Source: Actinomycetota bacterium
GTDB taxonomy: Bacteria; Actinomycetota; Rubrobacteria; Rubrobacterales; Rubrobacteraceae
DNA: 47,743 nucleotides
Direction: 5' to 3'
NCBI GenBank assembly: GCA_902812425.1
Contig: CADDZK010000001.1
Coordinates: forward strand, 1 to 47,743
In this document: positions 1 through 47,743 of the stretch, piece after piece
Numbering within the stretch: position 1 is the stretch's first letter
Layout of the letters: the number at the start of each line of letters is the position of its first letter
The notes under the pieces: generated by a model
What the model was told of the DNA's origin: nothing
The model's input: only the letters and a program-made list of their open reading frames with translations
Database searches by the model: none
Program-made: the position numbers and the translations under genes

Positions 1-1
1 T

Positions 2-2143
2 GCTTACATACACCCGGACGACCTCGAAACGGTGAGGAGCAGGTTCGCAGAGCTCAGGGAGGTCCCCGGTTTGCGCCTGCCTGCTGAGTATCGGATGCGC
101 GACAGCAGCGGTGTCTGGCGGCACTTTGAGGCTATCGCCACCAACCTGCTCGACGATCCCGTAATACGCGGCATCGTCGTAAACACTCGGGACATCAGCG
201 AGCGCAAGAGGACAGAAATGACGCTCAAAGAGAGCGAACGACGCTTCAGACAGCTCTTCGAGAACTCCTCCGACGCCCTCTTTATCCACGACGAGTACGG
301 CCGCTTCGTCGACTGCAATGCCGAGGCGTGCCGGGCCTTGGGATACACCCGTGAGGAGCTTCTCACGCTCTCGGTCGCCGACGTGGCCACACGCCTGATC
401 TCGGAGGAAGAGCGCATGGAGGGCGAGACGCTCTGGGAGCAGGCGCTGCAAGGAGAGCCGGGAAGGATCGTTGGCCTGGACGACAACGAGCTGAGGCGCA
501 AGGATGGGACGGCGTACCCTGTGGAGGTGGGGGTTGGCGCCATCGAGTACGATGAGCGGCGCATGATCTTCGCGTCCGCCCGTGACATAACGGAACGCAA
601 GCGCGCCGAGAAGGCACTCAAGGATAGCGAGGAACTTCACCGCACCGTGGTGGAGTATGCAGCGGAGAACATCTACGTCGTGGATCTTGAAAGCAAGCGC
701 ATACTCGAGGCCAACGCTGCGTTGCAGCGCTCACTAGACTATACCCTCGAGGAATTGAAAGGCATGAGGCTCTACGACGTGGTCGCCCACGACCAAGAGA
801 GCATAGACAAGATTACGGAACATATCATAGCCGAAAACCATTACTTGGTCGGCGAGAGGAAGTACCGTCGCAAAGATGGCTCCTTGATCGATGTTGAGGT
901 CAACGCCGGCGTGATCCCTTACGGGGACAGTCGCGCCATGTGCATCGTCGCCCACGATGTCACCGAGTCTAAGCGTGTAGAGATTGCTCTACGCCAGAGC
1001 CTAAGCGTTCTGCTCGCCTTGCGCGAGGCTGGCCAGGTTTTGAGTTCCACGCTTGAGTCGGAAGAGATCGCTACGAGGCTGCTGGAGATTATGCGCAGCG
1101 TAGCGGGTCTCACAGCGGCGGTCATAAGCAGGAACGATCAGGAGGGGAACCTACGCATCTGGCGGTCTGCTGGCGTCGAAGATCTGTGGCCCCGGGTTCG
1201 CTTCACGCCAGAAGCTAATAAGGCACGCAAGGCAGCGCTGGAGAACGAAGAGCAACAGCACTTCAAGCTCCGACGCCCAGGCTCCGAAGACGACTACCTT
1301 GTGGGTCTTTGCCTACCACTCGGCACCAGAAACCGTATCGTGGGAGTTTTGGAAGCTTACGGCCAAGAACCGTTAGCGCAAGGCGATATGACAGAGATAA
1401 TAAGTAGCCTGACCAGCCAAGCTGCAACTGCGCTTGAGAACGCCTGGCTCTACGAGGAGTTGGGCGACCGCGAGCGTGCGCTACAGGACCTAGTGAAGAA
1501 GCTATTGGGGACCCAGGAAGAAGAGAGGCATCGTGTGGCTTACGAGGTACACGACGGTCTAGCCCAGGTCGCGGTGGCCGCACATCAGAACCTGCAGGCG
1601 TTTGCCCGACGCTACGCGCCAGAGACGGAGAAAGGTAGGCGAGAACTGAATCGAATTCTCGGACAGGTCCGGGCGACGGTCTCAGATGCACGCCGGGTCA
1701 TCGCGAATTTGAGGCCGACAGCTCTTGACGACTTGGGACTCGCGGCCGCCATTTCCCTTGAGATCGAACGCCTAAGCGAAGAAGGCTACCACGTCGACTA
1801 CGAAGAATATCTTGGGGACGAGCGCTTGCCTGCGGAGATGGAGATTACGCTCTTCCGCGTCACGCAGGAAGCATTGACAAACGTGCGCAAGCACGCAGAG
1901 ACGCAGTGGGTGAGCATCGAGTTGCGGCGACGGGACGGAGAAGTCTATCTGGAGGTTCGGGACTCCGGGCGTGGTTTCGACCCGGCCACGCTCGAAACGT
2001 TGGGAGGCGGGCCGGGCGAGCGGGTCGGTTTTGCGGGAATGAGAGAGCGGATCAGCATGCTTGGCGGCGAGCTCAAGATTGAAAGCCGACCGGAAGCCGG
2101 TACCTCCATAGCAGCGACTATTCCTTTGGCGCAGACCAAATGA
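2..2143 (+). CDS. PAS/GAF sensor histidine kinase (5' partial)
   Basis: The frame is open to the window edge and the first codons already encode a PAS-like HPDD stretch, so the gene starts upstream. Counting from the GTG at 32: the tail of a PAS domain (1-60), a second PAS with its PAC segment (about 68-193), a third (about 195-320), a GAF-like domain (about 325-480), a HisKA_3 dimerisation helix with the phospho-acceptor His507 in EVHDGLAQ, and an HATPase_c domain with the N box near ALTNVRKHAE and G boxes DSGRGF and GFAGMRERI. This is the NarX/DegS-type architecture. No membrane segment is visible in this part, so it looks cytosolic. It should autophosphorylate and pass phosphate to the NarL-type regulator 147 bp downstream. 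The signal is unknown; three PAS domains and a GAF suggest redox, light or small-molecule sensing. The family assignment is firm. Confidence 0.95.
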   Translation, partial: AYIHPDDLETVRSRFAELREVPGLRLPAEYRMRDSSGVWRHFEAIATNLLDDPVIRGIVVNTRDISERKRTEMTLKESERRFRQLFENSSDALFIHDEYGRFVDCNAEACRALGYTREELLTLSVADVATRLISEEERMEGETLWEQALQGEPGRIVGLDDNELRRKDGTAYPVEVGVGAIEYDERRMIFASARDITERKRAEKALKDSEELHRTVVEYAAENIYVVDLESKRILEANAALQRSLDYTLEELKGMRLYDVVAHDQESIDKITEHIIAENHYLVGERKYRRKDGSLIDVEVNAGVIPYGDSRAMCIVAHDVTESKRVEIALRQSLSVLLALREAGQVLSSTLESEEIATRLLEIMRSVAGLTAAVISRNDQEGNLRIWRSAGVEDLWPRVRFTPEANKARKAALENEEQQHFKLRRPGSEDDYLVGLCLPLGTRNRIVGVLEAYGQEPLAQGDMTEIISSLTSQAATALENAWLYEELGDRERALQDLVKKLLGTQEEERHRVAYEVHDGLAQVAVAAHQNLQAFARRYAPETEKGRRELNRILGQVRATVSDARRVIANLRPTALDDLGLAAAISLEIERLSEEGYHVDYEEYLGDERLPAEMEITLFRVTQEALTNVRKHAETQWVSIELRRRDGEVYLEVRDSGRGFDPATLETLGGGPGERVGFAGMRERISMLGGELKIESRPEAGTSIAATIPLAQTK

Positions 2144-2290
2144 CGACGCTACCGTATGAGCCTGACAGGCTCCTTGCTGCGGAGATCGAACGCTCGGTTG
2201 TACGAGGACTACGCCGAGCGTCGTTGCGGGGTGCTCCTGCGCTGCGCAAACTTGTGAACTCGGTCAGTCTTTTATCGGAGGTGGATAGAG

Positions 2291-3010
2291 ATGGTGGAGG
2301 ATACGATGTCTCCAGAGCACGGACGCGGGTTGACGCGCCTAGCCATAGTAGACGACCACGAGCTCGCTAGAGAGAGCCTCCAAAACATGCTGGCCGACGA
2401 AAACGACATCGAGATCGTCGGCGAAGCGTCCAACGGGCGGCAAGCGCTCTTACTATGCTCACGTCTCAGGCCAGATCTAATCCTAATGGACGTGCGGATG
2501 CCCGAGATGGACGGCTTGGCGGCCACAAAGGAGGTCAAGCAAAGATACCCTGAGACCAGCGTCATGATGCTGACCATGCATGAGAACCCGGACTACCTTC
2601 TCGAAGCGTTGAAGGCGGGAGCGGCTGGATACGTGCTCAAGGACGCACCTCAGGAAGAGATTATCGAAGCGGTACGGCGGGTACGCAACGGAGAGTCCCC
2701 GATGGATCCAGAGTTGGCCGCACGCCTTCTACGTCGGTTGGCCACCGAGGGAGAGATGTGGAGGGGAGCGCGTAGTTCTCAGGGGGCTACCCCCGCGGTG
2801 GAGTCCCTGACCCCACGTGAGCTGGAGGTTCTTGGACTCATGAAGCTGGGGCGCACCAACCGCCAGATCGCTGCGGATCTTGTAATAAGCCTTGGCACGG
2901 CCAAGAATCACGTAGAACATATCATCGCCAAGCTGGGAGTCTCTGACCGCACCCAGGCAGTAGTTAGGGCACTGGAACTTGGAATAGTGGGATTCGCCGA
3001 AGCACCCTAG
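2291..3010 (+). CDS. NarL/LuxR-family response regulator
   Basis: 239 aa. The receiver domain (about 14-135) has the acidic pair DD21-22, phospho-acceptor D67 in LILMDVRMP, a conserved Thr near 97 and the Lys of YVLKD near 117. A LuxR-type helix-turn-helix (about 172-226) starts at SLTPRELEVL and contains TAKNHVEHIIAKL. ATG 2291 is preceded by GGAGG at about 2278. It pairs with the kinase upstream, and no other two-component gene is in the window. This makes it the nearest candidate for the DNA-binding protein acting on the repeated palindrome found through the next 31 kb; one copy lies 70 bp past its stop codon. That link is only inference from position. Confidence 0.95.
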   Translation: MVEDTMSPEHGRGLTRLAIVDDHELARESLQNMLADENDIEIVGEASNGRQALLLCSRLRPDLILMDVRMPEMDGLAATKEVKQRYPETSVMMLTMHENPDYLLEALKAGAAGYVLKDAPQEEIIEAVRRVRNGESPMDPELAARLLRRLATEGEMWRGARSSQGATPAVESLTPRELEVLGLMKLGRTNRQIAADLVISLGTAKNHVEHIIAKLGVSDRTQAVVRALELGIVGFAEAP

Positions 3011-3433
3011 CAAGAGAAGTACGCTTTCTCTCGAATCTCGATCCTCCGATGGCGTGCTCGGGATTGCCTTCTTGGGGCGAAATGTGCCGTCTGGCCGATG
3101 TGAGCTGGCATCTCGGGGCGCATCATAGACATCCAGGGATGGTGGTATACGAACCACTCGGACGACAAAAATTGCTTACGAGCCCATGCGTCCGAAGCTA
3201 TGCGTACCTTGAGGAGCACCACATTGATACCACTCAACCCACAACGTGCCGGATAGTTCGTTCTCAGAACCACCGTAGGGTAGTCTTCAAAAGTTATCAA
3301 TGCTTGGGGCGAAGAACCCGCTGTCCTCTATGGGGATGATAGGTGGGGGAAAAGGATGCAGCCATCCGTCTGGGAAGCGGATGACCTGGCTATTGCGGTG
3401 CTCTATGTACCTCTGAGGAACCCTGCCACGGTT
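3011..3433. other. Gene-free stretch after the response regulator
   Basis: About 420 bp with no convincing gene. Short frames here lack a ribosome-binding site and have unnatural composition. It holds one copy of the 21-bp palindrome (3080-3100), with no gene start within 100 bp on the same strand, and ends at the hairpin terminator of the next gene. Confidence 0.6.
3080..3100 (+). promoter_or_regulatory. EPS-box palindrome, copy 1
   Basis: Reads AATGTGCCGTCTGGCCGATG from 3081. It matches the window-wide consensus AATGTGCCANNTGGCAGATG at nearly all conserved positions. No gene starts shortly downstream on the plus strand, so it may be a relic or may serve an unannotated transcript. Confidence 0.6.
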
Positions 3434-3465
3434 AAGGGTGGAGCCACACAAGTGGCTCCACCCTT
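3434..3465. terminator. Perfect 14-bp hairpin terminator
   Basis: Arms 3434-3447 (AAGGGTGGAGCCAC) and 3452-3465 are perfectly complementary around a 4-nt loop ACAA. It lies 35 bp past the stop codon of the minus-strand surface protein gene and probably ends that transcript. It could also stop readthrough from the plus-strand two-component genes. Confidence 0.8.
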
Positions 3466-3499
3466 CGTCAGACTGATTTCGTGGCTGTTGGTTAGCGTC

Positions 3500-5656
3500 C
3501 TATTTCTTCGTATTCACCGTCCAGGTATTGGAGGCAGGTGTGGGATCCACGTTGCCCGCTGCGTCGATGGCCCTTACCCGGAACGTGTGCTGACCGTCCT
3601 TCAAACCGTTGTACTTCGCTGGTGAGGTGCAGGAGCTGAAGGCCGCTCCATCCAGGCTGCACTCGAACTTGGAGTTCGCCTCCGTAGAGGAGAACGAGAA
3701 GCTGGCCGATTTATCCTTGACGGTGCCGGAAAGACCAGAAGTGATCGTCGTATCCGGCGCAATGGTGTCCACCGTCCAAGTCACGCTTGCGGGCGTGGGA
3801 TCTACGTTACCCGCTGCGCCGCCTATGGCCCTTACCTTGAAGGTATGCTGACCCTCTGAGAGATTGGTGTAGCTCTGCGGCGAAGTGCAGGAAGTGAAGG
3901 AGGCTCCATCCAGACTGCACTCAAACGTGGAGTTCGCTTGCGTAGAGGAGAACGAGAAGCTCGCGGAGTTGCTCTTTACCGTGCCAGAGGGACCAGAAGT
4001 GATGCTCGTGTCTGGCGTGGTGTCCACAGTCCACGTTGCGCTGGCAGGCGTGGCATCCAGATTACCTGCCGCGTCTACCGCAGCTACCTTGAAGGTATGC
4101 TGACCCTCTGAGAGGTTGGTGTAGCTCTGCGGCGAAGTGCAGGAAGTGAAGGGGGCTCCATCCAGGCTGCACTGGAAGGTGGAGTTCGCCTCTGTGGAGG
4201 AGAAGGAGAAGCTCGCTGAGGTGTTGGCCACCGTGCCAGTCGGGCCGGAGTCTATCGTCGTCTCCGGCGGCGTGGTGTCAGCATTGCCAAGCTCCATGTA
4301 ATTGTGGAGGTAGTTGCGGGTTCCGGTTGCAGGATCATCCGATGAAGCCAGAACCAAGAGTCCGCTTGTGCTGGTTACGTTCTGGTCCGTGGAGGTAGGG
4401 TTATCCGTGAAGGAATTAGCCGCGTTCCTGATAAACGGCGTTCCCTGGCCTGCCGAGAACGAGATGTTGTCCAGGGAGGTTTTCTTGTAGAAGATCGCCC
4501 TGGGTTCCACGACAGAGACGGTGCCGTCTGGATTGGTTACGGTGTTCTTCAACGGCGCAGCAGTGAACACATAGACCTGGCGGTTTGAGGTGTCGATAGT
4601 CAGGATCGGGCGGGTAACGTCATCCTGTACCGTATTAACGACGTACTTGGTGAAGGTCCCATCCTGCCCCAGCACCGACATGTAAATCAAGGGTGCGTTT
4701 GGGTCCTTGTTGACCGTATCACCGAAGGAGGTCTTGGTTACCGCAAACACCCTGCCACTCGGGTCGGCCTCAAGCGACCTGATGCTAATGTGGTCATCGG
4801 CGGCCTTGGTACCTTGCACCGGAGCGGGGTATGGCTGCCAGTTGTCGTCGGAAGTACCGTCAGGATGCGCAGCAAAGTAGATAGTGCCGTCATTCTGATT
4901 GGACCACATGATCCCGACCTTCGGTGCCTCGGTCTTCAGGTCGAAGGAGACTATCGCCGAGATATCGTCCAGGGTGGCGCTGAGGCTGTTGGCACCTGAG
5001 ACAGGGAGCACGTAAGGTTGTCCCCAGCTGGAGTCGCTCCCTTGGGTATGGTTGACGTAGACTTGGCGGAACTGCCCAGTAGAGTCAGGCTGGGTGAAGG
5101 TCGCCCACAGCTCACCTGTGGAGTCCTTGGTAATTGTGATCGCCTCCATAGGACCAGTTCCAATCAATGCTGGAAAACCGCTATCGAGGGTCCACCTTTG
5201 GGTCGCCGGATCGTAGCTGTAACGTCTGAGGTAGGCACTTTGATCTGTACCGGCGGTGCTAACCGTCGAGGTTGCCACATAGAGGTGGTTGCCGTCCCAT
5301 AGAGTATCGGACTTTGTGTTGTTGCGCTTGTCTATGAGAATTCCGGTATCCGACCAACTTTGGGTAGTCTTGTTGAAACGGTAGATATCGTAATCGGTTG
5401 CCGAGTTGAAGAGGATCCCCCACCAGGTGCCATCAGATGTGTACCAGAGCTTGTCCTGGGGCTTGTTGCCGGTGGGAGAGGCGGTGCCAGTGTAAGAGAA
5501 ATCCCTGTAACCCACGTCGGCAGCATCTGCATGTGCCTTGGGAATACTGTTCTGCAAACCAAAACCAACAAGCATCGCAAGCAATACAGCGGCGAGCACC
5601 GCTAACCGGAGACGGGTGGTGCGCCCACTGCCCAATTTTGGGACCCAGCTATTCAA
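3500..5656 (-). CDS. Secreted surface protein with three Ig-like C-terminal repeats
   Basis: 718 aa. It starts at TTG 5656 behind a strong GAGGAG site 8 nt away. A signal peptide covers about residues 12-44 (hydrophobic core 18-34, AHA-like cleavage site). Residues about 46-455 form a domain rich in W, D and G with strand-like repeats that resemble BNR/beta-propeller blades. The same domain makes up the protein at 27398-28678. Residues about 460-718 are three tandem 85-aa modules, each with SASFSFSST, FxCSLDGA, a two-Cys SCTSP segment, GQHTF and a closing TWTV; they look like bacterial Ig-like repeats. There is no LPxTG or C-terminal membrane segment. I know no function for the N-terminal domain; an extracellular matrix or adhesin role is inferred from export, repeats and the EPS setting. 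An EPS-box lies 91 bp upstream. Confidence 0.88.
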   Translation of the reverse strand: MNSWVPKLGSGRTTRLRLAVLAAVLLAMLVGFGLQNSIPKAHADAADVGYRDFSYTGTASPTGNKPQDKLWYTSDGTWWGILFNSATDYDIYRFNKTTQSWSDTGILIDKRNNTKSDTLWDGNHLYVATSTVSTAGTDQSAYLRRYSYDPATQRWTLDSGFPALIGTGPMEAITITKDSTGELWATFTQPDSTGQFRQVYVNHTQGSDSSWGQPYVLPVSGANSLSATLDDISAIVSFDLKTEAPKVGIMWSNQNDGTIYFAAHPDGTSDDNWQPYPAPVQGTKAADDHISIRSLEADPSGRVFAVTKTSFGDTVNKDPNAPLIYMSVLGQDGTFTKYVVNTVQDDVTRPILTIDTSNRQVYVFTAAPLKNTVTNPDGTVSVVEPRAIFYKKTSLDNISFSAGQGTPFIRNAANSFTDNPTSTDQNVTSTSGLLVLASSDDPATGTRNYLHNYMELGNADTTPPETTIDSGPTGTVANTSASFSFSSTEANSTFQCSLDGAPFTSCTSPQSYTNLSEGQHTFKVAAVDAAGNLDATPASATWTVDTTPDTSITSGPSGTVKSNSASFSFSSTQANSTFECSLDGASFTSCTSPQSYTNLSEGQHTFKVRAIGGAAGNVDPTPASVTWTVDTIAPDTTITSGLSGTVKDKSASFSFSSTEANSKFECSLDGAAFSSCTSPAKYNGLKDGQHTFRVRAIDAAGNVDPTPASNTWTVNTKK
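3508..4272 (-). repeat. Three tandem 255-bp coding repeats
   Basis: Units lie near 3508-3764, 3765-4019 and 4020-4272, with a period of about 255 bp. They encode the three Ig-like modules of the surface protein. Identity at DNA level is high enough (for example the SFSFSST and CSLDGA segments) that unit number could change by recombination. Confidence 0.85.
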
Positions 5657-5746
5657 TGTAAAGCTCCTCTGTTCACAGGTGGGAGATCATGCCCAACTGG
5701 TTCTCATTTCAGCATTTTCGATGCTAGAGGAGCCGATGCTTGGACA

Positions 5747-5767
5747 CATCCCCCACATGGCACATTT
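5747..5767 (-). promoter_or_regulatory. EPS-box palindrome, copy 2
   Basis: On the minus strand it reads AATGTGCCATGTGGGGGATG. The left half-site is perfect and the right half-site has two changes. It lies 91 bp upstream of the TTG start of the Ig-repeat surface protein, in that gene's orientation. Confidence 0.65.
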
Positions 5768-5922
5768 ATTAGAGTGCTTATGGGTCAGGCAAACGACTTA
5801 TCTCTTGTGAATGACGCGAACCTCCCGCGTGATCCGGCGGGTACACCGAGGCGATCCTCAGCATACAACGAGGGTATGCCAAAGGACTAGTCGGAATACG
5901 TGTGCTTCGAGGGCGAAGACAT

Positions 5923-7290
5923 CTAATCTCCCCGCGAGTACATGTGCGAATGGTTCAGCGGGCCGTGTTGGCGCCTTATCAGGAGTCCCAGAGAAAACGC
6001 GGCGATCGCGAGTCCTTCAGGCTTGACGAACCTCGCCTGTATCGGAGAGCCCAGCATGATCGCCAGGCTGATTATGAACAGCGCCCACAAGAAAGCCCGC
6101 TCCGCGGCGTGCGCCTCTCCGCCGTAGCTCCAGAGTGCACGGAGCAGATTCACGAACAACCATCCGCAATAGAACAGGTACAGTAGAAGCCCAGTTGCGC
6201 CGAACTGAAAAGCGATGCCCAGAAGCCCGACGTCTGAGGGGAAGAACGTCTCACCAAACAACTCCTGGAACGTAATCGACCCCGCGCTATCCTGGCCCAT
6301 ACCGAACAAAGGGTGCTTGGAGACTACGTCCCAGGCGATCTGGGAGCTGCCAACCCTGACGGTATAGGACAATTCCTCGCTGAACATCCCGGAGAAGGCT
6401 GCGCCGATCTGCGGTAGCGACAGGAGTATGATCATGGCGAGCAGTGGCACCAGCACGACGAACATCCTCGCCCGCCATGGCTGTGCCAAGAATAGGCCAT
6501 ACAGGACCACTGCAATCACGGCCGATGCCCACAACACGCGTGGTACGTCTACGAGCAGCATCAGAGCGGCCAGCGCCGTTATCGCCAGGTATGCACCCTT
6601 CACCACATACACACTCCGAACCTGCAGCGCTCTCCTGCCGAAGTAGAGGGCCGAGAACAGGACGCTGAGGTCTAGACGCCGGAGGAGATACGCTTGCTGG
6701 CTGTAGGTCGCATTCAGTCCGTAGGAGAACAAGTCTCCCGAGAGTAGCAAGGATCTGGGCGAGAGTGTGAAATCGGCGACGACGCGGCTAGCCATCGACA
6801 TCAACATCGCCAGGACGAAGACCTGTCTGAAGTCGGCCAGCTTCCAACCGTGAATGCGTAGAGCGAAGGTCGCTGGCGCGATCAGGAAGTACACGTAGTA
6901 CCTCTGAGCGGCGATGCTAGGGAACAGTGGAGTATCTGTTCTGATGGTAAAGACATACGCGTAAAACACTATGAAAACCGCAAGCCCGAACGCCGGGAGA
7001 CATAAGTACAGAAACCACCTCGAGTCAATGGGTATCGAGAGCGCGAGCCACAGATATAGAAGTATGGTGCAAGCTTCCGCGATCAACTCTATATGAAAGG
7101 CGGGATAGAAACCCAGGAAGCCGAAGCCACCCATAAGGCTCACCAGCAATAAGACTTGAGCGAGCAGCGGCCTTCTCAGGAGCAAATCTTGCCCCGATTC
7201 CCGCCCCGGCAAGTCACCGGGCCAGAGGAAGAAGCCTGGGTACCGACCGCCGCCGGTGAGCTTATTACGGTGAGGAAGCACTCCCAGCAT
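5923..7290 (-). CDS. O-antigen ligase / Wzy-type polymerase-like membrane protein
   Basis: 455 aa, very hydrophobic, with about 11 predicted membrane segments between residues 40 and 435. The segment WDVVSKHPLFGMGQDSAG is the family signature (HPLxGxG) of the periplasmic loop of the Wzy_C/WaaL group, which joins glycan repeat units or transfers them to an acceptor outside the membrane. It is transcribed away from the adjacent beta-propeller/sulfotransferase operon, with the EPS-box at 7397-7417 in the shared promoter. A second member of the family is at 19533, so one may polymerise and the other ligate. The start at ATG 7290 lacks a clear ribosome-binding site, so a later start is possible. 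The 30-residue Gly/Pro-rich N-terminus is atypical. Confidence 0.85.
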   Translation of the reverse strand: MLGVLPHRNKLTGGGRYPGFFLWPGDLPGRESGQDLLLRRPLLAQVLLLVSLMGGFGFLGFYPAFHIELIAEACTILLYLWLALSIPIDSRWFLYLCLPAFGLAVFIVFYAYVFTIRTDTPLFPSIAAQRYYVYFLIAPATFALRIHGWKLADFRQVFVLAMLMSMASRVVADFTLSPRSLLLSGDLFSYGLNATYSQQAYLLRRLDLSVLFSALYFGRRALQVRSVYVVKGAYLAITALAALMLLVDVPRVLWASAVIAVVLYGLFLAQPWRARMFVVLVPLLAMIILLSLPQIGAAFSGMFSEELSYTVRVGSSQIAWDVVSKHPLFGMGQDSAGSITFQELFGETFFPSDVGLLGIAFQFGATGLLLYLFYCGWLFVNLLRALWSYGGEAHAAERAFLWALFIISLAIMLGSPIQARFVKPEGLAIAAFSLGLLIRRQHGPLNHSHMYSRGD

Positions 7291-7396
7291 GGCGCGATGG
7301 GCCCGAGGTTTGATGCGATCACCCTAACGACCATGACAGCCGCAGTCTACAATGTTTGGGGCGCCGCGAACCTCCCAGAGAGCCGCTCCGCACCTA

Positions 7397-7417
7397 AAAT
7401 GTGCCACCTGGCAGACG
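7397..7417 (+). promoter_or_regulatory. EPS-box palindrome, copy 3
   Basis: Reads AATGTGCCACCTGGCAGACG from 7398. The core TGCCACCTGGCA is a perfect inverted repeat of TGCCA/TGGCA. It lies between two divergent genes, 88 bp before ATG 7505 and 107 bp before the polymerase-like gene start, so it could serve both. Confidence 0.75.
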
Positions 7418-7504
7418 CGTCCCGCTGCGTCACCACCTAGCATCTTCCTTGCAGAGACTCGTAAGACTCAGGATCAGGCAAGGAGACTGGAGGCAGGATC
7501 AGGC

Positions 7505-8584
7505 ATGGCGGAAGCGAATACGTGGGGAACATTGATACATCCGGATGAGGCTCTTCTGGTCCTTGGTTCTCTTCACGCCTTCCCGCAAGACCGCAGACTC
7601 GAGCGCTCCAGAGTCAGGCCCGTGCAAATTATCATGGATGGGGAGGTGCATCACGCCTCCTGCTTCGACTCCTGGGGCGAATGGGGCGTTATCTCGATGG
7701 CTCCGCATCCACAGGCGTCCGGTGTCCTGTATCTAGCCACCGAGACCGAGCTGTTCAAGGTTGACCTGGTGCACCAGCACGTTGTGGATCTCAGGATTCC
7801 TGACCTGCGAGACCTACACGAACTAACCATGGCGGAAGACACCCTCTGGCTAGCAAACACCGGGCTGGACCAGATCGTGGCCTTCGACATCGCGCGGGAC
7901 CACGTCACCGAACGCGTGAACCTCTCGGCTTACGGCTCCTCGCCGAAGATATCCTCCTATCTGGCCGAAGGCGAGGATGACCAGCGGCAACTTGCCGGGG
8001 ACGTAAAAGAGGAAGCGGAGAGGTTTCACTGCAACCAGGTATTCGAGGGCTTTGACGGAGACCGTTACGTCTTGGTCCACTACGCATTGGGCAACTCACA
8101 GCTGATCCGTCGCGCAGCCAGAAGGCTGATGGGTCGCCACGGGAACGGCGGCGTCGTCAACTTGAGTACCAGCGAGGCGACGCACCTGGGACTGAAGGGA
8201 CCCCATACCCTCAGGAAAGTGCGCGGAGATTACTGGGTGTGCGATAGCGGCCGCTCCAGGGTCTCCGTCTACGGACCGGATTGGACCCCGCGAGGAACGA
8301 TCTCGTCCAGGGGTTGGGTAAGAGGTGCGGCTACGTCCGAGTCACTCGGCCTGTTCTATGTGGGCGTCTCCCAGTTCCGCAGGAGGTATCTAGCGCTCAA
8401 CCCGAAGGTCCCGCAGACCCCGAACATGGTGCAGGCAATCTCCATAGAGACCGGAGAGATACTGGGAGAGCTTACCCTCTCCGGCGTCGAGCGCGTCACC
8501 AACGTGTACGTGATCCCGAGAGGCACAGCGGCAGCCATGCTGGACCTGCACCCGGACGTCGCCGTCAGCAGGGAGGCTTCCTAG
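7505..8584 (+). CDS. Beta-propeller-like protein leading the sulfotransferase operon
   Basis: 359 aa, soluble, no signal peptide. Repeated strand motifs (LYLATETELFKVDL, LWLANTGLDQIVAFD, YWVCDSGRSRVSVYG) suggest a beta-propeller, and the FHCNQVF and KGPHTLR segments resemble the DUF4915/TIGR03032 group often found in polysaccharide loci; this recall is not certain. ATG 7505 is preferred: GGAGG sits 11 nt upstream, while longer versions of the frame run back through the EPS-box. The TAG stop overlaps the GTG of the next gene by one base, implying translational coupling. Enzymatic function is unknown; a glycan-binding or modifying role is inferred from context. Confidence 0.85.
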   Translation: MAEANTWGTLIHPDEALLVLGSLHAFPQDRRLERSRVRPVQIIMDGEVHHASCFDSWGEWGVISMAPHPQASGVLYLATETELFKVDLVHQHVVDLRIPDLRDLHELTMAEDTLWLANTGLDQIVAFDIARDHVTERVNLSAYGSSPKISSYLAEGEDDQRQLAGDVKEEAERFHCNQVFEGFDGDRYVLVHYALGNSQLIRRAARRLMGRHGNGGVVNLSTSEATHLGLKGPHTLRKVRGDYWVCDSGRSRVSVYGPDWTPRGTISSRGWVRGAATSESLGLFYVGVSQFRRRYLALNPKVPQTPNMVQAISIETGEILGELTLSGVERVTNVYVIPRGTAAAMLDLHPDVAVSREAS

Positions 8585-9555
8585 TGAGCTCCCCGATGTC
8601 TGATGGTGCCGCAGGGAACGCCACGGTGGCGAACTTCCGTGGATCAGACACCTGGCCCAACTTCTTCATCGTCGGAGCGGCCAAGAGCGGTACCACGTCG
8701 CTCTACCATTACCTTAGCCAGCATCCCGACGTATACATGTCACCCAATAAAGAGCCGCACTGGTTCTCCAGGATACCGGACGTTCCGGGACGCGGCTCCC
8801 ACCCTGTCGCCTCGGAGGAGGAGTACCTGAGGCTCTTCAAGGGACGGACCAGCGAGGCCGCCGTGGGAGAGGCCAGTCCCTCGTACCTGTGGGACGAACT
8901 CGCTCCCCACCGCATCTTTGATGCGGTCCCGCAGGCAAAGATCGTCGCGATCCTGCGCAACCCCGTGGAGCGGGCGTACTCCCACTACATGATGGATGTC
9001 CGGGCCGGTAAGCAGGACCTAACTTTCGCTGAAGCACTGGAGCGAGACCAACGGGCGGAAATCAAGGGCTGGGGCGTCTCCGACCAGTACATAGACCTAG
9101 GCCTCTACGCCGCGCAGGTGCAGCGTTACCTGGAGACGTTCGGCAGTGCGCGGGTCAAGGTTTTTCTCTACGAGGAGCTAATCCGGGACCCGAGGGCGCT
9201 TCTGAAAAGCGCCTTCGGATTCCTTGACGTGGAGCCGGGCTACGCTGAAAAGATCCGGACGGATGTCCATTACAACAAGTACTCGGTTCCGAAGAACCGG
9301 CTGGCTAGGAACGTTCTCGCCTCCGGGCTGTTCCGGTCCAGGCTCTCCAGAGCCCTCAGGGCGAGGATCATCCCCAACCACCAGGTCAGGGCGCAACTCC
9401 GCCAATCGCTGCTCTTCAGAGAAGGCGCCAGGTCCACGATGGATGCCGACTCCAGTGGATTCCTGATGGACCTGTACCGGACCGACATCCAGAGGTTGCA
9501 GGAAATGTTGAACCGCGATCTGAGCCACTGGCTGCGAGCAAGAGATGAGAGCTAG
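8584..9555 (+). CDS. Sulfotransferase 1 (PAPS-dependent)
   Basis: 323 aa. The N-terminal FIVGAAKSGTTSLYHYL (about 28-44) is the 5'-phosphosulfate loop, and RNPVERAYSHYMMD (about 125) is the 3'-phosphate site with the conserved Arg and Ser. Length and layout fit the bacterial Sulfotransfer family (NodH / heparan-sulfate N-sulfotransferase type). It transfers sulfate from PAPS to an acceptor, most likely a glycan given the flanking glycosyltransferases. The GTG at 8584 overlaps the previous stop and has GGGAGG 7 nt upstream; ATG 8596 is the alternative start. The end overlaps the next sulfotransferase gene by 11 bp. The acceptor sugar cannot be read from sequence. Confidence 0.92.
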   Translation: MSSPMSDGAAGNATVANFRGSDTWPNFFIVGAAKSGTTSLYHYLSQHPDVYMSPNKEPHWFSRIPDVPGRGSHPVASEEEYLRLFKGRTSEAAVGEASPSYLWDELAPHRIFDAVPQAKIVAILRNPVERAYSHYMMDVRAGKQDLTFAEALERDQRAEIKGWGVSDQYIDLGLYAAQVQRYLETFGSARVKVFLYEELIRDPRALLKSAFGFLDVEPGYAEKIRTDVHYNKYSVPKNRLARNVLASGLFRSRLSRALRARIIPNHQVRAQLRQSLLFREGARSTMDADSSGFLMDLYRTDIQRLQEMLNRDLSHWLRARDES

Positions 9556-10612
9556 CCCGGCAGAGAAGCCCGGCGTCCAGGCGCCCGCGGATCTGCGCGA
9601 GAGGGGTCCCATATTCGTTGTCGGCAACAGCCGCAGCGGCACCACCATGGTGGGCCGCGTGCTCGGCCAGCATCCTGAAGTCTTTACTTTGGGTGAGATC
9701 CACTTCTTCGAGCAATTGTGGTCAGCGCCGGATGGGGAACGCAGCATCTCCAGGTCTGAGGCCGTGAGCCTCGCCGCCCGTCTGCTGTGTATCCAGAGAG
9801 ACGGATATCTCAATCAGGGCCGCCGGGAGCGTTTCTACGGAGAAGCCGAGCGACTACTCGCCTCCCTGCGGCCTAGAGACCTGTTCCCTGCGAAAATCTT
9901 CGAGGCTTTCCTGGTCTCGGAAGCGGAGAAGAACGGGAAAACGGTCCCTTGCGACCAGACTCCCCGCAACGTCTTCTACATCGGAGAGATACTGGCCCTC
10001 TATCCGGAAGCGCGGGTCATCAGCATGGTGCGCGACCCGCGAGATGTCCTCTTATCCCAGAAGCGGAAGTGGAAGAGACGTTTTCTGGGAGCCGACGACA
10101 TACCGTTCAGGGAAGCTGTTCGTTCCTGGGCCAACTACCACCCGATCGTCATCTCCAAGCTGTGGAACGCTTCCACGAGAGCGGCCGGGCGCCACGCCGA
10201 CGACCCCAGGGTGCATCTGCTGCGCTTTGAAGACCTCGTCAACGACCCGGAGTGCGCCATACGACAGGTGTGCGAGTTCGCCGGACTGTCCTTCGAGGAA
10301 AACATGCTGCACGTCCCCCAGGTCGGTTCATCCAGCGGGCTCGACCATCCCGAACAGCGAGGCATAAACAGAGACAGAGCCGGGAGTTGGAAAAGAGGAG
10401 GGCTCAGTTCGACGGAGATATACCTGTGCCAGAAGATTAGCGGCGGCCCGATGCGGCGTTTCGGCTACCTCCTGCTGACGCCATGCCGCCCGAACGCTAC
10501 GCGGTTGTTCGCGAGTCTGGTCTCCTTTCCGGCAAAGCTGGTCTTCGCGCTGCTCCTAAACCTCGGGAGGATGAGGAACATCCAAGAGACGATCAAGAGG
10601 CGCCTGTCATGA
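9545..10612 (+). CDS. Sulfotransferase 2 (PAPS-dependent)
   Basis: 355 aa. The phosphosulfate loop is IFVVGNSRSGTTMVGRVL (about 23-40), and the 3'-phosphate region is VRDPRDVLLSQKRKWK (about 162-177) with conserved Arg, Asp and Ser. It is clearly diverged from its neighbours, so it is not a recent duplicate and probably acts on a different position or sugar. The start overlaps sulfotransferase 1 by 11 bp and the stop forms an ATGA overlap with sulfotransferase 3: one tightly coupled operon. The C-terminal stretch near 310-340 is hydrophobic and may associate with the membrane. Cytosolic action on lipid-linked glycan is likely. Confidence 0.92.
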   Translation: MRASPAEKPGVQAPADLRERGPIFVVGNSRSGTTMVGRVLGQHPEVFTLGEIHFFEQLWSAPDGERSISRSEAVSLAARLLCIQRDGYLNQGRRERFYGEAERLLASLRPRDLFPAKIFEAFLVSEAEKNGKTVPCDQTPRNVFYIGEILALYPEARVISMVRDPRDVLLSQKRKWKRRFLGADDIPFREAVRSWANYHPIVISKLWNASTRAAGRHADDPRVHLLRFEDLVNDPECAIRQVCEFAGLSFEENMLHVPQVGSSSGLDHPEQRGINRDRAGSWKRGGLSSTEIYLCQKISGGPMRRFGYLLLTPCRPNATRLFASLVSFPAKLVFALLLNLGRMRNIQETIKRRLS

Positions 10613-11601
10613 TAGCCCAATTGGATCCCCTCTACATCAAGACCAGGCCGGCCAAGGTGGTCCCACGCCTTATCAGCTACGCCCTGTTCGAGGGGCGTCC
10701 TCTTACCACGAAAGGGCAGTGGATCAACCCTCTGGTCTTCGCTCATTTCGCCCTCGAGATGCGCCTGCCACAACTGAGGGAAATAGAGAAGCCCGTCTTT
10801 ATCGTGGGAACGGGCCGAAGTGGCTCGACCATACTGGGCGTCCTGATGTCTATGCACCATGACGTGGGCTTCCTGAACGAACCTAAGGCGTTGTGGCAGG
10901 CCGTTTACCCTCACGCCGACGTCTCCGGCCAGTACTCGCATGATCTATCACGCTACCGACTGTACGAGAGCGACGCCACGGAGGCGGTGCGCCGCAGGGC
11001 CCGGCGCCTGTTCGGAGCATATCTGCGGGCTGTGGCGAGCAAGAGAGTAGTCGACAAGTATCCCGAGTTGATCTTCCGTGTGCCTTTCGTCAAGGCCATC
11101 TTTCCCGACGCGCGATTCATCTTCCTCATCCGCAACGGCTGGGACACCTGCAACTCCATCGAGCACTGGTCCGAGCGCAAGGGCGTCCGAAGAGCGAAAG
11201 AGAACCACGACTGGTGGGGAGCTGACAACCGCAAGTGGCGCGTAATGCTGGAACAACTCGTGCCTACGGAAGAAAGCCTGTCGGGGGCCGAAGGCGTGAT
11301 CCGAGGGTACGACCGCCACAGAGACATGGCGGTCGTAGAGTGGATCATCACCATGCGTGAGGGACTGCGACAGTTGGATCGCTACGCGGACTGCATCCAC
11401 CCGCTTCACTACGAGTCGCTCGTCAGCAACCCCCGTGATGAGTTGAGCAGGCTGCTGGATTTCTGTGAATTGCCGCACGACAAGGTGTTCCTGAGGTTCG
11501 GGGAGCAGGAACTCTCTCCGGCTCCCGAGAGCGAACCTTTCGACATGCATCCGGCCATCCGCCCCGCCTTCAACGAGACGATGAAAGCTCTGGGATACTG
11601 A
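10609..11601 (+). CDS. Sulfotransferase 3 (PAPS-dependent)
   Basis: 330 aa. The phosphosulfate loop is VFIVGTGRSGSTILGVLM (about 63-80). RFIFLIRNGWDTCNSIEHW (about 166-184) holds the 3'-phosphate binding Arg and Ser in a less usual form (RNGWDTCNS rather than RNPxxRAxS). An ATGA overlap with the preceding gene fixes the start at 10609; in-frame sequence further upstream is a shadow of sulfotransferase 2. Three adjacent, divergent sulfotransferases imply a polymer sulfated at several positions. No PAPS synthesis gene is in the window, so the donor must come from elsewhere. Confidence 0.9.
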   Translation: MIAQLDPLYIKTRPAKVVPRLISYALFEGRPLTTKGQWINPLVFAHFALEMRLPQLREIEKPVFIVGTGRSGSTILGVLMSMHHDVGFLNEPKALWQAVYPHADVSGQYSHDLSRYRLYESDATEAVRRRARRLFGAYLRAVASKRVVDKYPELIFRVPFVKAIFPDARFIFLIRNGWDTCNSIEHWSERKGVRRAKENHDWWGADNRKWRVMLEQLVPTEESLSGAEGVIRGYDRHRDMAVVEWIITMREGLRQLDRYADCIHPLHYESLVSNPRDELSRLLDFCELPHDKVFLRFGEQELSPAPESEPFDMHPAIRPAFNETMKALGY

Positions 11602-11602
11602 G

Positions 11603-12775
11603 GTGCGAGCAGATGAACCGGCAGGTATGAAAGCCGCGGTCATCGAGCCCGTGGGGGGGCACGGCGGCATGGACTACTACGACTTCGGCCTCTGCGCGGG
11701 GCTCTCTGAAGCCAAGGTGGACGTCACGCTCTACACATGCGACGAGACCCCTGTCAAGACCGCCGTCCCGTACACGCTGCGGTTCCCCTACCGGCGGATA
11801 TACGGTGACGCTCCCACCTGGCTGAGGGGAGTCCGCTACGTACGGGGCAGTGTGGGGGCGCTGCTGCGCGCGAAACTGGGCGGGACACAGGTCGCGCATT
11901 TCCACTTCTTTCACGTGGGGCCGCTGGAACTCTTTAACGTGGCGCTCGCGAGAGCGTTGGGGCTCCGGGTAGTCGTCACCGCCCACGACGTGCGGTCTTT
12001 CGTCGAGCGGTTGTCGGTCCCGTGGATGGTCCAGAGAGCCTACCGGCTCGCGCATCGGGTGATCGCGCAGAGCGAAGTCGCCGAGAGAGAGTTGGGAACG
12101 AGGTTGCGAGTGCCCGCGCACAAGATGACCGTGATCCCCCACGGCAACTACCTGCATGTCATCGATGAAACGCCGGCGAGAGAAGAGGCTCGACAGCGCC
12201 TCGGCCTATCGAGTGAAGGTGGAGTGTTGCTCTTTTTCGGACAGATCAAGGAGGTCAAGGGCCTCGATATTCTTCTGCGCGCCATGCCCAGACTCATCAG
12301 GGAGCGACCGGATACGATCCTCATCATCGCCGGAAAGGTGTGGAAGGACGACTTCGAGAGCTACCGGAGGCAGATCGACGCCCTTCGCATATCCGACAAC
12401 TGCGTCCTCGATATCCGCTTTATCCCCGACCACGAGGTAGCGAGCTACTACGCGGCGGCCGATGTGGTTGTGTTGCCCTACCGCAGGATCTACCAGAGCG
12501 GCGTACTCCTAATGGCCATGAGCTACGGAAGACCGGTCATGGTCTCCGACATCGAGGGGATGACCGAGGTCGTGTCGGACGGGGAGAACGGGTACGTGTT
12601 CCCTGCGGGCGACGCTGAGGCTCTGGCCGAAAGGCTTATCGAGGTGATGGCGAGACCCGAAGAGTTGCGTCGGGTCGGGGCGAGCGCTCTCTCGCACATG
12701 CGTGAGCACCACGGATGGGACACGATCGGCGATTTGACGGCAGCATGTTATCGCGCGGCCCTGAAGGCCGGATAG
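11603..12775 (+). CDS. GT4-family glycosyltransferase
   Basis: 390 aa from GTG 11603; ATG 11627 is an alternative start because its MKAAVIEP is a typical GT-B beginning. The GT-B fold is shown by the N-terminal half with HFHFFHVGPLELF and VTAHDV, and the C-terminal Glycos_transf_1 half with LLFFGQIKEVKGLD, SGVLLMAMSYGRPVMVSD and GENGYVFPAGDAEAL. It transfers a sugar from an NDP-sugar donor with retention, in the cytosol, on the growing repeat unit. It begins 1 bp after the sulfotransferase 3 stop and is followed within 3 bp by the next glycosyltransferase. Confidence 0.93.
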   Translation: MRADEPAGMKAAVIEPVGGHGGMDYYDFGLCAGLSEAKVDVTLYTCDETPVKTAVPYTLRFPYRRIYGDAPTWLRGVRYVRGSVGALLRAKLGGTQVAHFHFFHVGPLELFNVALARALGLRVVVTAHDVRSFVERLSVPWMVQRAYRLAHRVIAQSEVAERELGTRLRVPAHKMTVIPHGNYLHVIDETPAREEARQRLGLSSEGGVLLFFGQIKEVKGLDILLRAMPRLIRERPDTILIIAGKVWKDDFESYRRQIDALRISDNCVLDIRFIPDHEVASYYAAADVVVLPYRRIYQSGVLLMAMSYGRPVMVSDIEGMTEVVSDGENGYVFPAGDAEALAERLIEVMARPEELRRVGASALSHMREHHGWDTIGDLTAACYRAALKAG

Positions 12776-12777
12776 TT

Positions 12778-14010
12778 GTGGAGTCCCGGAACCGTATGAA
12801 CGGGAGGATGGTGGCTTTCTGCGGCACCCGCGGTGTGCCAGCCAACTACGGCGGGTTCGAGACCGCCGTGGATGAGATCAGCCAGCGCTTCGTCGAGAAC
12901 GGTTACGCTTGTGCGGTCTTCTGTCGGGAGTCATCCAGCGACGAGATGCTCGAGTACCATGAAGGACGTCGGTTGATCTACGTAAATGGCAGTTCCCATC
13001 GCGCCCTCGACACCTTCGTCTCTGCGTTCCAGACTGGATGTCACCTGCTGCGCAACCGCAAGGATTACGGTCACGTCTTCTGGTTCAATAACGCCAACCT
13101 CCCAGGCATCCTGCTGACATTGCTGGCCCGCATCCCGACCTCGGTCAACACTGATGGTATGGAGTGGCGTCGGGCAAAGTGGAGATGGCCCTTCAAAGCC
13201 TACTACCTGCTGGCTTCATTCCTGATCTCTCTTCTCTGCCGAGGTGTGATCTCCGACTCGAAGGCTATGCAGTCTTTCTACAAGAAGGCTTTCGGTAGGG
13301 ACACCGAGTTCGTCCCATACGGCGTTCCCCGGACACCGGTGGTGTCGCCGCACGAAGAACCGGAGATCCTGGAGAGCTACGGGGTGGCACCCGGTCGCTA
13401 TTTCCTGCAGATCACACGTTTCGAGCCGGATAACTTGCCGCTCCACGCGGCTAGAGCATTCAAGGCGGCCCGTCTTGCGGAAGACGGGTTCAAGCTCCTA
13501 TTAATAGGATACAAGCATGGGTCTTCCTACGCCGAAGAGATCAAGTCCATGTCCGGCGAGAGCGGCATCATGGTTGCCGGGGCTGTCTACGATCCCAAGG
13601 TTCTGTCCGTGTTGCGGGAAAACTGCTTCTGCTATGTACACGGCAACTCCGTCGGAGGGACGAACCCGGCTCTGCTGGAGGCCATGGCGACGTGCCCTAG
13701 GGTGCTCGCCATCGAGGGGCCGTTCAGCAGGGAGGTGTTGGGTGACGAAGGACGCTACTTCGCGCCGGATGCCATGGTTGGAGCCCTCCGCGAAGCTGTG
13801 AGCTATCCGGAGAACTCAGCGGCCATGCGAGAGCGCGTCCGTTCCCGATATCAGTGGTCCGCAGTCGCGCGATCATATATCAATCTGGCGGAGGGCATGC
13901 CGGCCAACTACTCGATCTCGCGGGTGAGCCCGGAGTTGGTGACTCCCAGAAAGATACCGAGGTCGCCGTCCCGAGAACCGAACGCGGCGGATGTCGAGAG
14001 GGGAGCCTGA
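12778..14010 (+). CDS. DUF1972-type GT4 glycosyltransferase
   Basis: 410 aa from GTG 12778; ATG 12796 and ATG 12808 (the latter touching GGGAGG) are alternatives. The start MVAFCGTRGVPANYGGFET is the signature of the DUF1972 N-domain found in rhamnosyltransferase-like enzymes. The C-terminal half has GVPRTPV, TRFEPDNLP, YVHGNSVGGTNPALLEAM and EGPFSREVLGD as the donor-binding region. It probably adds rhamnose or a similar sugar, but the donor cannot be fixed from sequence. The final 35 residues are Pro/Arg-rich and look disordered. The stop forms a TGATG overlap with the next gene. Confidence 0.9.
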   Translation: MESRNRMNGRMVAFCGTRGVPANYGGFETAVDEISQRFVENGYACAVFCRESSSDEMLEYHEGRRLIYVNGSSHRALDTFVSAFQTGCHLLRNRKDYGHVFWFNNANLPGILLTLLARIPTSVNTDGMEWRRAKWRWPFKAYYLLASFLISLLCRGVISDSKAMQSFYKKAFGRDTEFVPYGVPRTPVVSPHEEPEILESYGVAPGRYFLQITRFEPDNLPLHAARAFKAARLAEDGFKLLLIGYKHGSSYAEEIKSMSGESGIMVAGAVYDPKVLSVLRENCFCYVHGNSVGGTNPALLEAMATCPRVLAIEGPFSREVLGDEGRYFAPDAMVGALREAVSYPENSAAMRERVRSRYQWSAVARSYINLAEGMPANYSISRVSPELVTPRKIPRSPSREPNAADVERGA

Positions 14011-15395
14011 TGGAGGACACGCGCAAGGGAGACCTGTTTCGAGATGTCGTCGAAACGCTGGAACGGGCGGGCCACGATCTGTGCATTCTGCACGGATACG
14101 AAGACTACCCGGAGCGCATCAGGTCCGATATAGACGCAATCTCCCGGAACCCTGAAGAGATCCCGCGCATCCTGTCCGAGGATGGAGCTGTCTCGGTGAT
14201 CCAGGTAATAGACACCCAGCCTGCAGCCGCACTGTGGCTTGCTCTGTTCAGGTGGTACGACGGTGAGCCCGTGATAATCCGGCTTCACGTCTTTCGCGGC
14301 GACTACCGCATCGACGGAAGGGTATTCTTTGAAGGTGAGGAGTTTCTGGGCAACTGCCGCGATTACAAATTCTTCAAGGTGCCCCCGCCGGCCCTGGAGT
14401 TCGCCGCCTACCTGGTCAAGCGAACGGCGAAGGGATCTCTTGATGAAGAGCAGGGTAGCCTGTTGAGCAGGCGGTACACCGAGGACCCAACCTCATGCCA
14501 ACAGTACCTGGCCCGTCTCTTGCCGGAAGACGAAGCCACACTCGTCGCAGAGGCTGCGAGGACCGAAAGCTGGGAAACCGTGCGTGCCCGGTCCGGAGAA
14601 CTCTACCTGCACATGGCGAGCCGGGTCGCCAGCGAGCGGCCCGTAGCCGTGCTGTGGAACCGCCTGGGAGACAAACTCCAGAAGCTCGGGCGCGCGATCC
14701 GTCCTCCTGGCCTCATGGTGGCTTTCCTTGGCGTGGACGGCGCGGGCAAGAGCACGGTAATGGCGCACTTGGAGCGAAATCTTGCCCCGGCCTTCTGGTC
14801 GACGAGTCGCTATCACGGCCGCGCGCTGGAGTCGCCCTTGCGCTGGACGAAGCGCGTCCGCGCTCAGCGCCAGCTCAGGGACCAAGAGATCAAGAGCGCC
14901 GCCAGCACGAACACAGCGCTTCCCACTCGGGACCCGCACAATAAGTCTTCACGCGGTCTCGCGCTCTCCCTCTTGAAGCTGGCTCTCTGGTGGGCGGACT
15001 TTACATTACTGGGCTATGTTCGAGACATCTACCCGAACCTGCGACGCGGCGCACTGGTGCTGTTCGATCGCTACTATCAGGATCTGCTGGTGGACCCCAG
15101 GCGCCACCGTTATGGAGGACCGTTGTGGGTGGCCCGATTCGCCGGACGGTTCTTCCCCCGTCCCCAACTCACCATCCTCCTCGACGCCCCGCCAGAGGTG
15201 CTTCACTCGCGTAAACAGGAGGTCTCGTTCGAAGAGACGTCCAGGCAGCGTGAAGCCTACCTTCGGTTGGTTAAGGAACTACCAACCGGCCACGTGGTGG
15301 ACGCCTCAAGGCCCGTCGCCGCAGTCGTCGCGGAGACCGAGAAGATCCTTCTGGAACACCTGGCTACCCGCGAGGCCCGAAAACTTAAGGCATAG
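14010..15395 (+). CDS. Nucleotidyltransferase-like / thymidylate-kinase-like fusion
   Basis: 461 aa. ATG 14010 overlaps the previous stop. The N-terminal part (about 20-130) contains LCILHGYEDYPERIRSDIDAI, which resembles a minimal nucleotidyltransferase (acidic SDID pair). The C-terminal part (about 235-455) is a P-loop kinase: Walker A GVDGAGKSTV (241-250), a DRYYQDL motif and a LILLD-like strand before a lid region, as in thymidylate kinase. Such fusions occur in polysaccharide loci and are not the essential dTMP kinase; the substrate is unknown and may be a sugar or lipid intermediate. It is the last gene of the 7505-15395 operon and meets the GH5 gene tail to tail 47 bp later. Confidence 0.8.
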   Translation: MEDTRKGDLFRDVVETLERAGHDLCILHGYEDYPERIRSDIDAISRNPEEIPRILSEDGAVSVIQVIDTQPAAALWLALFRWYDGEPVIIRLHVFRGDYRIDGRVFFEGEEFLGNCRDYKFFKVPPPALEFAAYLVKRTAKGSLDEEQGSLLSRRYTEDPTSCQQYLARLLPEDEATLVAEAARTESWETVRARSGELYLHMASRVASERPVAVLWNRLGDKLQKLGRAIRPPGLMVAFLGVDGAGKSTVMAHLERNLAPAFWSTSRYHGRALESPLRWTKRVRAQRQLRDQEIKSAASTNTALPTRDPHNKSSRGLALSLLKLALWWADFTLLGYVRDIYPNLRRGALVLFDRYYQDLLVDPRRHRYGGPLWVARFAGRFFPRPQLTILLDAPPEVLHSRKQEVSFEETSRQREAYLRLVKELPTGHVVDASRPVAAVVAETEKILLEHLATREARKLKA

Positions 15396-15442
15396 AGACG
15401 ACGGCCCGAGGACGTACCGGACGCGCTCGCGGAAGTCGTCGT

Positions 15443-16747
15443 TCAGTAGCCCTGAGAGGCATAGTAGGCGTTCTCGTCATCGTAGCTTATGGGGTAGTCG
15501 CCGCCTCCGCCATCCGTGCGGGGGTCGTAGTGATCGAAGTAGTGGTGCGCGGTGTACATGATGTCTCCGCCGCCGGTTATCCATGGTCCCGCGTGCTTGT
15601 CTGAAACCTTCGGCACGGGAGCGTAGGTCGGCACCATTATCTTCTTTGTGTCACCCCGACGCCGGATAGCTTTGACGACTCTCCGTGTGGCCGCTTCCCA
15701 CGCCTTCGTCGGCGAGGCGAATTTGCCGGCGGCTACCCCACCGTGGTTGTAGGGCTCGTTCATCAGGTCGTAGGCTACTACCTCGGGGTGATCCTCGAAG
15801 TGAAGGCTGAGTTTCCGCCAGACGTCCTCCATCGCCGAGATGGGCAGCGCCGCGGTGTTCAAGGCCTTCCGGCCCGAGTTCGTACAGTAGCCACCGTAGT
15901 TGTGCAGGTCGATTATGACCTGTACGCCCGCCTCCCTGGCGTGGATGAGGGCGATGCGGAAGCGTTTGAGTTCGGTAGTCGAGAGCGGGCTGTTCAGTTT
16001 CGGCTGTATTCTCTCCCACCGCAAACCAAGACGCACCAGCTTGACGCCGCGGCTAGCTAGGTAACCGAACGAGTCAAGACCGGTGTTCGGGTCTATCCTG
16101 TTCGAACCGTCCGTCGGGTACCAGTAATCCTTGTTGTAGACGCCCGGGTTCGCGTTGCTCATACTGTACTCTTCAAACTTTTGCCCGCCGCTGAAGTTCA
16201 CACCGCGGCCGGTACCTGCGTGGGCTTCAATGAGCGCAGAATGGAAGCCGGCGCGGTTGATCACCTTGTGTGTGTCGTCGCCGGAGGCCAGGTATATGCT
16301 CGCGTAGTAACCGCCGTTCTTCAGATCGTAGTAGCGTTCGGATGCCTCCTGTGCGGTCACCCAGAGCCCAGCGCTATCGCAGCGGGAGTAGTATTCGCCA
16401 CCCATAGTCTTCCACTGCATCTGATCCGGGTAGAAGGGCTCTCGTTGCGCACCGAGGTTGGAGGGAAAGCCGACCTCACCGATGTAGCCCCTCGCGGTTC
16501 CAAGCCAGCTTATGAAGTTGTTCAAGCCCTCGAGAGCGTTGTGCGTTACGGCATCCTGGTACCCACCGTGCAAGAGTGTTCCGGTGTACTCTGTTACCCT
16601 CGGTTCTCTATTTGTACCTAGAGCCACAACCCCGAGCCCAGCGAGCGCCATCATGCCGAGGAACTCTTGACGGCTTAACGATTTCCCGGTAAGCAGTTTT
16701 CTCCCGAACTCGCCCCGACCCTCGTGAAGACCGATGTAGCGATGCAT
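15443..16747 (-). CDS. GH5-type glycoside hydrolase, apparently circularly permuted
   Basis: 434 aa. ATG 16747 sits 2 nt after an AGGGGGG site just below the c-di-GMP riboswitch; longer frames are riboswitch sequence. Residues 22-44 form a hydrophobic export signal with SRQEFLG, Tat-like but with one Arg. GH5 landmarks are present in an unusual order. The GYIGEVGFPSN segment (87-97), which looks like strand 7 with the nucleophile (E91), and GLWVTAQEA (127-135), like strand 8, come first. Then RGVNFSGG (181-188, strand 1), VRLGLRWERIQP (238-249), IIDLHNYGG, YDLMNEP (326-332, acid/base E331) and MYTAHHYFD (397-405). The protein ends soon after strand 6. It probably cuts a beta-glucan or the locus's own EPS outside the cell. 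Family confident, substrate unknown. Confidence 0.85.
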   Translation of the reverse strand: MHRYIGLHEGRGEFGRKLLTGKSLSRQEFLGMMALAGLGVVALGTNREPRVTEYTGTLLHGGYQDAVTHNALEGLNNFISWLGTARGYIGEVGFPSNLGAQREPFYPDQMQWKTMGGEYYSRCDSAGLWVTAQEASERYYDLKNGGYYASIYLASGDDTHKVINRAGFHSALIEAHAGTGRGVNFSGGQKFEEYSMSNANPGVYNKDYWYPTDGSNRIDPNTGLDSFGYLASRGVKLVRLGLRWERIQPKLNSPLSTTELKRFRIALIHAREAGVQVIIDLHNYGGYCTNSGRKALNTAALPISAMEDVWRKLSLHFEDHPEVVAYDLMNEPYNHGGVAAGKFASPTKAWEAATRRVVKAIRRRGDTKKIMVPTYAPVPKVSDKHAGPWITGGGDIMYTAHHYFDHYDPRTDGGGGDYPISYDDENAYYASQGY

Positions 16748-16760
16748 TTCCCCCCCTGTT

Positions 16761-16827
16761 CGGCAGCCCGGCCGCCTCAAAGAGACCCGTTGGCTTTGCG
16801 TACCCATCTCACGATGGGGCTGCCTTT
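16761..16827 (-). promoter_or_regulatory. Cyclic di-GMP-I (GEMM-I) riboswitch
   Basis: Read on the minus strand: AAAGGCAGCCC opens P1, CCCATC-GTGA-GATGGG is a hairpin with a GNRA tetraloop, ACGCAAAGCC is the invariant joining segment, CGGGTCTC...GAGGCGGCC forms the second hairpin, and GGGCTGCCG closes P1 as the exact complement of GGCAGCCC. These are the hallmarks of the c-di-GMP-I aptamer. The aptamer ends about 7 nt before the AGGGGGG ribosome-binding site of the GH5 gene, so control of translation initiation is most likely. It ties the glycosidase to c-di-GMP level. Confidence 0.93.
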
Positions 16828-16829
16828 GT

Positions 16830-17197
16830 CGCTGCGAGGGCCGTGCCAGCGGCCGCATCGCCTATTCGATAAAATTCTACCATATTCGTCGCTGCCTAAA
16901 CTAATCCAAAATAAGAGCTTGCGGCTGCGAGCAAGACTCCTCAGCGATCCCGTGGTAGGCGCAGCCGAACACTAAAACCTGGACGGGCTACTTGAAGACC
17001 ACTCGGTCGGGTGCGCGCTGGCAGTGGCACCCTGGCGAATGATCCACCTCCCTTGCGCGCAAGCCGGGCTGCAAACTGCTGCCAGATAGGCTTGACGATG
17101 TATGGTGGGACCGCGGGCACCGGCAGACCCCTTCTTGGGAAGCGTCCAGATCTCCCCGAATGATCCAGCAGCCTGTACACTATCCAGTATCAGGACA
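16830..17197. other. Intergenic stretch with possible transposase remnant
   Basis: No intact gene. On the minus strand around 17060-17110 a short frame reads VPPYIVKPIWQQFAARL, which resembles the N-terminus of IS5-like transposases. It breaks down within about 30 codons, with the next recognisable words in other frames. I treat it as a decayed insertion-sequence fragment, with low certainty. The AT-rich run 16860-16920 probably holds the riboswitch promoter. Confidence 0.4.
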
Positions 17198-17218
17198 AAA
17201 TATGCCACATGGCAGACG
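17198..17218 (+). promoter_or_regulatory. EPS-box palindrome, copy 4
   Basis: Reads AATATGCCACATGGCAGACG from 17199, with a perfect TGCCA-CA-TGGCA core. It lies 64 bp before the small reading frame at 17282 and upstream of the Wzz-like / kinase pair. Confidence 0.72.
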
Positions 17219-17281
17219 TAGCTATCCTACCCGCCCGATAACATCTTTTTGTTGAGTGCTAAGCGAAAGGAGCTCTTACGT

Positions 17282-17419
17282 ATGCGCGGAGCTCGGCCGG
17301 ACGATCACAAGGTGACGAATGTGAACCTCTATTCCTCCAACGGACATCTGCGCGATGAGGTTCCCGCCAGAGTCGGGCTCGGTTGCACAATCACTCACAC
17401 GTCATGGTTCGGGCGTTGA
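17282..17419 (+). CDS. Small ORF (45 aa) ahead of the Wzz-like gene
   Basis: It encodes 45 residues beginning MRGARPDDHKVTNVNLYSSN. AGGAG at 17268-17272 is 9 nt before ATG 17282, a good ribosome-binding site. The EPS-box lies 64 bp upstream, at the same spacing as for other genes, so this is likely the first coding frame of the transcript. There is no membrane segment and no known family. It could be a small protein or a leader peptide for the wzz-like gene 83 bp downstream. Coding status is unproven. Confidence 0.45.
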   Translation: MRGARPDDHKVTNVNLYSSNGHLRDEVPARVGLGCTITHTSWFGR

Positions 17420-17501
17420 GGAGAAGACCCAGCGTCCAGGCGAAAACGGTAAGATATTGACGCCTTCATCGTCCTGAGACAGGAGCGAAAGTGAACTACA
17501 C

Positions 17502-18299
17502 ATGGCAACTAATAGAAAGGACTTCGTCGCGATGAGCCACGAACCAAGGCTTGATGCCCTGTCGAGAGGAGCCCACGAAGGAGATTACATCCTCTCACTA
17601 GCAGATATCCTGCGGGTGCTCTTGCGACGCTGGTGGATAATAGCATTGTTCACGATCGCAACCCTCGGAGTTGCCGTCGGGTATAGCTACTTTCAGACGC
17701 CGAAATACGAAGCTTCTACTACGATACTGATCGGTCAGACTCAGAATAACACCAGTACATCGTCCACGTCCAACCTCTCGGCGAGCGATCTTCAGGGGCT
17801 TCAGACCCTGACAACAACGATGGCGGCGGCCATAACGAGCGACCGGATAGCCGCGGCTGTCATACAGGACCTGAACCTGTCGATAGCGCCGGAAGATCTC
17901 CTGAAAAACCTGAGCGCGCAGCAGGTCCCCGAAACCCAGTTCATCCAGATCACCTACCAGAGTGCCCACCCCGAGATGGCCAAGCGCGTAGTAGATGACA
18001 CGGGGCATCAGTTCTCCAGTCAGGTATCCGAGATCAGCCCGAACGCCAGCGGGGTGACCGCCACGATCTGGGATAAGGCGGCGGTCTCGGAGGAACCCGT
18101 GAGCCCCAACCGGTCTCGGGACGCGCTCCTGGGCTTCGCGGTGGGGGCGATGCTGGGCGTGCTCCTGTCGTTCTTGTTGGAGAACCTGGACAAAGGCTGG
18201 CGGTCGATCGAGGAGATAGAGCGAGCTTCCGGGTTACCCGCCCTCGGCGTCATTCCCAAGTTTGACCCTCCCAGGGACAAGAGCAGGAAGCGAGGTTAG
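17502..18299 (+). CDS. Wzz-like chain-length determinant / polysaccharide co-polymerase
   Basis: 265 aa from ATG 17502. ATG 17532 has the better ribosome-binding site (AAAGGA, 10 nt away) and may be the true start. Layout is that of the Wzz/CapA family: cytosolic N-tail, first membrane helix (about 44-63), an extracytoplasmic coiled domain with the PKYEASTTILI strand, a Pro-rich EEPVSPNRSRD motif and a second membrane helix (about 208-228), then a short cytosolic tail. It sets glycan chain length with the polymerase and normally needs the tyrosine kinase domain encoded next. The first loop (about 76-95) is Ser/Thr/Asn-rich. It is 4 bp from the kinase-like gene. Confidence 0.9.
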   Translation: MATNRKDFVAMSHEPRLDALSRGAHEGDYILSLADILRVLLRRWWIIALFTIATLGVAVGYSYFQTPKYEASTTILIGQTQNNTSTSSTSNLSASDLQGLQTLTTTMAAAITSDRIAAAVIQDLNLSIAPEDLLKNLSAQQVPETQFIQITYQSAHPEMAKRVVDDTGHQFSSQVSEISPNASGVTATIWDKAAVSEEPVSPNRSRDALLGFAVGAMLGVLLSFLLENLDKGWRSIEEIERASGLPALGVIPKFDPPRDKSRKRG

Positions 18300-18303
18300 G
18301 ATT

Positions 18304-19026
18304 ATGGGATCTCAGCTAAAACGTCGGGCCCGCACGGAGGTGGCGAAGGACGATTTCTCCGGGCGGCTGGCGACCCTCGACGATCCAGCGGGCCGCGCTT
18401 CCGAAGCCTACCGCTCGCTGCGTGCGAGCCTGCTGCGCACCCTGACGATGGCGCCTCCGGCGGTGGTCGTGTTGACGAGCCCCGGTCCCAGCGAGGGCAA
18501 GAGCACCACCTGCGCCAACCTGGGAGTGGCGCTCGCCCAGGCGGGTTACAAGACCCTCATAATGGACTGTAACCTGCGCACTCCGCTCCTGCACAAGGTC
18601 TTCGGTCTGTCCAACTCCTACGGCCTGGTGGACGTGCTGACGAACGGGCACAGCCTGCAAGACTTGCTGCGGGAACCGCCGCTTGCGAACCTGAATATCG
18701 TGACTGCCGGGCCTATACCTCCCAACCCGACGGAATTGCTGGGCTCCAGGCGGTTTTCGGAGGTCGTCAGAGAAGCACGAACGCGGTTCGACTATGTGCT
18801 TCTCGACTCCGCACACCTGCTGGCGGCGGGACCGCCTTCCATCGGAACCTTCGCAGATCCTCTCGAGCTAGCCTCTCGGGCTGACGGCGTCTTGCTTGTC
18901 CTGGACGCGCAGGACACCACCAGAGATGCTTTAAGACGCACCATGCATACCCTAGAGAGCGCTGGATCCAGTATCCTCGGTCTCGTCGTGAACAACGTCG
19001 AGCCCACTAGGCGGGGGCTTACGTGA
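18304..19026 (+). CDS. BY-kinase-like CpsD/CapB ATPase
   Basis: 240 aa, start ATG 18304. Walker A is SPGPSEGKSTT (59-69), Walker A' is LIMDCNLRTP (85-94; the usual DADLRRP has become DCNLRTP) and Walker B is YVLLDSAHLL, where most members have LDTPP. The N-terminal SEAYRSLRASLL matches the activator-contact helix of BY-kinases. The tail ends VEPTRRGLT without the tyrosine cluster used for autophosphorylation, so it may be an ATPase partner of the Wzz-like protein, not a canonical tyrosine kinase. It acts at the cytosolic face of the membrane. Confidence 0.87.
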   Translation: MGSQLKRRARTEVAKDDFSGRLATLDDPAGRASEAYRSLRASLLRTLTMAPPAVVVLTSPGPSEGKSTTCANLGVALAQAGYKTLIMDCNLRTPLLHKVFGLSNSYGLVDVLTNGHSLQDLLREPPLANLNIVTAGPIPPNPTELLGSRRFSEVVREARTRFDYVLLDSAHLLAAGPPSIGTFADPLELASRADGVLLVLDAQDTTRDALRRTMHTLESAGSSILGLVVNNVEPTRRGLT

Positions 19027-19107
19027 CCCTTCCCGCCGGGAAGCGATGTCAGAGGAGCACCGTAAAGGCAGATTCCGCGAACGGCCCGGGCACCGCTTTT
19101 TACGCGA

Positions 19108-19128
19108 GAATGTGCCATCTGGCAGATG
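19108..19128 (+). promoter_or_regulatory. EPS-box palindrome, copy 5
   Basis: Reads AATGTGCCATCTGGCAGATG from 19109, the best overall match to the consensus: ATGTGCCA and TGGCAGAT on either side of TC. It lies 66 bp before ATG 19194. Confidence 0.78.
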
Positions 19129-19193
19129 TAGAAGACCGCCAAGGTCATCATACTGTACTTAGTAACCAAATTTGTTTGATGGAGGCGAGAAGA

Positions 19194-19490
19194 ATGAACA
19201 AGAGCATCGTTACGCCCGTGGCTACACGTCTAGTCCTGCTGCCTTTGTCGATGCTCGTCCTAGTTCTGGGTCGGGCCGCGGCCGCATTCGCCGATACTCC
19301 CTTCGGCTCGCAGTATGGGAACCCCGCAGACCCCGCAAAGGACGCGGGCGTCGGACATCTGCTGGGAGGTATTGAGGGCGTGCTGCCCTCTACCGGCGGA
19401 CCGCTACTCTACCTGGCGCTACTGGGTGTTGTGTTGCTCTGCTGTGGTTCTGCTCTGCTTGTGCGGCGGGCAATGACTAGCCGCCGATAG
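19194..19490 (+). CDS. Tiny LPSTG sortase-anchored surface protein
   Basis: 98 aa. ATG 19194 has GGAGG 8 nt upstream; longer frames run into the EPS-box. The N-terminal signal peptide is residues 1-33 (AFA-like cleavage). A mature segment of about 30 residues follows, then LPSTG (64-68), a hydrophobic helix (71-90) and the tail RRAMTSRR: a complete sortase sorting signal. The exposed part is so short that it may act as a pilin-like subunit, spacer or glycan acceptor on the wall; that role is inference. No sortase gene is in the window. It is followed 42 bp later by the ligase-TPR gene and probably co-transcribed from the EPS-box promoter. Confidence 0.82.
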   Translation: MNKSIVTPVATRLVLLPLSMLVLVLGRAAAAFADTPFGSQYGNPADPAKDAGVGHLLGGIEGVLPSTGGPLLYLALLGVVLLCCGSALLVRRAMTSRR

Positions 19491-19532
19491 CCCAAAACGC
19501 TATCGGGTTCGACCAGCCCTCTTCCGAACTCG

Positions 19533-21563
19533 ATGCAGTACTCATCTAGGGAGGCTGCTCTCGGGTCCGATCTCCGGAGCGTGACCACGCCATCGAGTTC
19601 AAAGGTGCCGGTGTTCCGGCACCCGAGCTCTCACCCGAGCTCTTTTTCGGGAAGACGGCGCCGCGTGGCGCCGAGCCTAGCGCTGGTTGCCATAGTGCTG
19701 CTCGTCTCGTGGATGGGTGTCGCCGAGGGAGGCTACTTCCTCGGTGACTGGGCCCCCCTCGCCCTGTCGCTCGCCACACTCATGTTCGCGGTCTCGCTTG
19801 CTGGCTGGCCACCCATCCCAAGGTCCAGGGTAAGCATCGTGGCAACGGGCCTCTTCGCCCTGTACGCGGTATGGACTTTCCTCTCCCTGCTGTGGACGCC
19901 GGACCGGGGGGCGGCCTGGCTCGGTGCGGCGCAGACCCTATTTTATCTGCTCGTCTTCTGGATCAGTATCGGCCTGGTCTCGCGCGGAGCATCGCGCAGG
20001 TGGCTAGTTCTTGCTTCGGTTCTCTGCCCGGCTGCTGTCGCGGTGTCTACCGCGCTCATACTGGTCCCGCTTCTAGGGGAGCTCTTTGATAGGAACCGGC
20101 TGCTTGGAAGCGTCGGCTACTTCAACGGTGAGGCCGCTTTTCTGCTCGTTCCTTTCTGGGCAGCCATCTACCTTGCCGGCTCGCGGCGCACAAACCCTAT
20201 CGTCCGCGGCCTGATACTCGCCGGGGCGGTACCGGGCAGCGCCCTCATCATCCTGACTCAATCTCGTGGCGCTATGTTGGCTTTGGTCGTCTCGTCTTTC
20301 GTATACTTCCTGCTCTCGTGTCAGCGGCTGCGTGGTCTGTTGGTCCTCGCGCCAATTGCGGTGGCGGTGTACCTCAGTTTCCCGGGACTCAACAACGTCT
20401 ACCTTGAGTTCGTGCACGGCGGAGACCCTGCATCGGCGCTGAACCGGGCCTTGCCACTAGTCTGGCTCGCCACTGCCGGAGCCGGCCTCTTCGGTCTTCT
20501 CTGGGGGCTCGTGGACGAGAGGTGGAAGCCATCTACCGGCACCGTGCGCGCCGCCGGGACCATCGTGGTGGCTGGCGGCTTGGTAGCTCTCTCCCTCGGA
20601 GCTTACGTATCGTACGAGCGAACCGGCGAAGGTCCTCTGACCAGGGGCCAAGAGAAATGGGGAGCCTTTGTGGCCAACGATAAGGCAGGACAGGAGCAGA
20701 GCCGCTACCTTAGCGTCTCCGGCATGGGACGGTACACGTACTGGCAGGTGGCCTGGGAAGACTTCAGCACGCATCCCATCCTTGGCATCGGGACGCAGAA
20801 CTATCAGCAGACTTACTATCGGCTGCGCACGGAGCTAGCCGGCTCCGTTCGGCAGCCACACTCCCTACCTCTCGAGATACTCGCCGAGCGAGGCGCGGTC
20901 GGGGGGACGCTGTTTCTGGGGTTTCTGATCACTTGTCTCGTGGCCGGATCGTGGCGGGGGTTAAGACGGCTGGATGCCGAAGACAGGGCGCTCACCGGGG
21001 CTTTGGCAGCCTCAGTCATCTACTGGCTCGTTCACTCCAGCGTCGATTGGTTCTGGCAGATACCGGCCGTGACGCTGACGGCGATCCTGTACCTCGCGAT
21101 GCTCGCGGCCCCATGGAGCGCGACTCCGTCAGAGGCGGCACCCGCCCGCTGGTCCCTGCGTCTGTGCGGGGCCACGCTCGCCGCTGTGATCATAGTCGCC
21201 GTGGCCCCGCTCTACATCGCCGACCGTTACCTGACGCAGAGCTACGCTGCGGAAGACCCGCGAACGGCTCTAGCCCTGGTCGCGAGAGCAGAGACGTTCA
21301 ACCCCGTGGACCCATATCTGCCGCAACACGAGGCCGAGCTGGCCGTGCGCATAAAGGACTGGCCCCGCGCCACCCAGGCCTACGAGCGTTCCATAGAGTT
21401 GAACCCCCGCAGCTACGTGCCATACGAGCTAATGGCCTCCTATTACGAGCGCAGGGGAGATGCCAAGAAGGCACTCTCGTTGTATCACGAGGCTTCTTCT
21501 CTTAACCCACTCGCAAGTGACGTGCGCCGCGACGTCGTACGGATGGAGCGCCAGACGCGCTAG
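19533..21563 (+). CDS. O-antigen ligase/polymerase with C-terminal TPR
   Basis: 676 aa. A cytosolic basic N-tail (1-47) is followed by about 12 membrane segments (50-560). The large external loop carries HPILGIGTQNYQQTY and QPHSLPLEILAERG, the Wzy_C/WaaL signature with its conserved His and Glu. Residues about 575-670 form two to three TPR units (TALALVARAETFNP, ATQAYERSIELNP, KKALSLYHEASSLNP). This O-antigen ligase plus TPR layout is known in Gram-positives and protein O-glycosylation systems; the TPR may recruit the acceptor protein. It is the second family member in the window. Its last codon is 15 bp from the convergent flippase gene. Confidence 0.9.
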   Translation: MQYSSREAALGSDLRSVTTPSSSKVPVFRHPSSHPSSFSGRRRRVAPSLALVAIVLLVSWMGVAEGGYFLGDWAPLALSLATLMFAVSLAGWPPIPRSRVSIVATGLFALYAVWTFLSLLWTPDRGAAWLGAAQTLFYLLVFWISIGLVSRGASRRWLVLASVLCPAAVAVSTALILVPLLGELFDRNRLLGSVGYFNGEAAFLLVPFWAAIYLAGSRRTNPIVRGLILAGAVPGSALIILTQSRGAMLALVVSSFVYFLLSCQRLRGLLVLAPIAVAVYLSFPGLNNVYLEFVHGGDPASALNRALPLVWLATAGAGLFGLLWGLVDERWKPSTGTVRAAGTIVVAGGLVALSLGAYVSYERTGEGPLTRGQEKWGAFVANDKAGQEQSRYLSVSGMGRYTYWQVAWEDFSTHPILGIGTQNYQQTYYRLRTELAGSVRQPHSLPLEILAERGAVGGTLFLGFLITCLVAGSWRGLRRLDAEDRALTGALAASVIYWLVHSSVDWFWQIPAVTLTAILYLAMLAAPWSATPSEAAPARWSLRLCGATLAAVIIVAVAPLYIADRYLTQSYAAEDPRTALALVARAETFNPVDPYLPQHEAELAVRIKDWPRATQAYERSIELNPRSYVPYELMASYYERRGDAKKALSLYHEASSLNPLASDVRRDVVRMERQTR

Positions 21564-21578
21564 TAACACGCCCGAACT

Positions 21579-23138
21579 CTAGCTACCGCGGGCGGCGCGG
21601 GCGCGCAGCTTGGTCGTCCCCTGCTGGAGGGTCTCCCACAAAGGAGTCAGGAACTTGCGGTCGCTCGGACTCAGTCCCACAGCCAACAGCAGTATCGCAA
21701 ACAGTGCCACGAACAGAGAGCTGAAAACGAGTACGGTGGGTATTGGGGAGGAGAATGAAAACTCCAATCTCGCCAGATAAACGCCCATGGCGGCAAGGGT
21801 CCCTGCGGCGATTGGCCTCACGTACTCGCGGCTGTAGGGCCAGAATCCCAGTAGCCGCCGGACGGCCAGGAGGCTGATGGCGTTCATCAAGAATATCGCG
21901 GCCGCCGTGGCGATGCCCGCGCCGAGAGCGCCGTACATCGGGACCAGAACGAAGTTCGCCGCTACGCCGATCACGGCCGAGCCCGCCGTCGCCATCATCA
22001 GCACGGTCTGGTGGCGGGTCATGGCCAGCATACGCTGGGTGGGCCCGACCGAGGAGTTGAATAGCTGGGCCACGGCTATGGCGACAAGTACCACCCATCC
22101 GGAGACAAACTGAGGACCAATTATCTGCAGTATGTCTCTGCCCAGTAGTATGGTGATCAGGAAGATCGCGAACGCACCAGTGAAGACCCACCGGGAGACA
22201 TCCTGGTAGAGGCGGCTGAGATCTTCCATGAGGTTCTTCCTGTAGAGGCTGGAGATGATCGGGGAGAATATCCCGTTGAACGCGAAGAGCACCAGCGCCG
22301 AGAGCATCGCCGTGCGGGCAGCGGCGTTGTAGATACCCACCGCACTGGCCGTCGCGAAGATGCCGAGCACGGTCACCGCAGTCCAACTGTTGATACGCTG
22401 CGTAACGTTGGAAATGATCAGGGGCCAGGAGTGATTAAACAGCTTTCTGGTCTCGAACGCGGTGGAACTATTCCTGTCCGTCAGCTTGGGGAACATCCGC
22501 TTCAAGTAGTACAGAGCCGCGAGAGAGCCGACCACGGTGGAGATAACGTAGGCGAACGCCGCTCCCATTATGTCGGCCCCGAGCAGGTAGAAGACCGCTA
22601 TGAGAACGAAGCTCACCACGGGCTGTATGACCTGCTGCACGTAGATCAGGTACTTGACGGTCTTGAATCCCACCGTGGCGTAGAGGGCCATATTCATCAC
22701 GGTCAGGAACGGCAGTGAGACCGAGAAGACCTTGAAGATAATCTCCAGAGGTGGCTTATGGAAGACTTCGCCGGCGAGAAAACCCGCGTTGAAGAAGATC
22801 AGGGCTGCGATCACCACGCTCAACGCGAACGGGGCGAAGAGGGCCATCAAGATAGTGCCGCGCACCCTGGAAGCGTCCTTCTCGGCCCTGTAGTAAGCCA
22901 CGTAGCGCACAACGCCGTTGTCCATCCCGAACTGGGACAAGACGTTTGTAAGCTCGACCAGCGTGATCGCGAGTACATAGAACCCGAGCTGCGCAGGGCC
23001 GTACATCCACGCCAGAGCTACCTGGGTAGCGTAGGTGAAGATCCGTCCCAGCCCCTGGCCCACGAAGCTTATCCCGGCTCCGCGGGCGATCCTGCTTACA
23101 TGAGCATCGTAGTGCTCTTTGTCGGGATGAGTACTCAA
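21579..23138 (-). CDS. Wzx-like polysaccharide flippase (MOP superfamily)
   Basis: 519 aa with about 14 hydrophobic segments, starting with RIARGAGISFVGQGLGRIFTY, the typical opening of the Polysacc_synt / MOP exporter group. It flips lipid-linked repeat units to the outer face for the polymerase. The apparent start is TTG 23138 with a weak upstream site. It lies 25 bp after the 68-aa gene and follows the priming sugar transferase in the same orientation, so priming, the small protein and flipping are probably one operon. Confidence 0.92.
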   Translation of the reverse strand: MSTHPDKEHYDAHVSRIARGAGISFVGQGLGRIFTYATQVALAWMYGPAQLGFYVLAITLVELTNVLSQFGMDNGVVRYVAYYRAEKDASRVRGTILMALFAPFALSVVIAALIFFNAGFLAGEVFHKPPLEIIFKVFSVSLPFLTVMNMALYATVGFKTVKYLIYVQQVIQPVVSFVLIAVFYLLGADIMGAAFAYVISTVVGSLAALYYLKRMFPKLTDRNSSTAFETRKLFNHSWPLIISNVTQRINSWTAVTVLGIFATASAVGIYNAAARTAMLSALVLFAFNGIFSPIISSLYRKNLMEDLSRLYQDVSRWVFTGAFAIFLITILLGRDILQIIGPQFVSGWVVLVAIAVAQLFNSSVGPTQRMLAMTRHQTVLMMATAGSAVIGVAANFVLVPMYGALGAGIATAAAIFLMNAISLLAVRRLLGFWPYSREYVRPIAAGTLAAMGVYLARLEFSFSSPIPTVLVFSSLFVALFAILLLAVGLSPSDRKFLTPLWETLQQGTTKLRARAARGS

Positions 23139-23163
23139 CTATCGTCTCGTCTTCTCTACCGGG

Positions 23164-23370
23164 CTAGCCCGTATACCTCAGCGCCCCGGACTCCGAGGGG
23201 GTCTCCTCTGCCACGAAGAAAGTATCAGGCTTGATGGGGAATACCACCCTGACCTCGCTGCCCGAATAGCGGGCGTTGGTGATACGCAAGGCCTGCTCGA
23301 TGCTGTCGGCCCGTACCGTCACCCGGAAACCGGCATCTTCCGGGCCGACCTCAACTGATACCCTGATCAA
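23164..23370 (-). CDS. 68-aa conserved-looking small protein
   Basis: 68 aa, TTG start behind a GGGAG/GAGG stretch. It reads as a compact alternating beta-alpha-beta sequence (MIRVSVEVGPEDAGFRVTV, then a helix with EQALRITNARYSG and a strand VRVVFPIKPD). No membrane segment or cysteine. I do not recognise the family. Because it sits between the priming transferase and the flippase with short gaps, it may be a small accessory or regulatory subunit of the export step. Codon use and composition look genuinely coding. Confidence 0.7.
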   Translation of the reverse strand: MIRVSVEVGPEDAGFRVTVRADSIEQALRITNARYSGSEVRVVFPIKPDTFFVAEETPSESGALRYTG

Positions 23371-23447
23371 GAACCTCTACTCCCAGATCTCTCGGCTTCA
23401 TGGTGGAAGGGCGATACCCAGCGTATTCGAGCAGGCGTGCTGAAGTC

Positions 23448-24938
23448 TCAATAGGCGTCCTTCCTGCTCATAAGGCACCGAACGGTGCGGAAGAGGAGCA
23501 CGAGGTCCAGCCATACTGACCAGTCGCGCACGTAGCGGGCGTCCATATCCACCCTATAGGCGAAGGAGGTCCCGTTGCGTCCGGATACCTGCCACGGACC
23601 CGTGATCCCCGGGAGGACCCGCAGGATCTCGCCCTGAGTAGCCCCTATGTCATCGGACTCGCGAGGCAGGTATGGTCGGGGACCGACCAAGCTCATCTCT
23701 CCGCGCAGGACGTTCCATAACTGCGGCAACTCGTCCAGGCTCGTCTTCCGCAACAGCCTCCCCACCCGCGTGACGCGCGGATCGTCGCGCAGCTTGTGGT
23801 ACTTCATATACTCTTCTCTCGCCGCTGCGTCTTCCCTGAGCAACCGCCGCAAGGCGTCCTCGGCGTCAGGCACCATAGTCCTGAACTTGATGCAAGGGAA
23901 CAGCTTGCCGTCGCGTCCCAACCGCTGGTCCGCATAGAAGATAGAACCACCGGATTCCGCCCACACGAGCAACGAGAGCACCGCGATGAGAGGGAGTGCG
24001 AAGATCCCCCCCGCCAGCGTCGCCGCCAGGTCGAGCGTACGCTTGAGACGCTGCGCCCAGGGGTTCAGCAGGTTGTGCTCTACTTCGACCCCGAAGGTAC
24101 CTGCGAAGTCCCTGGCCACTACTGCAGAGTTGGTGATGCCTTCCAGGTTGGGGATCACCACGATATGCCGGAATGTGTCGCCGAAAAGGCTCACGAGCCT
24201 CGCCAGGCGCTCGCGTCGCACGTAGGGCATGGCGAAGATGGCCGTCTCTATACCGCGTTGCTTGGCCGCGCTAATGGCGTCAGCCAGGGTACCGCCGTAA
24301 GGGACGCCCTCGACCTCGCCCTCCGCCGGGGTCAGATGGTTATCGAAGACGCCAATCGGTCTGAGCCCGAGCTGCCACTCCCTGCGCAAGGCCCTCAACA
24401 CGCGGGCTCCCGCTTCATGGGCGCCGAGCACGACGACCGGCTTCCCCCACACGCCCATCCGCATCAGCATGTACTTGACCCCGTAACGCGCCACGGGCGC
24501 CGCTAGCAACAGGCCGAAGGAACTTCCGAAAAGCATCAGCCGGGAGAGCGTGTCGTCCGCGTGGAAGGCGAGCGCGAAAACCGCGGTGATGGCCAACGTG
24601 GTGAGCAAGGCAAGTGTCTGCCGCCGCAGCTCATCTATTTGTCCCATCCCATAGCCGGGGTAAAGACCCGATAATCCACGCAGGCCAACCCATGCGACGA
24701 CGTATGGGAAGAAGCCCACGACAGAGACGATCGACAGCTGGCCATGGCCGAGAACCTGCTGTACGGCGAAGAATATCTCCCAGACGACAGTCGCAAGCAA
24801 AACGTCGGCGAGCACAAGAGTGGGGATCACTATCGCCTGACCCACTAGCCCTTTGACCTGGCGCCTCGCCGCGCCCGCGTGCATTGTTCCTGGTGTTGGG
24901 GCCGGCTGTGCGACCTTGGCCTCCATAGTGCTAGACAC
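23448..24938 (-). CDS. Polyprenyl-phosphate sugar-1-phosphate transferase (WbaP/WcaJ type)
   Basis: 496 aa from GTG 24938 (AGGAGG 11 nt upstream; ATG 24926 is an alternative). Four or five N-terminal membrane helices (about 30-165) are followed by a CoA-binding-like domain (VVVLGAHEAGARVLRAL, about 165-290). The catalytic bacterial-sugar-transferase domain (about 300-496) has KRTLDLAATLAGG, FPCIKFRTMVPDAED, LRKTSLDELPQLWNVL and GEMSLVGPRP. It loads the first sugar phosphate on undecaprenyl phosphate and so commits the pathway. The EPS-box lies 71 bp upstream, placing the committing step under the shared operator. Confidence 0.93.
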   Translation of the reverse strand: MSSTMEAKVAQPAPTPGTMHAGAARRQVKGLVGQAIVIPTLVLADVLLATVVWEIFFAVQQVLGHGQLSIVSVVGFFPYVVAWVGLRGLSGLYPGYGMGQIDELRRQTLALLTTLAITAVFALAFHADDTLSRLMLFGSSFGLLLAAPVARYGVKYMLMRMGVWGKPVVVLGAHEAGARVLRALRREWQLGLRPIGVFDNHLTPAEGEVEGVPYGGTLADAISAAKQRGIETAIFAMPYVRRERLARLVSLFGDTFRHIVVIPNLEGITNSAVVARDFAGTFGVEVEHNLLNPWAQRLKRTLDLAATLAGGIFALPLIAVLSLLVWAESGGSIFYADQRLGRDGKLFPCIKFRTMVPDAEDALRRLLREDAAAREEYMKYHKLRDDPRVTRVGRLLRKTSLDELPQLWNVLRGEMSLVGPRPYLPRESDDIGATQGEILRVLPGITGPWQVSGRNGTSFAYRVDMDARYVRDWSVWLDLVLLFRTVRCLMSRKDAY

Positions 24939-25008
24939 GATTGCGACGACCTCCTGCCAGGAGTCAATAGTTCGTTAATGTGATGTTAAATAGGTCGCCT
25001 CTTGGCAG

Positions 25009-25029
25009 CATCGGCCAGGTGGCACATTT
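25009..25029 (-). promoter_or_regulatory. EPS-box palindrome, copy 6
   Basis: On the minus strand reads AATGTGCCACCTGGCCGATG. The core is TGCCACCTGGC, with A to C after it. It lies 71 bp upstream of the priming sugar transferase start. Confidence 0.75.
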
Positions 25030-25140
25030 CCCTATCCCCAGTTGCGGCAGGGCTATCGGCGCGGACGCACGAGATGTTCATCCCCGCGAGAGCTGCCGTC
25101 CTACGCGTTCCGTAACGCCCACACCTCTAAAACCCGTAAA

Positions 25141-25176
25141 GAAAGGGCCAGAGCCCCGTAGGACTGTGGCCCTTTC
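25141..25176 (-). terminator. Hairpin terminator
   Basis: Arms GAAAGGGCCA (25141-25150) and TGGCCCTTTC (25167-25176) pair perfectly. On the minus strand the hairpin is followed by TTTACGGGTTTT, giving a U-rich tail, so it fits a terminator for minus-strand transcription. Confidence 0.65.
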
Positions 25177-25429
25177 CCCGCGTCCTCCAACCCATGAAGG
25201 AGGTCATCGCTTCATGAGCTTAAACCATCTTCGGGGGTGCGCGCATCGGTAGAATGGCACATCTTCTGCACGAAAGAGGACGCCAACGCGAGGTGAACAG
25301 TAGGGGACTATTCAATATAGGCTGCCTGGCCCATGTAGTGCTAGGGGCTTAGAGCCCATACTTAGGATAACGCTGCAGCGCAAGGGGCGAGGGTCTTAGA
25401 CCGACGGGTCAGTGGGTCCCGGACTCCTC

Positions 25430-25472
25430 GATGGGGCGAGGGTTGTTCATCCAGGATACCCCTCGCCCCATC
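25430..25472. terminator. 13-bp GC-rich hairpin downstream of the beta-helix gene
   Basis: Arms GATGGGGCGAGGG (25430-25442) and CCCTCGCCCCATC (25460-25472) are perfectly complementary with a 17-nt loop. It lies 80 bp beyond the minus-strand stop codon at 25552. There is no clear U-tract, so it may be an mRNA 3'-end stabiliser or a weak terminator. Confidence 0.6.
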
Positions 25473-25551
25473 GCGCTCATCTCTTGCTACGTTCCGGGGC
25501 CACTACTCTTCTACGCGCTTGATCGAAGAAGAGCAGGACCCCTGCTCTCTA

Positions 25552-26721
25552 CTAGCTGTTATTGGTGCAGACGTTGCCCCGGAGGTTACGGTCGGTGATC
25601 CCCTCACGGTTGAGGTCGTTGCCCGTGACCGTCGCGTTCCTCTGTGTGCCGCGATCTTTCTCGCCCGAGTTGCGCAGGATGACGGCGAGCTTGCGACCAT
25701 TGTGGACCATCGTGCCGTCGAGCCTCCTCCCGAAGACGTTGTTACGCACCGTGGCGTTGGCGGCGTCCGCAACAGCCACCCCGCCCTCGCCGTTGCCGAA
25801 GGAGCGATTCCCTTCGATGAGCGCCTCTACAGGGTCGTTAGGGTTCAGGTCTGGCTTGGGGGAATTCTCATAGCGGATGCCAAAGCGAGAGTTGCCCTTG
25901 GTTACGTTGTCGTGGAACCACACCCCGTTCGTACGCGCGGCGACAGGGGCACAGCCTACGTCACACCAGATGCCGTTGCCGCCGTTGTTGTGCGCGTAGG
26001 TGCTCCCGACCTCGCAGGCGACATTGCACTTGATGCCGGCCGCCGTGTCACCGATGGTGGAGGCGTTTCTGCCGTTTGAGAAGAGCTCGCTGGATGTGAG
26101 GACGCCCTGAGCCTGTCCGATGCCGGGACCTTTCGCGCCGTAGACGCGTAGGTGATCCATGCTGAGCCCCGGACCTGCAAGGTCGGCCGTCACGCCTTTG
26201 CCCACGCCCGCGGCTTTGATCTGCAACCAGCTGATGCTTATGGGGTTACCCTTCGCCTTGACGAGCGTGTTCATAGAGACGCCGCGAGCCTTCTCGATGC
26301 CAACGACGGGGTTGGGGATAATCGCGGGACCGAGCTGTTTTGTGGTCCCCGCGTCTCCGACGAGCTTCTGGCCATCCTTGAGCTCGATGGGTTTGTTCAC
26401 CTTGTAGAAGAACGTGCCGACACCCGCCTTGCCATGGACCTCGATGACGGCTCCTGCGGGAGCGGCGTTGGCTCTGGCGTCCAGGTCGTCACCGGGGTTC
26501 ACGTCTACCACCGTACCGCCGAACGCCGTGCTTGAGACCAGGAGGCTGATCAGCAAGGCAAGCATGATGACTACGAGTCGCCCGGCCAGTATCCTGACGC
26601 GGTTAGTTAGATGTTCGAAAGCCCGGGTTGGCCGGGCGCCATAGGTCGGTTTGATTCCTATAGCCTGGACGCCCTCATCAGGGCCAGGAAGATATTCTTG
26701 GGCATACTTCCGGATATTCAT
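25552..26721 (-). CDS. Membrane-anchored or secreted parallel beta-helix protein
   Basis: 389 aa. ATG 26721 has a GGGAGGGGGG site 3 nt upstream. Residues 1-42 are cytosolic, 43-66 a hydrophobic signal-anchor (VVIMLALLISLLVSS), then SSTAFGG, a possible cleavage site. The rest has repeating short strands with N/G turns (GVSMNTLV, GLSMDHLRVYG, GIWCDVGC, GVWFHDNV, LIEGNRSFGNG, TVRNNVFG), typical of right-handed parallel beta-helix proteins acting on or binding polysaccharide. Four Cys (two CxxxC-like pairs near 235-260) may form disulfides. It could be a polysaccharide lyase/hydrolase or a matrix adhesin; no catalytic triad is obvious. A c-di-GMP riboswitch lies 180 bp upstream. Confidence 0.85.
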   Translation of the reverse strand: MNIRKYAQEYLPGPDEGVQAIGIKPTYGARPTRAFEHLTNRVRILAGRLVVIMLALLISLLVSSTAFGGTVVDVNPGDDLDARANAAPAGAVIEVHGKAGVGTFFYKVNKPIELKDGQKLVGDAGTTKQLGPAIIPNPVVGIEKARGVSMNTLVKAKGNPISISWLQIKAAGVGKGVTADLAGPGLSMDHLRVYGAKGPGIGQAQGVLTSSELFSNGRNASTIGDTAAGIKCNVACEVGSTYAHNNGGNGIWCDVGCAPVAARTNGVWFHDNVTKGNSRFGIRYENSPKPDLNPNDPVEALIEGNRSFGNGEGGVAVADAANATVRNNVFGRRLDGTMVHNGRKLAVILRNSGEKDRGTQRNATVTGNDLNREGITDRNLRGNVCTNNS

Positions 26722-26900
26722 GTTCCCCCCTCCCCAGGTCGCGCGGTTAATTCCGGCCAGCTCGATAGAGACGTACTATTCGAACCTTGCTAGAAGCCTG
26801 TTATCGGCCCCGTCTACCCTGAGGTGTCGAACCTACGTTGCTTCTGGAGCGCCCTAGTGGCGCTGGGATGTTTAACTCTGTGTGTATAGTCCCCTCCTTT

Positions 26901-26974
26901 CGGCAGCCCGGCCGTCTCCTATTCAGGAGACCCGTAGGCTTTGCGCGCCTGCCTCGCAGCAGGGTTGCCTTTTC
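26901..26974 (-). promoter_or_regulatory. Cyclic di-GMP-I (GEMM-I) riboswitch
   Basis: Read on the minus strand: AAAAGGCAACCC, a hairpin CTGC-TGCGAG-GCAGG, the invariant CGCAAAGCC, a second hairpin GGGTCTCCT-GAAT-AGGAGACGGCC, and GGGCTGCCG closing P1, followed by AAAGGAGGGG. This is the same architecture as the aptamer at 16761-16827. The start codon of the beta-helix gene is about 180 nt downstream with its own ribosome-binding site. A small hairpin AGCGCC-ACTAG-GGCGCT (about 26850-26866) in between may be part of the expression platform. Confidence 0.92.
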
Positions 26975-27174
26975 GCGACGCCATTGTACATACAAACACA
27001 AGCAGCAGATGTTCTTGAAGCACTGTGGCTGACCTTTTCTGAAATCCACAATTGCTGGTGGTTGGCAGCTGGAGGAGATACTAGTTGGTGCATCGAGCAT
27101 TCCACAAATGAACTATCTTTGCCGTTGCTTGCGATTGCGAAATTCGAAGAGCTCTCCGTACAGGCGAAGTTCCG

Positions 27175-27320
27175 AGAAGAGGCCAGCCTGTTGAAAAAGT
27201 CGGCCTTGAGCTGGTTACGCTCACAGGTCGGGCTCGAAACAACTCAAAACCGGCGTAGTTGGTGACCAATCTGGGACGAAAGTGGACACCAAGGGGGTTT
27301 TCAGCAGGCTGGCCTCTTCT
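27175..27320. mobile_element. 146-bp element with 24-bp terminal inverted repeats
   Basis: Left end 27175-27198 (AGAAGAGGCCAGCCTGTTGA...) and right end 27297-27320 are inverted repeats with 22 of 24 positions matching; the outer 16 are perfect. The GCCTGTTGAAAAA pattern resembles ends of IS1182/IS5-like elements. The interior is too short for a transposase, so this is a MITE or an internally deleted insertion sequence. I do not see a clear target-site duplication. Nothing else in 26975-27397 is supported as a gene. Confidence 0.7.
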
Positions 27321-27321
27321 A

Positions 27322-27336
27322 CGCACTCGGGTGAAT
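27322..27336 (+). repeat. CACTCGGGTGAAT repeat, copy 1
   Basis: CGCACTCGGGTGAAT lies immediately after the right end of the 146-bp inverted-repeat element. One of four same-strand copies within 3.3 kb. Confidence 0.55.
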
Positions 27337-27397
27337 CAGGGCATGAAGGTAAGGGTCGATGCCTTGTTGTGTGCCTCGTCCAGTAAGGAGCGTCTCG

Positions 27398-28678
27398 TCA
27401 GTAGTTAAGGTCCAAGAAGTTGTGCAGGTAATAGTGGGTGGCGCTGTTCTGGGCCTCGACCAGGAGCCCGCTGCTCGCGTTGACGTTCTGCTTGGTGGAG
27501 GTGGGGTTGTCTATAGCAGTGTCAAGCGAACTCTTTATGAACGGCGTGCCCTCCCCGTCTGGGAAGGAGATGTTGTCCAGGGATGTCTGCTTGTAGTAGA
27601 TGGCCTTGGGCTCGTTGAGGAACTTGGTCGTGTTGGGCCCAGCAGCGAACACGTAGAGCTGGCGGTGCGTGGTGTCGATGAGCACGATGGGACGGGTCTG
27701 ATCGTCCTGGACCCGGCTAACCGTGTACCTGGAGAAGGCGCCGTTCTGTCCCAACACCGCCAGGTAGATCTGGGTAGCGTCAGGGGAGGCATTCGACAGG
27801 TCGCCGAAGGAGGTCTTGGCGGCGACGAAGATCCTGCCCGAAGGGTCGGTCTGGAGCGATTTGAGGTTAATGTGATCGTCGGCGCTCTTCTTGCCCTGGA
27901 TCACCGGTATGCTGGGCGACCACGATGTGTCAGGGGCTCCGTCGGTGTGGGAGGAGAAGTACATGACGCTGGCGGGCTGGTTGGACCACACGAGCCCGAT
28001 CTTCGGGGCCTCCGTGTTAAGGTCGAAGGCGACGACGGCCGAGATGTCGTCCGCCTTTACGGTCGGTCCCGTGACCGGCGGAACGAACGGTGTAGCCCAG
28101 CTGGCGTCGTTGCCAGCCTGTGAGTGGGTAACGTAAAGCTGGGTGACCCCCTGAGCATTCGGCTGGGTGTAGGTCGCCCACAGCAGACCCGTAGAGTCCT
28201 GGTCGAAGTTCAGCGCCTCCATCGGTCCATTGCCGATGACCGCAGGGAAGCCTGTGTCCATCGTGTAGGTATTCGTGGCGGGGTCGTAGCTATATCGCCT
28301 CAGGTAAGCGTTCTGGTCTGTGGTCGTGGTGTCGATGGCGGAGGTGGCCACGTAAAGGTTGGTGCCGTTCCACAAGGTGTCGGACCTGGTACGGCCCCGT
28401 GCGTCCACTACGGTGCCGGTGTCAGACCAGCTCTGAGTCGCCTTGTCGAAGCGGTAGATGTCGTAGCGGTTGGTGCTCTTGTTGAACAGCACGCCCCACC
28501 AGGTACCGTCTGCGGTGTACCACAGCTTGCTCTGGGGCTTGGTACTCGTGGGGGTAGGGGCATTCTTGTTGTACTGGAAGTCCCTGTAGCCCATCTCTAC
28601 CTGAGCGGCGAGGGCCACCCCGCATGCGAGCAGCAAAGCTAAGGTCATAGAAGCCAATAGCAGCTTTGTCTTTCTCAT
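27398..28678 (-). CDS. Secreted protein, single-domain paralogue of the Ig-repeat surface protein
   Basis: 426 aa from ATG 28678, chosen because AAGGG is 8 nt upstream (GTG 28687 and ATG 28684 also possible). Signal peptide about 1-24 (LALLLACGVALAA; cleavage after ALA, or a weak lipobox at LLAC). The rest aligns throughout with residues about 46-455 of the 718-aa protein at 3500-5656: MGYRDFQY, KLWYTADGTWWGVLFN, YDIYRFDKATQSWSDTG, AYLRRYSYDPAT, GPMEAL, DDISAVVAFDL, TEAPKIGLVWSNQ, DDHINLKSLQTDPSGR, TSFGDL, TSLDNISF. It lacks the Ig-like tail. The conserved Asp and Trp positions suggest a metal- or sugar-binding propeller; function is unknown. The EPS-box lies 99 bp upstream. Confidence 0.87.
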   Translation of the reverse strand: MRKTKLLLASMTLALLLACGVALAAQVEMGYRDFQYNKNAPTPTSTKPQSKLWYTADGTWWGVLFNKSTNRYDIYRFDKATQSWSDTGTVVDARGRTRSDTLWNGTNLYVATSAIDTTTTDQNAYLRRYSYDPATNTYTMDTGFPAVIGNGPMEALNFDQDSTGLLWATYTQPNAQGVTQLYVTHSQAGNDASWATPFVPPVTGPTVKADDISAVVAFDLNTEAPKIGLVWSNQPASVMYFSSHTDGAPDTSWSPSIPVIQGKKSADDHINLKSLQTDPSGRIFVAAKTSFGDLSNASPDATQIYLAVLGQNGAFSRYTVSRVQDDQTRPIVLIDTTHRQLYVFAAGPNTTKFLNEPKAIYYKQTSLDNISFPDGEGTPFIKSSLDTAIDNPTSTKQNVNASSGLLVEAQNSATHYYLHNFLDLNY

Positions 28679-28776
28679 CCCCATCACCCTTCTTTCGTGA
28701 GACGGAGGAAAGAAGGGTGTCAGACCCCCGCTCCGTTACGAAGTGAAGAAAGCGTAATCTGCGGTGTGGAGAAGCA

Positions 28777-28797
28777 CATCAGCCAGGTGGCCCATTT
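28777..28797 (-). promoter_or_regulatory. EPS-box palindrome, copy 7
   Basis: On the minus strand reads AATGGGCCACCTGGCTGATG. Core GCCACCTGGC is intact. It lies 99 bp upstream of ATG 28678 of the secreted paralogue gene, so both paralogues carry the box at a similar distance. Confidence 0.72.
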
Positions 28798-29158
28798 TGC
28801 GGAACTACTGCCTAGGAACCGCCAAGAGTATGTCATTAGTCCCAGTCCGATGGGCCAAGCACACCACAGACGAGCAGTTCCCTCCCAGGGAGATTGGTGG
28901 TAAGCACGCATTCATGGGTGTTGCACCGGGGTGATACAAGGTGTGGACTTCGCAAAATTCGGCTTCCATACACTCTGGTGAATAAGACGTTTCGGTATCA
29001 CGGCCTTGGGGTGCTGCCCATCAACCGACACAATACATCGGTTTGCGCTCCCTTGACCAGTTCGAAACCTTGCGTATCGTCCGCGCTTAGGGTAGCGTAG
29101 GTTACAAAGTCGCTCGGAAGGTGCTCTGGATAGATCCAGATCCACGACGAGGAAGGGG
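28798..29158. other. Gene-free stretch before the small protease gene
   Basis: About 360 bp without a supportable gene. It contains copy 2 of the CACTCGGGTGAAT repeat (28969-28983). The 3' end holds the AGGAAGGGG ribosome-binding site of the protease gene. Confidence 0.55.
28969..28983 (+). repeat. CACTCGGGTGAAT repeat, copy 2
   Basis: Reads TACACTCTGGTGAAT. One mismatch in the 13-base core; the preceding bases GCTTCCA also match copy 3 (ACTTCCA). Confidence 0.5.
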
Positions 29159-29578
29159 GTGGTCCTCTTGGACAGAAGGTTCGCAATGATGGGCTCCGGG
29201 CTCCGCGGGCTGGCGCCCAGGTCGGTCAGGATGTGGTTGGTTGGTCTGCTGGTGGCTTTGGCAATGGCGGCGGTGATGGCCGATAGGGCCTCCGCTTCCT
29301 CCGGGGAGGTCATGGCAGACACCGACGGATACGTGCCCGTCTACAGCGTCTGCTACTCGGGGACAGGCTACTTGGCCTATTACAGCTGGTATTACGACGG
29401 CTACGATACGGTCTACGGCGCCGTCTACGTCGACGACTGCCTCTTGGCGGACTACGGAGCGGGGCCCCACGACCGCCAGATGGTCATAGCCCACGAGATG
29501 GGGCATGCTAGGGGACTACCGCACAGCTCCGATCCTGACAGCTATATGTACCCGTACTACACCATTACAGGCACGTAG
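29159..29578 (+). CDS. Small secreted metzincin-like zinc protease
   Basis: 139 aa from GTG 29159 (GAGGAAGGGG just upstream; ATG 29186 is an alternative). A signal peptide spans about 20-47 (MWLVGLLVALAMAAVMA). The mature part is about 92 residues with the zinc motif HEMGHARGLPH (112-122), the full HExxHxxGxxH form, followed by SYMYPYY as the Met-turn. That pattern is diagnostic for metzincins of the matrixin group, but their catalytic domains are usually about 160 residues, so this is a minimal version. The mature part is very rich in Tyr (over ten) and has two Cys (in SVCYSG and DDCLLA). It probably trims surface or matrix proteins. No EPS-box directly upstream. Confidence 0.85.
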   Translation: MVLLDRRFAMMGSGLRGLAPRSVRMWLVGLLVALAMAAVMADRASASSGEVMADTDGYVPVYSVCYSGTGYLAYYSWYYDGYDTVYGAVYVDDCLLADYGAGPHDRQMVIAHEMGHARGLPHSSDPDSYMYPYYTITGT

Positions 29579-29654
29579 GCGGCTACGGGGAGCCCCCGAC
29601 TAGCGACCGTCACCGGAGCCCGCTTAACGCGAAGTTCGCGGAATGAAACTTCCA

Positions 29655-29669
29655 CGCACTCGGGTGAAT
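29655..29669 (+). repeat. CACTCGGGTGAAT repeat, copy 3
   Basis: CGCACTCGGGTGAAT, identical over 15 bases to copy 1. It lies 77 bp past the protease stop codon. Confidence 0.55.
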
Positions 29670-29771
29670 TGGTATGTGTCGAAGTATGATGCTTTTGTCG
29701 TCTGCTAGGTAGCGAGCGAGGTTCCTTGTGCCACTGCGCAATACCGCTAGGTCTATCTGTCTTTCCCAGCC

Positions 29772-30590
29772 GTGAGAGACCGGATAAAGGGGCTTCCGGC
29801 TCCGTCAAGGTACTTGATCTACTTTGCGGCTATGCTCCTGGTGTTCTTTGTGGCGGTCGGTGTAGGCGCGGTGGCGGCGCTCATGCTCGGCCGGGAGCCT
29901 CAGCGAGATGTGTCTACCTCTACTAGCTCCGCGGAATCCAGAACATTCGAAGACACTGTATTGGAGACGACCAGCATTACCAAGAAGACCTTAGAAGATA
30001 CCGGGATCGAGGCGACCAACCATACCAAGACAGCCAACCCTCGAAAGCCCGCCCAGGAGGCTTCCTTCGTTCACAAGGCTACGGACGAGAACAGCCGCGG
30101 CGACTACACTTATCTCAGCAACCCGAGCATTAACCGTGACCCGAACGCTATCGTCCTCGTCAGACCGATCTCGGATCGGGGGAGTACCAGCGGTACCACC
30201 TACAAACACAACATTGGTGTCTGGTACGAGACTGTGGCCAAGAAGTGGGCAATCTTCAACCAGGATCGAGCTGCTGTACCCCGCGGGGCTACCTTCAAGG
30301 TGATCGTGCCGCCAGCTTCGGAGAGTTTCGTTCACCATGCCGAGCTCATCAACACCGTGGGCAACACGACCTACCTAGATGACCCTCTGACCAACGGCAA
30401 CCCGGACGCTGTACTCTCGGTCACCCAGAACTGGAATCCTGGGGGCAAGAGGGGAATCTACAACAACCACCCGATAGGCGTCCTGTACGACAAAGATCTA
30501 AAGAAGTGGGCGATCTACAACCGAGACGATGGGCCGATGCCCGACGGAGCCGCCTTCAACGTCGCAATCTCTGAGAAGACCCAGCTCTAG
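29772..30590 (+). CDS. Membrane-anchored protein with two DUF7452-like repeats
   Basis: 272 aa from GTG 29772; no convincing ribosome-binding site. One membrane helix (about 14-38, LIYFAAMLLVFFVAVGVGAVAALM) is followed by a Ser/Thr/Lys-rich linker (40-95). Two homologous modules (about 98-182 and 185-268) share FVHxA, TYLxxPxxNxxPxAxxxV, a YxxxIGVxY strand, KKWAIxNxD and a closing PxGAxFxV. They resemble modules I recall as DUF7452. Topology: cytosolic N-tail, ectodomain outside. The anchor resembles that of the protein at 31745. Ligand unknown; sugar or matrix binding is a guess. Confidence 0.8.
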   Translation: MRDRIKGLPAPSRYLIYFAAMLLVFFVAVGVGAVAALMLGREPQRDVSTSTSSAESRTFEDTVLETTSITKKTLEDTGIEATNHTKTANPRKPAQEASFVHKATDENSRGDYTYLSNPSINRDPNAIVLVRPISDRGSTSGTTYKHNIGVWYETVAKKWAIFNQDRAAVPRGATFKVIVPPASESFVHHAELINTVGNTTYLDDPLTNGNPDAVLSVTQNWNPGGKRGIYNNHPIGVLYDKDLKKWAIYNRDDGPMPDGAAFNVAISEKTQL

Positions 30591-30604
30591 GCACTTGGGT
30601 GAAT
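30590..30604 (+). repeat. CACTCGGGTGAAT repeat, copy 4
   Basis: Reads GGCACTTGGGTGAAT and begins at the stop codon of the DUF7452-like gene. It lies 9 bp before an EPS-box copy. Confidence 0.5.
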
Positions 30605-30612
30605 AACCTTCA

Positions 30613-30633
30613 ATATGTGCCACATGGTAGATG
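30613..30633 (+). promoter_or_regulatory. EPS-box palindrome, copy 8
   Basis: Reads TATGTGCCACATGGTAGATG from 30614. Left half-site perfect, one change in the right. No convincing gene starts within 100 bp; it may drive a non-coding or unrecognised transcript in 30.7-31.6 kb. Confidence 0.62.
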
Positions 30634-30676
30634 CGTCCTTCCTCGCCACAGGTTACGCTTGGATCGTTACATCTCT

Positions 30677-30706
30677 GGTGCTGGGTAATGTGTGCTACCC
30701 AGCACC
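30677..30706. terminator. 11-bp perfect inverted repeat
   Basis: Arms GGTGCTGGGTA (30677-30687) and TACCCAGCACC (30696-30706) pair perfectly over an 8-nt loop. It lies 87 bp after the DUF7452-like gene. No U-tract follows, so it is a candidate terminator or RNA-stabilising hairpin. Confidence 0.55.
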
Positions 30707-31399
30707 ACTGAACATAGGGGAAACGCCCATCACATCAGGTCGCTCACAACCCGCGGAGGTTCACCACATAGAGCGCAGGCTAGACCTCGACGCCTTTGCT
30801 GATGACTCTCCCCGGGGAGGGCTGCCTTCCGTTTACGTTCGAGTGAGTGGATACATCCTGCTGGTCGCGATGGCAGTAGTTGTTTGCTATTCGGCAACGC
30901 TATGACGTTGTGGGAGAGGAAGGCGGAATCAAGGCCTCCACGACGCACCTGTATTTGGTAGCACTTCCCTGTTGTCACTCACGAACGTCGGAGAACACAT
31001 CTTCTGAAGATGTCCGGAAGCTAGCGTGGATTTGGCCTCTATAAGGAGGGCGGAGAGGACCGCAAAGAGTTTTCTCGTTGGTCTCTAGGGCTACGACGCT
31101 GTAGTCGCCTCCGAGGCTTTTCACACAGTTTCTCCACACCATTACCAGAGAGATCTCCAGCAGATACCCTGCTCCCGGATGGTTACGTATACCGAAAAGT
31201 ACGAATCATGCCGGACCTGCCGGAGGGGTTTCCGGGCTGGAGTCGGCTCTAGGCTAGTTTGTAGGCGCTCAGAGCGTGCTCTCCAGCTTGCCTTGATGTT
31301 GGATTCTCTGGACTTTGTCTGAATGAGGCTTCCTCTGAAGTCCTTGGCCAAATTCCTCAAGCGTTCTTGCATGGAGAAAAGTAGTCACCTGGCCTCTTA
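30707..31399. other. Gene-free accessory stretch
   Basis: Nearly 700 bp with no gene I can defend. A 17-nt palindrome ACATCTTC-T-GAAGATGT lies at 30997-31013. Short frames on both strands lack ribosome-binding sites and recognisable domains. Composition suggests decayed DNA. Confidence 0.5.
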
Positions 31400-31420
31400 C
31401 AATGAGCTATCTGGCAGACG
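31400..31420 (+). promoter_or_regulatory. EPS-box palindrome, copy 9
   Basis: Reads AATGAGCTATCTGGCAGACG from 31401. Right half-site perfect, two changes in the left. It is 325 bp before ATG 31745, with a structured leader in between. Confidence 0.58.
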
Positions 31421-31592
31421 TACTCTGTCACTCCGCAGGTTATACTCCGTGCGTTACGTAACCGGGCGGTGGACTCGAGCACCCTCATGTACTTCGATCC
31501 ACGGCAGTCCGAGGCGAATTCCGACTTGCACGAAATGCTGTATGTGTCTATCCTGTCACCGCTACAGGATGTAGATGGGTAGAGGCTAAGAT

Positions 31593-31624
31593 TTCCGCTC
31601 CAAGCTTGGGCACCCGGGGCGGAG
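31593..31624 (+). ncRNA. Leader hairpin 1 of the 31745 operon
   Basis: TTCCGCTCC (31593-31601) can pair with GGGGCGGA (31616-31623) around an inner AAGCTTGGGCACCC. Together with the adjacent terminator hairpin it looks like a structured mRNA leader. It matches no riboswitch class that I can recall with confidence. Confidence 0.4.
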
Positions 31625-31638
31625 GGAGTTAGTGGTGC

Positions 31639-31678
31639 AACCGGCTACCGTAGGTCATTATGACCCCGGTGGCCGGTT
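31639..31678 (+). terminator. Strong intrinsic terminator / possible attenuator
   Basis: AACCGGCTACCG (31639-31650) pairs with CGGTGGCCGGTT (31667-31678) with one G-U. Inside it GGTCA-TTA-TGACC extends the stem, and the run TTTTGCGTTTT follows. This is a near-ideal Rho-independent terminator only 67 bp before the start codon of the next gene, which suggests attenuation or the end of an upstream non-coding transcript. Confidence 0.8.
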
Positions 31679-31744
31679 TTGCGTTTTAAGGAGAATCTAG
31701 GGCCGCACGATGACTACGAAGCGATACCAGAGATCCCACCGATC

Positions 31745-32407
31745 ATGATCAAGTGGTGGCAGCAGCGCTCGTTCCTCCAGAGGTTACTAGTGTACGCAGT
31801 GACAGCAACCTTGGCGTTCCTTCTGGCTGCAGGCGTAGGCGCCATGACGGCCCTCCTCATGCAAGGCGATCTAAGCTCGCTCACAAAGGAAGAGCCTGGA
31901 CACAAAGAACTCAGCCCGTCTGGTCAGCAAGGCAATGCCCCGCATCGTCAACAAGCGGATGTTGAGCAAGCAAAAGCTGCTCCTCAGCAAGCGCAAACCA
32001 CATATGTTAATAGGGTTGGCGACATACAAAGCGATTCCGTAAAGACGTTCTTGGACAGCCACGACAAACTTCTGCATTACGACGCCCTCACCGCCGATGA
32101 TATCGGAAAGATGCAGGCTAACCAAGCCACCCTCCAAGAGTTGACCGACCATGTCGACAACCTAAATCCACCACAGAAGTATAAAGAGCAGTACAAGGTG
32201 TTCCGTCTTGCCGTTAATGAGCTACACGAAAGCGCCCAATTGGCTTACACGTTTGCTGACGATCCCACTGTTGCCACCCAGTCCGGATTTGAAGAGTATG
32301 ACCGTCATGTTAGTCAGGCCGCTGCGTACTTGAAGAAATCTAATGAGATGCTCAGCCGAGACTACAAGACGATCGAAGGGGTGAAAAGAGTTAGCCAATC
32401 GTTGTAG
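31745..32407 (+). CDS. Single-pass membrane protein with helical ectodomain
   Basis: 220 aa from ATG 31745; the frame extends to TTG 31679, but that lies in the terminator's T-run. One membrane helix (about 11-36) ends GVGAMTALLMQGD, similar to GVGAVAALMLGRE in the protein at 29772. The ectodomain has a Gln/Glu/Lys-rich linker (45-85) and then mostly helical sequence (about 90-215) with NPPQKYKEQYKVFRLAVNEL and AAAYLKKSNEMLSRDYKTI. I do not recognise the family. It is co-directional with the LPSSG protein 25 bp downstream, suggesting a two-gene operon for a surface complex. Confidence 0.75.
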   Translation: MIKWWQQRSFLQRLLVYAVTATLAFLLAAGVGAMTALLMQGDLSSLTKEEPGHKELSPSGQQGNAPHRQQADVEQAKAAPQQAQTTYVNRVGDIQSDSVKTFLDSHDKLLHYDALTADDIGKMQANQATLQELTDHVDNLNPPQKYKEQYKVFRLAVNELHESAQLAYTFADDPTVATQSGFEEYDRHVSQAAAYLKKSNEMLSRDYKTIEGVKRVSQSL

Positions 32408-32432
32408 CTCGAAGAGTCTACGGAGGCTCATA

Positions 32433-33077
32433 GTGAATATAAAGGTGAACGGGTATCGAGAGGAGAGGATCGTGTGTCAACCGATACGATTCGCCGGGGT
32501 CGTCTTGGTCACAGTGTTATTGGCATCCCTATTTCTGGGCGAAAGCGCCTTCGCCCAGGACGCAAAGAGCGTAGAGCTCCATCTCGCGCCGATACGCGAC
32601 TCCGGGGTAAGCGGCACGGCCACCCTCTCGGACGTCAAGGATGGCGTGCAGGTCAACGTGAGCGTGCAGGGCCTGCCAGAGGCGGGGGTCGAGCACATCA
32701 ACCACTTCCACGGAGGGGGCACCTGCGCAGATGTTCAAGCCGGTAAAATGCCGCCGGTTACGATACCCTTGAAAACCATCGTGGCCAAAGAGGACGGTAC
32801 GGGATCTGCTACCACGACTATCAAAGACGTTAACTTGGACGAACTCCTTGGAAAGGACCAGCATCGCTTCATTCTCGTGCACGCCAAGGTCAAAGAAGGG
32901 CAGGGCGTCCCTCCTGGCATCTCTTGCGCTGATCTCCCTCAAAGCTCCGCCAACACTACCTTTAAATCATTGCCCTCAAGCGGCGGATTGCCACCTGTGG
33001 TGTTGCTCGTTATCCCATTGACGCTGGGTCTCGTGGGAGTAAGCGCGGTGTTGGTGCTGCGACGCTGCATAGCTTGA
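32433..33077 (+). CDS. LPSSG-anchored surface protein with CHRD/SOD-like domain
   Basis: 214 aa. GTG 32433 has GGAGG 6 nt upstream. A signal peptide covers about 18-42 (AFA-QD cleavage). The mature domain (45-170) reads VELHLAPIRDSGVSGTATL, then EHINHFHGGGTC and HRFILVHAKV, reminiscent of CHRD or Cu/Zn-superoxide-dismutase-like beta-barrels. The His cluster H88, H91, H93 could bind metal, but the complete SOD ligand set is not evident. The C-terminus is a sorting signal: LPSSG (180-184), a hydrophobic helix (187-209) and the short tail RRCIA. It should be covalently wall-attached by a sortase encoded elsewhere. Confidence 0.82.
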   Translation: MNIKVNGYREERIVCQPIRFAGVVLVTVLLASLFLGESAFAQDAKSVELHLAPIRDSGVSGTATLSDVKDGVQVNVSVQGLPEAGVEHINHFHGGGTCADVQAGKMPPVTIPLKTIVAKEDGTGSATTTIKDVNLDELLGKDQHRFILVHAKVKEGQGVPPGISCADLPQSSANTTFKSLPSSGGLPPVVLLVIPLTLGLVGVSAVLVLRRCIA

Positions 33078-33079
33078 GG

Positions 33080-33193
33080 TTGGTAAGCACGTTGGCGGTC
33101 GAGGTGTCGAAGGTGTGGGTGACGGGCAGGCGCTACCTGGACATGGAGGAGCTGCGCGAGCAGCATGGGCGGATTGCGATGCTGAGGGGGTGA
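33080..33193 (+). pseudogene. Short coding-like fragment
   Basis: 37 codons beginning LVSTLAVEVSKVWVTGRRYL and ending IAMLRG. It reads like the C-terminal end of a soluble protein, but the only starts are TTG codons just past the previous stop. Its stop is followed 3 bases later by GTG 33197, opening a second 34-codon frame (ERWEKDAASWRKLQKLRDLA) to 33301. They may be remnants of one or two deleted genes. Low certainty. Confidence 0.3.
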
Positions 33194-33558
33194 TGTGTGG
33201 AGCGATGGGAGAAGGATGCGGCTTCCTGGAGGAAATTACAGAAACTTCGGGACTTGGCCCCTACTTGTTCCGTTTTTAACAAACGTTTGGCGGACCTCTA
33301 ACTCCTAGTTTTCACCCCTTTAACATACAGACAGGAGTGCGGGGCCGGGAGTTGCATTAGAGCTGGACGGCCGACTTTTTGGCCCCTGATAGCGATGGGC
33401 CGGAGTCCGGTAGGACCACGGCTCGGTCGTTCCTAGCGCATCTGACAGCCTGCACGCGGTCTCCGAAGGCTCTACTATGCCTGCATGGGAGCGAAACTAG
33501 AGAGGAGGCCAGAGACCCGGACCTCTGCGGGGACTCTGGAGAGCGTACAGGGGCCCTG

Positions 33559-33902
33559 GTGGCGAAGGGTGTTCAGGTGAGCCTCGGTGTGCTAGCCGTT
33601 CTCTTGGCGGCAGGCTCCTTAGCCGTGAGTGTGGCCATCCTTTTCATTGTCTTGCGAATTTTGCAGAGCACGCGCAGAGAGGCGCAAAGTGTGACGAGCG
33701 GCTGGAGATATTGCGTGAGCAGCGAGACCGTCTCGCGTTCATGAGTGAGGAGCGCCGCCAGCCCCTAGAGGAACTGGAGAGGCGGCGTACGGCGATCGCC
33801 GAACTGGCGTGCCAGCGCCAAGTAGAGAGTCAGCGCGAGATAGCCGCGGCCGTGCGGCGGGAGCAGTCTCTGTCCTGGGGGCGTAGGATGTTCGGTTCGT
33901 AG
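33559..33902 (+). pseudogene. Small membrane plus coiled-coil protein split by a frameshift
   Basis: The first frame from GTG 33559 encodes VSLGVLAVLLAAGSLAVSV and a following hydrophobic helix, then RILQSTRREAQ. The continuing coding character shifts to another frame near 33680-33700, which reads CDERLEILREQRDRLAF and a highly charged EERRQPLEELERRR coiled coil to the stop at 33902. A membrane helix followed by a coiled coil is a natural single protein of about 110 aa, so a one-base change probably broke it. Two overlapping genes is the alternative. Family unknown. Confidence 0.55.
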
Positions 33903-34167
33903 TGGGGCCGCAATACTCGATGGACGTTACCAGGGACATAGCACCCGACCTCTCAACGCTGGTCGGGGGGCTGGCAGCCTTGAAGCGAGACGCTAACTAC
34001 TGGCTTACCTCTCTTGAGTAGGCAGCTCGACGGCATCGTCTGGCCACAGCACACTCGGTGGTAGAGGCGGCGCTCCGGAACTGAGCGCTGCAGTGGCCAG
34101 GGTCCTCCTCATTCGTTCCCGTATCGTCTTGCTGATTTCTCTAATAATAATTGAGGGACGTGCGCAA

Positions 34168-34188
34168 AAATGGGCCACTTGGCGGATG
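34168..34188 (+). promoter_or_regulatory. EPS-box palindrome, copy 10
   Basis: Reads AATGGGCCACTTGGCGGATG from 34169. Core GCCACTTGGC is intact. It lies 61 bp before ATG 34249 of the small zinc-ribbon gene. Confidence 0.7.
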
Positions 34189-34248
34189 TGCTGGGCCACT
34201 ACTCAAACTATCATAGTGCCTGAGCCGATGCCAGCAGGGAGGCAAAGG

Positions 34249-34458
34249 ATGTTTGAGGAGCTGGTAGCGCGGCGTTGTGTGTGCAGCCATGCCATCACCG
34301 TATTGCTACTCGATGCAGGCGAGCAGTTGTGCACTATAGCCTTCTTCGATGGTGAGTCGACGAGCGACAGCTACGATGAACGGGTCCGTGAGTGTCCGGC
34401 TTGTGGTGAGCGGCTCGGGCTCCATAGGCTTCTACCGCGTAGCTCACCGGAGGGGTAA
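34249..34458 (+). CDS. 69-aa small protein with paired cysteine motifs
   Basis: 69 aa. ATG 34249 has GGGAGG 6 nt upstream, so it is preferred over ATG 34228. Cysteines lie in RRCVCSH (CxC) near the start, in EQLCTI, and in RECPACGERLG (CPxCG) near residue 52-56, consistent with a small zinc ribbon. The EPS-box is 61 bp upstream at the spacing seen before surface genes, making this the only apparently cytosolic regulator-like member of the set. Function unknown; it might bind nucleic acid or a partner protein. Confidence 0.65.
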   Translation: MFEELVARRCVCSHAITVLLLDAGEQLCTIAFFDGESTSDSYDERVRECPACGERLGLHRLLPRSSPEG

Positions 34459-34509
34459 GGCTAGGTCATCTTCGCTGAGATGACGGAGCTTGAGTCTATG
34501 TGAGTAAGT

Positions 34510-34860
34510 TTATCTGCTCGCATCAAGGAGCAACTTGAAAACACGCTGCCAAGCAAGCTCCTCCTCGGTGAGACCTCTTCGCTCCTTAATATCCTCAAGT
34601 GCCTCGATAGCCTCTTGCAAACTCGGTCTCAAATCCACAAGCTCATCGTGAGCTGTTGCCCCGCGCAGGTCATCAGGGCAGCTCCTACAAAGCCACTCGA
34701 CCCTGTGTGCGAGTTCGTTTAGTAGCTCGCTCTGGTTTTCAGCGTTTTGTGACGCCGAGCGATGGGATACTAGGTGTATTTTGCATGGATTGACGGTACA
34801 TAGAAGGTCATCCGACTCCCCGGTGAAAAGTACCTCGGATGGCCCATCCGCAGCATACTC
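34510..34860 (-). pseudogene. 5'-truncated gene with coding-like open frame
   Basis: The minus strand is open for 116 codons between a TGA at 34861-34863 and the TAA at 34510-34512. It reads as natural protein (SDDLLCTVNPCKIHLVSHRS, then LLNELAHRVEWLCRSCPDDL, LVDLRPSLQEAIEALEDIKE and LTEEELAWQRVFKLLLDASR). There is no ATG, GTG or TTG in the first half, so the 5' end has been lost exactly where transposase sequence begins on the other strand. Three cysteines (TVNPC, LC, RSC) may bind metal. I do not recognise the family. Confidence 0.6.
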
Positions 34861-34943
34861 TCACCCTCGCTTCCCTGGAAGAGGCGATCATGGTCTTGTT
34901 TTTCCTCATCGACGACGCCTACGCCTTGCTCAACCCAAGGGGG
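34839..34943 (+). mobile_element. Transposase N-terminal fragment
   Basis: The frame reads LTLASLEEAIMVLFFLIDDA and YALLNPRG, which resembles the beginning of IS4/IS982-like transposases (FxLIDDAY-LNPRG). It stops matching at about 34943, where integrase sequence begins in a different frame. It is a remnant of an insertion that disrupted the genes on both sides. Confidence 0.5.
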
Positions 34944-34944
34944 C

Positions 34945-35605
34945 ATACCCCACAACGTCACGAGGGCTGTGAATGCGCCCCGTCAAAAGGAGATACGATC
35001 GCTGAACGCGGAACAGGCACGGACGCTGCTCAACGCCGCCCGCAAGGATCGCCTAGGGGCACTCTACGTCGTGGCCGTCACGGCGCGAATGAGGGAAGGT
35101 GAGCTCTTGGGCCTGAAGTGGGAGGACTTGGATCTCGACACTGGCAAGCTCGCCGTGCGACGATCCCTCTCCATAAGCAAAGACGGCCCTACCTACGAAC
35201 TACCGGGGAACGATTATGGTCGGAGCATCAAGTTGACCGCCCGGGCCATTGAGGCCCTCAAGCGCCACAAGGCCGCCCACAACGAGGAGCGGCTGCGTCT
35301 TGGCACGCTGTGGCAGGATCACAGCCTCATCTTCCCGGGCCACGCGGGCCAACCCATGCAGGCTTGGTCACTGAGGGGCGGCCCATTTAAGAGGCTCCTC
35401 AAGCGGGCCGGGTTGCCAGAGAAGACCCGCTTCCACGGTCTCCGTCACATCTGCGCCACACTCCTTCTCGGCATGAGCGTGCATCGCAAGATCGTCCAGG
35501 AACTCCCCGGCCACGCCACCATTATCAATCACCCTGAACACCTACTCCCACATACTGCCGGGCATGGGCGACCAAGCGGCAAACGTGATGGACGAAGCTA
35601 TATAG
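34945..35605 (+). pseudogene. Tyrosine recombinase (phage-type integrase), truncated and frameshifted
   Basis: Homology starts mid-protein at IPHNVTRAVNAPRQKEIRSL (frame of GTG 34969) and covers the catalytic domain: catalytic Arg in TARMREGELLGLKWEDL, then LIFPGHAGQPM, and HGLRHICATLLL (HxxR). The SAM-like core-binding N-domain is missing. At about 35519-35525 one extra base shifts the frame. The continuation LSITLNTYSHILPGMGDQAA, with the nucleophile Tyr, runs in the next frame to TAG 35603-35605, while the original frame goes on without it to 35637. It is therefore inactive. The neighbouring tRNA gene, with its 3' end facing this gene, is the probable integration site. Confidence 0.85.
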
Positions 35606-35706
35606 CGGTGCGTTGGTGTACCCATTGGTGTAGTTAAGGCCGGGACTATACGCGATCTTCTCTCTTGTGTCCGTGTTAATCCTGCAAAACTAGCTTCTTG
35701 ATCTAG

Positions 35707-35780
35707 TAGGGGCGGTGGGACTCGAACCCACACTGGAAGGATTTTAAGTCCTCTGCCTCTGCCGATTGGGCTACGCCCCC
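35707..35780 (-). tRNA. tRNA with UAA anticodon, nominally Leu
   Basis: 74 nt on the minus strand: acceptor GGGGGCG/CGCCCCU with A73, a D arm with 3-bp stem GCC/GGC, anticodon arm GAGGA-CUUAAAA-UCCUU, 5-nt variable loop CCAGU, and T arm GUGGG-UUCGAAU-CCCAC. The loop gives anticodon UAA, reading UUA (Leu). CCA is not encoded. Leucine tRNAs normally have a long variable arm (class II), but this one is class I, so its charging identity is uncertain. A decayed integrase lies 70-100 bp beyond its 3' end. Confidence 0.85.
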
Positions 35781-35804
35781 GCGGTCCGCTCGGGAGTATA
35801 ACAG

Positions 35805-36257
35805 CTAGGTATCTATGGCCTCTGCGGTGCAGCAGGCGTCCGCGGGGTAGGGGGTTTCGAGGCGTTTTAGGGTCCATTCTGCTACGGGGTTCGGGATGGT
35901 TCCCGAGAGGTGCAGGGCCGTGAAGGCGTGCAGGCATTTGACGCTTCCTGTGGCCTCGGCGCGGACACCCGCGACGCGGTTCCCGTAGCGGGAGCGGTGC
36001 TCCTCGTGGATTTCCTCGACCGCCGATTCGCCGACGGCCTCCCTGGCCTCGCTGACGCCGCCGGTCGACTCGACGCGAGAGATGGCGGCGACGAGGCTCG
36101 GGCAGACCACCCAGAAGCTCGTCGGCATCTCTCGCGTGTGCTCGTTCTCTATGACGCTGGGCAGGCCGAAGGGACAGCGGGCCGCGACGCGGAAAGGTCG
36201 CGGCTCGCGCCCGAGCTGGCGGGCGACGGCTCTGTGATCTCTTGAGATATCAGGCAT
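35805..36257 (-). CDS. DUF501 family protein
   Basis: 150 aa, soluble. Family features: ARQLGREPR and AARCPFGLPSVI near the N-terminus, PTSFWVVCPSLVAAISRVES in the middle, and the CLHAFTALHLSG segment near the end (usually KCLHAH with a Cys-His pair; here SVKCLHAF). DUF501 sits beside divIC and eno in many actinobacteria, as it does here. Molecular function is not established. It is the last minus-strand gene before the tRNA. Confidence 0.9.
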   Translation of the reverse strand: MPDISRDHRAVARQLGREPRPFRVAARCPFGLPSVIENEHTREMPTSFWVVCPSLVAAISRVESTGGVSEAREAVGESAVEEIHEEHRSRYGNRVAGVRAEATGSVKCLHAFTALHLSGTIPNPVAEWTLKRLETPYPADACCTAEAIDT

Positions 36258-36381
36258 CAGGCTACAGGCCTCAGGTTCTTGGCTGACGGCACCCCGCAGC
36301 CGGGCGAAACTCGGTCATGCTCGGCGGCGTTGTCATACGTGATTACGTCTCATGTGGTCCCTGACGACTGATGCCCGAAAC

Positions 36382-36663
36382 CTATTCCTTCGGAATGATG
36401 TACACCTTATCGCCGGGTCGGATCATACCGTAGCGTTCGCGGGCGGCCCGCTCGATGCCTGCGGGGGTATTCAGCTCCTTTATGAGGCGTTCCCTCGCGG
36501 TGTTCTGCGTCTGGGCCTTCTGGAGCTTCTGTTCGAGGACGGGGATCTCGGCACGGTTCTGCAGTATGTCCTGCAAGGGTGGTACGTAGGAGGCGAGGAG
36601 GAGGCCGATGAAGGCCGCATACAGCACGACCACAAGCGGCCTCAGTCTCCTGGATACGCTCAC
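36382..36663 (-). CDS. FtsB/DivIC-type septum formation initiator
   Basis: 93 aa. A short cytosolic N-tail, one membrane helix (about 9-27), an extracytoplasmic coiled coil (about 34-72, LEQKLQKAQTQNTARERLI) and the closing RERYGMIRPGDKVYIIP, which is the hallmark of DivIC/FtsB. It is part of the FtsQ-FtsL-FtsB bridge of the divisome. The start is GTG 36663. Gene order eno-pyk-divIC-DUF501 supports the call. Confidence 0.92.
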   Translation of the reverse strand: MSVSRRLRPLVVVLYAAFIGLLLASYVPPLQDILQNRAEIPVLEQKLQKAQTQNTARERLIKELNTPAGIERAARERYGMIRPGDKVYIIPKE

Positions 36664-36684
36664 CTCGGTTACACCATGCTCCTT

Positions 36685-39419
<2,735 letters not shown>

Positions 39420-39526
39420 TTATCCTCCCTTGCCGCTATCAGACGCCAGTATGTACTTTTGTAACTTTATAAATTTACACTTTACGCCCGCGCGCCGCGT
39501 GGCGCCACCGCAAGATCCTTGGTTCT

Positions 39527-40543
39527 CTAGCCCTGACCGGACGGGTCGTAGCCCTTCAGGTACTTGACGTCGCGCTTCTTTTTCTGCTCCTCCACCCACT
39601 TGCTGAACGCCTCGGACTGCTTCTGGGTGGAGAGCTGGGACCTTATCTGCGACTCTGCCTCGCTCAGAGAGCGGGTGTGCTTGGGCTTTATGTCGGTGAC
39701 CTGGAGTATGTGGTAGCCGAACTGGGTCTGGACGGGGCCTACGATCTCACCCTTCTCGGCCCCGAAGGCCGCCTTCTCGAAGTCGGGGACGGTCTCGCCC
39801 TTGCCGAGGCAACCGAGGTCTCCGCCCTTCGCGGCGCTGCCAGGGTCCTGCGAGTACTGCTTCGCGAGCTTCGCGAAGTCCGCGCCGTTCTCGAGCTGCT
39901 GCTTTACGTCCTCGGCCTTCTGCTTCTGATCCTTGTTGAACAGGATGTGCCTGACGCAGCGTTGCTCGGGGGTCGTGAACTGGGCCTCTTTATTCTGGTC
40001 GTAGTACTTCTGGATCTCTTCCTGGGTAGGCTCCGCGTCGCCCGCCACCTTCTCCTGTACCTTCTGGACCGGCAGGTTGTCGCGGATGTCCTTGCGCAGC
40101 TGGTCTTCCGTGATGTTGTTCTGTTTGAGTGCCTGCTCGTAGGCCTTCTGGTCGCTCAGGTTCTGTCCCGACGAGCGTGCCTGGTCGCCGACCTGCTTTT
40201 TGATCTTCGCGATCTCCTGGTCGACCTCTTTGTCCGAGACCGTTATGTTGTGCTCCTTGGCATAAGCCTTGGCTATCTCGATACCGACGAGCTGGGGCAT
40301 GATCTGCTGTATGGCTGCCTTATACTGCGGATCGTCTTTGGAGAGACTGCCGAAACCGCTCTGCTTGGCGAACTCATCCAGCTCCCCCTGCGTTACGTCA
40401 CCACCCTTGAAGGTCGCGATCTTCTTGGCCTGGGAGTCGACGTTGGCGGTGGGCTCGGCCGCCTTGCAACCTGAAGCGACGAGCAGCGCTACCCCGAGGA
40501 GCAACGAGACGAACAACATCCTGTTTACGAAAAGCTTGCTCAA
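39527..40543 (-). CDS. PrsA/SurA-like lipoprotein peptidyl-prolyl isomerase
   Basis: 338 aa. The lipobox LVASGC puts the lipidated Cys at residue 26. Then an N-terminal SurA_N-like helical chaperone region (about 38-180) and a parvulin rotamase domain (about 190-290: CVRHILF, FAKLAKQYSQDPGSAAKGGDLG, VGPVQTQFGYHILQV), followed by a helical tail. It folds exported proteins at the outer membrane face, relevant here because so many exported proteins are encoded nearby. It lies between mfd and eno, a common actinobacterial location. Confidence 0.93.
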   Translation of the reverse strand: MSKLFVNRMLFVSLLLGVALLVASGCKAAEPTANVDSQAKKIATFKGGDVTQGELDEFAKQSGFGSLSKDDPQYKAAIQQIMPQLVGIEIAKAYAKEHNITVSDKEVDQEIAKIKKQVGDQARSSGQNLSDQKAYEQALKQNNITEDQLRKDIRDNLPVQKVQEKVAGDAEPTQEEIQKYYDQNKEAQFTTPEQRCVRHILFNKDQKQKAEDVKQQLENGADFAKLAKQYSQDPGSAAKGGDLGCLGKGETVPDFEKAAFGAEKGEIVGPVQTQFGYHILQVTDIKPKHTRSLSEAESQIRSQLSTQKQSEAFSKWVEEQKKKRDVKYLKGYDPSGQG

Positions 40544-40621
40544 GACGACGAAGAACCTCGCTGTTTGAATGCCATAAGACCGCTCGCGATTATAGCACGC
40601 AGGATTATAGATTCGGCCCCA

Positions 40622-43600
40622 TCAGCCGGACCTGAGGAGCGCCCGCAGCGACTCCTCCGCGAGCGTGAGGGGTTCCATCTCGGGCGCGCGGACCGATGTC
40701 CTGCCCGTCCTCGTGGTGACCGTGCCCCCTGTTGCCCTCCTGATGAGCGCGGGGGCGGCGGGACCCGCCGTGACGCCGGTGATCGTGAGGTTTCCAGAAC
40801 GGTAGGTCACGGAGCTGGCCCCTACCTCGCGCGCGAGGAGCTTGATGCGCGAGAGGCCGAGCAGGTTCCTGGCGGGCTCGGGTAGCTCCCCGAAGCGGTC
40901 GACCAGTTCCTCGGCCAGATCCTCCACCTCGGCCAGAGAGCCGAGTCCCGAGGCCCTGCGGTAGAGGTCGACGCGTTCGATCTCATCCATGACGTACTCC
41001 GGCGGCAGATACGCGTCGAGCGTGAGCTCCACGATTACGGGCCGCTCCTCGCGGCGCTCGGGCGGCTCACCCTTGGCGGCTGCGACGGCTTCTTCCAGAA
41101 GATTCAGGTACATCTCGAAACCGACGGCCGCGATGTGCCCCGACTGCTCCGCGCCGAGCAGATTACCGGCGCCCCGGATCTCCAGGTCCCGCATGGCGAT
41201 GGCGAACCCGCTACCAAGCTCCGTGAAGTCCATCAATGCTTCGAGGCGCTTCTGCGACTCGACGGTCGCCCCTAATGGGGCGAAGAGGTATGCGTACGCC
41301 TGCTCCGTGGAGCGTCCGATCCTGCCCCTCAGCTGGTAGAGCTGGGCCAGTCCCATCGTATCCGAACGGTCAACGATCAGGGTGTTCGCCGTGGCGACGT
41401 CGAGCCCGCTCTCGACGATGGTGGTCGTTACGAGCACGTCCGCCTGCCCGTCGAGGAAGTGCTGCATCACCCCTTCCAGCGCCCGCTCCGGCATCTGCCC
41501 GTGCGCCGTCACGAAGCGTACGCCGGGCAGGAGCTCGCCCAGCCTCTCGGCTACCTCGTCTATGCTCTCGACGCGATTGTGGACGAAGAAGCTCTGTCCC
41601 CCACGGGCGACCTCCCTCTCGATGGCGTGCTTTACGAGGTCATCGTCGTAAGGGCCGACGTGCGTGAGGATGCTGCGGCGTCCTGCGGGCGGAGTCTCGA
41701 TCACGCTTATGTCGCGCAAAGAGGCGAGCCCCATCTGCATCGTGCGTGGGATCGGGGTCGCCGTCAGCGTGAGGACGTCAACCGAGGTCTTGAACTCCTT
41801 GATGCGCTCCTTGTGCCTGACCCCGAAGCGCTGCTCCTCATCGACGACGACGAGCCCGAGGTCTTTGGGCCTGACCTCGGAGCCAAGCAGCGCGTGAGTA
41901 CCTATGAGAACGTCGACCTCTCCAGCCTGGAAGTCGGCGAGGATCCTCTTTCTGTCGGCCGGCGCTGTGAAGCGCGAGAGGCTCTCGACCCTGACGGCGT
42001 AGGAGCCGAGCCTCTCCTTGAAGGTCCGCTCGTGCTGCTGTACGAGGATCGTCGTCGGGGCGAGCATCATGGTCTGCTTGCCTGCGAGCGCAGCCTTGAA
42101 GGCTGCCCGCACGGAGACCTCCGTCTTGCCGAAGCCGACGTCCCCGCACACGAGCCGGTCCATCGGGTGCGGCCTCTGCATATCCGTCTTGACGGCGGAG
42201 ATCGCCGCCTCCTGATCGGGTGTCTCCTGGTAGGGAAAGCCCTCCTCGAGCTCCCTCTCCCACTCGCCGTCCTCGGGGAAGGCGAAGCCTGGGGCCGCGG
42301 CCCTCGCAGCGTGCAGCCGCAGCAGCTCGCCAGCGAGCGCCTTGACCCTCTTTCTGACCCTGTCCGTAACCTGCACCCACGTCGTGCCACCGAGCTTGTC
42401 GAGGCGAGTCCCGTCCCCACCGACGTACTTGTGCAAAAGCTCCATCTGCTCGTAGGGCACGAAGAGCGTGTCGCCCCCGCGGTAGCTCACCTGCATGTAG
42501 TCGCGGGTGGCACCGAGGACCTCCTGGGCGACGAGGCCCTCGAAGCGCCCTATGCCCTGCGTGGCGTGTACGACCAGGTCCCCAACCTTCAGGTCAGCGA
42601 AGGAGGCGAGGGACCGGCCACCCGTGCGACGGCGCGCCTCGCGCCTGCGGCCGAGCAGCGAGTCCCTGCGGACTACTGCAACGCCCCCGTCGGGGTAGGT
42701 GAACCCCTCCTCGACCTCGCCGGGCACGGCGTAGAGGCCGGGTGGTAGGGAGGCGTCCACCCTCTCGGCCTCGCTCACATGACGATTGATCTCCCCGAAC
42801 GCGTAGACCGTCCGCCTGGCCTCCCCGCCTGAGGAGCAGGCGACGAAGACCGCGAGCCCGTCCTCGACCAGCGAGTCGAGCCTGCGGGCGGCCTCCCTCA
42901 GGGTGTCGGCGAACGCGGCGACCGGCGGGGCGGAGACGGCCTCCCCCTCCTCGCCGAGCGAGAACTCGACGTCCGGCTCGGGCATCCCCGTGTCGTAGAG
43001 GTCGGGGACGAGCCCGTCTACGTCTTCCGGGATGTCCTCCTGGGGGTCCTCGCGCCAGATCTCCACGCTCTCGGGGAGCAGGGCGCGCGGCGAGACGGGG
43101 TTCAGGCCGAGCAGAAGGCGGTCGAGGCCGGGGATACGCACGCCGCGGCGGGCCTCCTCAGGAAGATCATCGTCCGTGGCAGCGAGGCATGCGAGGTCGC
43201 CCTCACGGGCCGCGTAGATCGTTACGGCCTCCAGCTCGCGTACGACGCGCTGGGTCGCCAAAGAGACGGCGCGGACGCTCTCGATCTCATCCCCCCACCA
43301 CTCCACCCGAACGGGAGATCGGCGGGTGCTCGGAAAGACGTCGACGATCCCACCGCGCACCGCGAACTCGCCCGGCCTCGAGACCCTGTCCACCCGCTCG
43401 TAGCCGAGGACGACCAGCCGCTCGAGCGTCGCGTCGAGCTCTATCTCGGTCTCCGCGGCGAGCTCCATCGGCTCGTAGAGGGGCGTCCGCTCCATGACAG
43501 CCAGCGGTCCCGCAACGACGACACGGGCCGCGCCTAAAGCGTGCAGCGCCCTCTGCCGGCGCCCGACGCGGGTCGCCGCGGGGTCGAAGACGTCCCCGTA

Positions 43601-43786
43601 AGGGACGCCGCGGGAGGGCAGGTGGACGACGGGGCCCTCCGTAAAGACGGCGGCCTCACGGGCGTAGCGCTCAGCAGCCTCCTCGTTCGCAGCGAGCAGG
43701 AGCGCGGGGCGCCCGCCGTTCGCCGCCAGGTAGGCGCGGACCCTGCGCGGGGCCCTGAGGGATCTGGTCTTGATGCTTTCGCTCAC
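40622..43786 (-). CDS. mfd: Transcription-repair coupling factor
   Basis: 1054 aa. It removes RNA polymerase stalled at DNA damage and recruits UvrA. N-terminal UvrB-like module with GGIVDVFPST, RNA-polymerase interaction domain with VGDLVVHATQGIGRFEG (about 400), superfamily-2 helicase with Walker A GDVGFGKTEV (about 549), VVVDEEQRFG (about 649), TATPIPRTMQM, and a second lobe with VESGLDVATANTLIVDRSD and QLRGRIGRS; C-terminal TRCF domain with LDAYLPPEYV. It is somewhat shorter than E. coli Mfd. GTG start at 43786 with weak ribosome-binding site. Confidence 0.97.
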   Translation of the reverse strand: MSESIKTRSLRAPRRVRAYLAANGGRPALLLAANEEAAERYAREAAVFTEGPVVHLPSRGVPYGDVFDPAATRVGRRQRALHALGAARVVVAGPLAVMERTPLYEPMELAAETEIELDATLERLVVLGYERVDRVSRPGEFAVRGGIVDVFPSTRRSPVRVEWWGDEIESVRAVSLATQRVVRELEAVTIYAAREGDLACLAATDDDLPEEARRGVRIPGLDRLLLGLNPVSPRALLPESVEIWREDPQEDIPEDVDGLVPDLYDTGMPEPDVEFSLGEEGEAVSAPPVAAFADTLREAARRLDSLVEDGLAVFVACSSGGEARRTVYAFGEINRHVSEAERVDASLPPGLYAVPGEVEEGFTYPDGGVAVVRRDSLLGRRREARRRTGGRSLASFADLKVGDLVVHATQGIGRFEGLVAQEVLGATRDYMQVSYRGGDTLFVPYEQMELLHKYVGGDGTRLDKLGGTTWVQVTDRVRKRVKALAGELLRLHAARAAAPGFAFPEDGEWERELEEGFPYQETPDQEAAISAVKTDMQRPHPMDRLVCGDVGFGKTEVSVRAAFKAALAGKQTMMLAPTTILVQQHERTFKERLGSYAVRVESLSRFTAPADRKRILADFQAGEVDVLIGTHALLGSEVRPKDLGLVVVDEEQRFGVRHKERIKEFKTSVDVLTLTATPIPRTMQMGLASLRDISVIETPPAGRRSILTHVGPYDDDLVKHAIEREVARGGQSFFVHNRVESIDEVAERLGELLPGVRFVTAHGQMPERALEGVMQHFLDGQADVLVTTTIVESGLDVATANTLIVDRSDTMGLAQLYQLRGRIGRSTEQAYAYLFAPLGATVESQKRLEALMDFTELGSGFAIAMRDLEIRGAGNLLGAEQSGHIAAVGFEMYLNLLEEAVAAAKGEPPERREERPVIVELTLDAYLPPEYVMDEIERVDLYRRASGLGSLAEVEDLAEELVDRFGELPEPARNLLGLSRIKLLAREVGASSVTYRSGNLTITGVTAGPAAPALIRRATGGTVTTRTGRTSVRAPEMEPLTLAEESLRALLRSG

Positions 43787-43895
43787 CCGTAGATTCTACC
43801 GCCTGAGTGTGGATCTCAAGCACCGATATCCACCGCGGGCAGACGTCTCTGGGATAATCCCCGCAGCCGTGACACCGACCCTGGAGGCGCTATAG

Positions 43896-44306
43896 ATGTC
43901 TATTCTCGACGAGTTAAACGAGCGCGGCACAGGAACCCTACCCGGTCTCATCGGGATTGAGATAGTGGAGGCTGAGAAAGGGAGCATCGTCAGCCGCCTC
44001 GATCTCCGCGACGAGCTGATGGCGCCGAACGGTTACCTGCACGCCGCGACGGTGGTCGCCCTCGCCGACACCTCGTGCGGCTACGGGACCTTCGTGAGCC
44101 TGCCAGAAGGGGCGCAGGGCTTCACGACGATAGAGTTAAAGAGCAACTTCGTCGGGACCAAACGTGAGGGCGCGATCGCGTGCGAGGCGAGGCTCGTCCA
44201 CGGCGGCCGCACGACGCAGGTGTGGGACGCGACGGTCTCAGGCGAAGAGAGCGGCAAACCCATAGCCCTCTTCAGGTGTACGCAGATGGTCCTCTCCCGG
44301 CGCTGA
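43896..44306 (+). CDS. PaaI-type hotdog thioesterase
   Basis: 136 aa. ATG 43896 has GGAGG 8 nt upstream. Family words: LMAPNGYLHAATVVALADTS (the NGxLHxxxxxxLAD helix with the catalytic Asp), GFTTIELKSNFVGTKREG and the closing strand ALFRCTQMVL. It hydrolyses acyl- or aryl-CoA thioesters in the cytosol; the substrate is not evident. It is alone on the plus strand, divergent from mfd. Confidence 0.92.
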   Translation: MSILDELNERGTGTLPGLIGIEIVEAEKGSIVSRLDLRDELMAPNGYLHAATVVALADTSCGYGTFVSLPEGAQGFTTIELKSNFVGTKREGAIACEARLVHGGRTTQVWDATVSGEESGKPIALFRCTQMVLSRR

Positions 44307-44312
44307 GAGTCC

Positions 44313-44693
44313 TCACTGCCGAGGGACCTTTGCCCCCGTGACGCGTAACCCGAATCTGATGTCGCCCGCGATAACGGAGCATCGCTGCCACTCCTCCACG
44401 AGCCTCTCTCGTCGTGCCTTCAACCAGAAGATCCTGCCCGCGGTCGCCAGCGTACGCCACCACCGCGTCAGACCCGTCTCCGGGAGGACCGCATAGTCGG
44501 AAGGGGCCGCGAACGTCGGTGGTTCGGTTCGCGCTTTCAGGGCGTCTATCTCGGCCACCAGGCGCCGGTCTTCTCGCTCCAGTTTGGCCATATGGCGTTC
44601 GAGACGCATCAGGTCGAACTCGGACTCGAGGTCGATGATGATTTGATCGGGGACCGCTCCGGGCCTGCCTCTTCGCGATGCCTTCCCGTACAC
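44313..44693 (-). CDS. Hypothetical protein with coiled-coil segment
   Basis: 126 aa from GTG 44693 (GGAGG 6 nt upstream). Residues about 28-55 (RLERHMAKLEREDRRLVAEI) form a charged coiled coil. The middle has LTRWWRTLATAGRIFWLKAR, amphipathic rather than transmembrane. No family recognised. It stands 7 bp from the convergent thioesterase and 41 bp before the DMT transporter gene's stop. Confidence 0.7.
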   Translation of the reverse strand: MYGKASRRGRPGAVPDQIIIDLESEFDLMRLERHMAKLEREDRRLVAEIDALKARTEPPTFAAPSDYAVLPETGLTRWWRTLATAGRIFWLKARRERLVEEWQRCSVIAGDIRFGLRVTGAKVPRQ

Positions 44694-44734
44694 GTTCGTC
44701 CTCCCTCCCCGTTAGAACTAGTTGCCGATGCAGG

Positions 44735-45643
44735 CTACTGGCCAGCCGTCGTCTCACTCATGCCCAACCCTTTCTTCGACCCTCCACGCCCGATACCGGT
44801 GACCAGCACGACGCTCGAGAGGATGATCCCGAGCCCGGCCAGCGTGCCAAGGCCGAAAGGCTCGTCGAGGAGCAAGACGCCGAACAGGAGTCCGAAGACT
44901 GGCACTAGCAGCGTGACGGTGACGGTACTCGTCGGGCCGACGTTCTCGATGAGCTGGAAGTAGATCAGGTACGCCACCGCCGTCGAGAGCAACGCCAGCC
45001 CGAGCACACAGAGGACCACTGCCAGCGATGGCGTTTCCATGGGAACGCTGGCGGCAGATAAAGGCAAGAGGAGCGTCGCAGCCGCCGTCTGCTGCCCGAT
45101 AGCCATCCCGAGCGGCGGGATCCCGGAGAACGACTGCTTGACGTAGGTGGCTCCCAGCGCGTAAGAGAGCGAAGCGATCAGCATCGCCCCCACAGAGAGC
45201 AGCACGACCCCGTTCAGGGCTATAGGGTCCCAGCCGACGAGCACCGTGACCCCGACGATACCGAGGATTACCCCGGCGACCTTCCTCGCGGTCAGGGCGT
45301 CGCCCATCCACACTGCGGCGACTATCGCGGTGAACATCACGGTAGTCGAGTTCAGGATGGCGGCCAGGGAGGCCGTCAGGTGGATCTCAGCAGCTGAGAT
45401 CAGCGAGAAAGGCACGGCCGCGTTCAAGAACCCCAGAGCCAGAAAAGACCTCCACCGGTACCGGATCTTCGGCACGCGGCTTGCGGCCAGAGCGTAGATA
45501 GAGAGGGCTGCCGCGGCGAGGCCGACGCGCAGCTCGACGAGCGGGAAAGGGCCGAGCGCAGGTACGGCTACCCGTATAAACAGGAAAGAACCGCCCCACA
45601 GCGCGCCGAGCACTAGTAGTCCTGCGAAATCTCTTGGTCTCAT
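44735..45643 (-). CDS. EamA/DMT-family transporter
   Basis: 302 aa with ten hydrophobic segments in two homologous EamA halves. The first begins FAGLLVLGALWGGSFLFIRV (the WGxxF motif of the family), the second near GVVLLSVGAMLIASLSYALG; the end contains FGLLFGVLLLDEPFGLG, the typical penultimate helix. It is an inner membrane exporter or exchanger of small metabolites, with unpredictable substrate. ATG 45643. It may be co-transcribed with the repair operon upstream (32 bp gap). Confidence 0.92.
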   Translation of the reverse strand: MRPRDFAGLLVLGALWGGSFLFIRVAVPALGPFPLVELRVGLAAAALSIYALAASRVPKIRYRWRSFLALGFLNAAVPFSLISAAEIHLTASLAAILNSTTVMFTAIVAAVWMGDALTARKVAGVILGIVGVTVLVGWDPIALNGVVLLSVGAMLIASLSYALGATYVKQSFSGIPPLGMAIGQQTAAATLLLPLSAASVPMETPSLAVVLCVLGLALLSTAVAYLIYFQLIENVGPTSTVTVTLLVPVFGLLFGVLLLDEPFGLGTLAGLGIILSSVVLVTGIGRGGSKKGLGMSETTAGQ

Positions 45644-45675
45644 AAAAAGCTTCCTTCAGATATAGCTGGCGCCCC

Positions 45676-45861
45676 TTACGCCCCTTCGCGCGAACGACGG
45701 GGGCGAGCCACCAGCTCACCGCCGCAATTGGGGCAGGTGTGATCCATCGTCCCCGCACATGTAGCGCAGAAGGTGCATTCGTAGCTACAGATGAAGGCGA
45801 TGCCGTTCTCTTCGAGCGCGGTGTCGCAGCGCTCACACTCGGAGCGCATCTGTAGGCTCAC
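45676..45861 (-). CDS. DUF1272 zinc-ribbon protein
   Basis: 61 aa with eight Cys: CERCDTAL, then ICSYECTFCATCAG and CPNCGGELV. This is the DUF1272 pattern, expected to bind zinc. The GTG start overlaps the stop of the methyltransferase gene (GTGA), so it is translationally coupled to alkylation repair; role unknown. Confidence 0.92.
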   Translation of the reverse strand: MSLQMRSECERCDTALEENGIAFICSYECTFCATCAGTMDHTCPNCGGELVARPRRSREGA

Positions 45862-46379
45862 CTAGTCTCCTCTCCGGCGAGTACCCTGCGCTCGTGCTCG
45901 AGCAGGCGCTCCTTTAGGTGCAGCCCGCCGTTGAACCCCCCGAGCGTACCGTCTGCGGCGATCACACGGTGACACGGAACGACCAGCGGCAGGACGTTCG
46001 AGGCGTTGGCCCGACCCACGGCCCTCGCCGCGCCGGGACGCCCGAGGTTATCCGCTATCTCCCCGTAGGATCTGGTCTCCCCGAAGGGGATGCGGGTCAA
46101 CTCCCTCCACACGACCTTCTGCCACTCGGAGCCGGCGAACGCCAGGGGCACGTCGAAAGTTCTTCGCCGGCCGCTCGTATACTCGGAGAGCTCTTCCCGC
46201 ACCTTTGCGGTCCTGGACTCGTCCGCTTCCACGGCGTAACCTTCGTACCCGAGATCCTCTTCCATGACCGACCCGTAATCGCTCTCCACGAAGTGCAGAC
46301 GGATCAGGGCTCCTTCCTCGTTTACCGCGAACGCGAGCAAACCGGCGGGAGACTCTACCTCATCGACGTAGGCTTTCAT
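45858..46379 (-). CDS. ogt: Methylated-DNA-protein-cysteine methyltransferase (Ogt/AdaB type)
   Basis: 173 aa. It transfers the alkyl group from O6-alkylguanine to its own Cys136 in VVPCHRVI; the supporting Asn of SNVLPLV and the Arg finger in RAVGRANASN are present, as is the closing GGFNGGLHLKERLL. One-use suicide repair in the cytosol. ATG 46379 overlaps the Ada-AlkA stop (ATGA), giving a compact alkylation-damage operon, probably induced by the Ada protein. Confidence 0.95.
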   Translation of the reverse strand: MKAYVDEVESPAGLLAFAVNEEGALIRLHFVESDYGSVMEEDLGYEGYAVEADESRTAKVREELSEYTSGRRRTFDVPLAFAGSEWQKVVWRELTRIPFGETRSYGEIADNLGRPGAARAVGRANASNVLPLVVPCHRVIAADGTLGGFNGGLHLKERLLEHERRVLAGEETR

Positions 46380-47743
46380 GCCACCTCTCCTCTCATGGTC
46401 TTATCTTGGCTTCCGGCCATCTCCCCTGCGCTGGCCCACAGGTGCTGCACCGCGTAGGCACGCCAGGGTCTCCACTTTTCGGCGAGTGCAGCGACGCTCC
46501 GCGGGTCGCCCGCGTGGCCGAGCCCCCGGATTGCCCGCCTGACCCCGACGTCCGTGGGGAGGAAAGCATCAGGGTCACCGAGCGCCCGCATCGCTATGTA
46601 CGACGCGGTCCACGGTCCGATCCCACGCATCTCCATCAGACGCCGTTCGGCCTCCTCGCGGTCCGATCCGGGGTCGAGCACGATCTCACCCTCTGCCAGA
46701 GAACGTGCCAGATTCCATAGCGTCTCGCGCCTGGAGGTGGGTACGGCGAGCTCCTCACCAGCAGCCACCGCTACGGCCTCGGGCCCGGGGAAGAGATGGG
46801 TCAGCCCGTCGTCCCCTGCGAGTGAATCGAGAAGCGTTTCTCCAAGGCTGGCGACGAGACGGCCCGCAACGGCGACGGCCACGGAGATCTGTCGCCCGAG
46901 CACCACGCGGATGGCGAGCTCCGCGCCGTCGACGCTCCCAGGCACGCGCCGCCCCGGCGAACGACGCACGAGATCGCCGAGTACGCTGTCGGCTCCGAGT
47001 ACGTCCGCAACGGCGACGGGGTCGGCGTCGAGGTCGAGGAGAGAGCGACAACGCTGTACCGCGGTACCGAGGTCCCGCAGGTTCTCGAGCCTGAGCACGC
47101 AACGGACGTGATCGCCCCCGTCGGAGAGGGCCACTATCCCGGCGCCGTGCGGCAGACGCAGCGTCCGCCGGTAGGTCTCCCCGTCGAAGGCCTCCACACC
47201 TGGCACCGCACGCCAGCCGAGAAAGCGCAGTAGCCCCTCTGCGTCGAGGGGTTCTCTGAAGGGCAGCCGGAGGGAGATCTCCCCCCGCACGATCTCGACG
47301 CGGTCTGTGCGCATCCGGCGCAGCTCCCTCGGGGTAATGGCGAAGACCTCGCGTATCGTATCGTTGAACTGGCGGATGCTGGTGAAGCCCGCGGCGAACG
47401 CCACCTCGGTCATCGGCAGATCTGTGGTCTCTATGAGCAGCCTGGCGGTGTGCGCGCGCCGCGCACGGGCGAGCGCCAGCGGACCTGCCCCTACCTCAGC
47501 CGCGAGTATGCGGTGCAGGTGGCGCTCTGTGTAGCAGAGCCTGCGCGCGAGGCCGGCTACGCCCTCCCTGTCGACGACGCCGTCCGCGATGAGCCGCATC
47601 GCCCTCGCCACGAGGTCGGCGCGGGTGTCCCACTCGGGCGAGCCGGGCACGGCGTCCGGCCTGCAGCGCTTGCAGGCTCTGAAACCGGCGTATTGCGACG
47701 CTGCCGCCGTCGGATAGAAGCGGATATTGGAACGCTTCGGCGT
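46376..47743 (-). CDS. Ada regulatory domain - AlkA DNA glycosylase fusion (5' partial)
   Basis: The frame continues through the right window edge: the codons before GTG 47650 encode FYPTAAAS and GFRACKRCRPDA, the C-terminal part of the Ada zinc domain with its last two Cys ligands; the methyl-accepting Cys lies outside. Next an AraC-type HTH (LARRLCYTERHLHRILAAEV, MTEVAFAAGFTSIRQFNDTI), an AlkA N-terminal beta domain, and an HhH glycosylase with MRGIGPWTASYIAMRALGDP and catalytic Asp in FLPTDVGVRRAI. It senses methylphosphotriesters, activates transcription and removes 3-methyladenine-type bases. The Ada-AlkA fusion is common in actinobacteria. Confidence 0.95.
   Translation of the reverse strand, partial: TPKRSNIRFYPTAAASQYAGFRACKRCRPDAVPGSPEWDTRADLVARAMRLIADGVVDREGVAGLARRLCYTERHLHRILAAEVGAGPLALARARRAHTARLLIETTDLPMTEVAFAAGFTSIRQFNDTIREVFAITPRELRRMRTDRVEIVRGEISLRLPFREPLDAEGLLRFLGWRAVPGVEAFDGETYRRTLRLPHGAGIVALSDGGDHVRCVLRLENLRDLGTAVQRCRSLLDLDADPVAVADVLGADSVLGDLVRRSPGRRVPGSVDGAELAIRVVLGRQISVAVAVAGRLVASLGETLLDSLAGDDGLTHLFPGPEAVAVAAGEELAVPTSRRETLWNLARSLAEGEIVLDPGSDREEAERRLMEMRGIGPWTASYIAMRALGDPDAFLPTDVGVRRAIRGLGHAGDPRSVAALAEKWRPWRAYAVQHLWASAGEMAGSQDKTMRGEVA

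Follow-up and report, generated by a model that had tools for sequence, protein, structure and literature searches.

A directional palindrome at surface-polysaccharide and secreted-protein promoters of Rubrobacteraceae, probably bound by a NarL/LuxR-family response regulator

The locus and its palindromes

The window analyzed here (47,743 nt of the Rubrobacteraceae contig CADDZK010000001.1) opens with genes for a histidine kinase and a NarL/LuxR-family response regulator, and contains ten copies of a palindrome, ATGTGCCA-NN-TGGCAGAT, most of them upstream of genes for surface polysaccharides and secreted proteins (Table 1). All ten copies listed in a first-pass annotation of this DNA were recovered, and they differ from ATGTGCCANNTGGCAGAT by 0-3 mismatches. 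At that tolerance ATGTGCCANNTGGCAGAT yields 15 strand-hits in the window, against 0.36 expected and a maximum of three over 100 shuffled sequences; weaker extra boxes are found at 25243(-) and 25315(+). All ten copies are intergenic, while curated genes fill ~80% of positions 1-35637, and a scan of the whole window places no copy in the core half (35.7-47.7 kb), as had been noted earlier.

The box is an 18-bp inverted repeat that is, as first described, imperfect: symmetry is broken at positions 3/16 (G/G), where position 16 is G and perfect symmetry needs C. The box is therefore directional. The gene starts originally assigned to the copies need one amendment, since the start at 17282 is that of a 45-codon frame; the Wzz gene behind this box begins at 17502, ~250 nt past the predicted +1. 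The copies at 3082, 30615 and 31402 have no gene directly behind them.

Table 1. Regulatory genes, boxes and riboswitch of the window, with predicted promoter elements
Feature	Position	Strand	Remarks	Basis
Histidine kinase, PAS-PAS-GAF-HisKA_3-HATPase	32..2143	+	Reaches contig edge; probable partner of the regulator	Pfam
NarL/LuxR-family response regulator, receiver and GerE HTH	2291..3010	+	Recognition helix GTAKNHVEHI; proposed box binder	Pfam
Box	3082..3099	+	72 bp past regulator stop; -10 CATCAT 3121-3126; predicted +1 3133	
Box of secreted Ig-domain protein 3500-5656	5748..5765	-	-10 TAGCAT 5721-5726	
Box of DUF4915/sulfotransferase operon (from 7505)	7399..7416	+	-10 TAGCAT 7438-7443	Pfam
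Box of Wzz/kinase group (from 17502)	17200..17217	+	-10 TAACAT 17239-17244	
Box of LPSTG protein 19194-19490 and Wzy-like 19533	19110..19127	+	-10 CATACT 19149-19154	
Box of priming sugar transferase 23448-24938	25010..25027	-	-10 TAACAT 24983-24988	
Weaker second box, priming sugar transferase	25243-25264	-		
Box of secreted protein 27398-28678, paralogue of 3500-5656	28778..28795	-	-10 TACGCT 28751-28756	
Box, no clear gene behind	30615..30632	+	-10 TACGCT 30654-30659; strong hairpin just past predicted +1	
Box before riboswitch leader	31402..31419	+	-10 TATACT 31441-31446; predicted transcript: c-di-GMP-II aptamer, then gene 31679-32407	
c-di-GMP-II riboswitch aptamer	31572..31655	+	Downstream of box 31402; 55.8 bits vs gathering 53.5	Rfam RF01786
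Box of small Cys-rich protein 34249-34458	34170..34187	+	-10 TATCAT 34209-34214	

Promoter geometry

A -10 box lies at a fixed distance behind all ten window copies, with its A and T invariant and no gaps. The statement that the flanks are not conserved thus holds upstream of the palindrome; downstream, the conserved unit extends at fixed spacing to the -10 hexamer. The box also has a single orientation relative to the gene. From the fixed -10 distance it follows that the palindrome is centred at -42.5 relative to the predicted +1, as expected for binding by class II activators, and that the dyad overlaps the -35 position. With +1 placed in this way, these promoters combine the features expected of class II activator sites: a dyad near -41.5/-42.5, a -10 at constant distance and no -35 consensus. 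The conserved 5' end of a small RNA agrees with the +1 deduced from the -10, and TANNNT is found at 21 or 22 nt in 17 of 35 palindromes that had not been chosen by the -10 pattern (background 0.4% per position).

Recurrence in the genome and the family

A genome-wide scan, proposed with the original motif, was run as pattern matching with the reversed pattern as control; it found 25 units of palindrome plus -10 in the window's own genome and none of the reversed pattern. A matrix built from the window palindromes alone gave 54 matches in ~360 kb of relatives, compared with two in the reversed sequence. Matches occur in 18 of 37 Rubrobacteraceae genomes, while 24 genomes outside the family yielded only two weak ones (control 0); the palindrome-promoter unit is nearly confined to Rubrobacteraceae. 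In the relatives, boxes lie upstream of genes for Wzz, the priming transferase, WecG/TagA and Ig-like secreted proteins (by Pfam), and upstream of sulfotransferase, Wzx and Wzy genes (by sequence). The genome counts, together with the same surface targets in relatives, bear out the first-pass annotation's reading of a dimeric-regulator site and a surface/EPS regulon. The regulon extends past the EPS locus to many secreted-protein genes and small-RNA copies.

The candidate regulator

The protein encoded at 2291-3010 has a receiver (PF00072, 2.8e-32) and a GerE domain (PF00196, 5.7e-16), with VraR, DevR and NarL among its best PDB matches. Its receiver carries the phosphorylation motifs IVDDHE, LMDVRMPEM, LTMHE and LKDA, and a HisKA_3 kinase adjoins it; the kinase at 32-2143 is its probable partner, adjacency being the basis of the pairing. 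Two sets of observations connect this subfamily to the box. A box lies within 10 kb of 16 of the 38 regulators at least 55% identical to 2291-3010 and of one of 64 other regulators, at an identity cut chosen once the list had been seen. At the stringency applied, the remaining 22 close regulators lack a box in that range; some of these lie on short contigs and some carry variant boxes. In many genomes the box is directly behind the regulator gene, and perfect palindromes adjoin some regulators. The half-site, moreover, tracks residue X of the KXH motif in the recognition helix: N goes with ATRTGCC, V or T with ATACGCC/ATATGCC/GTACGCC, and K or R with GGGTC. Co-localization and covariation both point to the NarL-type protein at 2291-3010, the candidate named at the outset, as the putative binder.

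In relatives, a pseudo-receiver gene is present behind the matching box; none was found in the window after the 3082 box. The fold match of the pseudo-receivers is significant; their profile comparison with the regulator's receiver was not.

We consider it probable (roughly 0.78) that a Rubrobacteraceae NarL/LuxR-family response regulator, here most probably 2291-3010, uses the palindrome as its operator and acts by class II activation on surface genes. The regulon is new, though of a kind already known, and for it we infer binding, activation rather than repression, kinase pairing and signal. The PAS-PAS-GAF kinase would phosphorylate the regulator, whose dimer would bind the 18-bp dyad at -42.5, overlapping the -35 place, and recruit RNA polymerase to promoters equipped with a -10 and lacking a good -35; genes for surface polysaccharides, secreted proteins and the LPSTG protein would thereby be switched on together. 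At 31402, the c-di-GMP-II riboswitch in the transcript could act as a second gate.

Alternative explanations

The competitor with the best, if still small, chance is that the binder is a paralogue of the same subfamily, such as the regulator at 3664-4320 of contig C115, or several paralogues, with 2291-3010 acting on part of the sites only. The window's own genome encodes at least one such paralogue with a similar box: the C115 regulator is 60% identical to 2291-3010, the palindromes AAATATGCCA-AG-TGGCATATGC and AAATACGCCA-CC-CGGCGTACGC lie directly behind it, and many sites outside the window resemble AGATATGCC, with 22-nt spacing. In the window, however, the ATGTGCC form with a 21-nt spacing predominates; this form is associated with the KNH helix found in the local regulator, and the box 72 bp behind that regulator is itself of this form. 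Sites AGATATGCC..GGCAGATG outside the EPS locus probably belong in part to the C115 paralogue.

That the regulator mainly represses, blocking RNA polymerase sterically at -35, is improbable: repressors can sit where the palindrome overlaps the -35 place, but the invariant -10 spacing, the -42.5 helical phase and the absence of any -35 consensus are requirements of an activator and not of a repressor. We give still less weight to the proposal that an alternative sigma factor (ECF or other) reads the entire unit as its promoter, with the palindrome as part of the -35 recognition. Fixed -10 spacing and single orientation would suit it. Against it, the conserved 18-bp dyad, at about -51 to -34, exceeds a -35 element in length and lies too far upstream for one; the -10 has the ordinary TANNNT form; some regulators have perfect palindromes beside them; and the sequence of the box varies with the HTH of the response regulator next to it. 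Hardly credible is a palindrome carried by a dispersed repeat or a mobile element end. Some copies outside the window do sit in a repeated ~115-nt RNA element, but a comparison of leaders found no longer repeat shared by the window copies past the promoter, except at paralogous gene starts, in keeping with the earlier view that this is not a transposon end; across the family, copies precede different genes at unchanged spacing, with differing upstream flanks.

Comparison with known systems

The literature yielded no regulator with a ATGTGCCA-NN-TGGCAGAT site, in line with the first-pass statement that none is described, and no precedent for regulation of Rubrobacter EPS. The tra box of TraR reads ATGTGCAGATCTGCACAT. 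TraR/LuxR boxes resemble the present one in being 18-bp dyads at a class II position, with an almost identical outer half-site (ATGTGC) and a regulator that has a GerE-type HTH, but the centre is CANNTG here and AGATCT in the tra box. The protein at 2291-3010 has a receiver and no autoinducer (acyl-homoserine-lactone) domain by Pfam, which sets it apart from the LuxR/TraR quorum-sensing regulons; no quorum-sensing synthase was seen. Two other classes of site were set aside: a sigma-54 promoter (TGGCAC-N5-TTGC, other strand), which by eye lacks a -12 GC at the right spacing, and a CRP/FNR-type site, which has a different half-site. Tra boxes are 18-bp inverted repeats, those of class II lying at about -45 and overlapping the -35 (PMC3907764).

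The published consensuses of BldM, OsdR(DevR) and VpsT differ from ATGTGCCANNTGGCAGAT. BldM (TCACcCgnncGgGTGA; PMC4125116) and OsdR/DevR (AGGGCCGATCGGCCCT; PMC5069765) are likewise NarL-family regulators with two half-sites around a 2-bp centre and a genome-wide regulon derived from the motif, but their half-site is not ATGTGCCA and they belong to a different order of Actinobacteria from Rubrobacteraceae. The Rubrobacteraceae system differs further in its surface-polysaccharide and secreted-protein targets, the box behind the regulator gene and, in relatives, the pseudo-receiver neighbor. VpsT of Vibrio cholerae is also a LuxR/CsgD-type exopolysaccharide regulator tied to c-di-GMP; VpsT itself binds c-di-GMP and a different, degenerate box (PMC8754643), whereas in Rubrobacteraceae c-di-GMP would enter through riboswitches in some target leaders. 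VraR/LiaR (5hev, 4gvp), the closest solved structures, match the full-length regulator best in sequence; they share an envelope-related role but serve a Firmicute stress response, and the comparison made here covers the proteins.

Implications and a link to c-di-GMP

As far as the literature search shows, the site, the probable regulator and the list of targets are the first for the control of Rubrobacteraceae surface polysaccharides. These are dominant desiccation- and radiation-tolerant soil actinobacteria, in which little is known of gene regulation. The fixed geometry and natural variants over some 40 genomes form a clean set for the DNA choice of NarL-type helices. Tentatively, and at somewhat less than even odds, we propose that Rubrobacteraceae have an expanded two-component regulator subfamily in which each paralogue may have its own palindromic box, often directly behind its gene and before a gene for a non-phosphorylatable pseudo-receiver. 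Single helix residues would set the half-site (KNH with ATGTGCC, KVH/KTH with ATACGCC, KKH/KRH with GGGTC), and surface-coat genes, leaders with c-di-GMP-II riboswitches and a multicopy small RNA would all be expressed from the boxes, forming a layered surface-remodeling network with a readable protein-DNA code.

The c-di-GMP-II leaders link the regulon to second-messenger control of surface life; the literature search found no precedent for c-di-GMP riboswitches in Rubrobacter. The arrangement of box and c-di-GMP-II riboswitch recurs at two other loci (L145 and L177). Of nine copies of the small RNA that its model did not use, six start at the position that a box predicts as +1.

A directional palindrome followed by a fixed -10 element

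A scan of the window with the core ATGTGCCANNTGGCAGAT (at most 3 mismatches) gave 15 strand-hits against 0.36 expected and a maximum of 3 in 100 shuffled sequences, confirming both the ten palindromes described in the first-pass annotation and their absence from the housekeeping half. All ten copies are intergenic, although genes occupy ~80% of positions 1-35637. The box is directional: one pair of the dyad (G3/G16) breaks the symmetry, and GATG(T/C) hardly varies on the side facing the promoter.

The first-pass annotation overlooked the second part of the unit, a -10 element at a fixed distance. When the copies are aligned on the palindrome without gaps, with the first A of ATGTGCC as position 1, all ten carry A at 41 and T at 45, and most carry T at 40, as in the hexamers TAGCAT, TAACAT and TACGCT. 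Taking position 40 as -12, the start would be position 52, which would put the dyad centre (9.5) at -42.5, a class II place overlapping the -35 region, where the ten aligned window copies have no visible -35 consensus. A matrix built solely on the ten palindromes of the window, with no -10 information, found 54 matches in ~360 kb from relatives versus 2 in reversed sequence; among 35 palindromes unselected by the -10 pattern, TANNNT lies at 21 nt in 10 and at 22 nt in 7 (background 0.4% per position).

Genome-wide searching, which the first-pass annotation had proposed, places the box with its -10 far above the reversed control. The palindrome-N19-TANNNT pattern (up to 3 mismatches) occurs 25 times in the genome containing the window, 10 of them within these 48 kb, versus 0 for the reversed pattern; an N20 version, overlapping this set, gave 31 versus 1. 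In 60 further genomes, searched with two mismatches, the 24 from the phylum outside the family yielded two weak matches. Together with the window's own genome, the other 36 bring the Rubrobacteraceae with matches to 18 of 37, the reversed control being 0 everywhere. Matches are clustered in relatives, with seven in ~27 kb of one genome (G018) and eight in ~36 kb of another (G006).

Box targets, riboswitches, pseudo-receiver genes and ~115-nt RNAs (L, loci from the window's genome or relatives; G, relatives' genomes)
Feature	Location	Strand	Remark
Box target: secreted Ig-domain protein	3500-5656		
Box target: its paralogue	27398-28678		
Box target: DUF4915/sulfotransferase operon			window
Box target: Wzz and kinase			window
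Box target: LPSTG protein			window
Box target: priming transferase			window
Box target: small Cys-rich protein			window
c-di-GMP-I-GGC riboswitch	16758-16833	-	Rfam
c-di-GMP-I riboswitch	26899-26979	-	Rfam
c-di-GMP-II riboswitch	31572-31655	+	Rfam; behind box 31402
Pseudo-receiver genes	L192:16825-17214; L191:2716-3192; L153:1073-1459		and others
~115-nt RNA	L013, L117, L134, L138, L142, L018, L021		window's genome
~115-nt RNA	L203		G003

The candidate regulator

The most plausible reading makes the palindrome the putative operator of a NarL-type two-component regulator, which would act on surface genes from a class II site. BldM, OsdR/DevR and VpsT are cousins, and the kind of system is already known; like the first-pass annotation, which knew of no described regulator with this site, the literature searched offered no precedent for the site, regulon or lineage.

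The regulator that the first-pass annotation put forward as a possible binder (2291-3010) combines an intact receiver with a GerE HTH domain and adjoins a PAS-PAS-GAF HisKA_3 kinase; its closest named relative (73% identical) is from a Rubrobacteraceae MAG, placing the window's organism in this family. Proximity argues for it: a box lies within 10 kb of 16 of 38 family homologues at least 55% identical and of 1 of 64 below that cut (~1.4% expected by area), the cut having been picked with the list already known and each near-identical genome counted separately. A palindrome stands directly behind the regulator gene in many relatives as well as in the window, where the distance is 72 bp. The half-site also appears to change with residue X of the KXH motif in the recognition helix: in at least eight loci KNH goes with ATRTGCC, in three KVH with ATACGCC or ATATGCC, in one KTH with GTACGCC and in two K[KR]H with GGGTC. 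The variants stand on long separate branches of the tree, but with so few loci this is suggestive only.

The same genome encodes a KVH paralogue on another contig (C115), whose boxes are similar to the AGATATGCC form (22-nt spacing) prevalent outside the window, so the two regulators probably share the sites found there. Variant boxes ATAGTTCA-TT-TGAGGGATGT (L290, L298, L299, L300, L311, L138:2019), often ~70 nt upstream of c-di-GMP-II aptamers, suggest a further paralogous regulator.

In at least 12 relatives' loci a small protein gene adjoins the regulator, mostly behind a box. This pseudo-receiver (GGDPVVGRALELLL...WPCR.EDL), conserved also beside the C115 paralogue, has no Pfam match; AlphaFold2 (pLDDT 72) predicts for it a receiver fold that matches PDB receivers at E ~2e-5, and its alignment contains no phosphoacceptor aspartate. 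The window gave no tblastn hit to it.

Genes and RNAs behind the boxes

In relatives, the first gene after the box encodes Wzz, priming transferase, WecG/TagA, sulfotransferase, Wzx, Wzy or a secreted Ig-like or beta-propeller protein (some assigned from sequence alone). In the remainder of the window's genome many boxes precede signal-peptide genes (by eye), and an RTX-repeat protein and Ig-like proteins also lie behind boxes. Together with the window targets, these indicate a regulon that concerns the cell surface and extends beyond EPS. At L191:423-611 (-), a box-driven 63-aa peptide (MKKAYTTPSLTVHGSVEKITL...) resembles, by eye, a lasso-peptide precursor.

Several boxes are followed immediately by a ~115-nt RNA of two hairpins, whose C/U-rich linker resembles an anti-Shine-Dalgarno sequence. 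Eight copies were used for a model, which matches 11 in the window's genome, five in one congener and one, marginally, elsewhere; the RNA has no Rfam match, and we consider it a multicopy candidate small-RNA family. Six of the nine copies left out of the model have the box at an identical distance, with the RNA start at the predicted +1, which independently supports the promoter reading. Behind box 30615 (+) there is no convincing gene, and the leader from ~30666 contains a strong hairpin (GGTGCTGGGTA...TACCCAGCACC).

Three c-di-GMP riboswitches occur in this one EPS locus, preceding a GH5-like gene, a secreted NosD-like gene and a membrane-anchored protein. Box 31402, at first seemingly geneless, has the c-di-GMP-II aptamer behind it; this order of box, -10 and c-di-GMP-II aptamer recurs at L145 (same genome) and L177 (another genus), and variant boxes lie upstream of several other c-di-GMP-II aptamers. 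Relatives' EPS loci also contain c-di-GMP-I aptamers (L189, L197, L199).

Exactly at the junction of the EPS region with the GC-richer housekeeping half, a phage-type integrase gene (34969-35637, +) adjoins a tRNA gene (35707-35780, -), possibly the border of an integrated island.

Follow-up and report, generated by a model that had tools for sequence, protein, structure and literature searches.

The gene at 15443..16747 on the minus strand of the window (the whole stretch of 47,743 nucleotides that was analysed) encodes, close to certainly, a GH5 barrel whose parts are circularly permuted, and the best explanation of the evidence overall, with high confidence, is that its product is a naturally circularly permuted GH5 enzyme that appears closest to the GH5_5 endoglucanases. 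GH5 is among the largest of the glycoside hydrolase families. Domain searches see the permuted proteins as GH5 fragments without a nucleophile, they are therefore easily mistaken for broken enzymes.

The gene and the order of its parts

Two in-frame starts are available to the ORF, ATG 16747 which gives 434 aa plus stop, and ATG 16858 which gives 471 aa, with the stop codon at 15445-15443 on the minus strand. A GGGGGG Shine-Dalgarno-like run at 16756-16750 precedes ATG 16747, whilst ATG 16858 is without one. Residues are numbered here along the 471-aa ORF; the original prediction counted from 16747, so that its E91 and E331 are E128 and E368 here. Towards the N terminus there is a Tat-like export signal (KSLSRQEFLGMMALAGLGVVALG) at 16613..16690 on the minus strand. 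The relatives L002, L004 and L005 carry SRRRF or SRREF as part of Tat-type export signals, in the window protein the motif reads SRQEFL with the second Arg of the relatives' SRRxFL replaced by Gln, and the twin arginine thus seems, as far as the sequence goes, to have been lost.

The remainder of the protein falls into two segments. The N-terminal segment, residues 103-215 (16214..16552, minus strand), comprises GH5 helix 6, strand 7, helix 7, strand 8 and helix 8, and corresponds to the C-terminal third of a normal GH5. The C-terminal segment, residues 216-471 (15446..16213, minus strand), comprises GH5 strands 1-6, with the protein terminating in YASQGY directly after strand 6. The order of elements by BLAST, profile and predicted structure is helix 6-beta7-beta8 and then beta1 to beta6, so instead of the standard GH5 order of beta1 to beta8 the strands run 7-8-1-2-3-4-5-6, and the protein is therefore a permuted variant of GH5 and not a standard member. 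That strand 7- and strand 8-like parts come first had been the central claim of the original prediction, and it is borne out by the agreement of swapped profile matches, BLAST and the AlphaFold2 prediction, with GYIGEVGFP in the N-terminal part and MNEP in the C-terminal part as it had described. Its further suggestions, of new ends between strands 6 and 7 and of natural termini joined to one another, also hold: sequence, profile and predicted structure place the cut point in the loop from strand 6 to helix 6, and the joined termini at about residues 212-217 of the 471-aa ORF (175-180 in the earlier numbering).

It is apparent from Pfam why the order is easily overlooked. PF00150 matches the window protein with 82.8 bits against a curated cut-off of 23.5, covering residues 266-442 and profile positions 29-197 of 272, that is strands 2-6 only, and the profile end that bears the nucleophile is absent from the C terminus of the protein. 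The curated cut-off is exceeded in all 24 of the 24 permuted members, and the matches to NCBIfam are weak only, to endoglycoceramidase I and GH1 models.

An independent profile of 314 positions was built from 27 normal-order GH5 proteins, all of them non-actinobacterial, and matches every one of 23 permuted proteins twice with the order swapped, the N-terminal piece at ~220-304 of the profile and the C-terminal piece at ~3-220. The N-terminal pieces score 1.4-55 bits, as against no more than 0.7 bits for 460 controls with shuffled N-terminal parts and values below 0 for reversed sequences. The original prediction had reasoned that a plain truncation would be without the nucleophile segment, and a match to the nucleophile strand is indeed present N-terminally, unlike in the shuffles. 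Against this profile the N-terminal piece of the window protein alone scores a weak 5.6 bits, the case for permutation therefore rests on the family.

The family can also be mapped onto L058, a normal-order GH5 from Modestobacter sp. VKM Ac-2982, to which each of 19 permuted proteins gives two swapped BLAST matches, the C-terminal piece at ~155-389 and the smaller N-terminal piece at ~392-492, with E down to 6e-20 for the latter. As the pieces abut in L058 (389/392), little or nothing has been lost or duplicated. A swapped order is also found with phmmer against the PDB, in which the nucleophile region of XacCel5A (4w7u) is aligned to window residues 109-133 as a second, sub-threshold stretch.

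Active site and predicted fold

A profile of 24 permuted proteins (A3) was searched against the PDB and matched RBcel1 (4ee9) twice, in swapped order, with 178 bits over chain 5-212 and 39.7 bits over chain 225-295 (i-Evalue 2.5e-9 for the latter). In the A3 alignment E245, E135 and Y201 of RBcel1 fall on E128, E368 and Y440 of the window protein. In RBcel1 E245 is the nucleophile and E135 the general acid/base, with the role of Y201 likewise described (PMC8900817). The predicted nucleophile of the window protein is Glu128 of GYIGEVGFP (16475..16477, minus strand) and the predicted acid/base is Glu368 of MNEP (15755..15757, minus strand), both of which are unchanged across 24 of 24 permuted proteins. 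The window protein also keeps the strand-2 Arg, the strand-3 His, the Asn of NEP, and the strand-6 His and Tyr.

AlphaFold2 run with a 24-sequence alignment gives a confident barrel (pLDDT 88.2, pTM 0.90), an earlier run with 8 sequences was moderate only (pLDDT 71.6). In the model, residue 1 of which is residue 83 of the 471-aa ORF, the elements are H21-37, E42-48 (strand 7), H55-80, E84-91 (strand 8) and H125-130, continuing with E136-140 (strand 1) through to E351-358 (strand 6) and H377-386. The position of E128 within the barrel, as had been predicted for E91, is supported by its placement on predicted strand 7 and its alignment with the experimentally identified nucleophile of RBcel1. 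The other result that would have told against the prediction, a nucleophile at some different place in a GH5 of normal order, did not appear either. Foldseek aligns the model to GH5_5-like enzymes over ~225-267 columns only, mainly the part with strands 1-6, and to RBcel1 over ~245 columns at 2.5 A with a TM of 0.58-0.59 by target length; as Foldseek keeps chain order it cannot by itself show permutation, and a partial alignment is what is expected if one third sits at the other end of the chain.

One position of the active site departs from the usual pattern. The GH5 strand-8 Trp is otherwise conserved, and the alignment has it in 34 of 34 normal-order rows and 18 of the 23 permuted ones. The window protein has Gln170 in its place (16349..16351, minus strand), and Gln is also found at this position in L003, L004 and L006. 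Judged from the alignment, the specificity or activity of the window enzyme may differ. The change could be taken further, in that the fold may be permuted whilst the window enzyme is now no ordinary hydrolase and acts as a binding protein or transglycosylase. Such a reading draws on the shared Gln and on L014, a permuted protein from which the strand-2 Arg, the strand-3 His and the NEP Asn are missing. However, the window protein retains the two catalytic Glu together with the remaining canonical residues, and the reading is considered rather unlikely. L014 (with L032, genome G073) has MREP in place of the NEP motif and keeps both Glu, from its sequence it is possibly inactive.

Spread and origin of the permuted order

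The original prediction had called for a search for relatives with the same order, and a whole actinobacterial clade of them exists, which like the polysaccharide cluster around the gene lay beyond that prediction. Some 25 different permuted proteins were detected, every one from Actinomycetota, including a second permuted gene in the same genome (contig C69) whose product is 39% identical and collinear over residues 71-471. When genome contigs were scanned, actinobacterial proteins were found to be collinear with the window protein over ~100-471, with proteins from many phyla matching at ~219-465 only, the latter being normal-order GH5. An assembly artefact is ruled out by the occurrence of the same order in these ~25 proteins, which include isolate genomes (Demequina, Blastococcus, Geodermatophilus and Marisediminicola), as well as on the second contig of the same genome. 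What is left of a further permuted GH5 gene, broken by several stop codons (L112/L113), lies beside polysaccharide genes in genome G002 (C70:17317-17899).

In a tree built from the sequences after reordering, the 23 permuted proteins group without exception as a single clade (SH-aLRT 96), and L058 is its sister (99). A larger tree that adds six normal-order Geodermatophilaceae proteins and L138 places the permuted proteins and L138 in one group (98/99) adjoining the six (100/99), and in a core-only tree without L138 the permuted clade has support of 99/94. The permutation is old and common to the actinobacterial clade, and it probably had a single origin.

L138, which has normal order and comes from genome G405 of the family Geodermatophilaceae, takes a long-branched position within the permuted group. 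Grouping of the permuted proteins together without L138 is not rejected (p-AU 0.27, and 0.0585 for the core alone). In the middle of its chain L138 reads SLGY-TAGDRP-DALHTRAVAEIDAF, which is the C-terminal end of a permuted protein followed by the N-terminal start of one. Going by these features of its sequence, it is possible that L138 is an unpermuted sister or intermediate, or a revertant. A permuted ancestor of L138 that regained normal order would imply two rounds of cutting and reclosing of the GH5 chain at one and the same loop, and this is a doubtful proposition. In L138 (with L161, genome G405) NEP is replaced by GEP and the strand-3 His is lost.

A different origin would be that of a chimera, in which the first third of the protein and the other two thirds derive from two different GH5 genes. 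For the N-terminal piece the best BLAST partner is an actinobacterial protein in 22 of 23 cases, for the core it is mostly planctomycete or acidobacterial (21 of 23), with core-only support for an actinobacterial sister being weak at 84/52. However, when each piece is given its own tree, a branch sets the permuted and the actinobacterial normal-order proteins together apart from the rest, with support of 100/100 (N-terminal piece) and 84/52 (core), the discrepancy in best partners may be an effect of the length of the stem that leads to the normal-order Geodermatophilaceae proteins, and the adjoining breakpoints in L058 fit a single parent. As the two trees agree, descent from two parents is quite improbable. 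As for a truncated normal GH5 of strands 1-6 joined by chance to an unrelated N-terminal domain and surviving as an inactive remnant, the detection by Pfam of strands 2-6 only would fit, but such an origin is so improbable as to be refuted by the swapped matches of the independent profile beyond the shuffles in 23 of 23 members and the alignment to RBcel1, with an invariant nucleophile Glu in the N-terminal segment predicted to lie within one barrel and the order preserved in proteins from diverse genera.

The likely route to the natural circular permutation would begin with tandem duplication of a normal gene, followed by fusion of the duplicated copies and then loss of the outer parts. In the permuted enzyme the normal C-terminal third, with helix 6, the nucleophile strand 7 and strand 8, has moved ahead of strand 1, the old ends are joined at about residues 212-217, and the chain now begins and ends within the loop from strand 6 to helix 6. 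It is predicted to fold still as one closed eight-stranded barrel with the retaining GH5 set of E128, E368, R, H, N, H and Y. At L156 in Modestobacter sp. VKM Ac-2982 (genome G398, C8:276281-278951) there are two tandem normal-order GH5 genes that are 65% identical, an arrangement from which duplication and fusion would have to start, though the pair is suggestive only. With living normal-order sisters, among them the two tandem genes and L138 as a possible intermediate or revertant, the route by which a catalytic barrel becomes permuted is directly testable. Furthermore the loop from strand 6 to helix 6 tolerates new ends in GH5, which is useful for enzyme engineering.

The polysaccharide cluster and known systems

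By gene content the GH5 gene is surrounded by a Wzx/Wzy-type polysaccharide cluster (5923..24938), which has two Wzy_C, three sulfotransferases, two GT4, Wzz, a P-loop kinase-like protein, a Wzx-like flippase and a priming sugar transferase. The three sulfotransferase-family genes are consecutive at 8281-11598, and from their sequences the trio suggests a sulfated exopolysaccharide. Similar cluster genes are found near the permuted gene in three genomes of the same genus (L145, L147, L148, L149). The surroundings of the second permuted copy in the window's own genome (L150) are without any genes of the window's cluster type, and near other permuted members (e.g. Demequina, Microbacteriaceae) no recognisable EPS genes were seen within ~5 kb in comparison with the window's genes, a role in EPS may thus hold for the window's lineage only.

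The window enzyme is most likely an exported retaining beta-glycanase or transglycosylase that acts on the polymer of the surrounding cluster, with the chances of an EPS role in this genus judged to be about even. Once exported it would trim or transglycosylate beta-linked EPS chains, in the manner put forward for RBcel1 and Ps_Cel5A, for which a part in cellulose formation has been proposed (PMC8900817). The change from Trp to Gln in strand 8 calls for caution in assuming that cellulose is the substrate.

Permutation of a catalytic barrel is not without precedent, as GH70 glucansucrases, compared with GH13, are an established natural case of a circularly permuted barrel among glycoside hydrolases (PMC11046441). 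They differ from the permuted GH5 in being alpha-glucan families, and GH70 is cut elsewhere, starting at helix 3. The title of a further paper names another permuted glycoside hydrolase, which is not given there as GH5. A permuted GH5 was not found in a search of the open-access literature. The nearest normal-order group in the tree is that of the Geodermatophilaceae GH5 proteins L058, L131-L134 and L142, which include Modestobacter; both permuted pieces match these over their full length, the order in this group being normal.

The closest solved enzymes by both profile and fold are RBcel1 (4ee9) and Pseudomonas stutzeri Cel5A (4lx4), GH5_5 endo-1,4-beta-glucanases. RBcel1, which is among the best PDB matches by either approach, is named as GH5_5 (PMC8900817), and the probable placement of the window protein near GH5_5 is by these nearest solved enzymes. 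RBcel1 and Cel5A have the same catalytic E/E/Y as the window protein, whereas the strand order of the latter is permuted and its strand-8 Trp is Gln. The role in cellulose synthesis that has been proposed for RBcel1 (PMC8900817) is comparable with the EPS context of the window enzyme.
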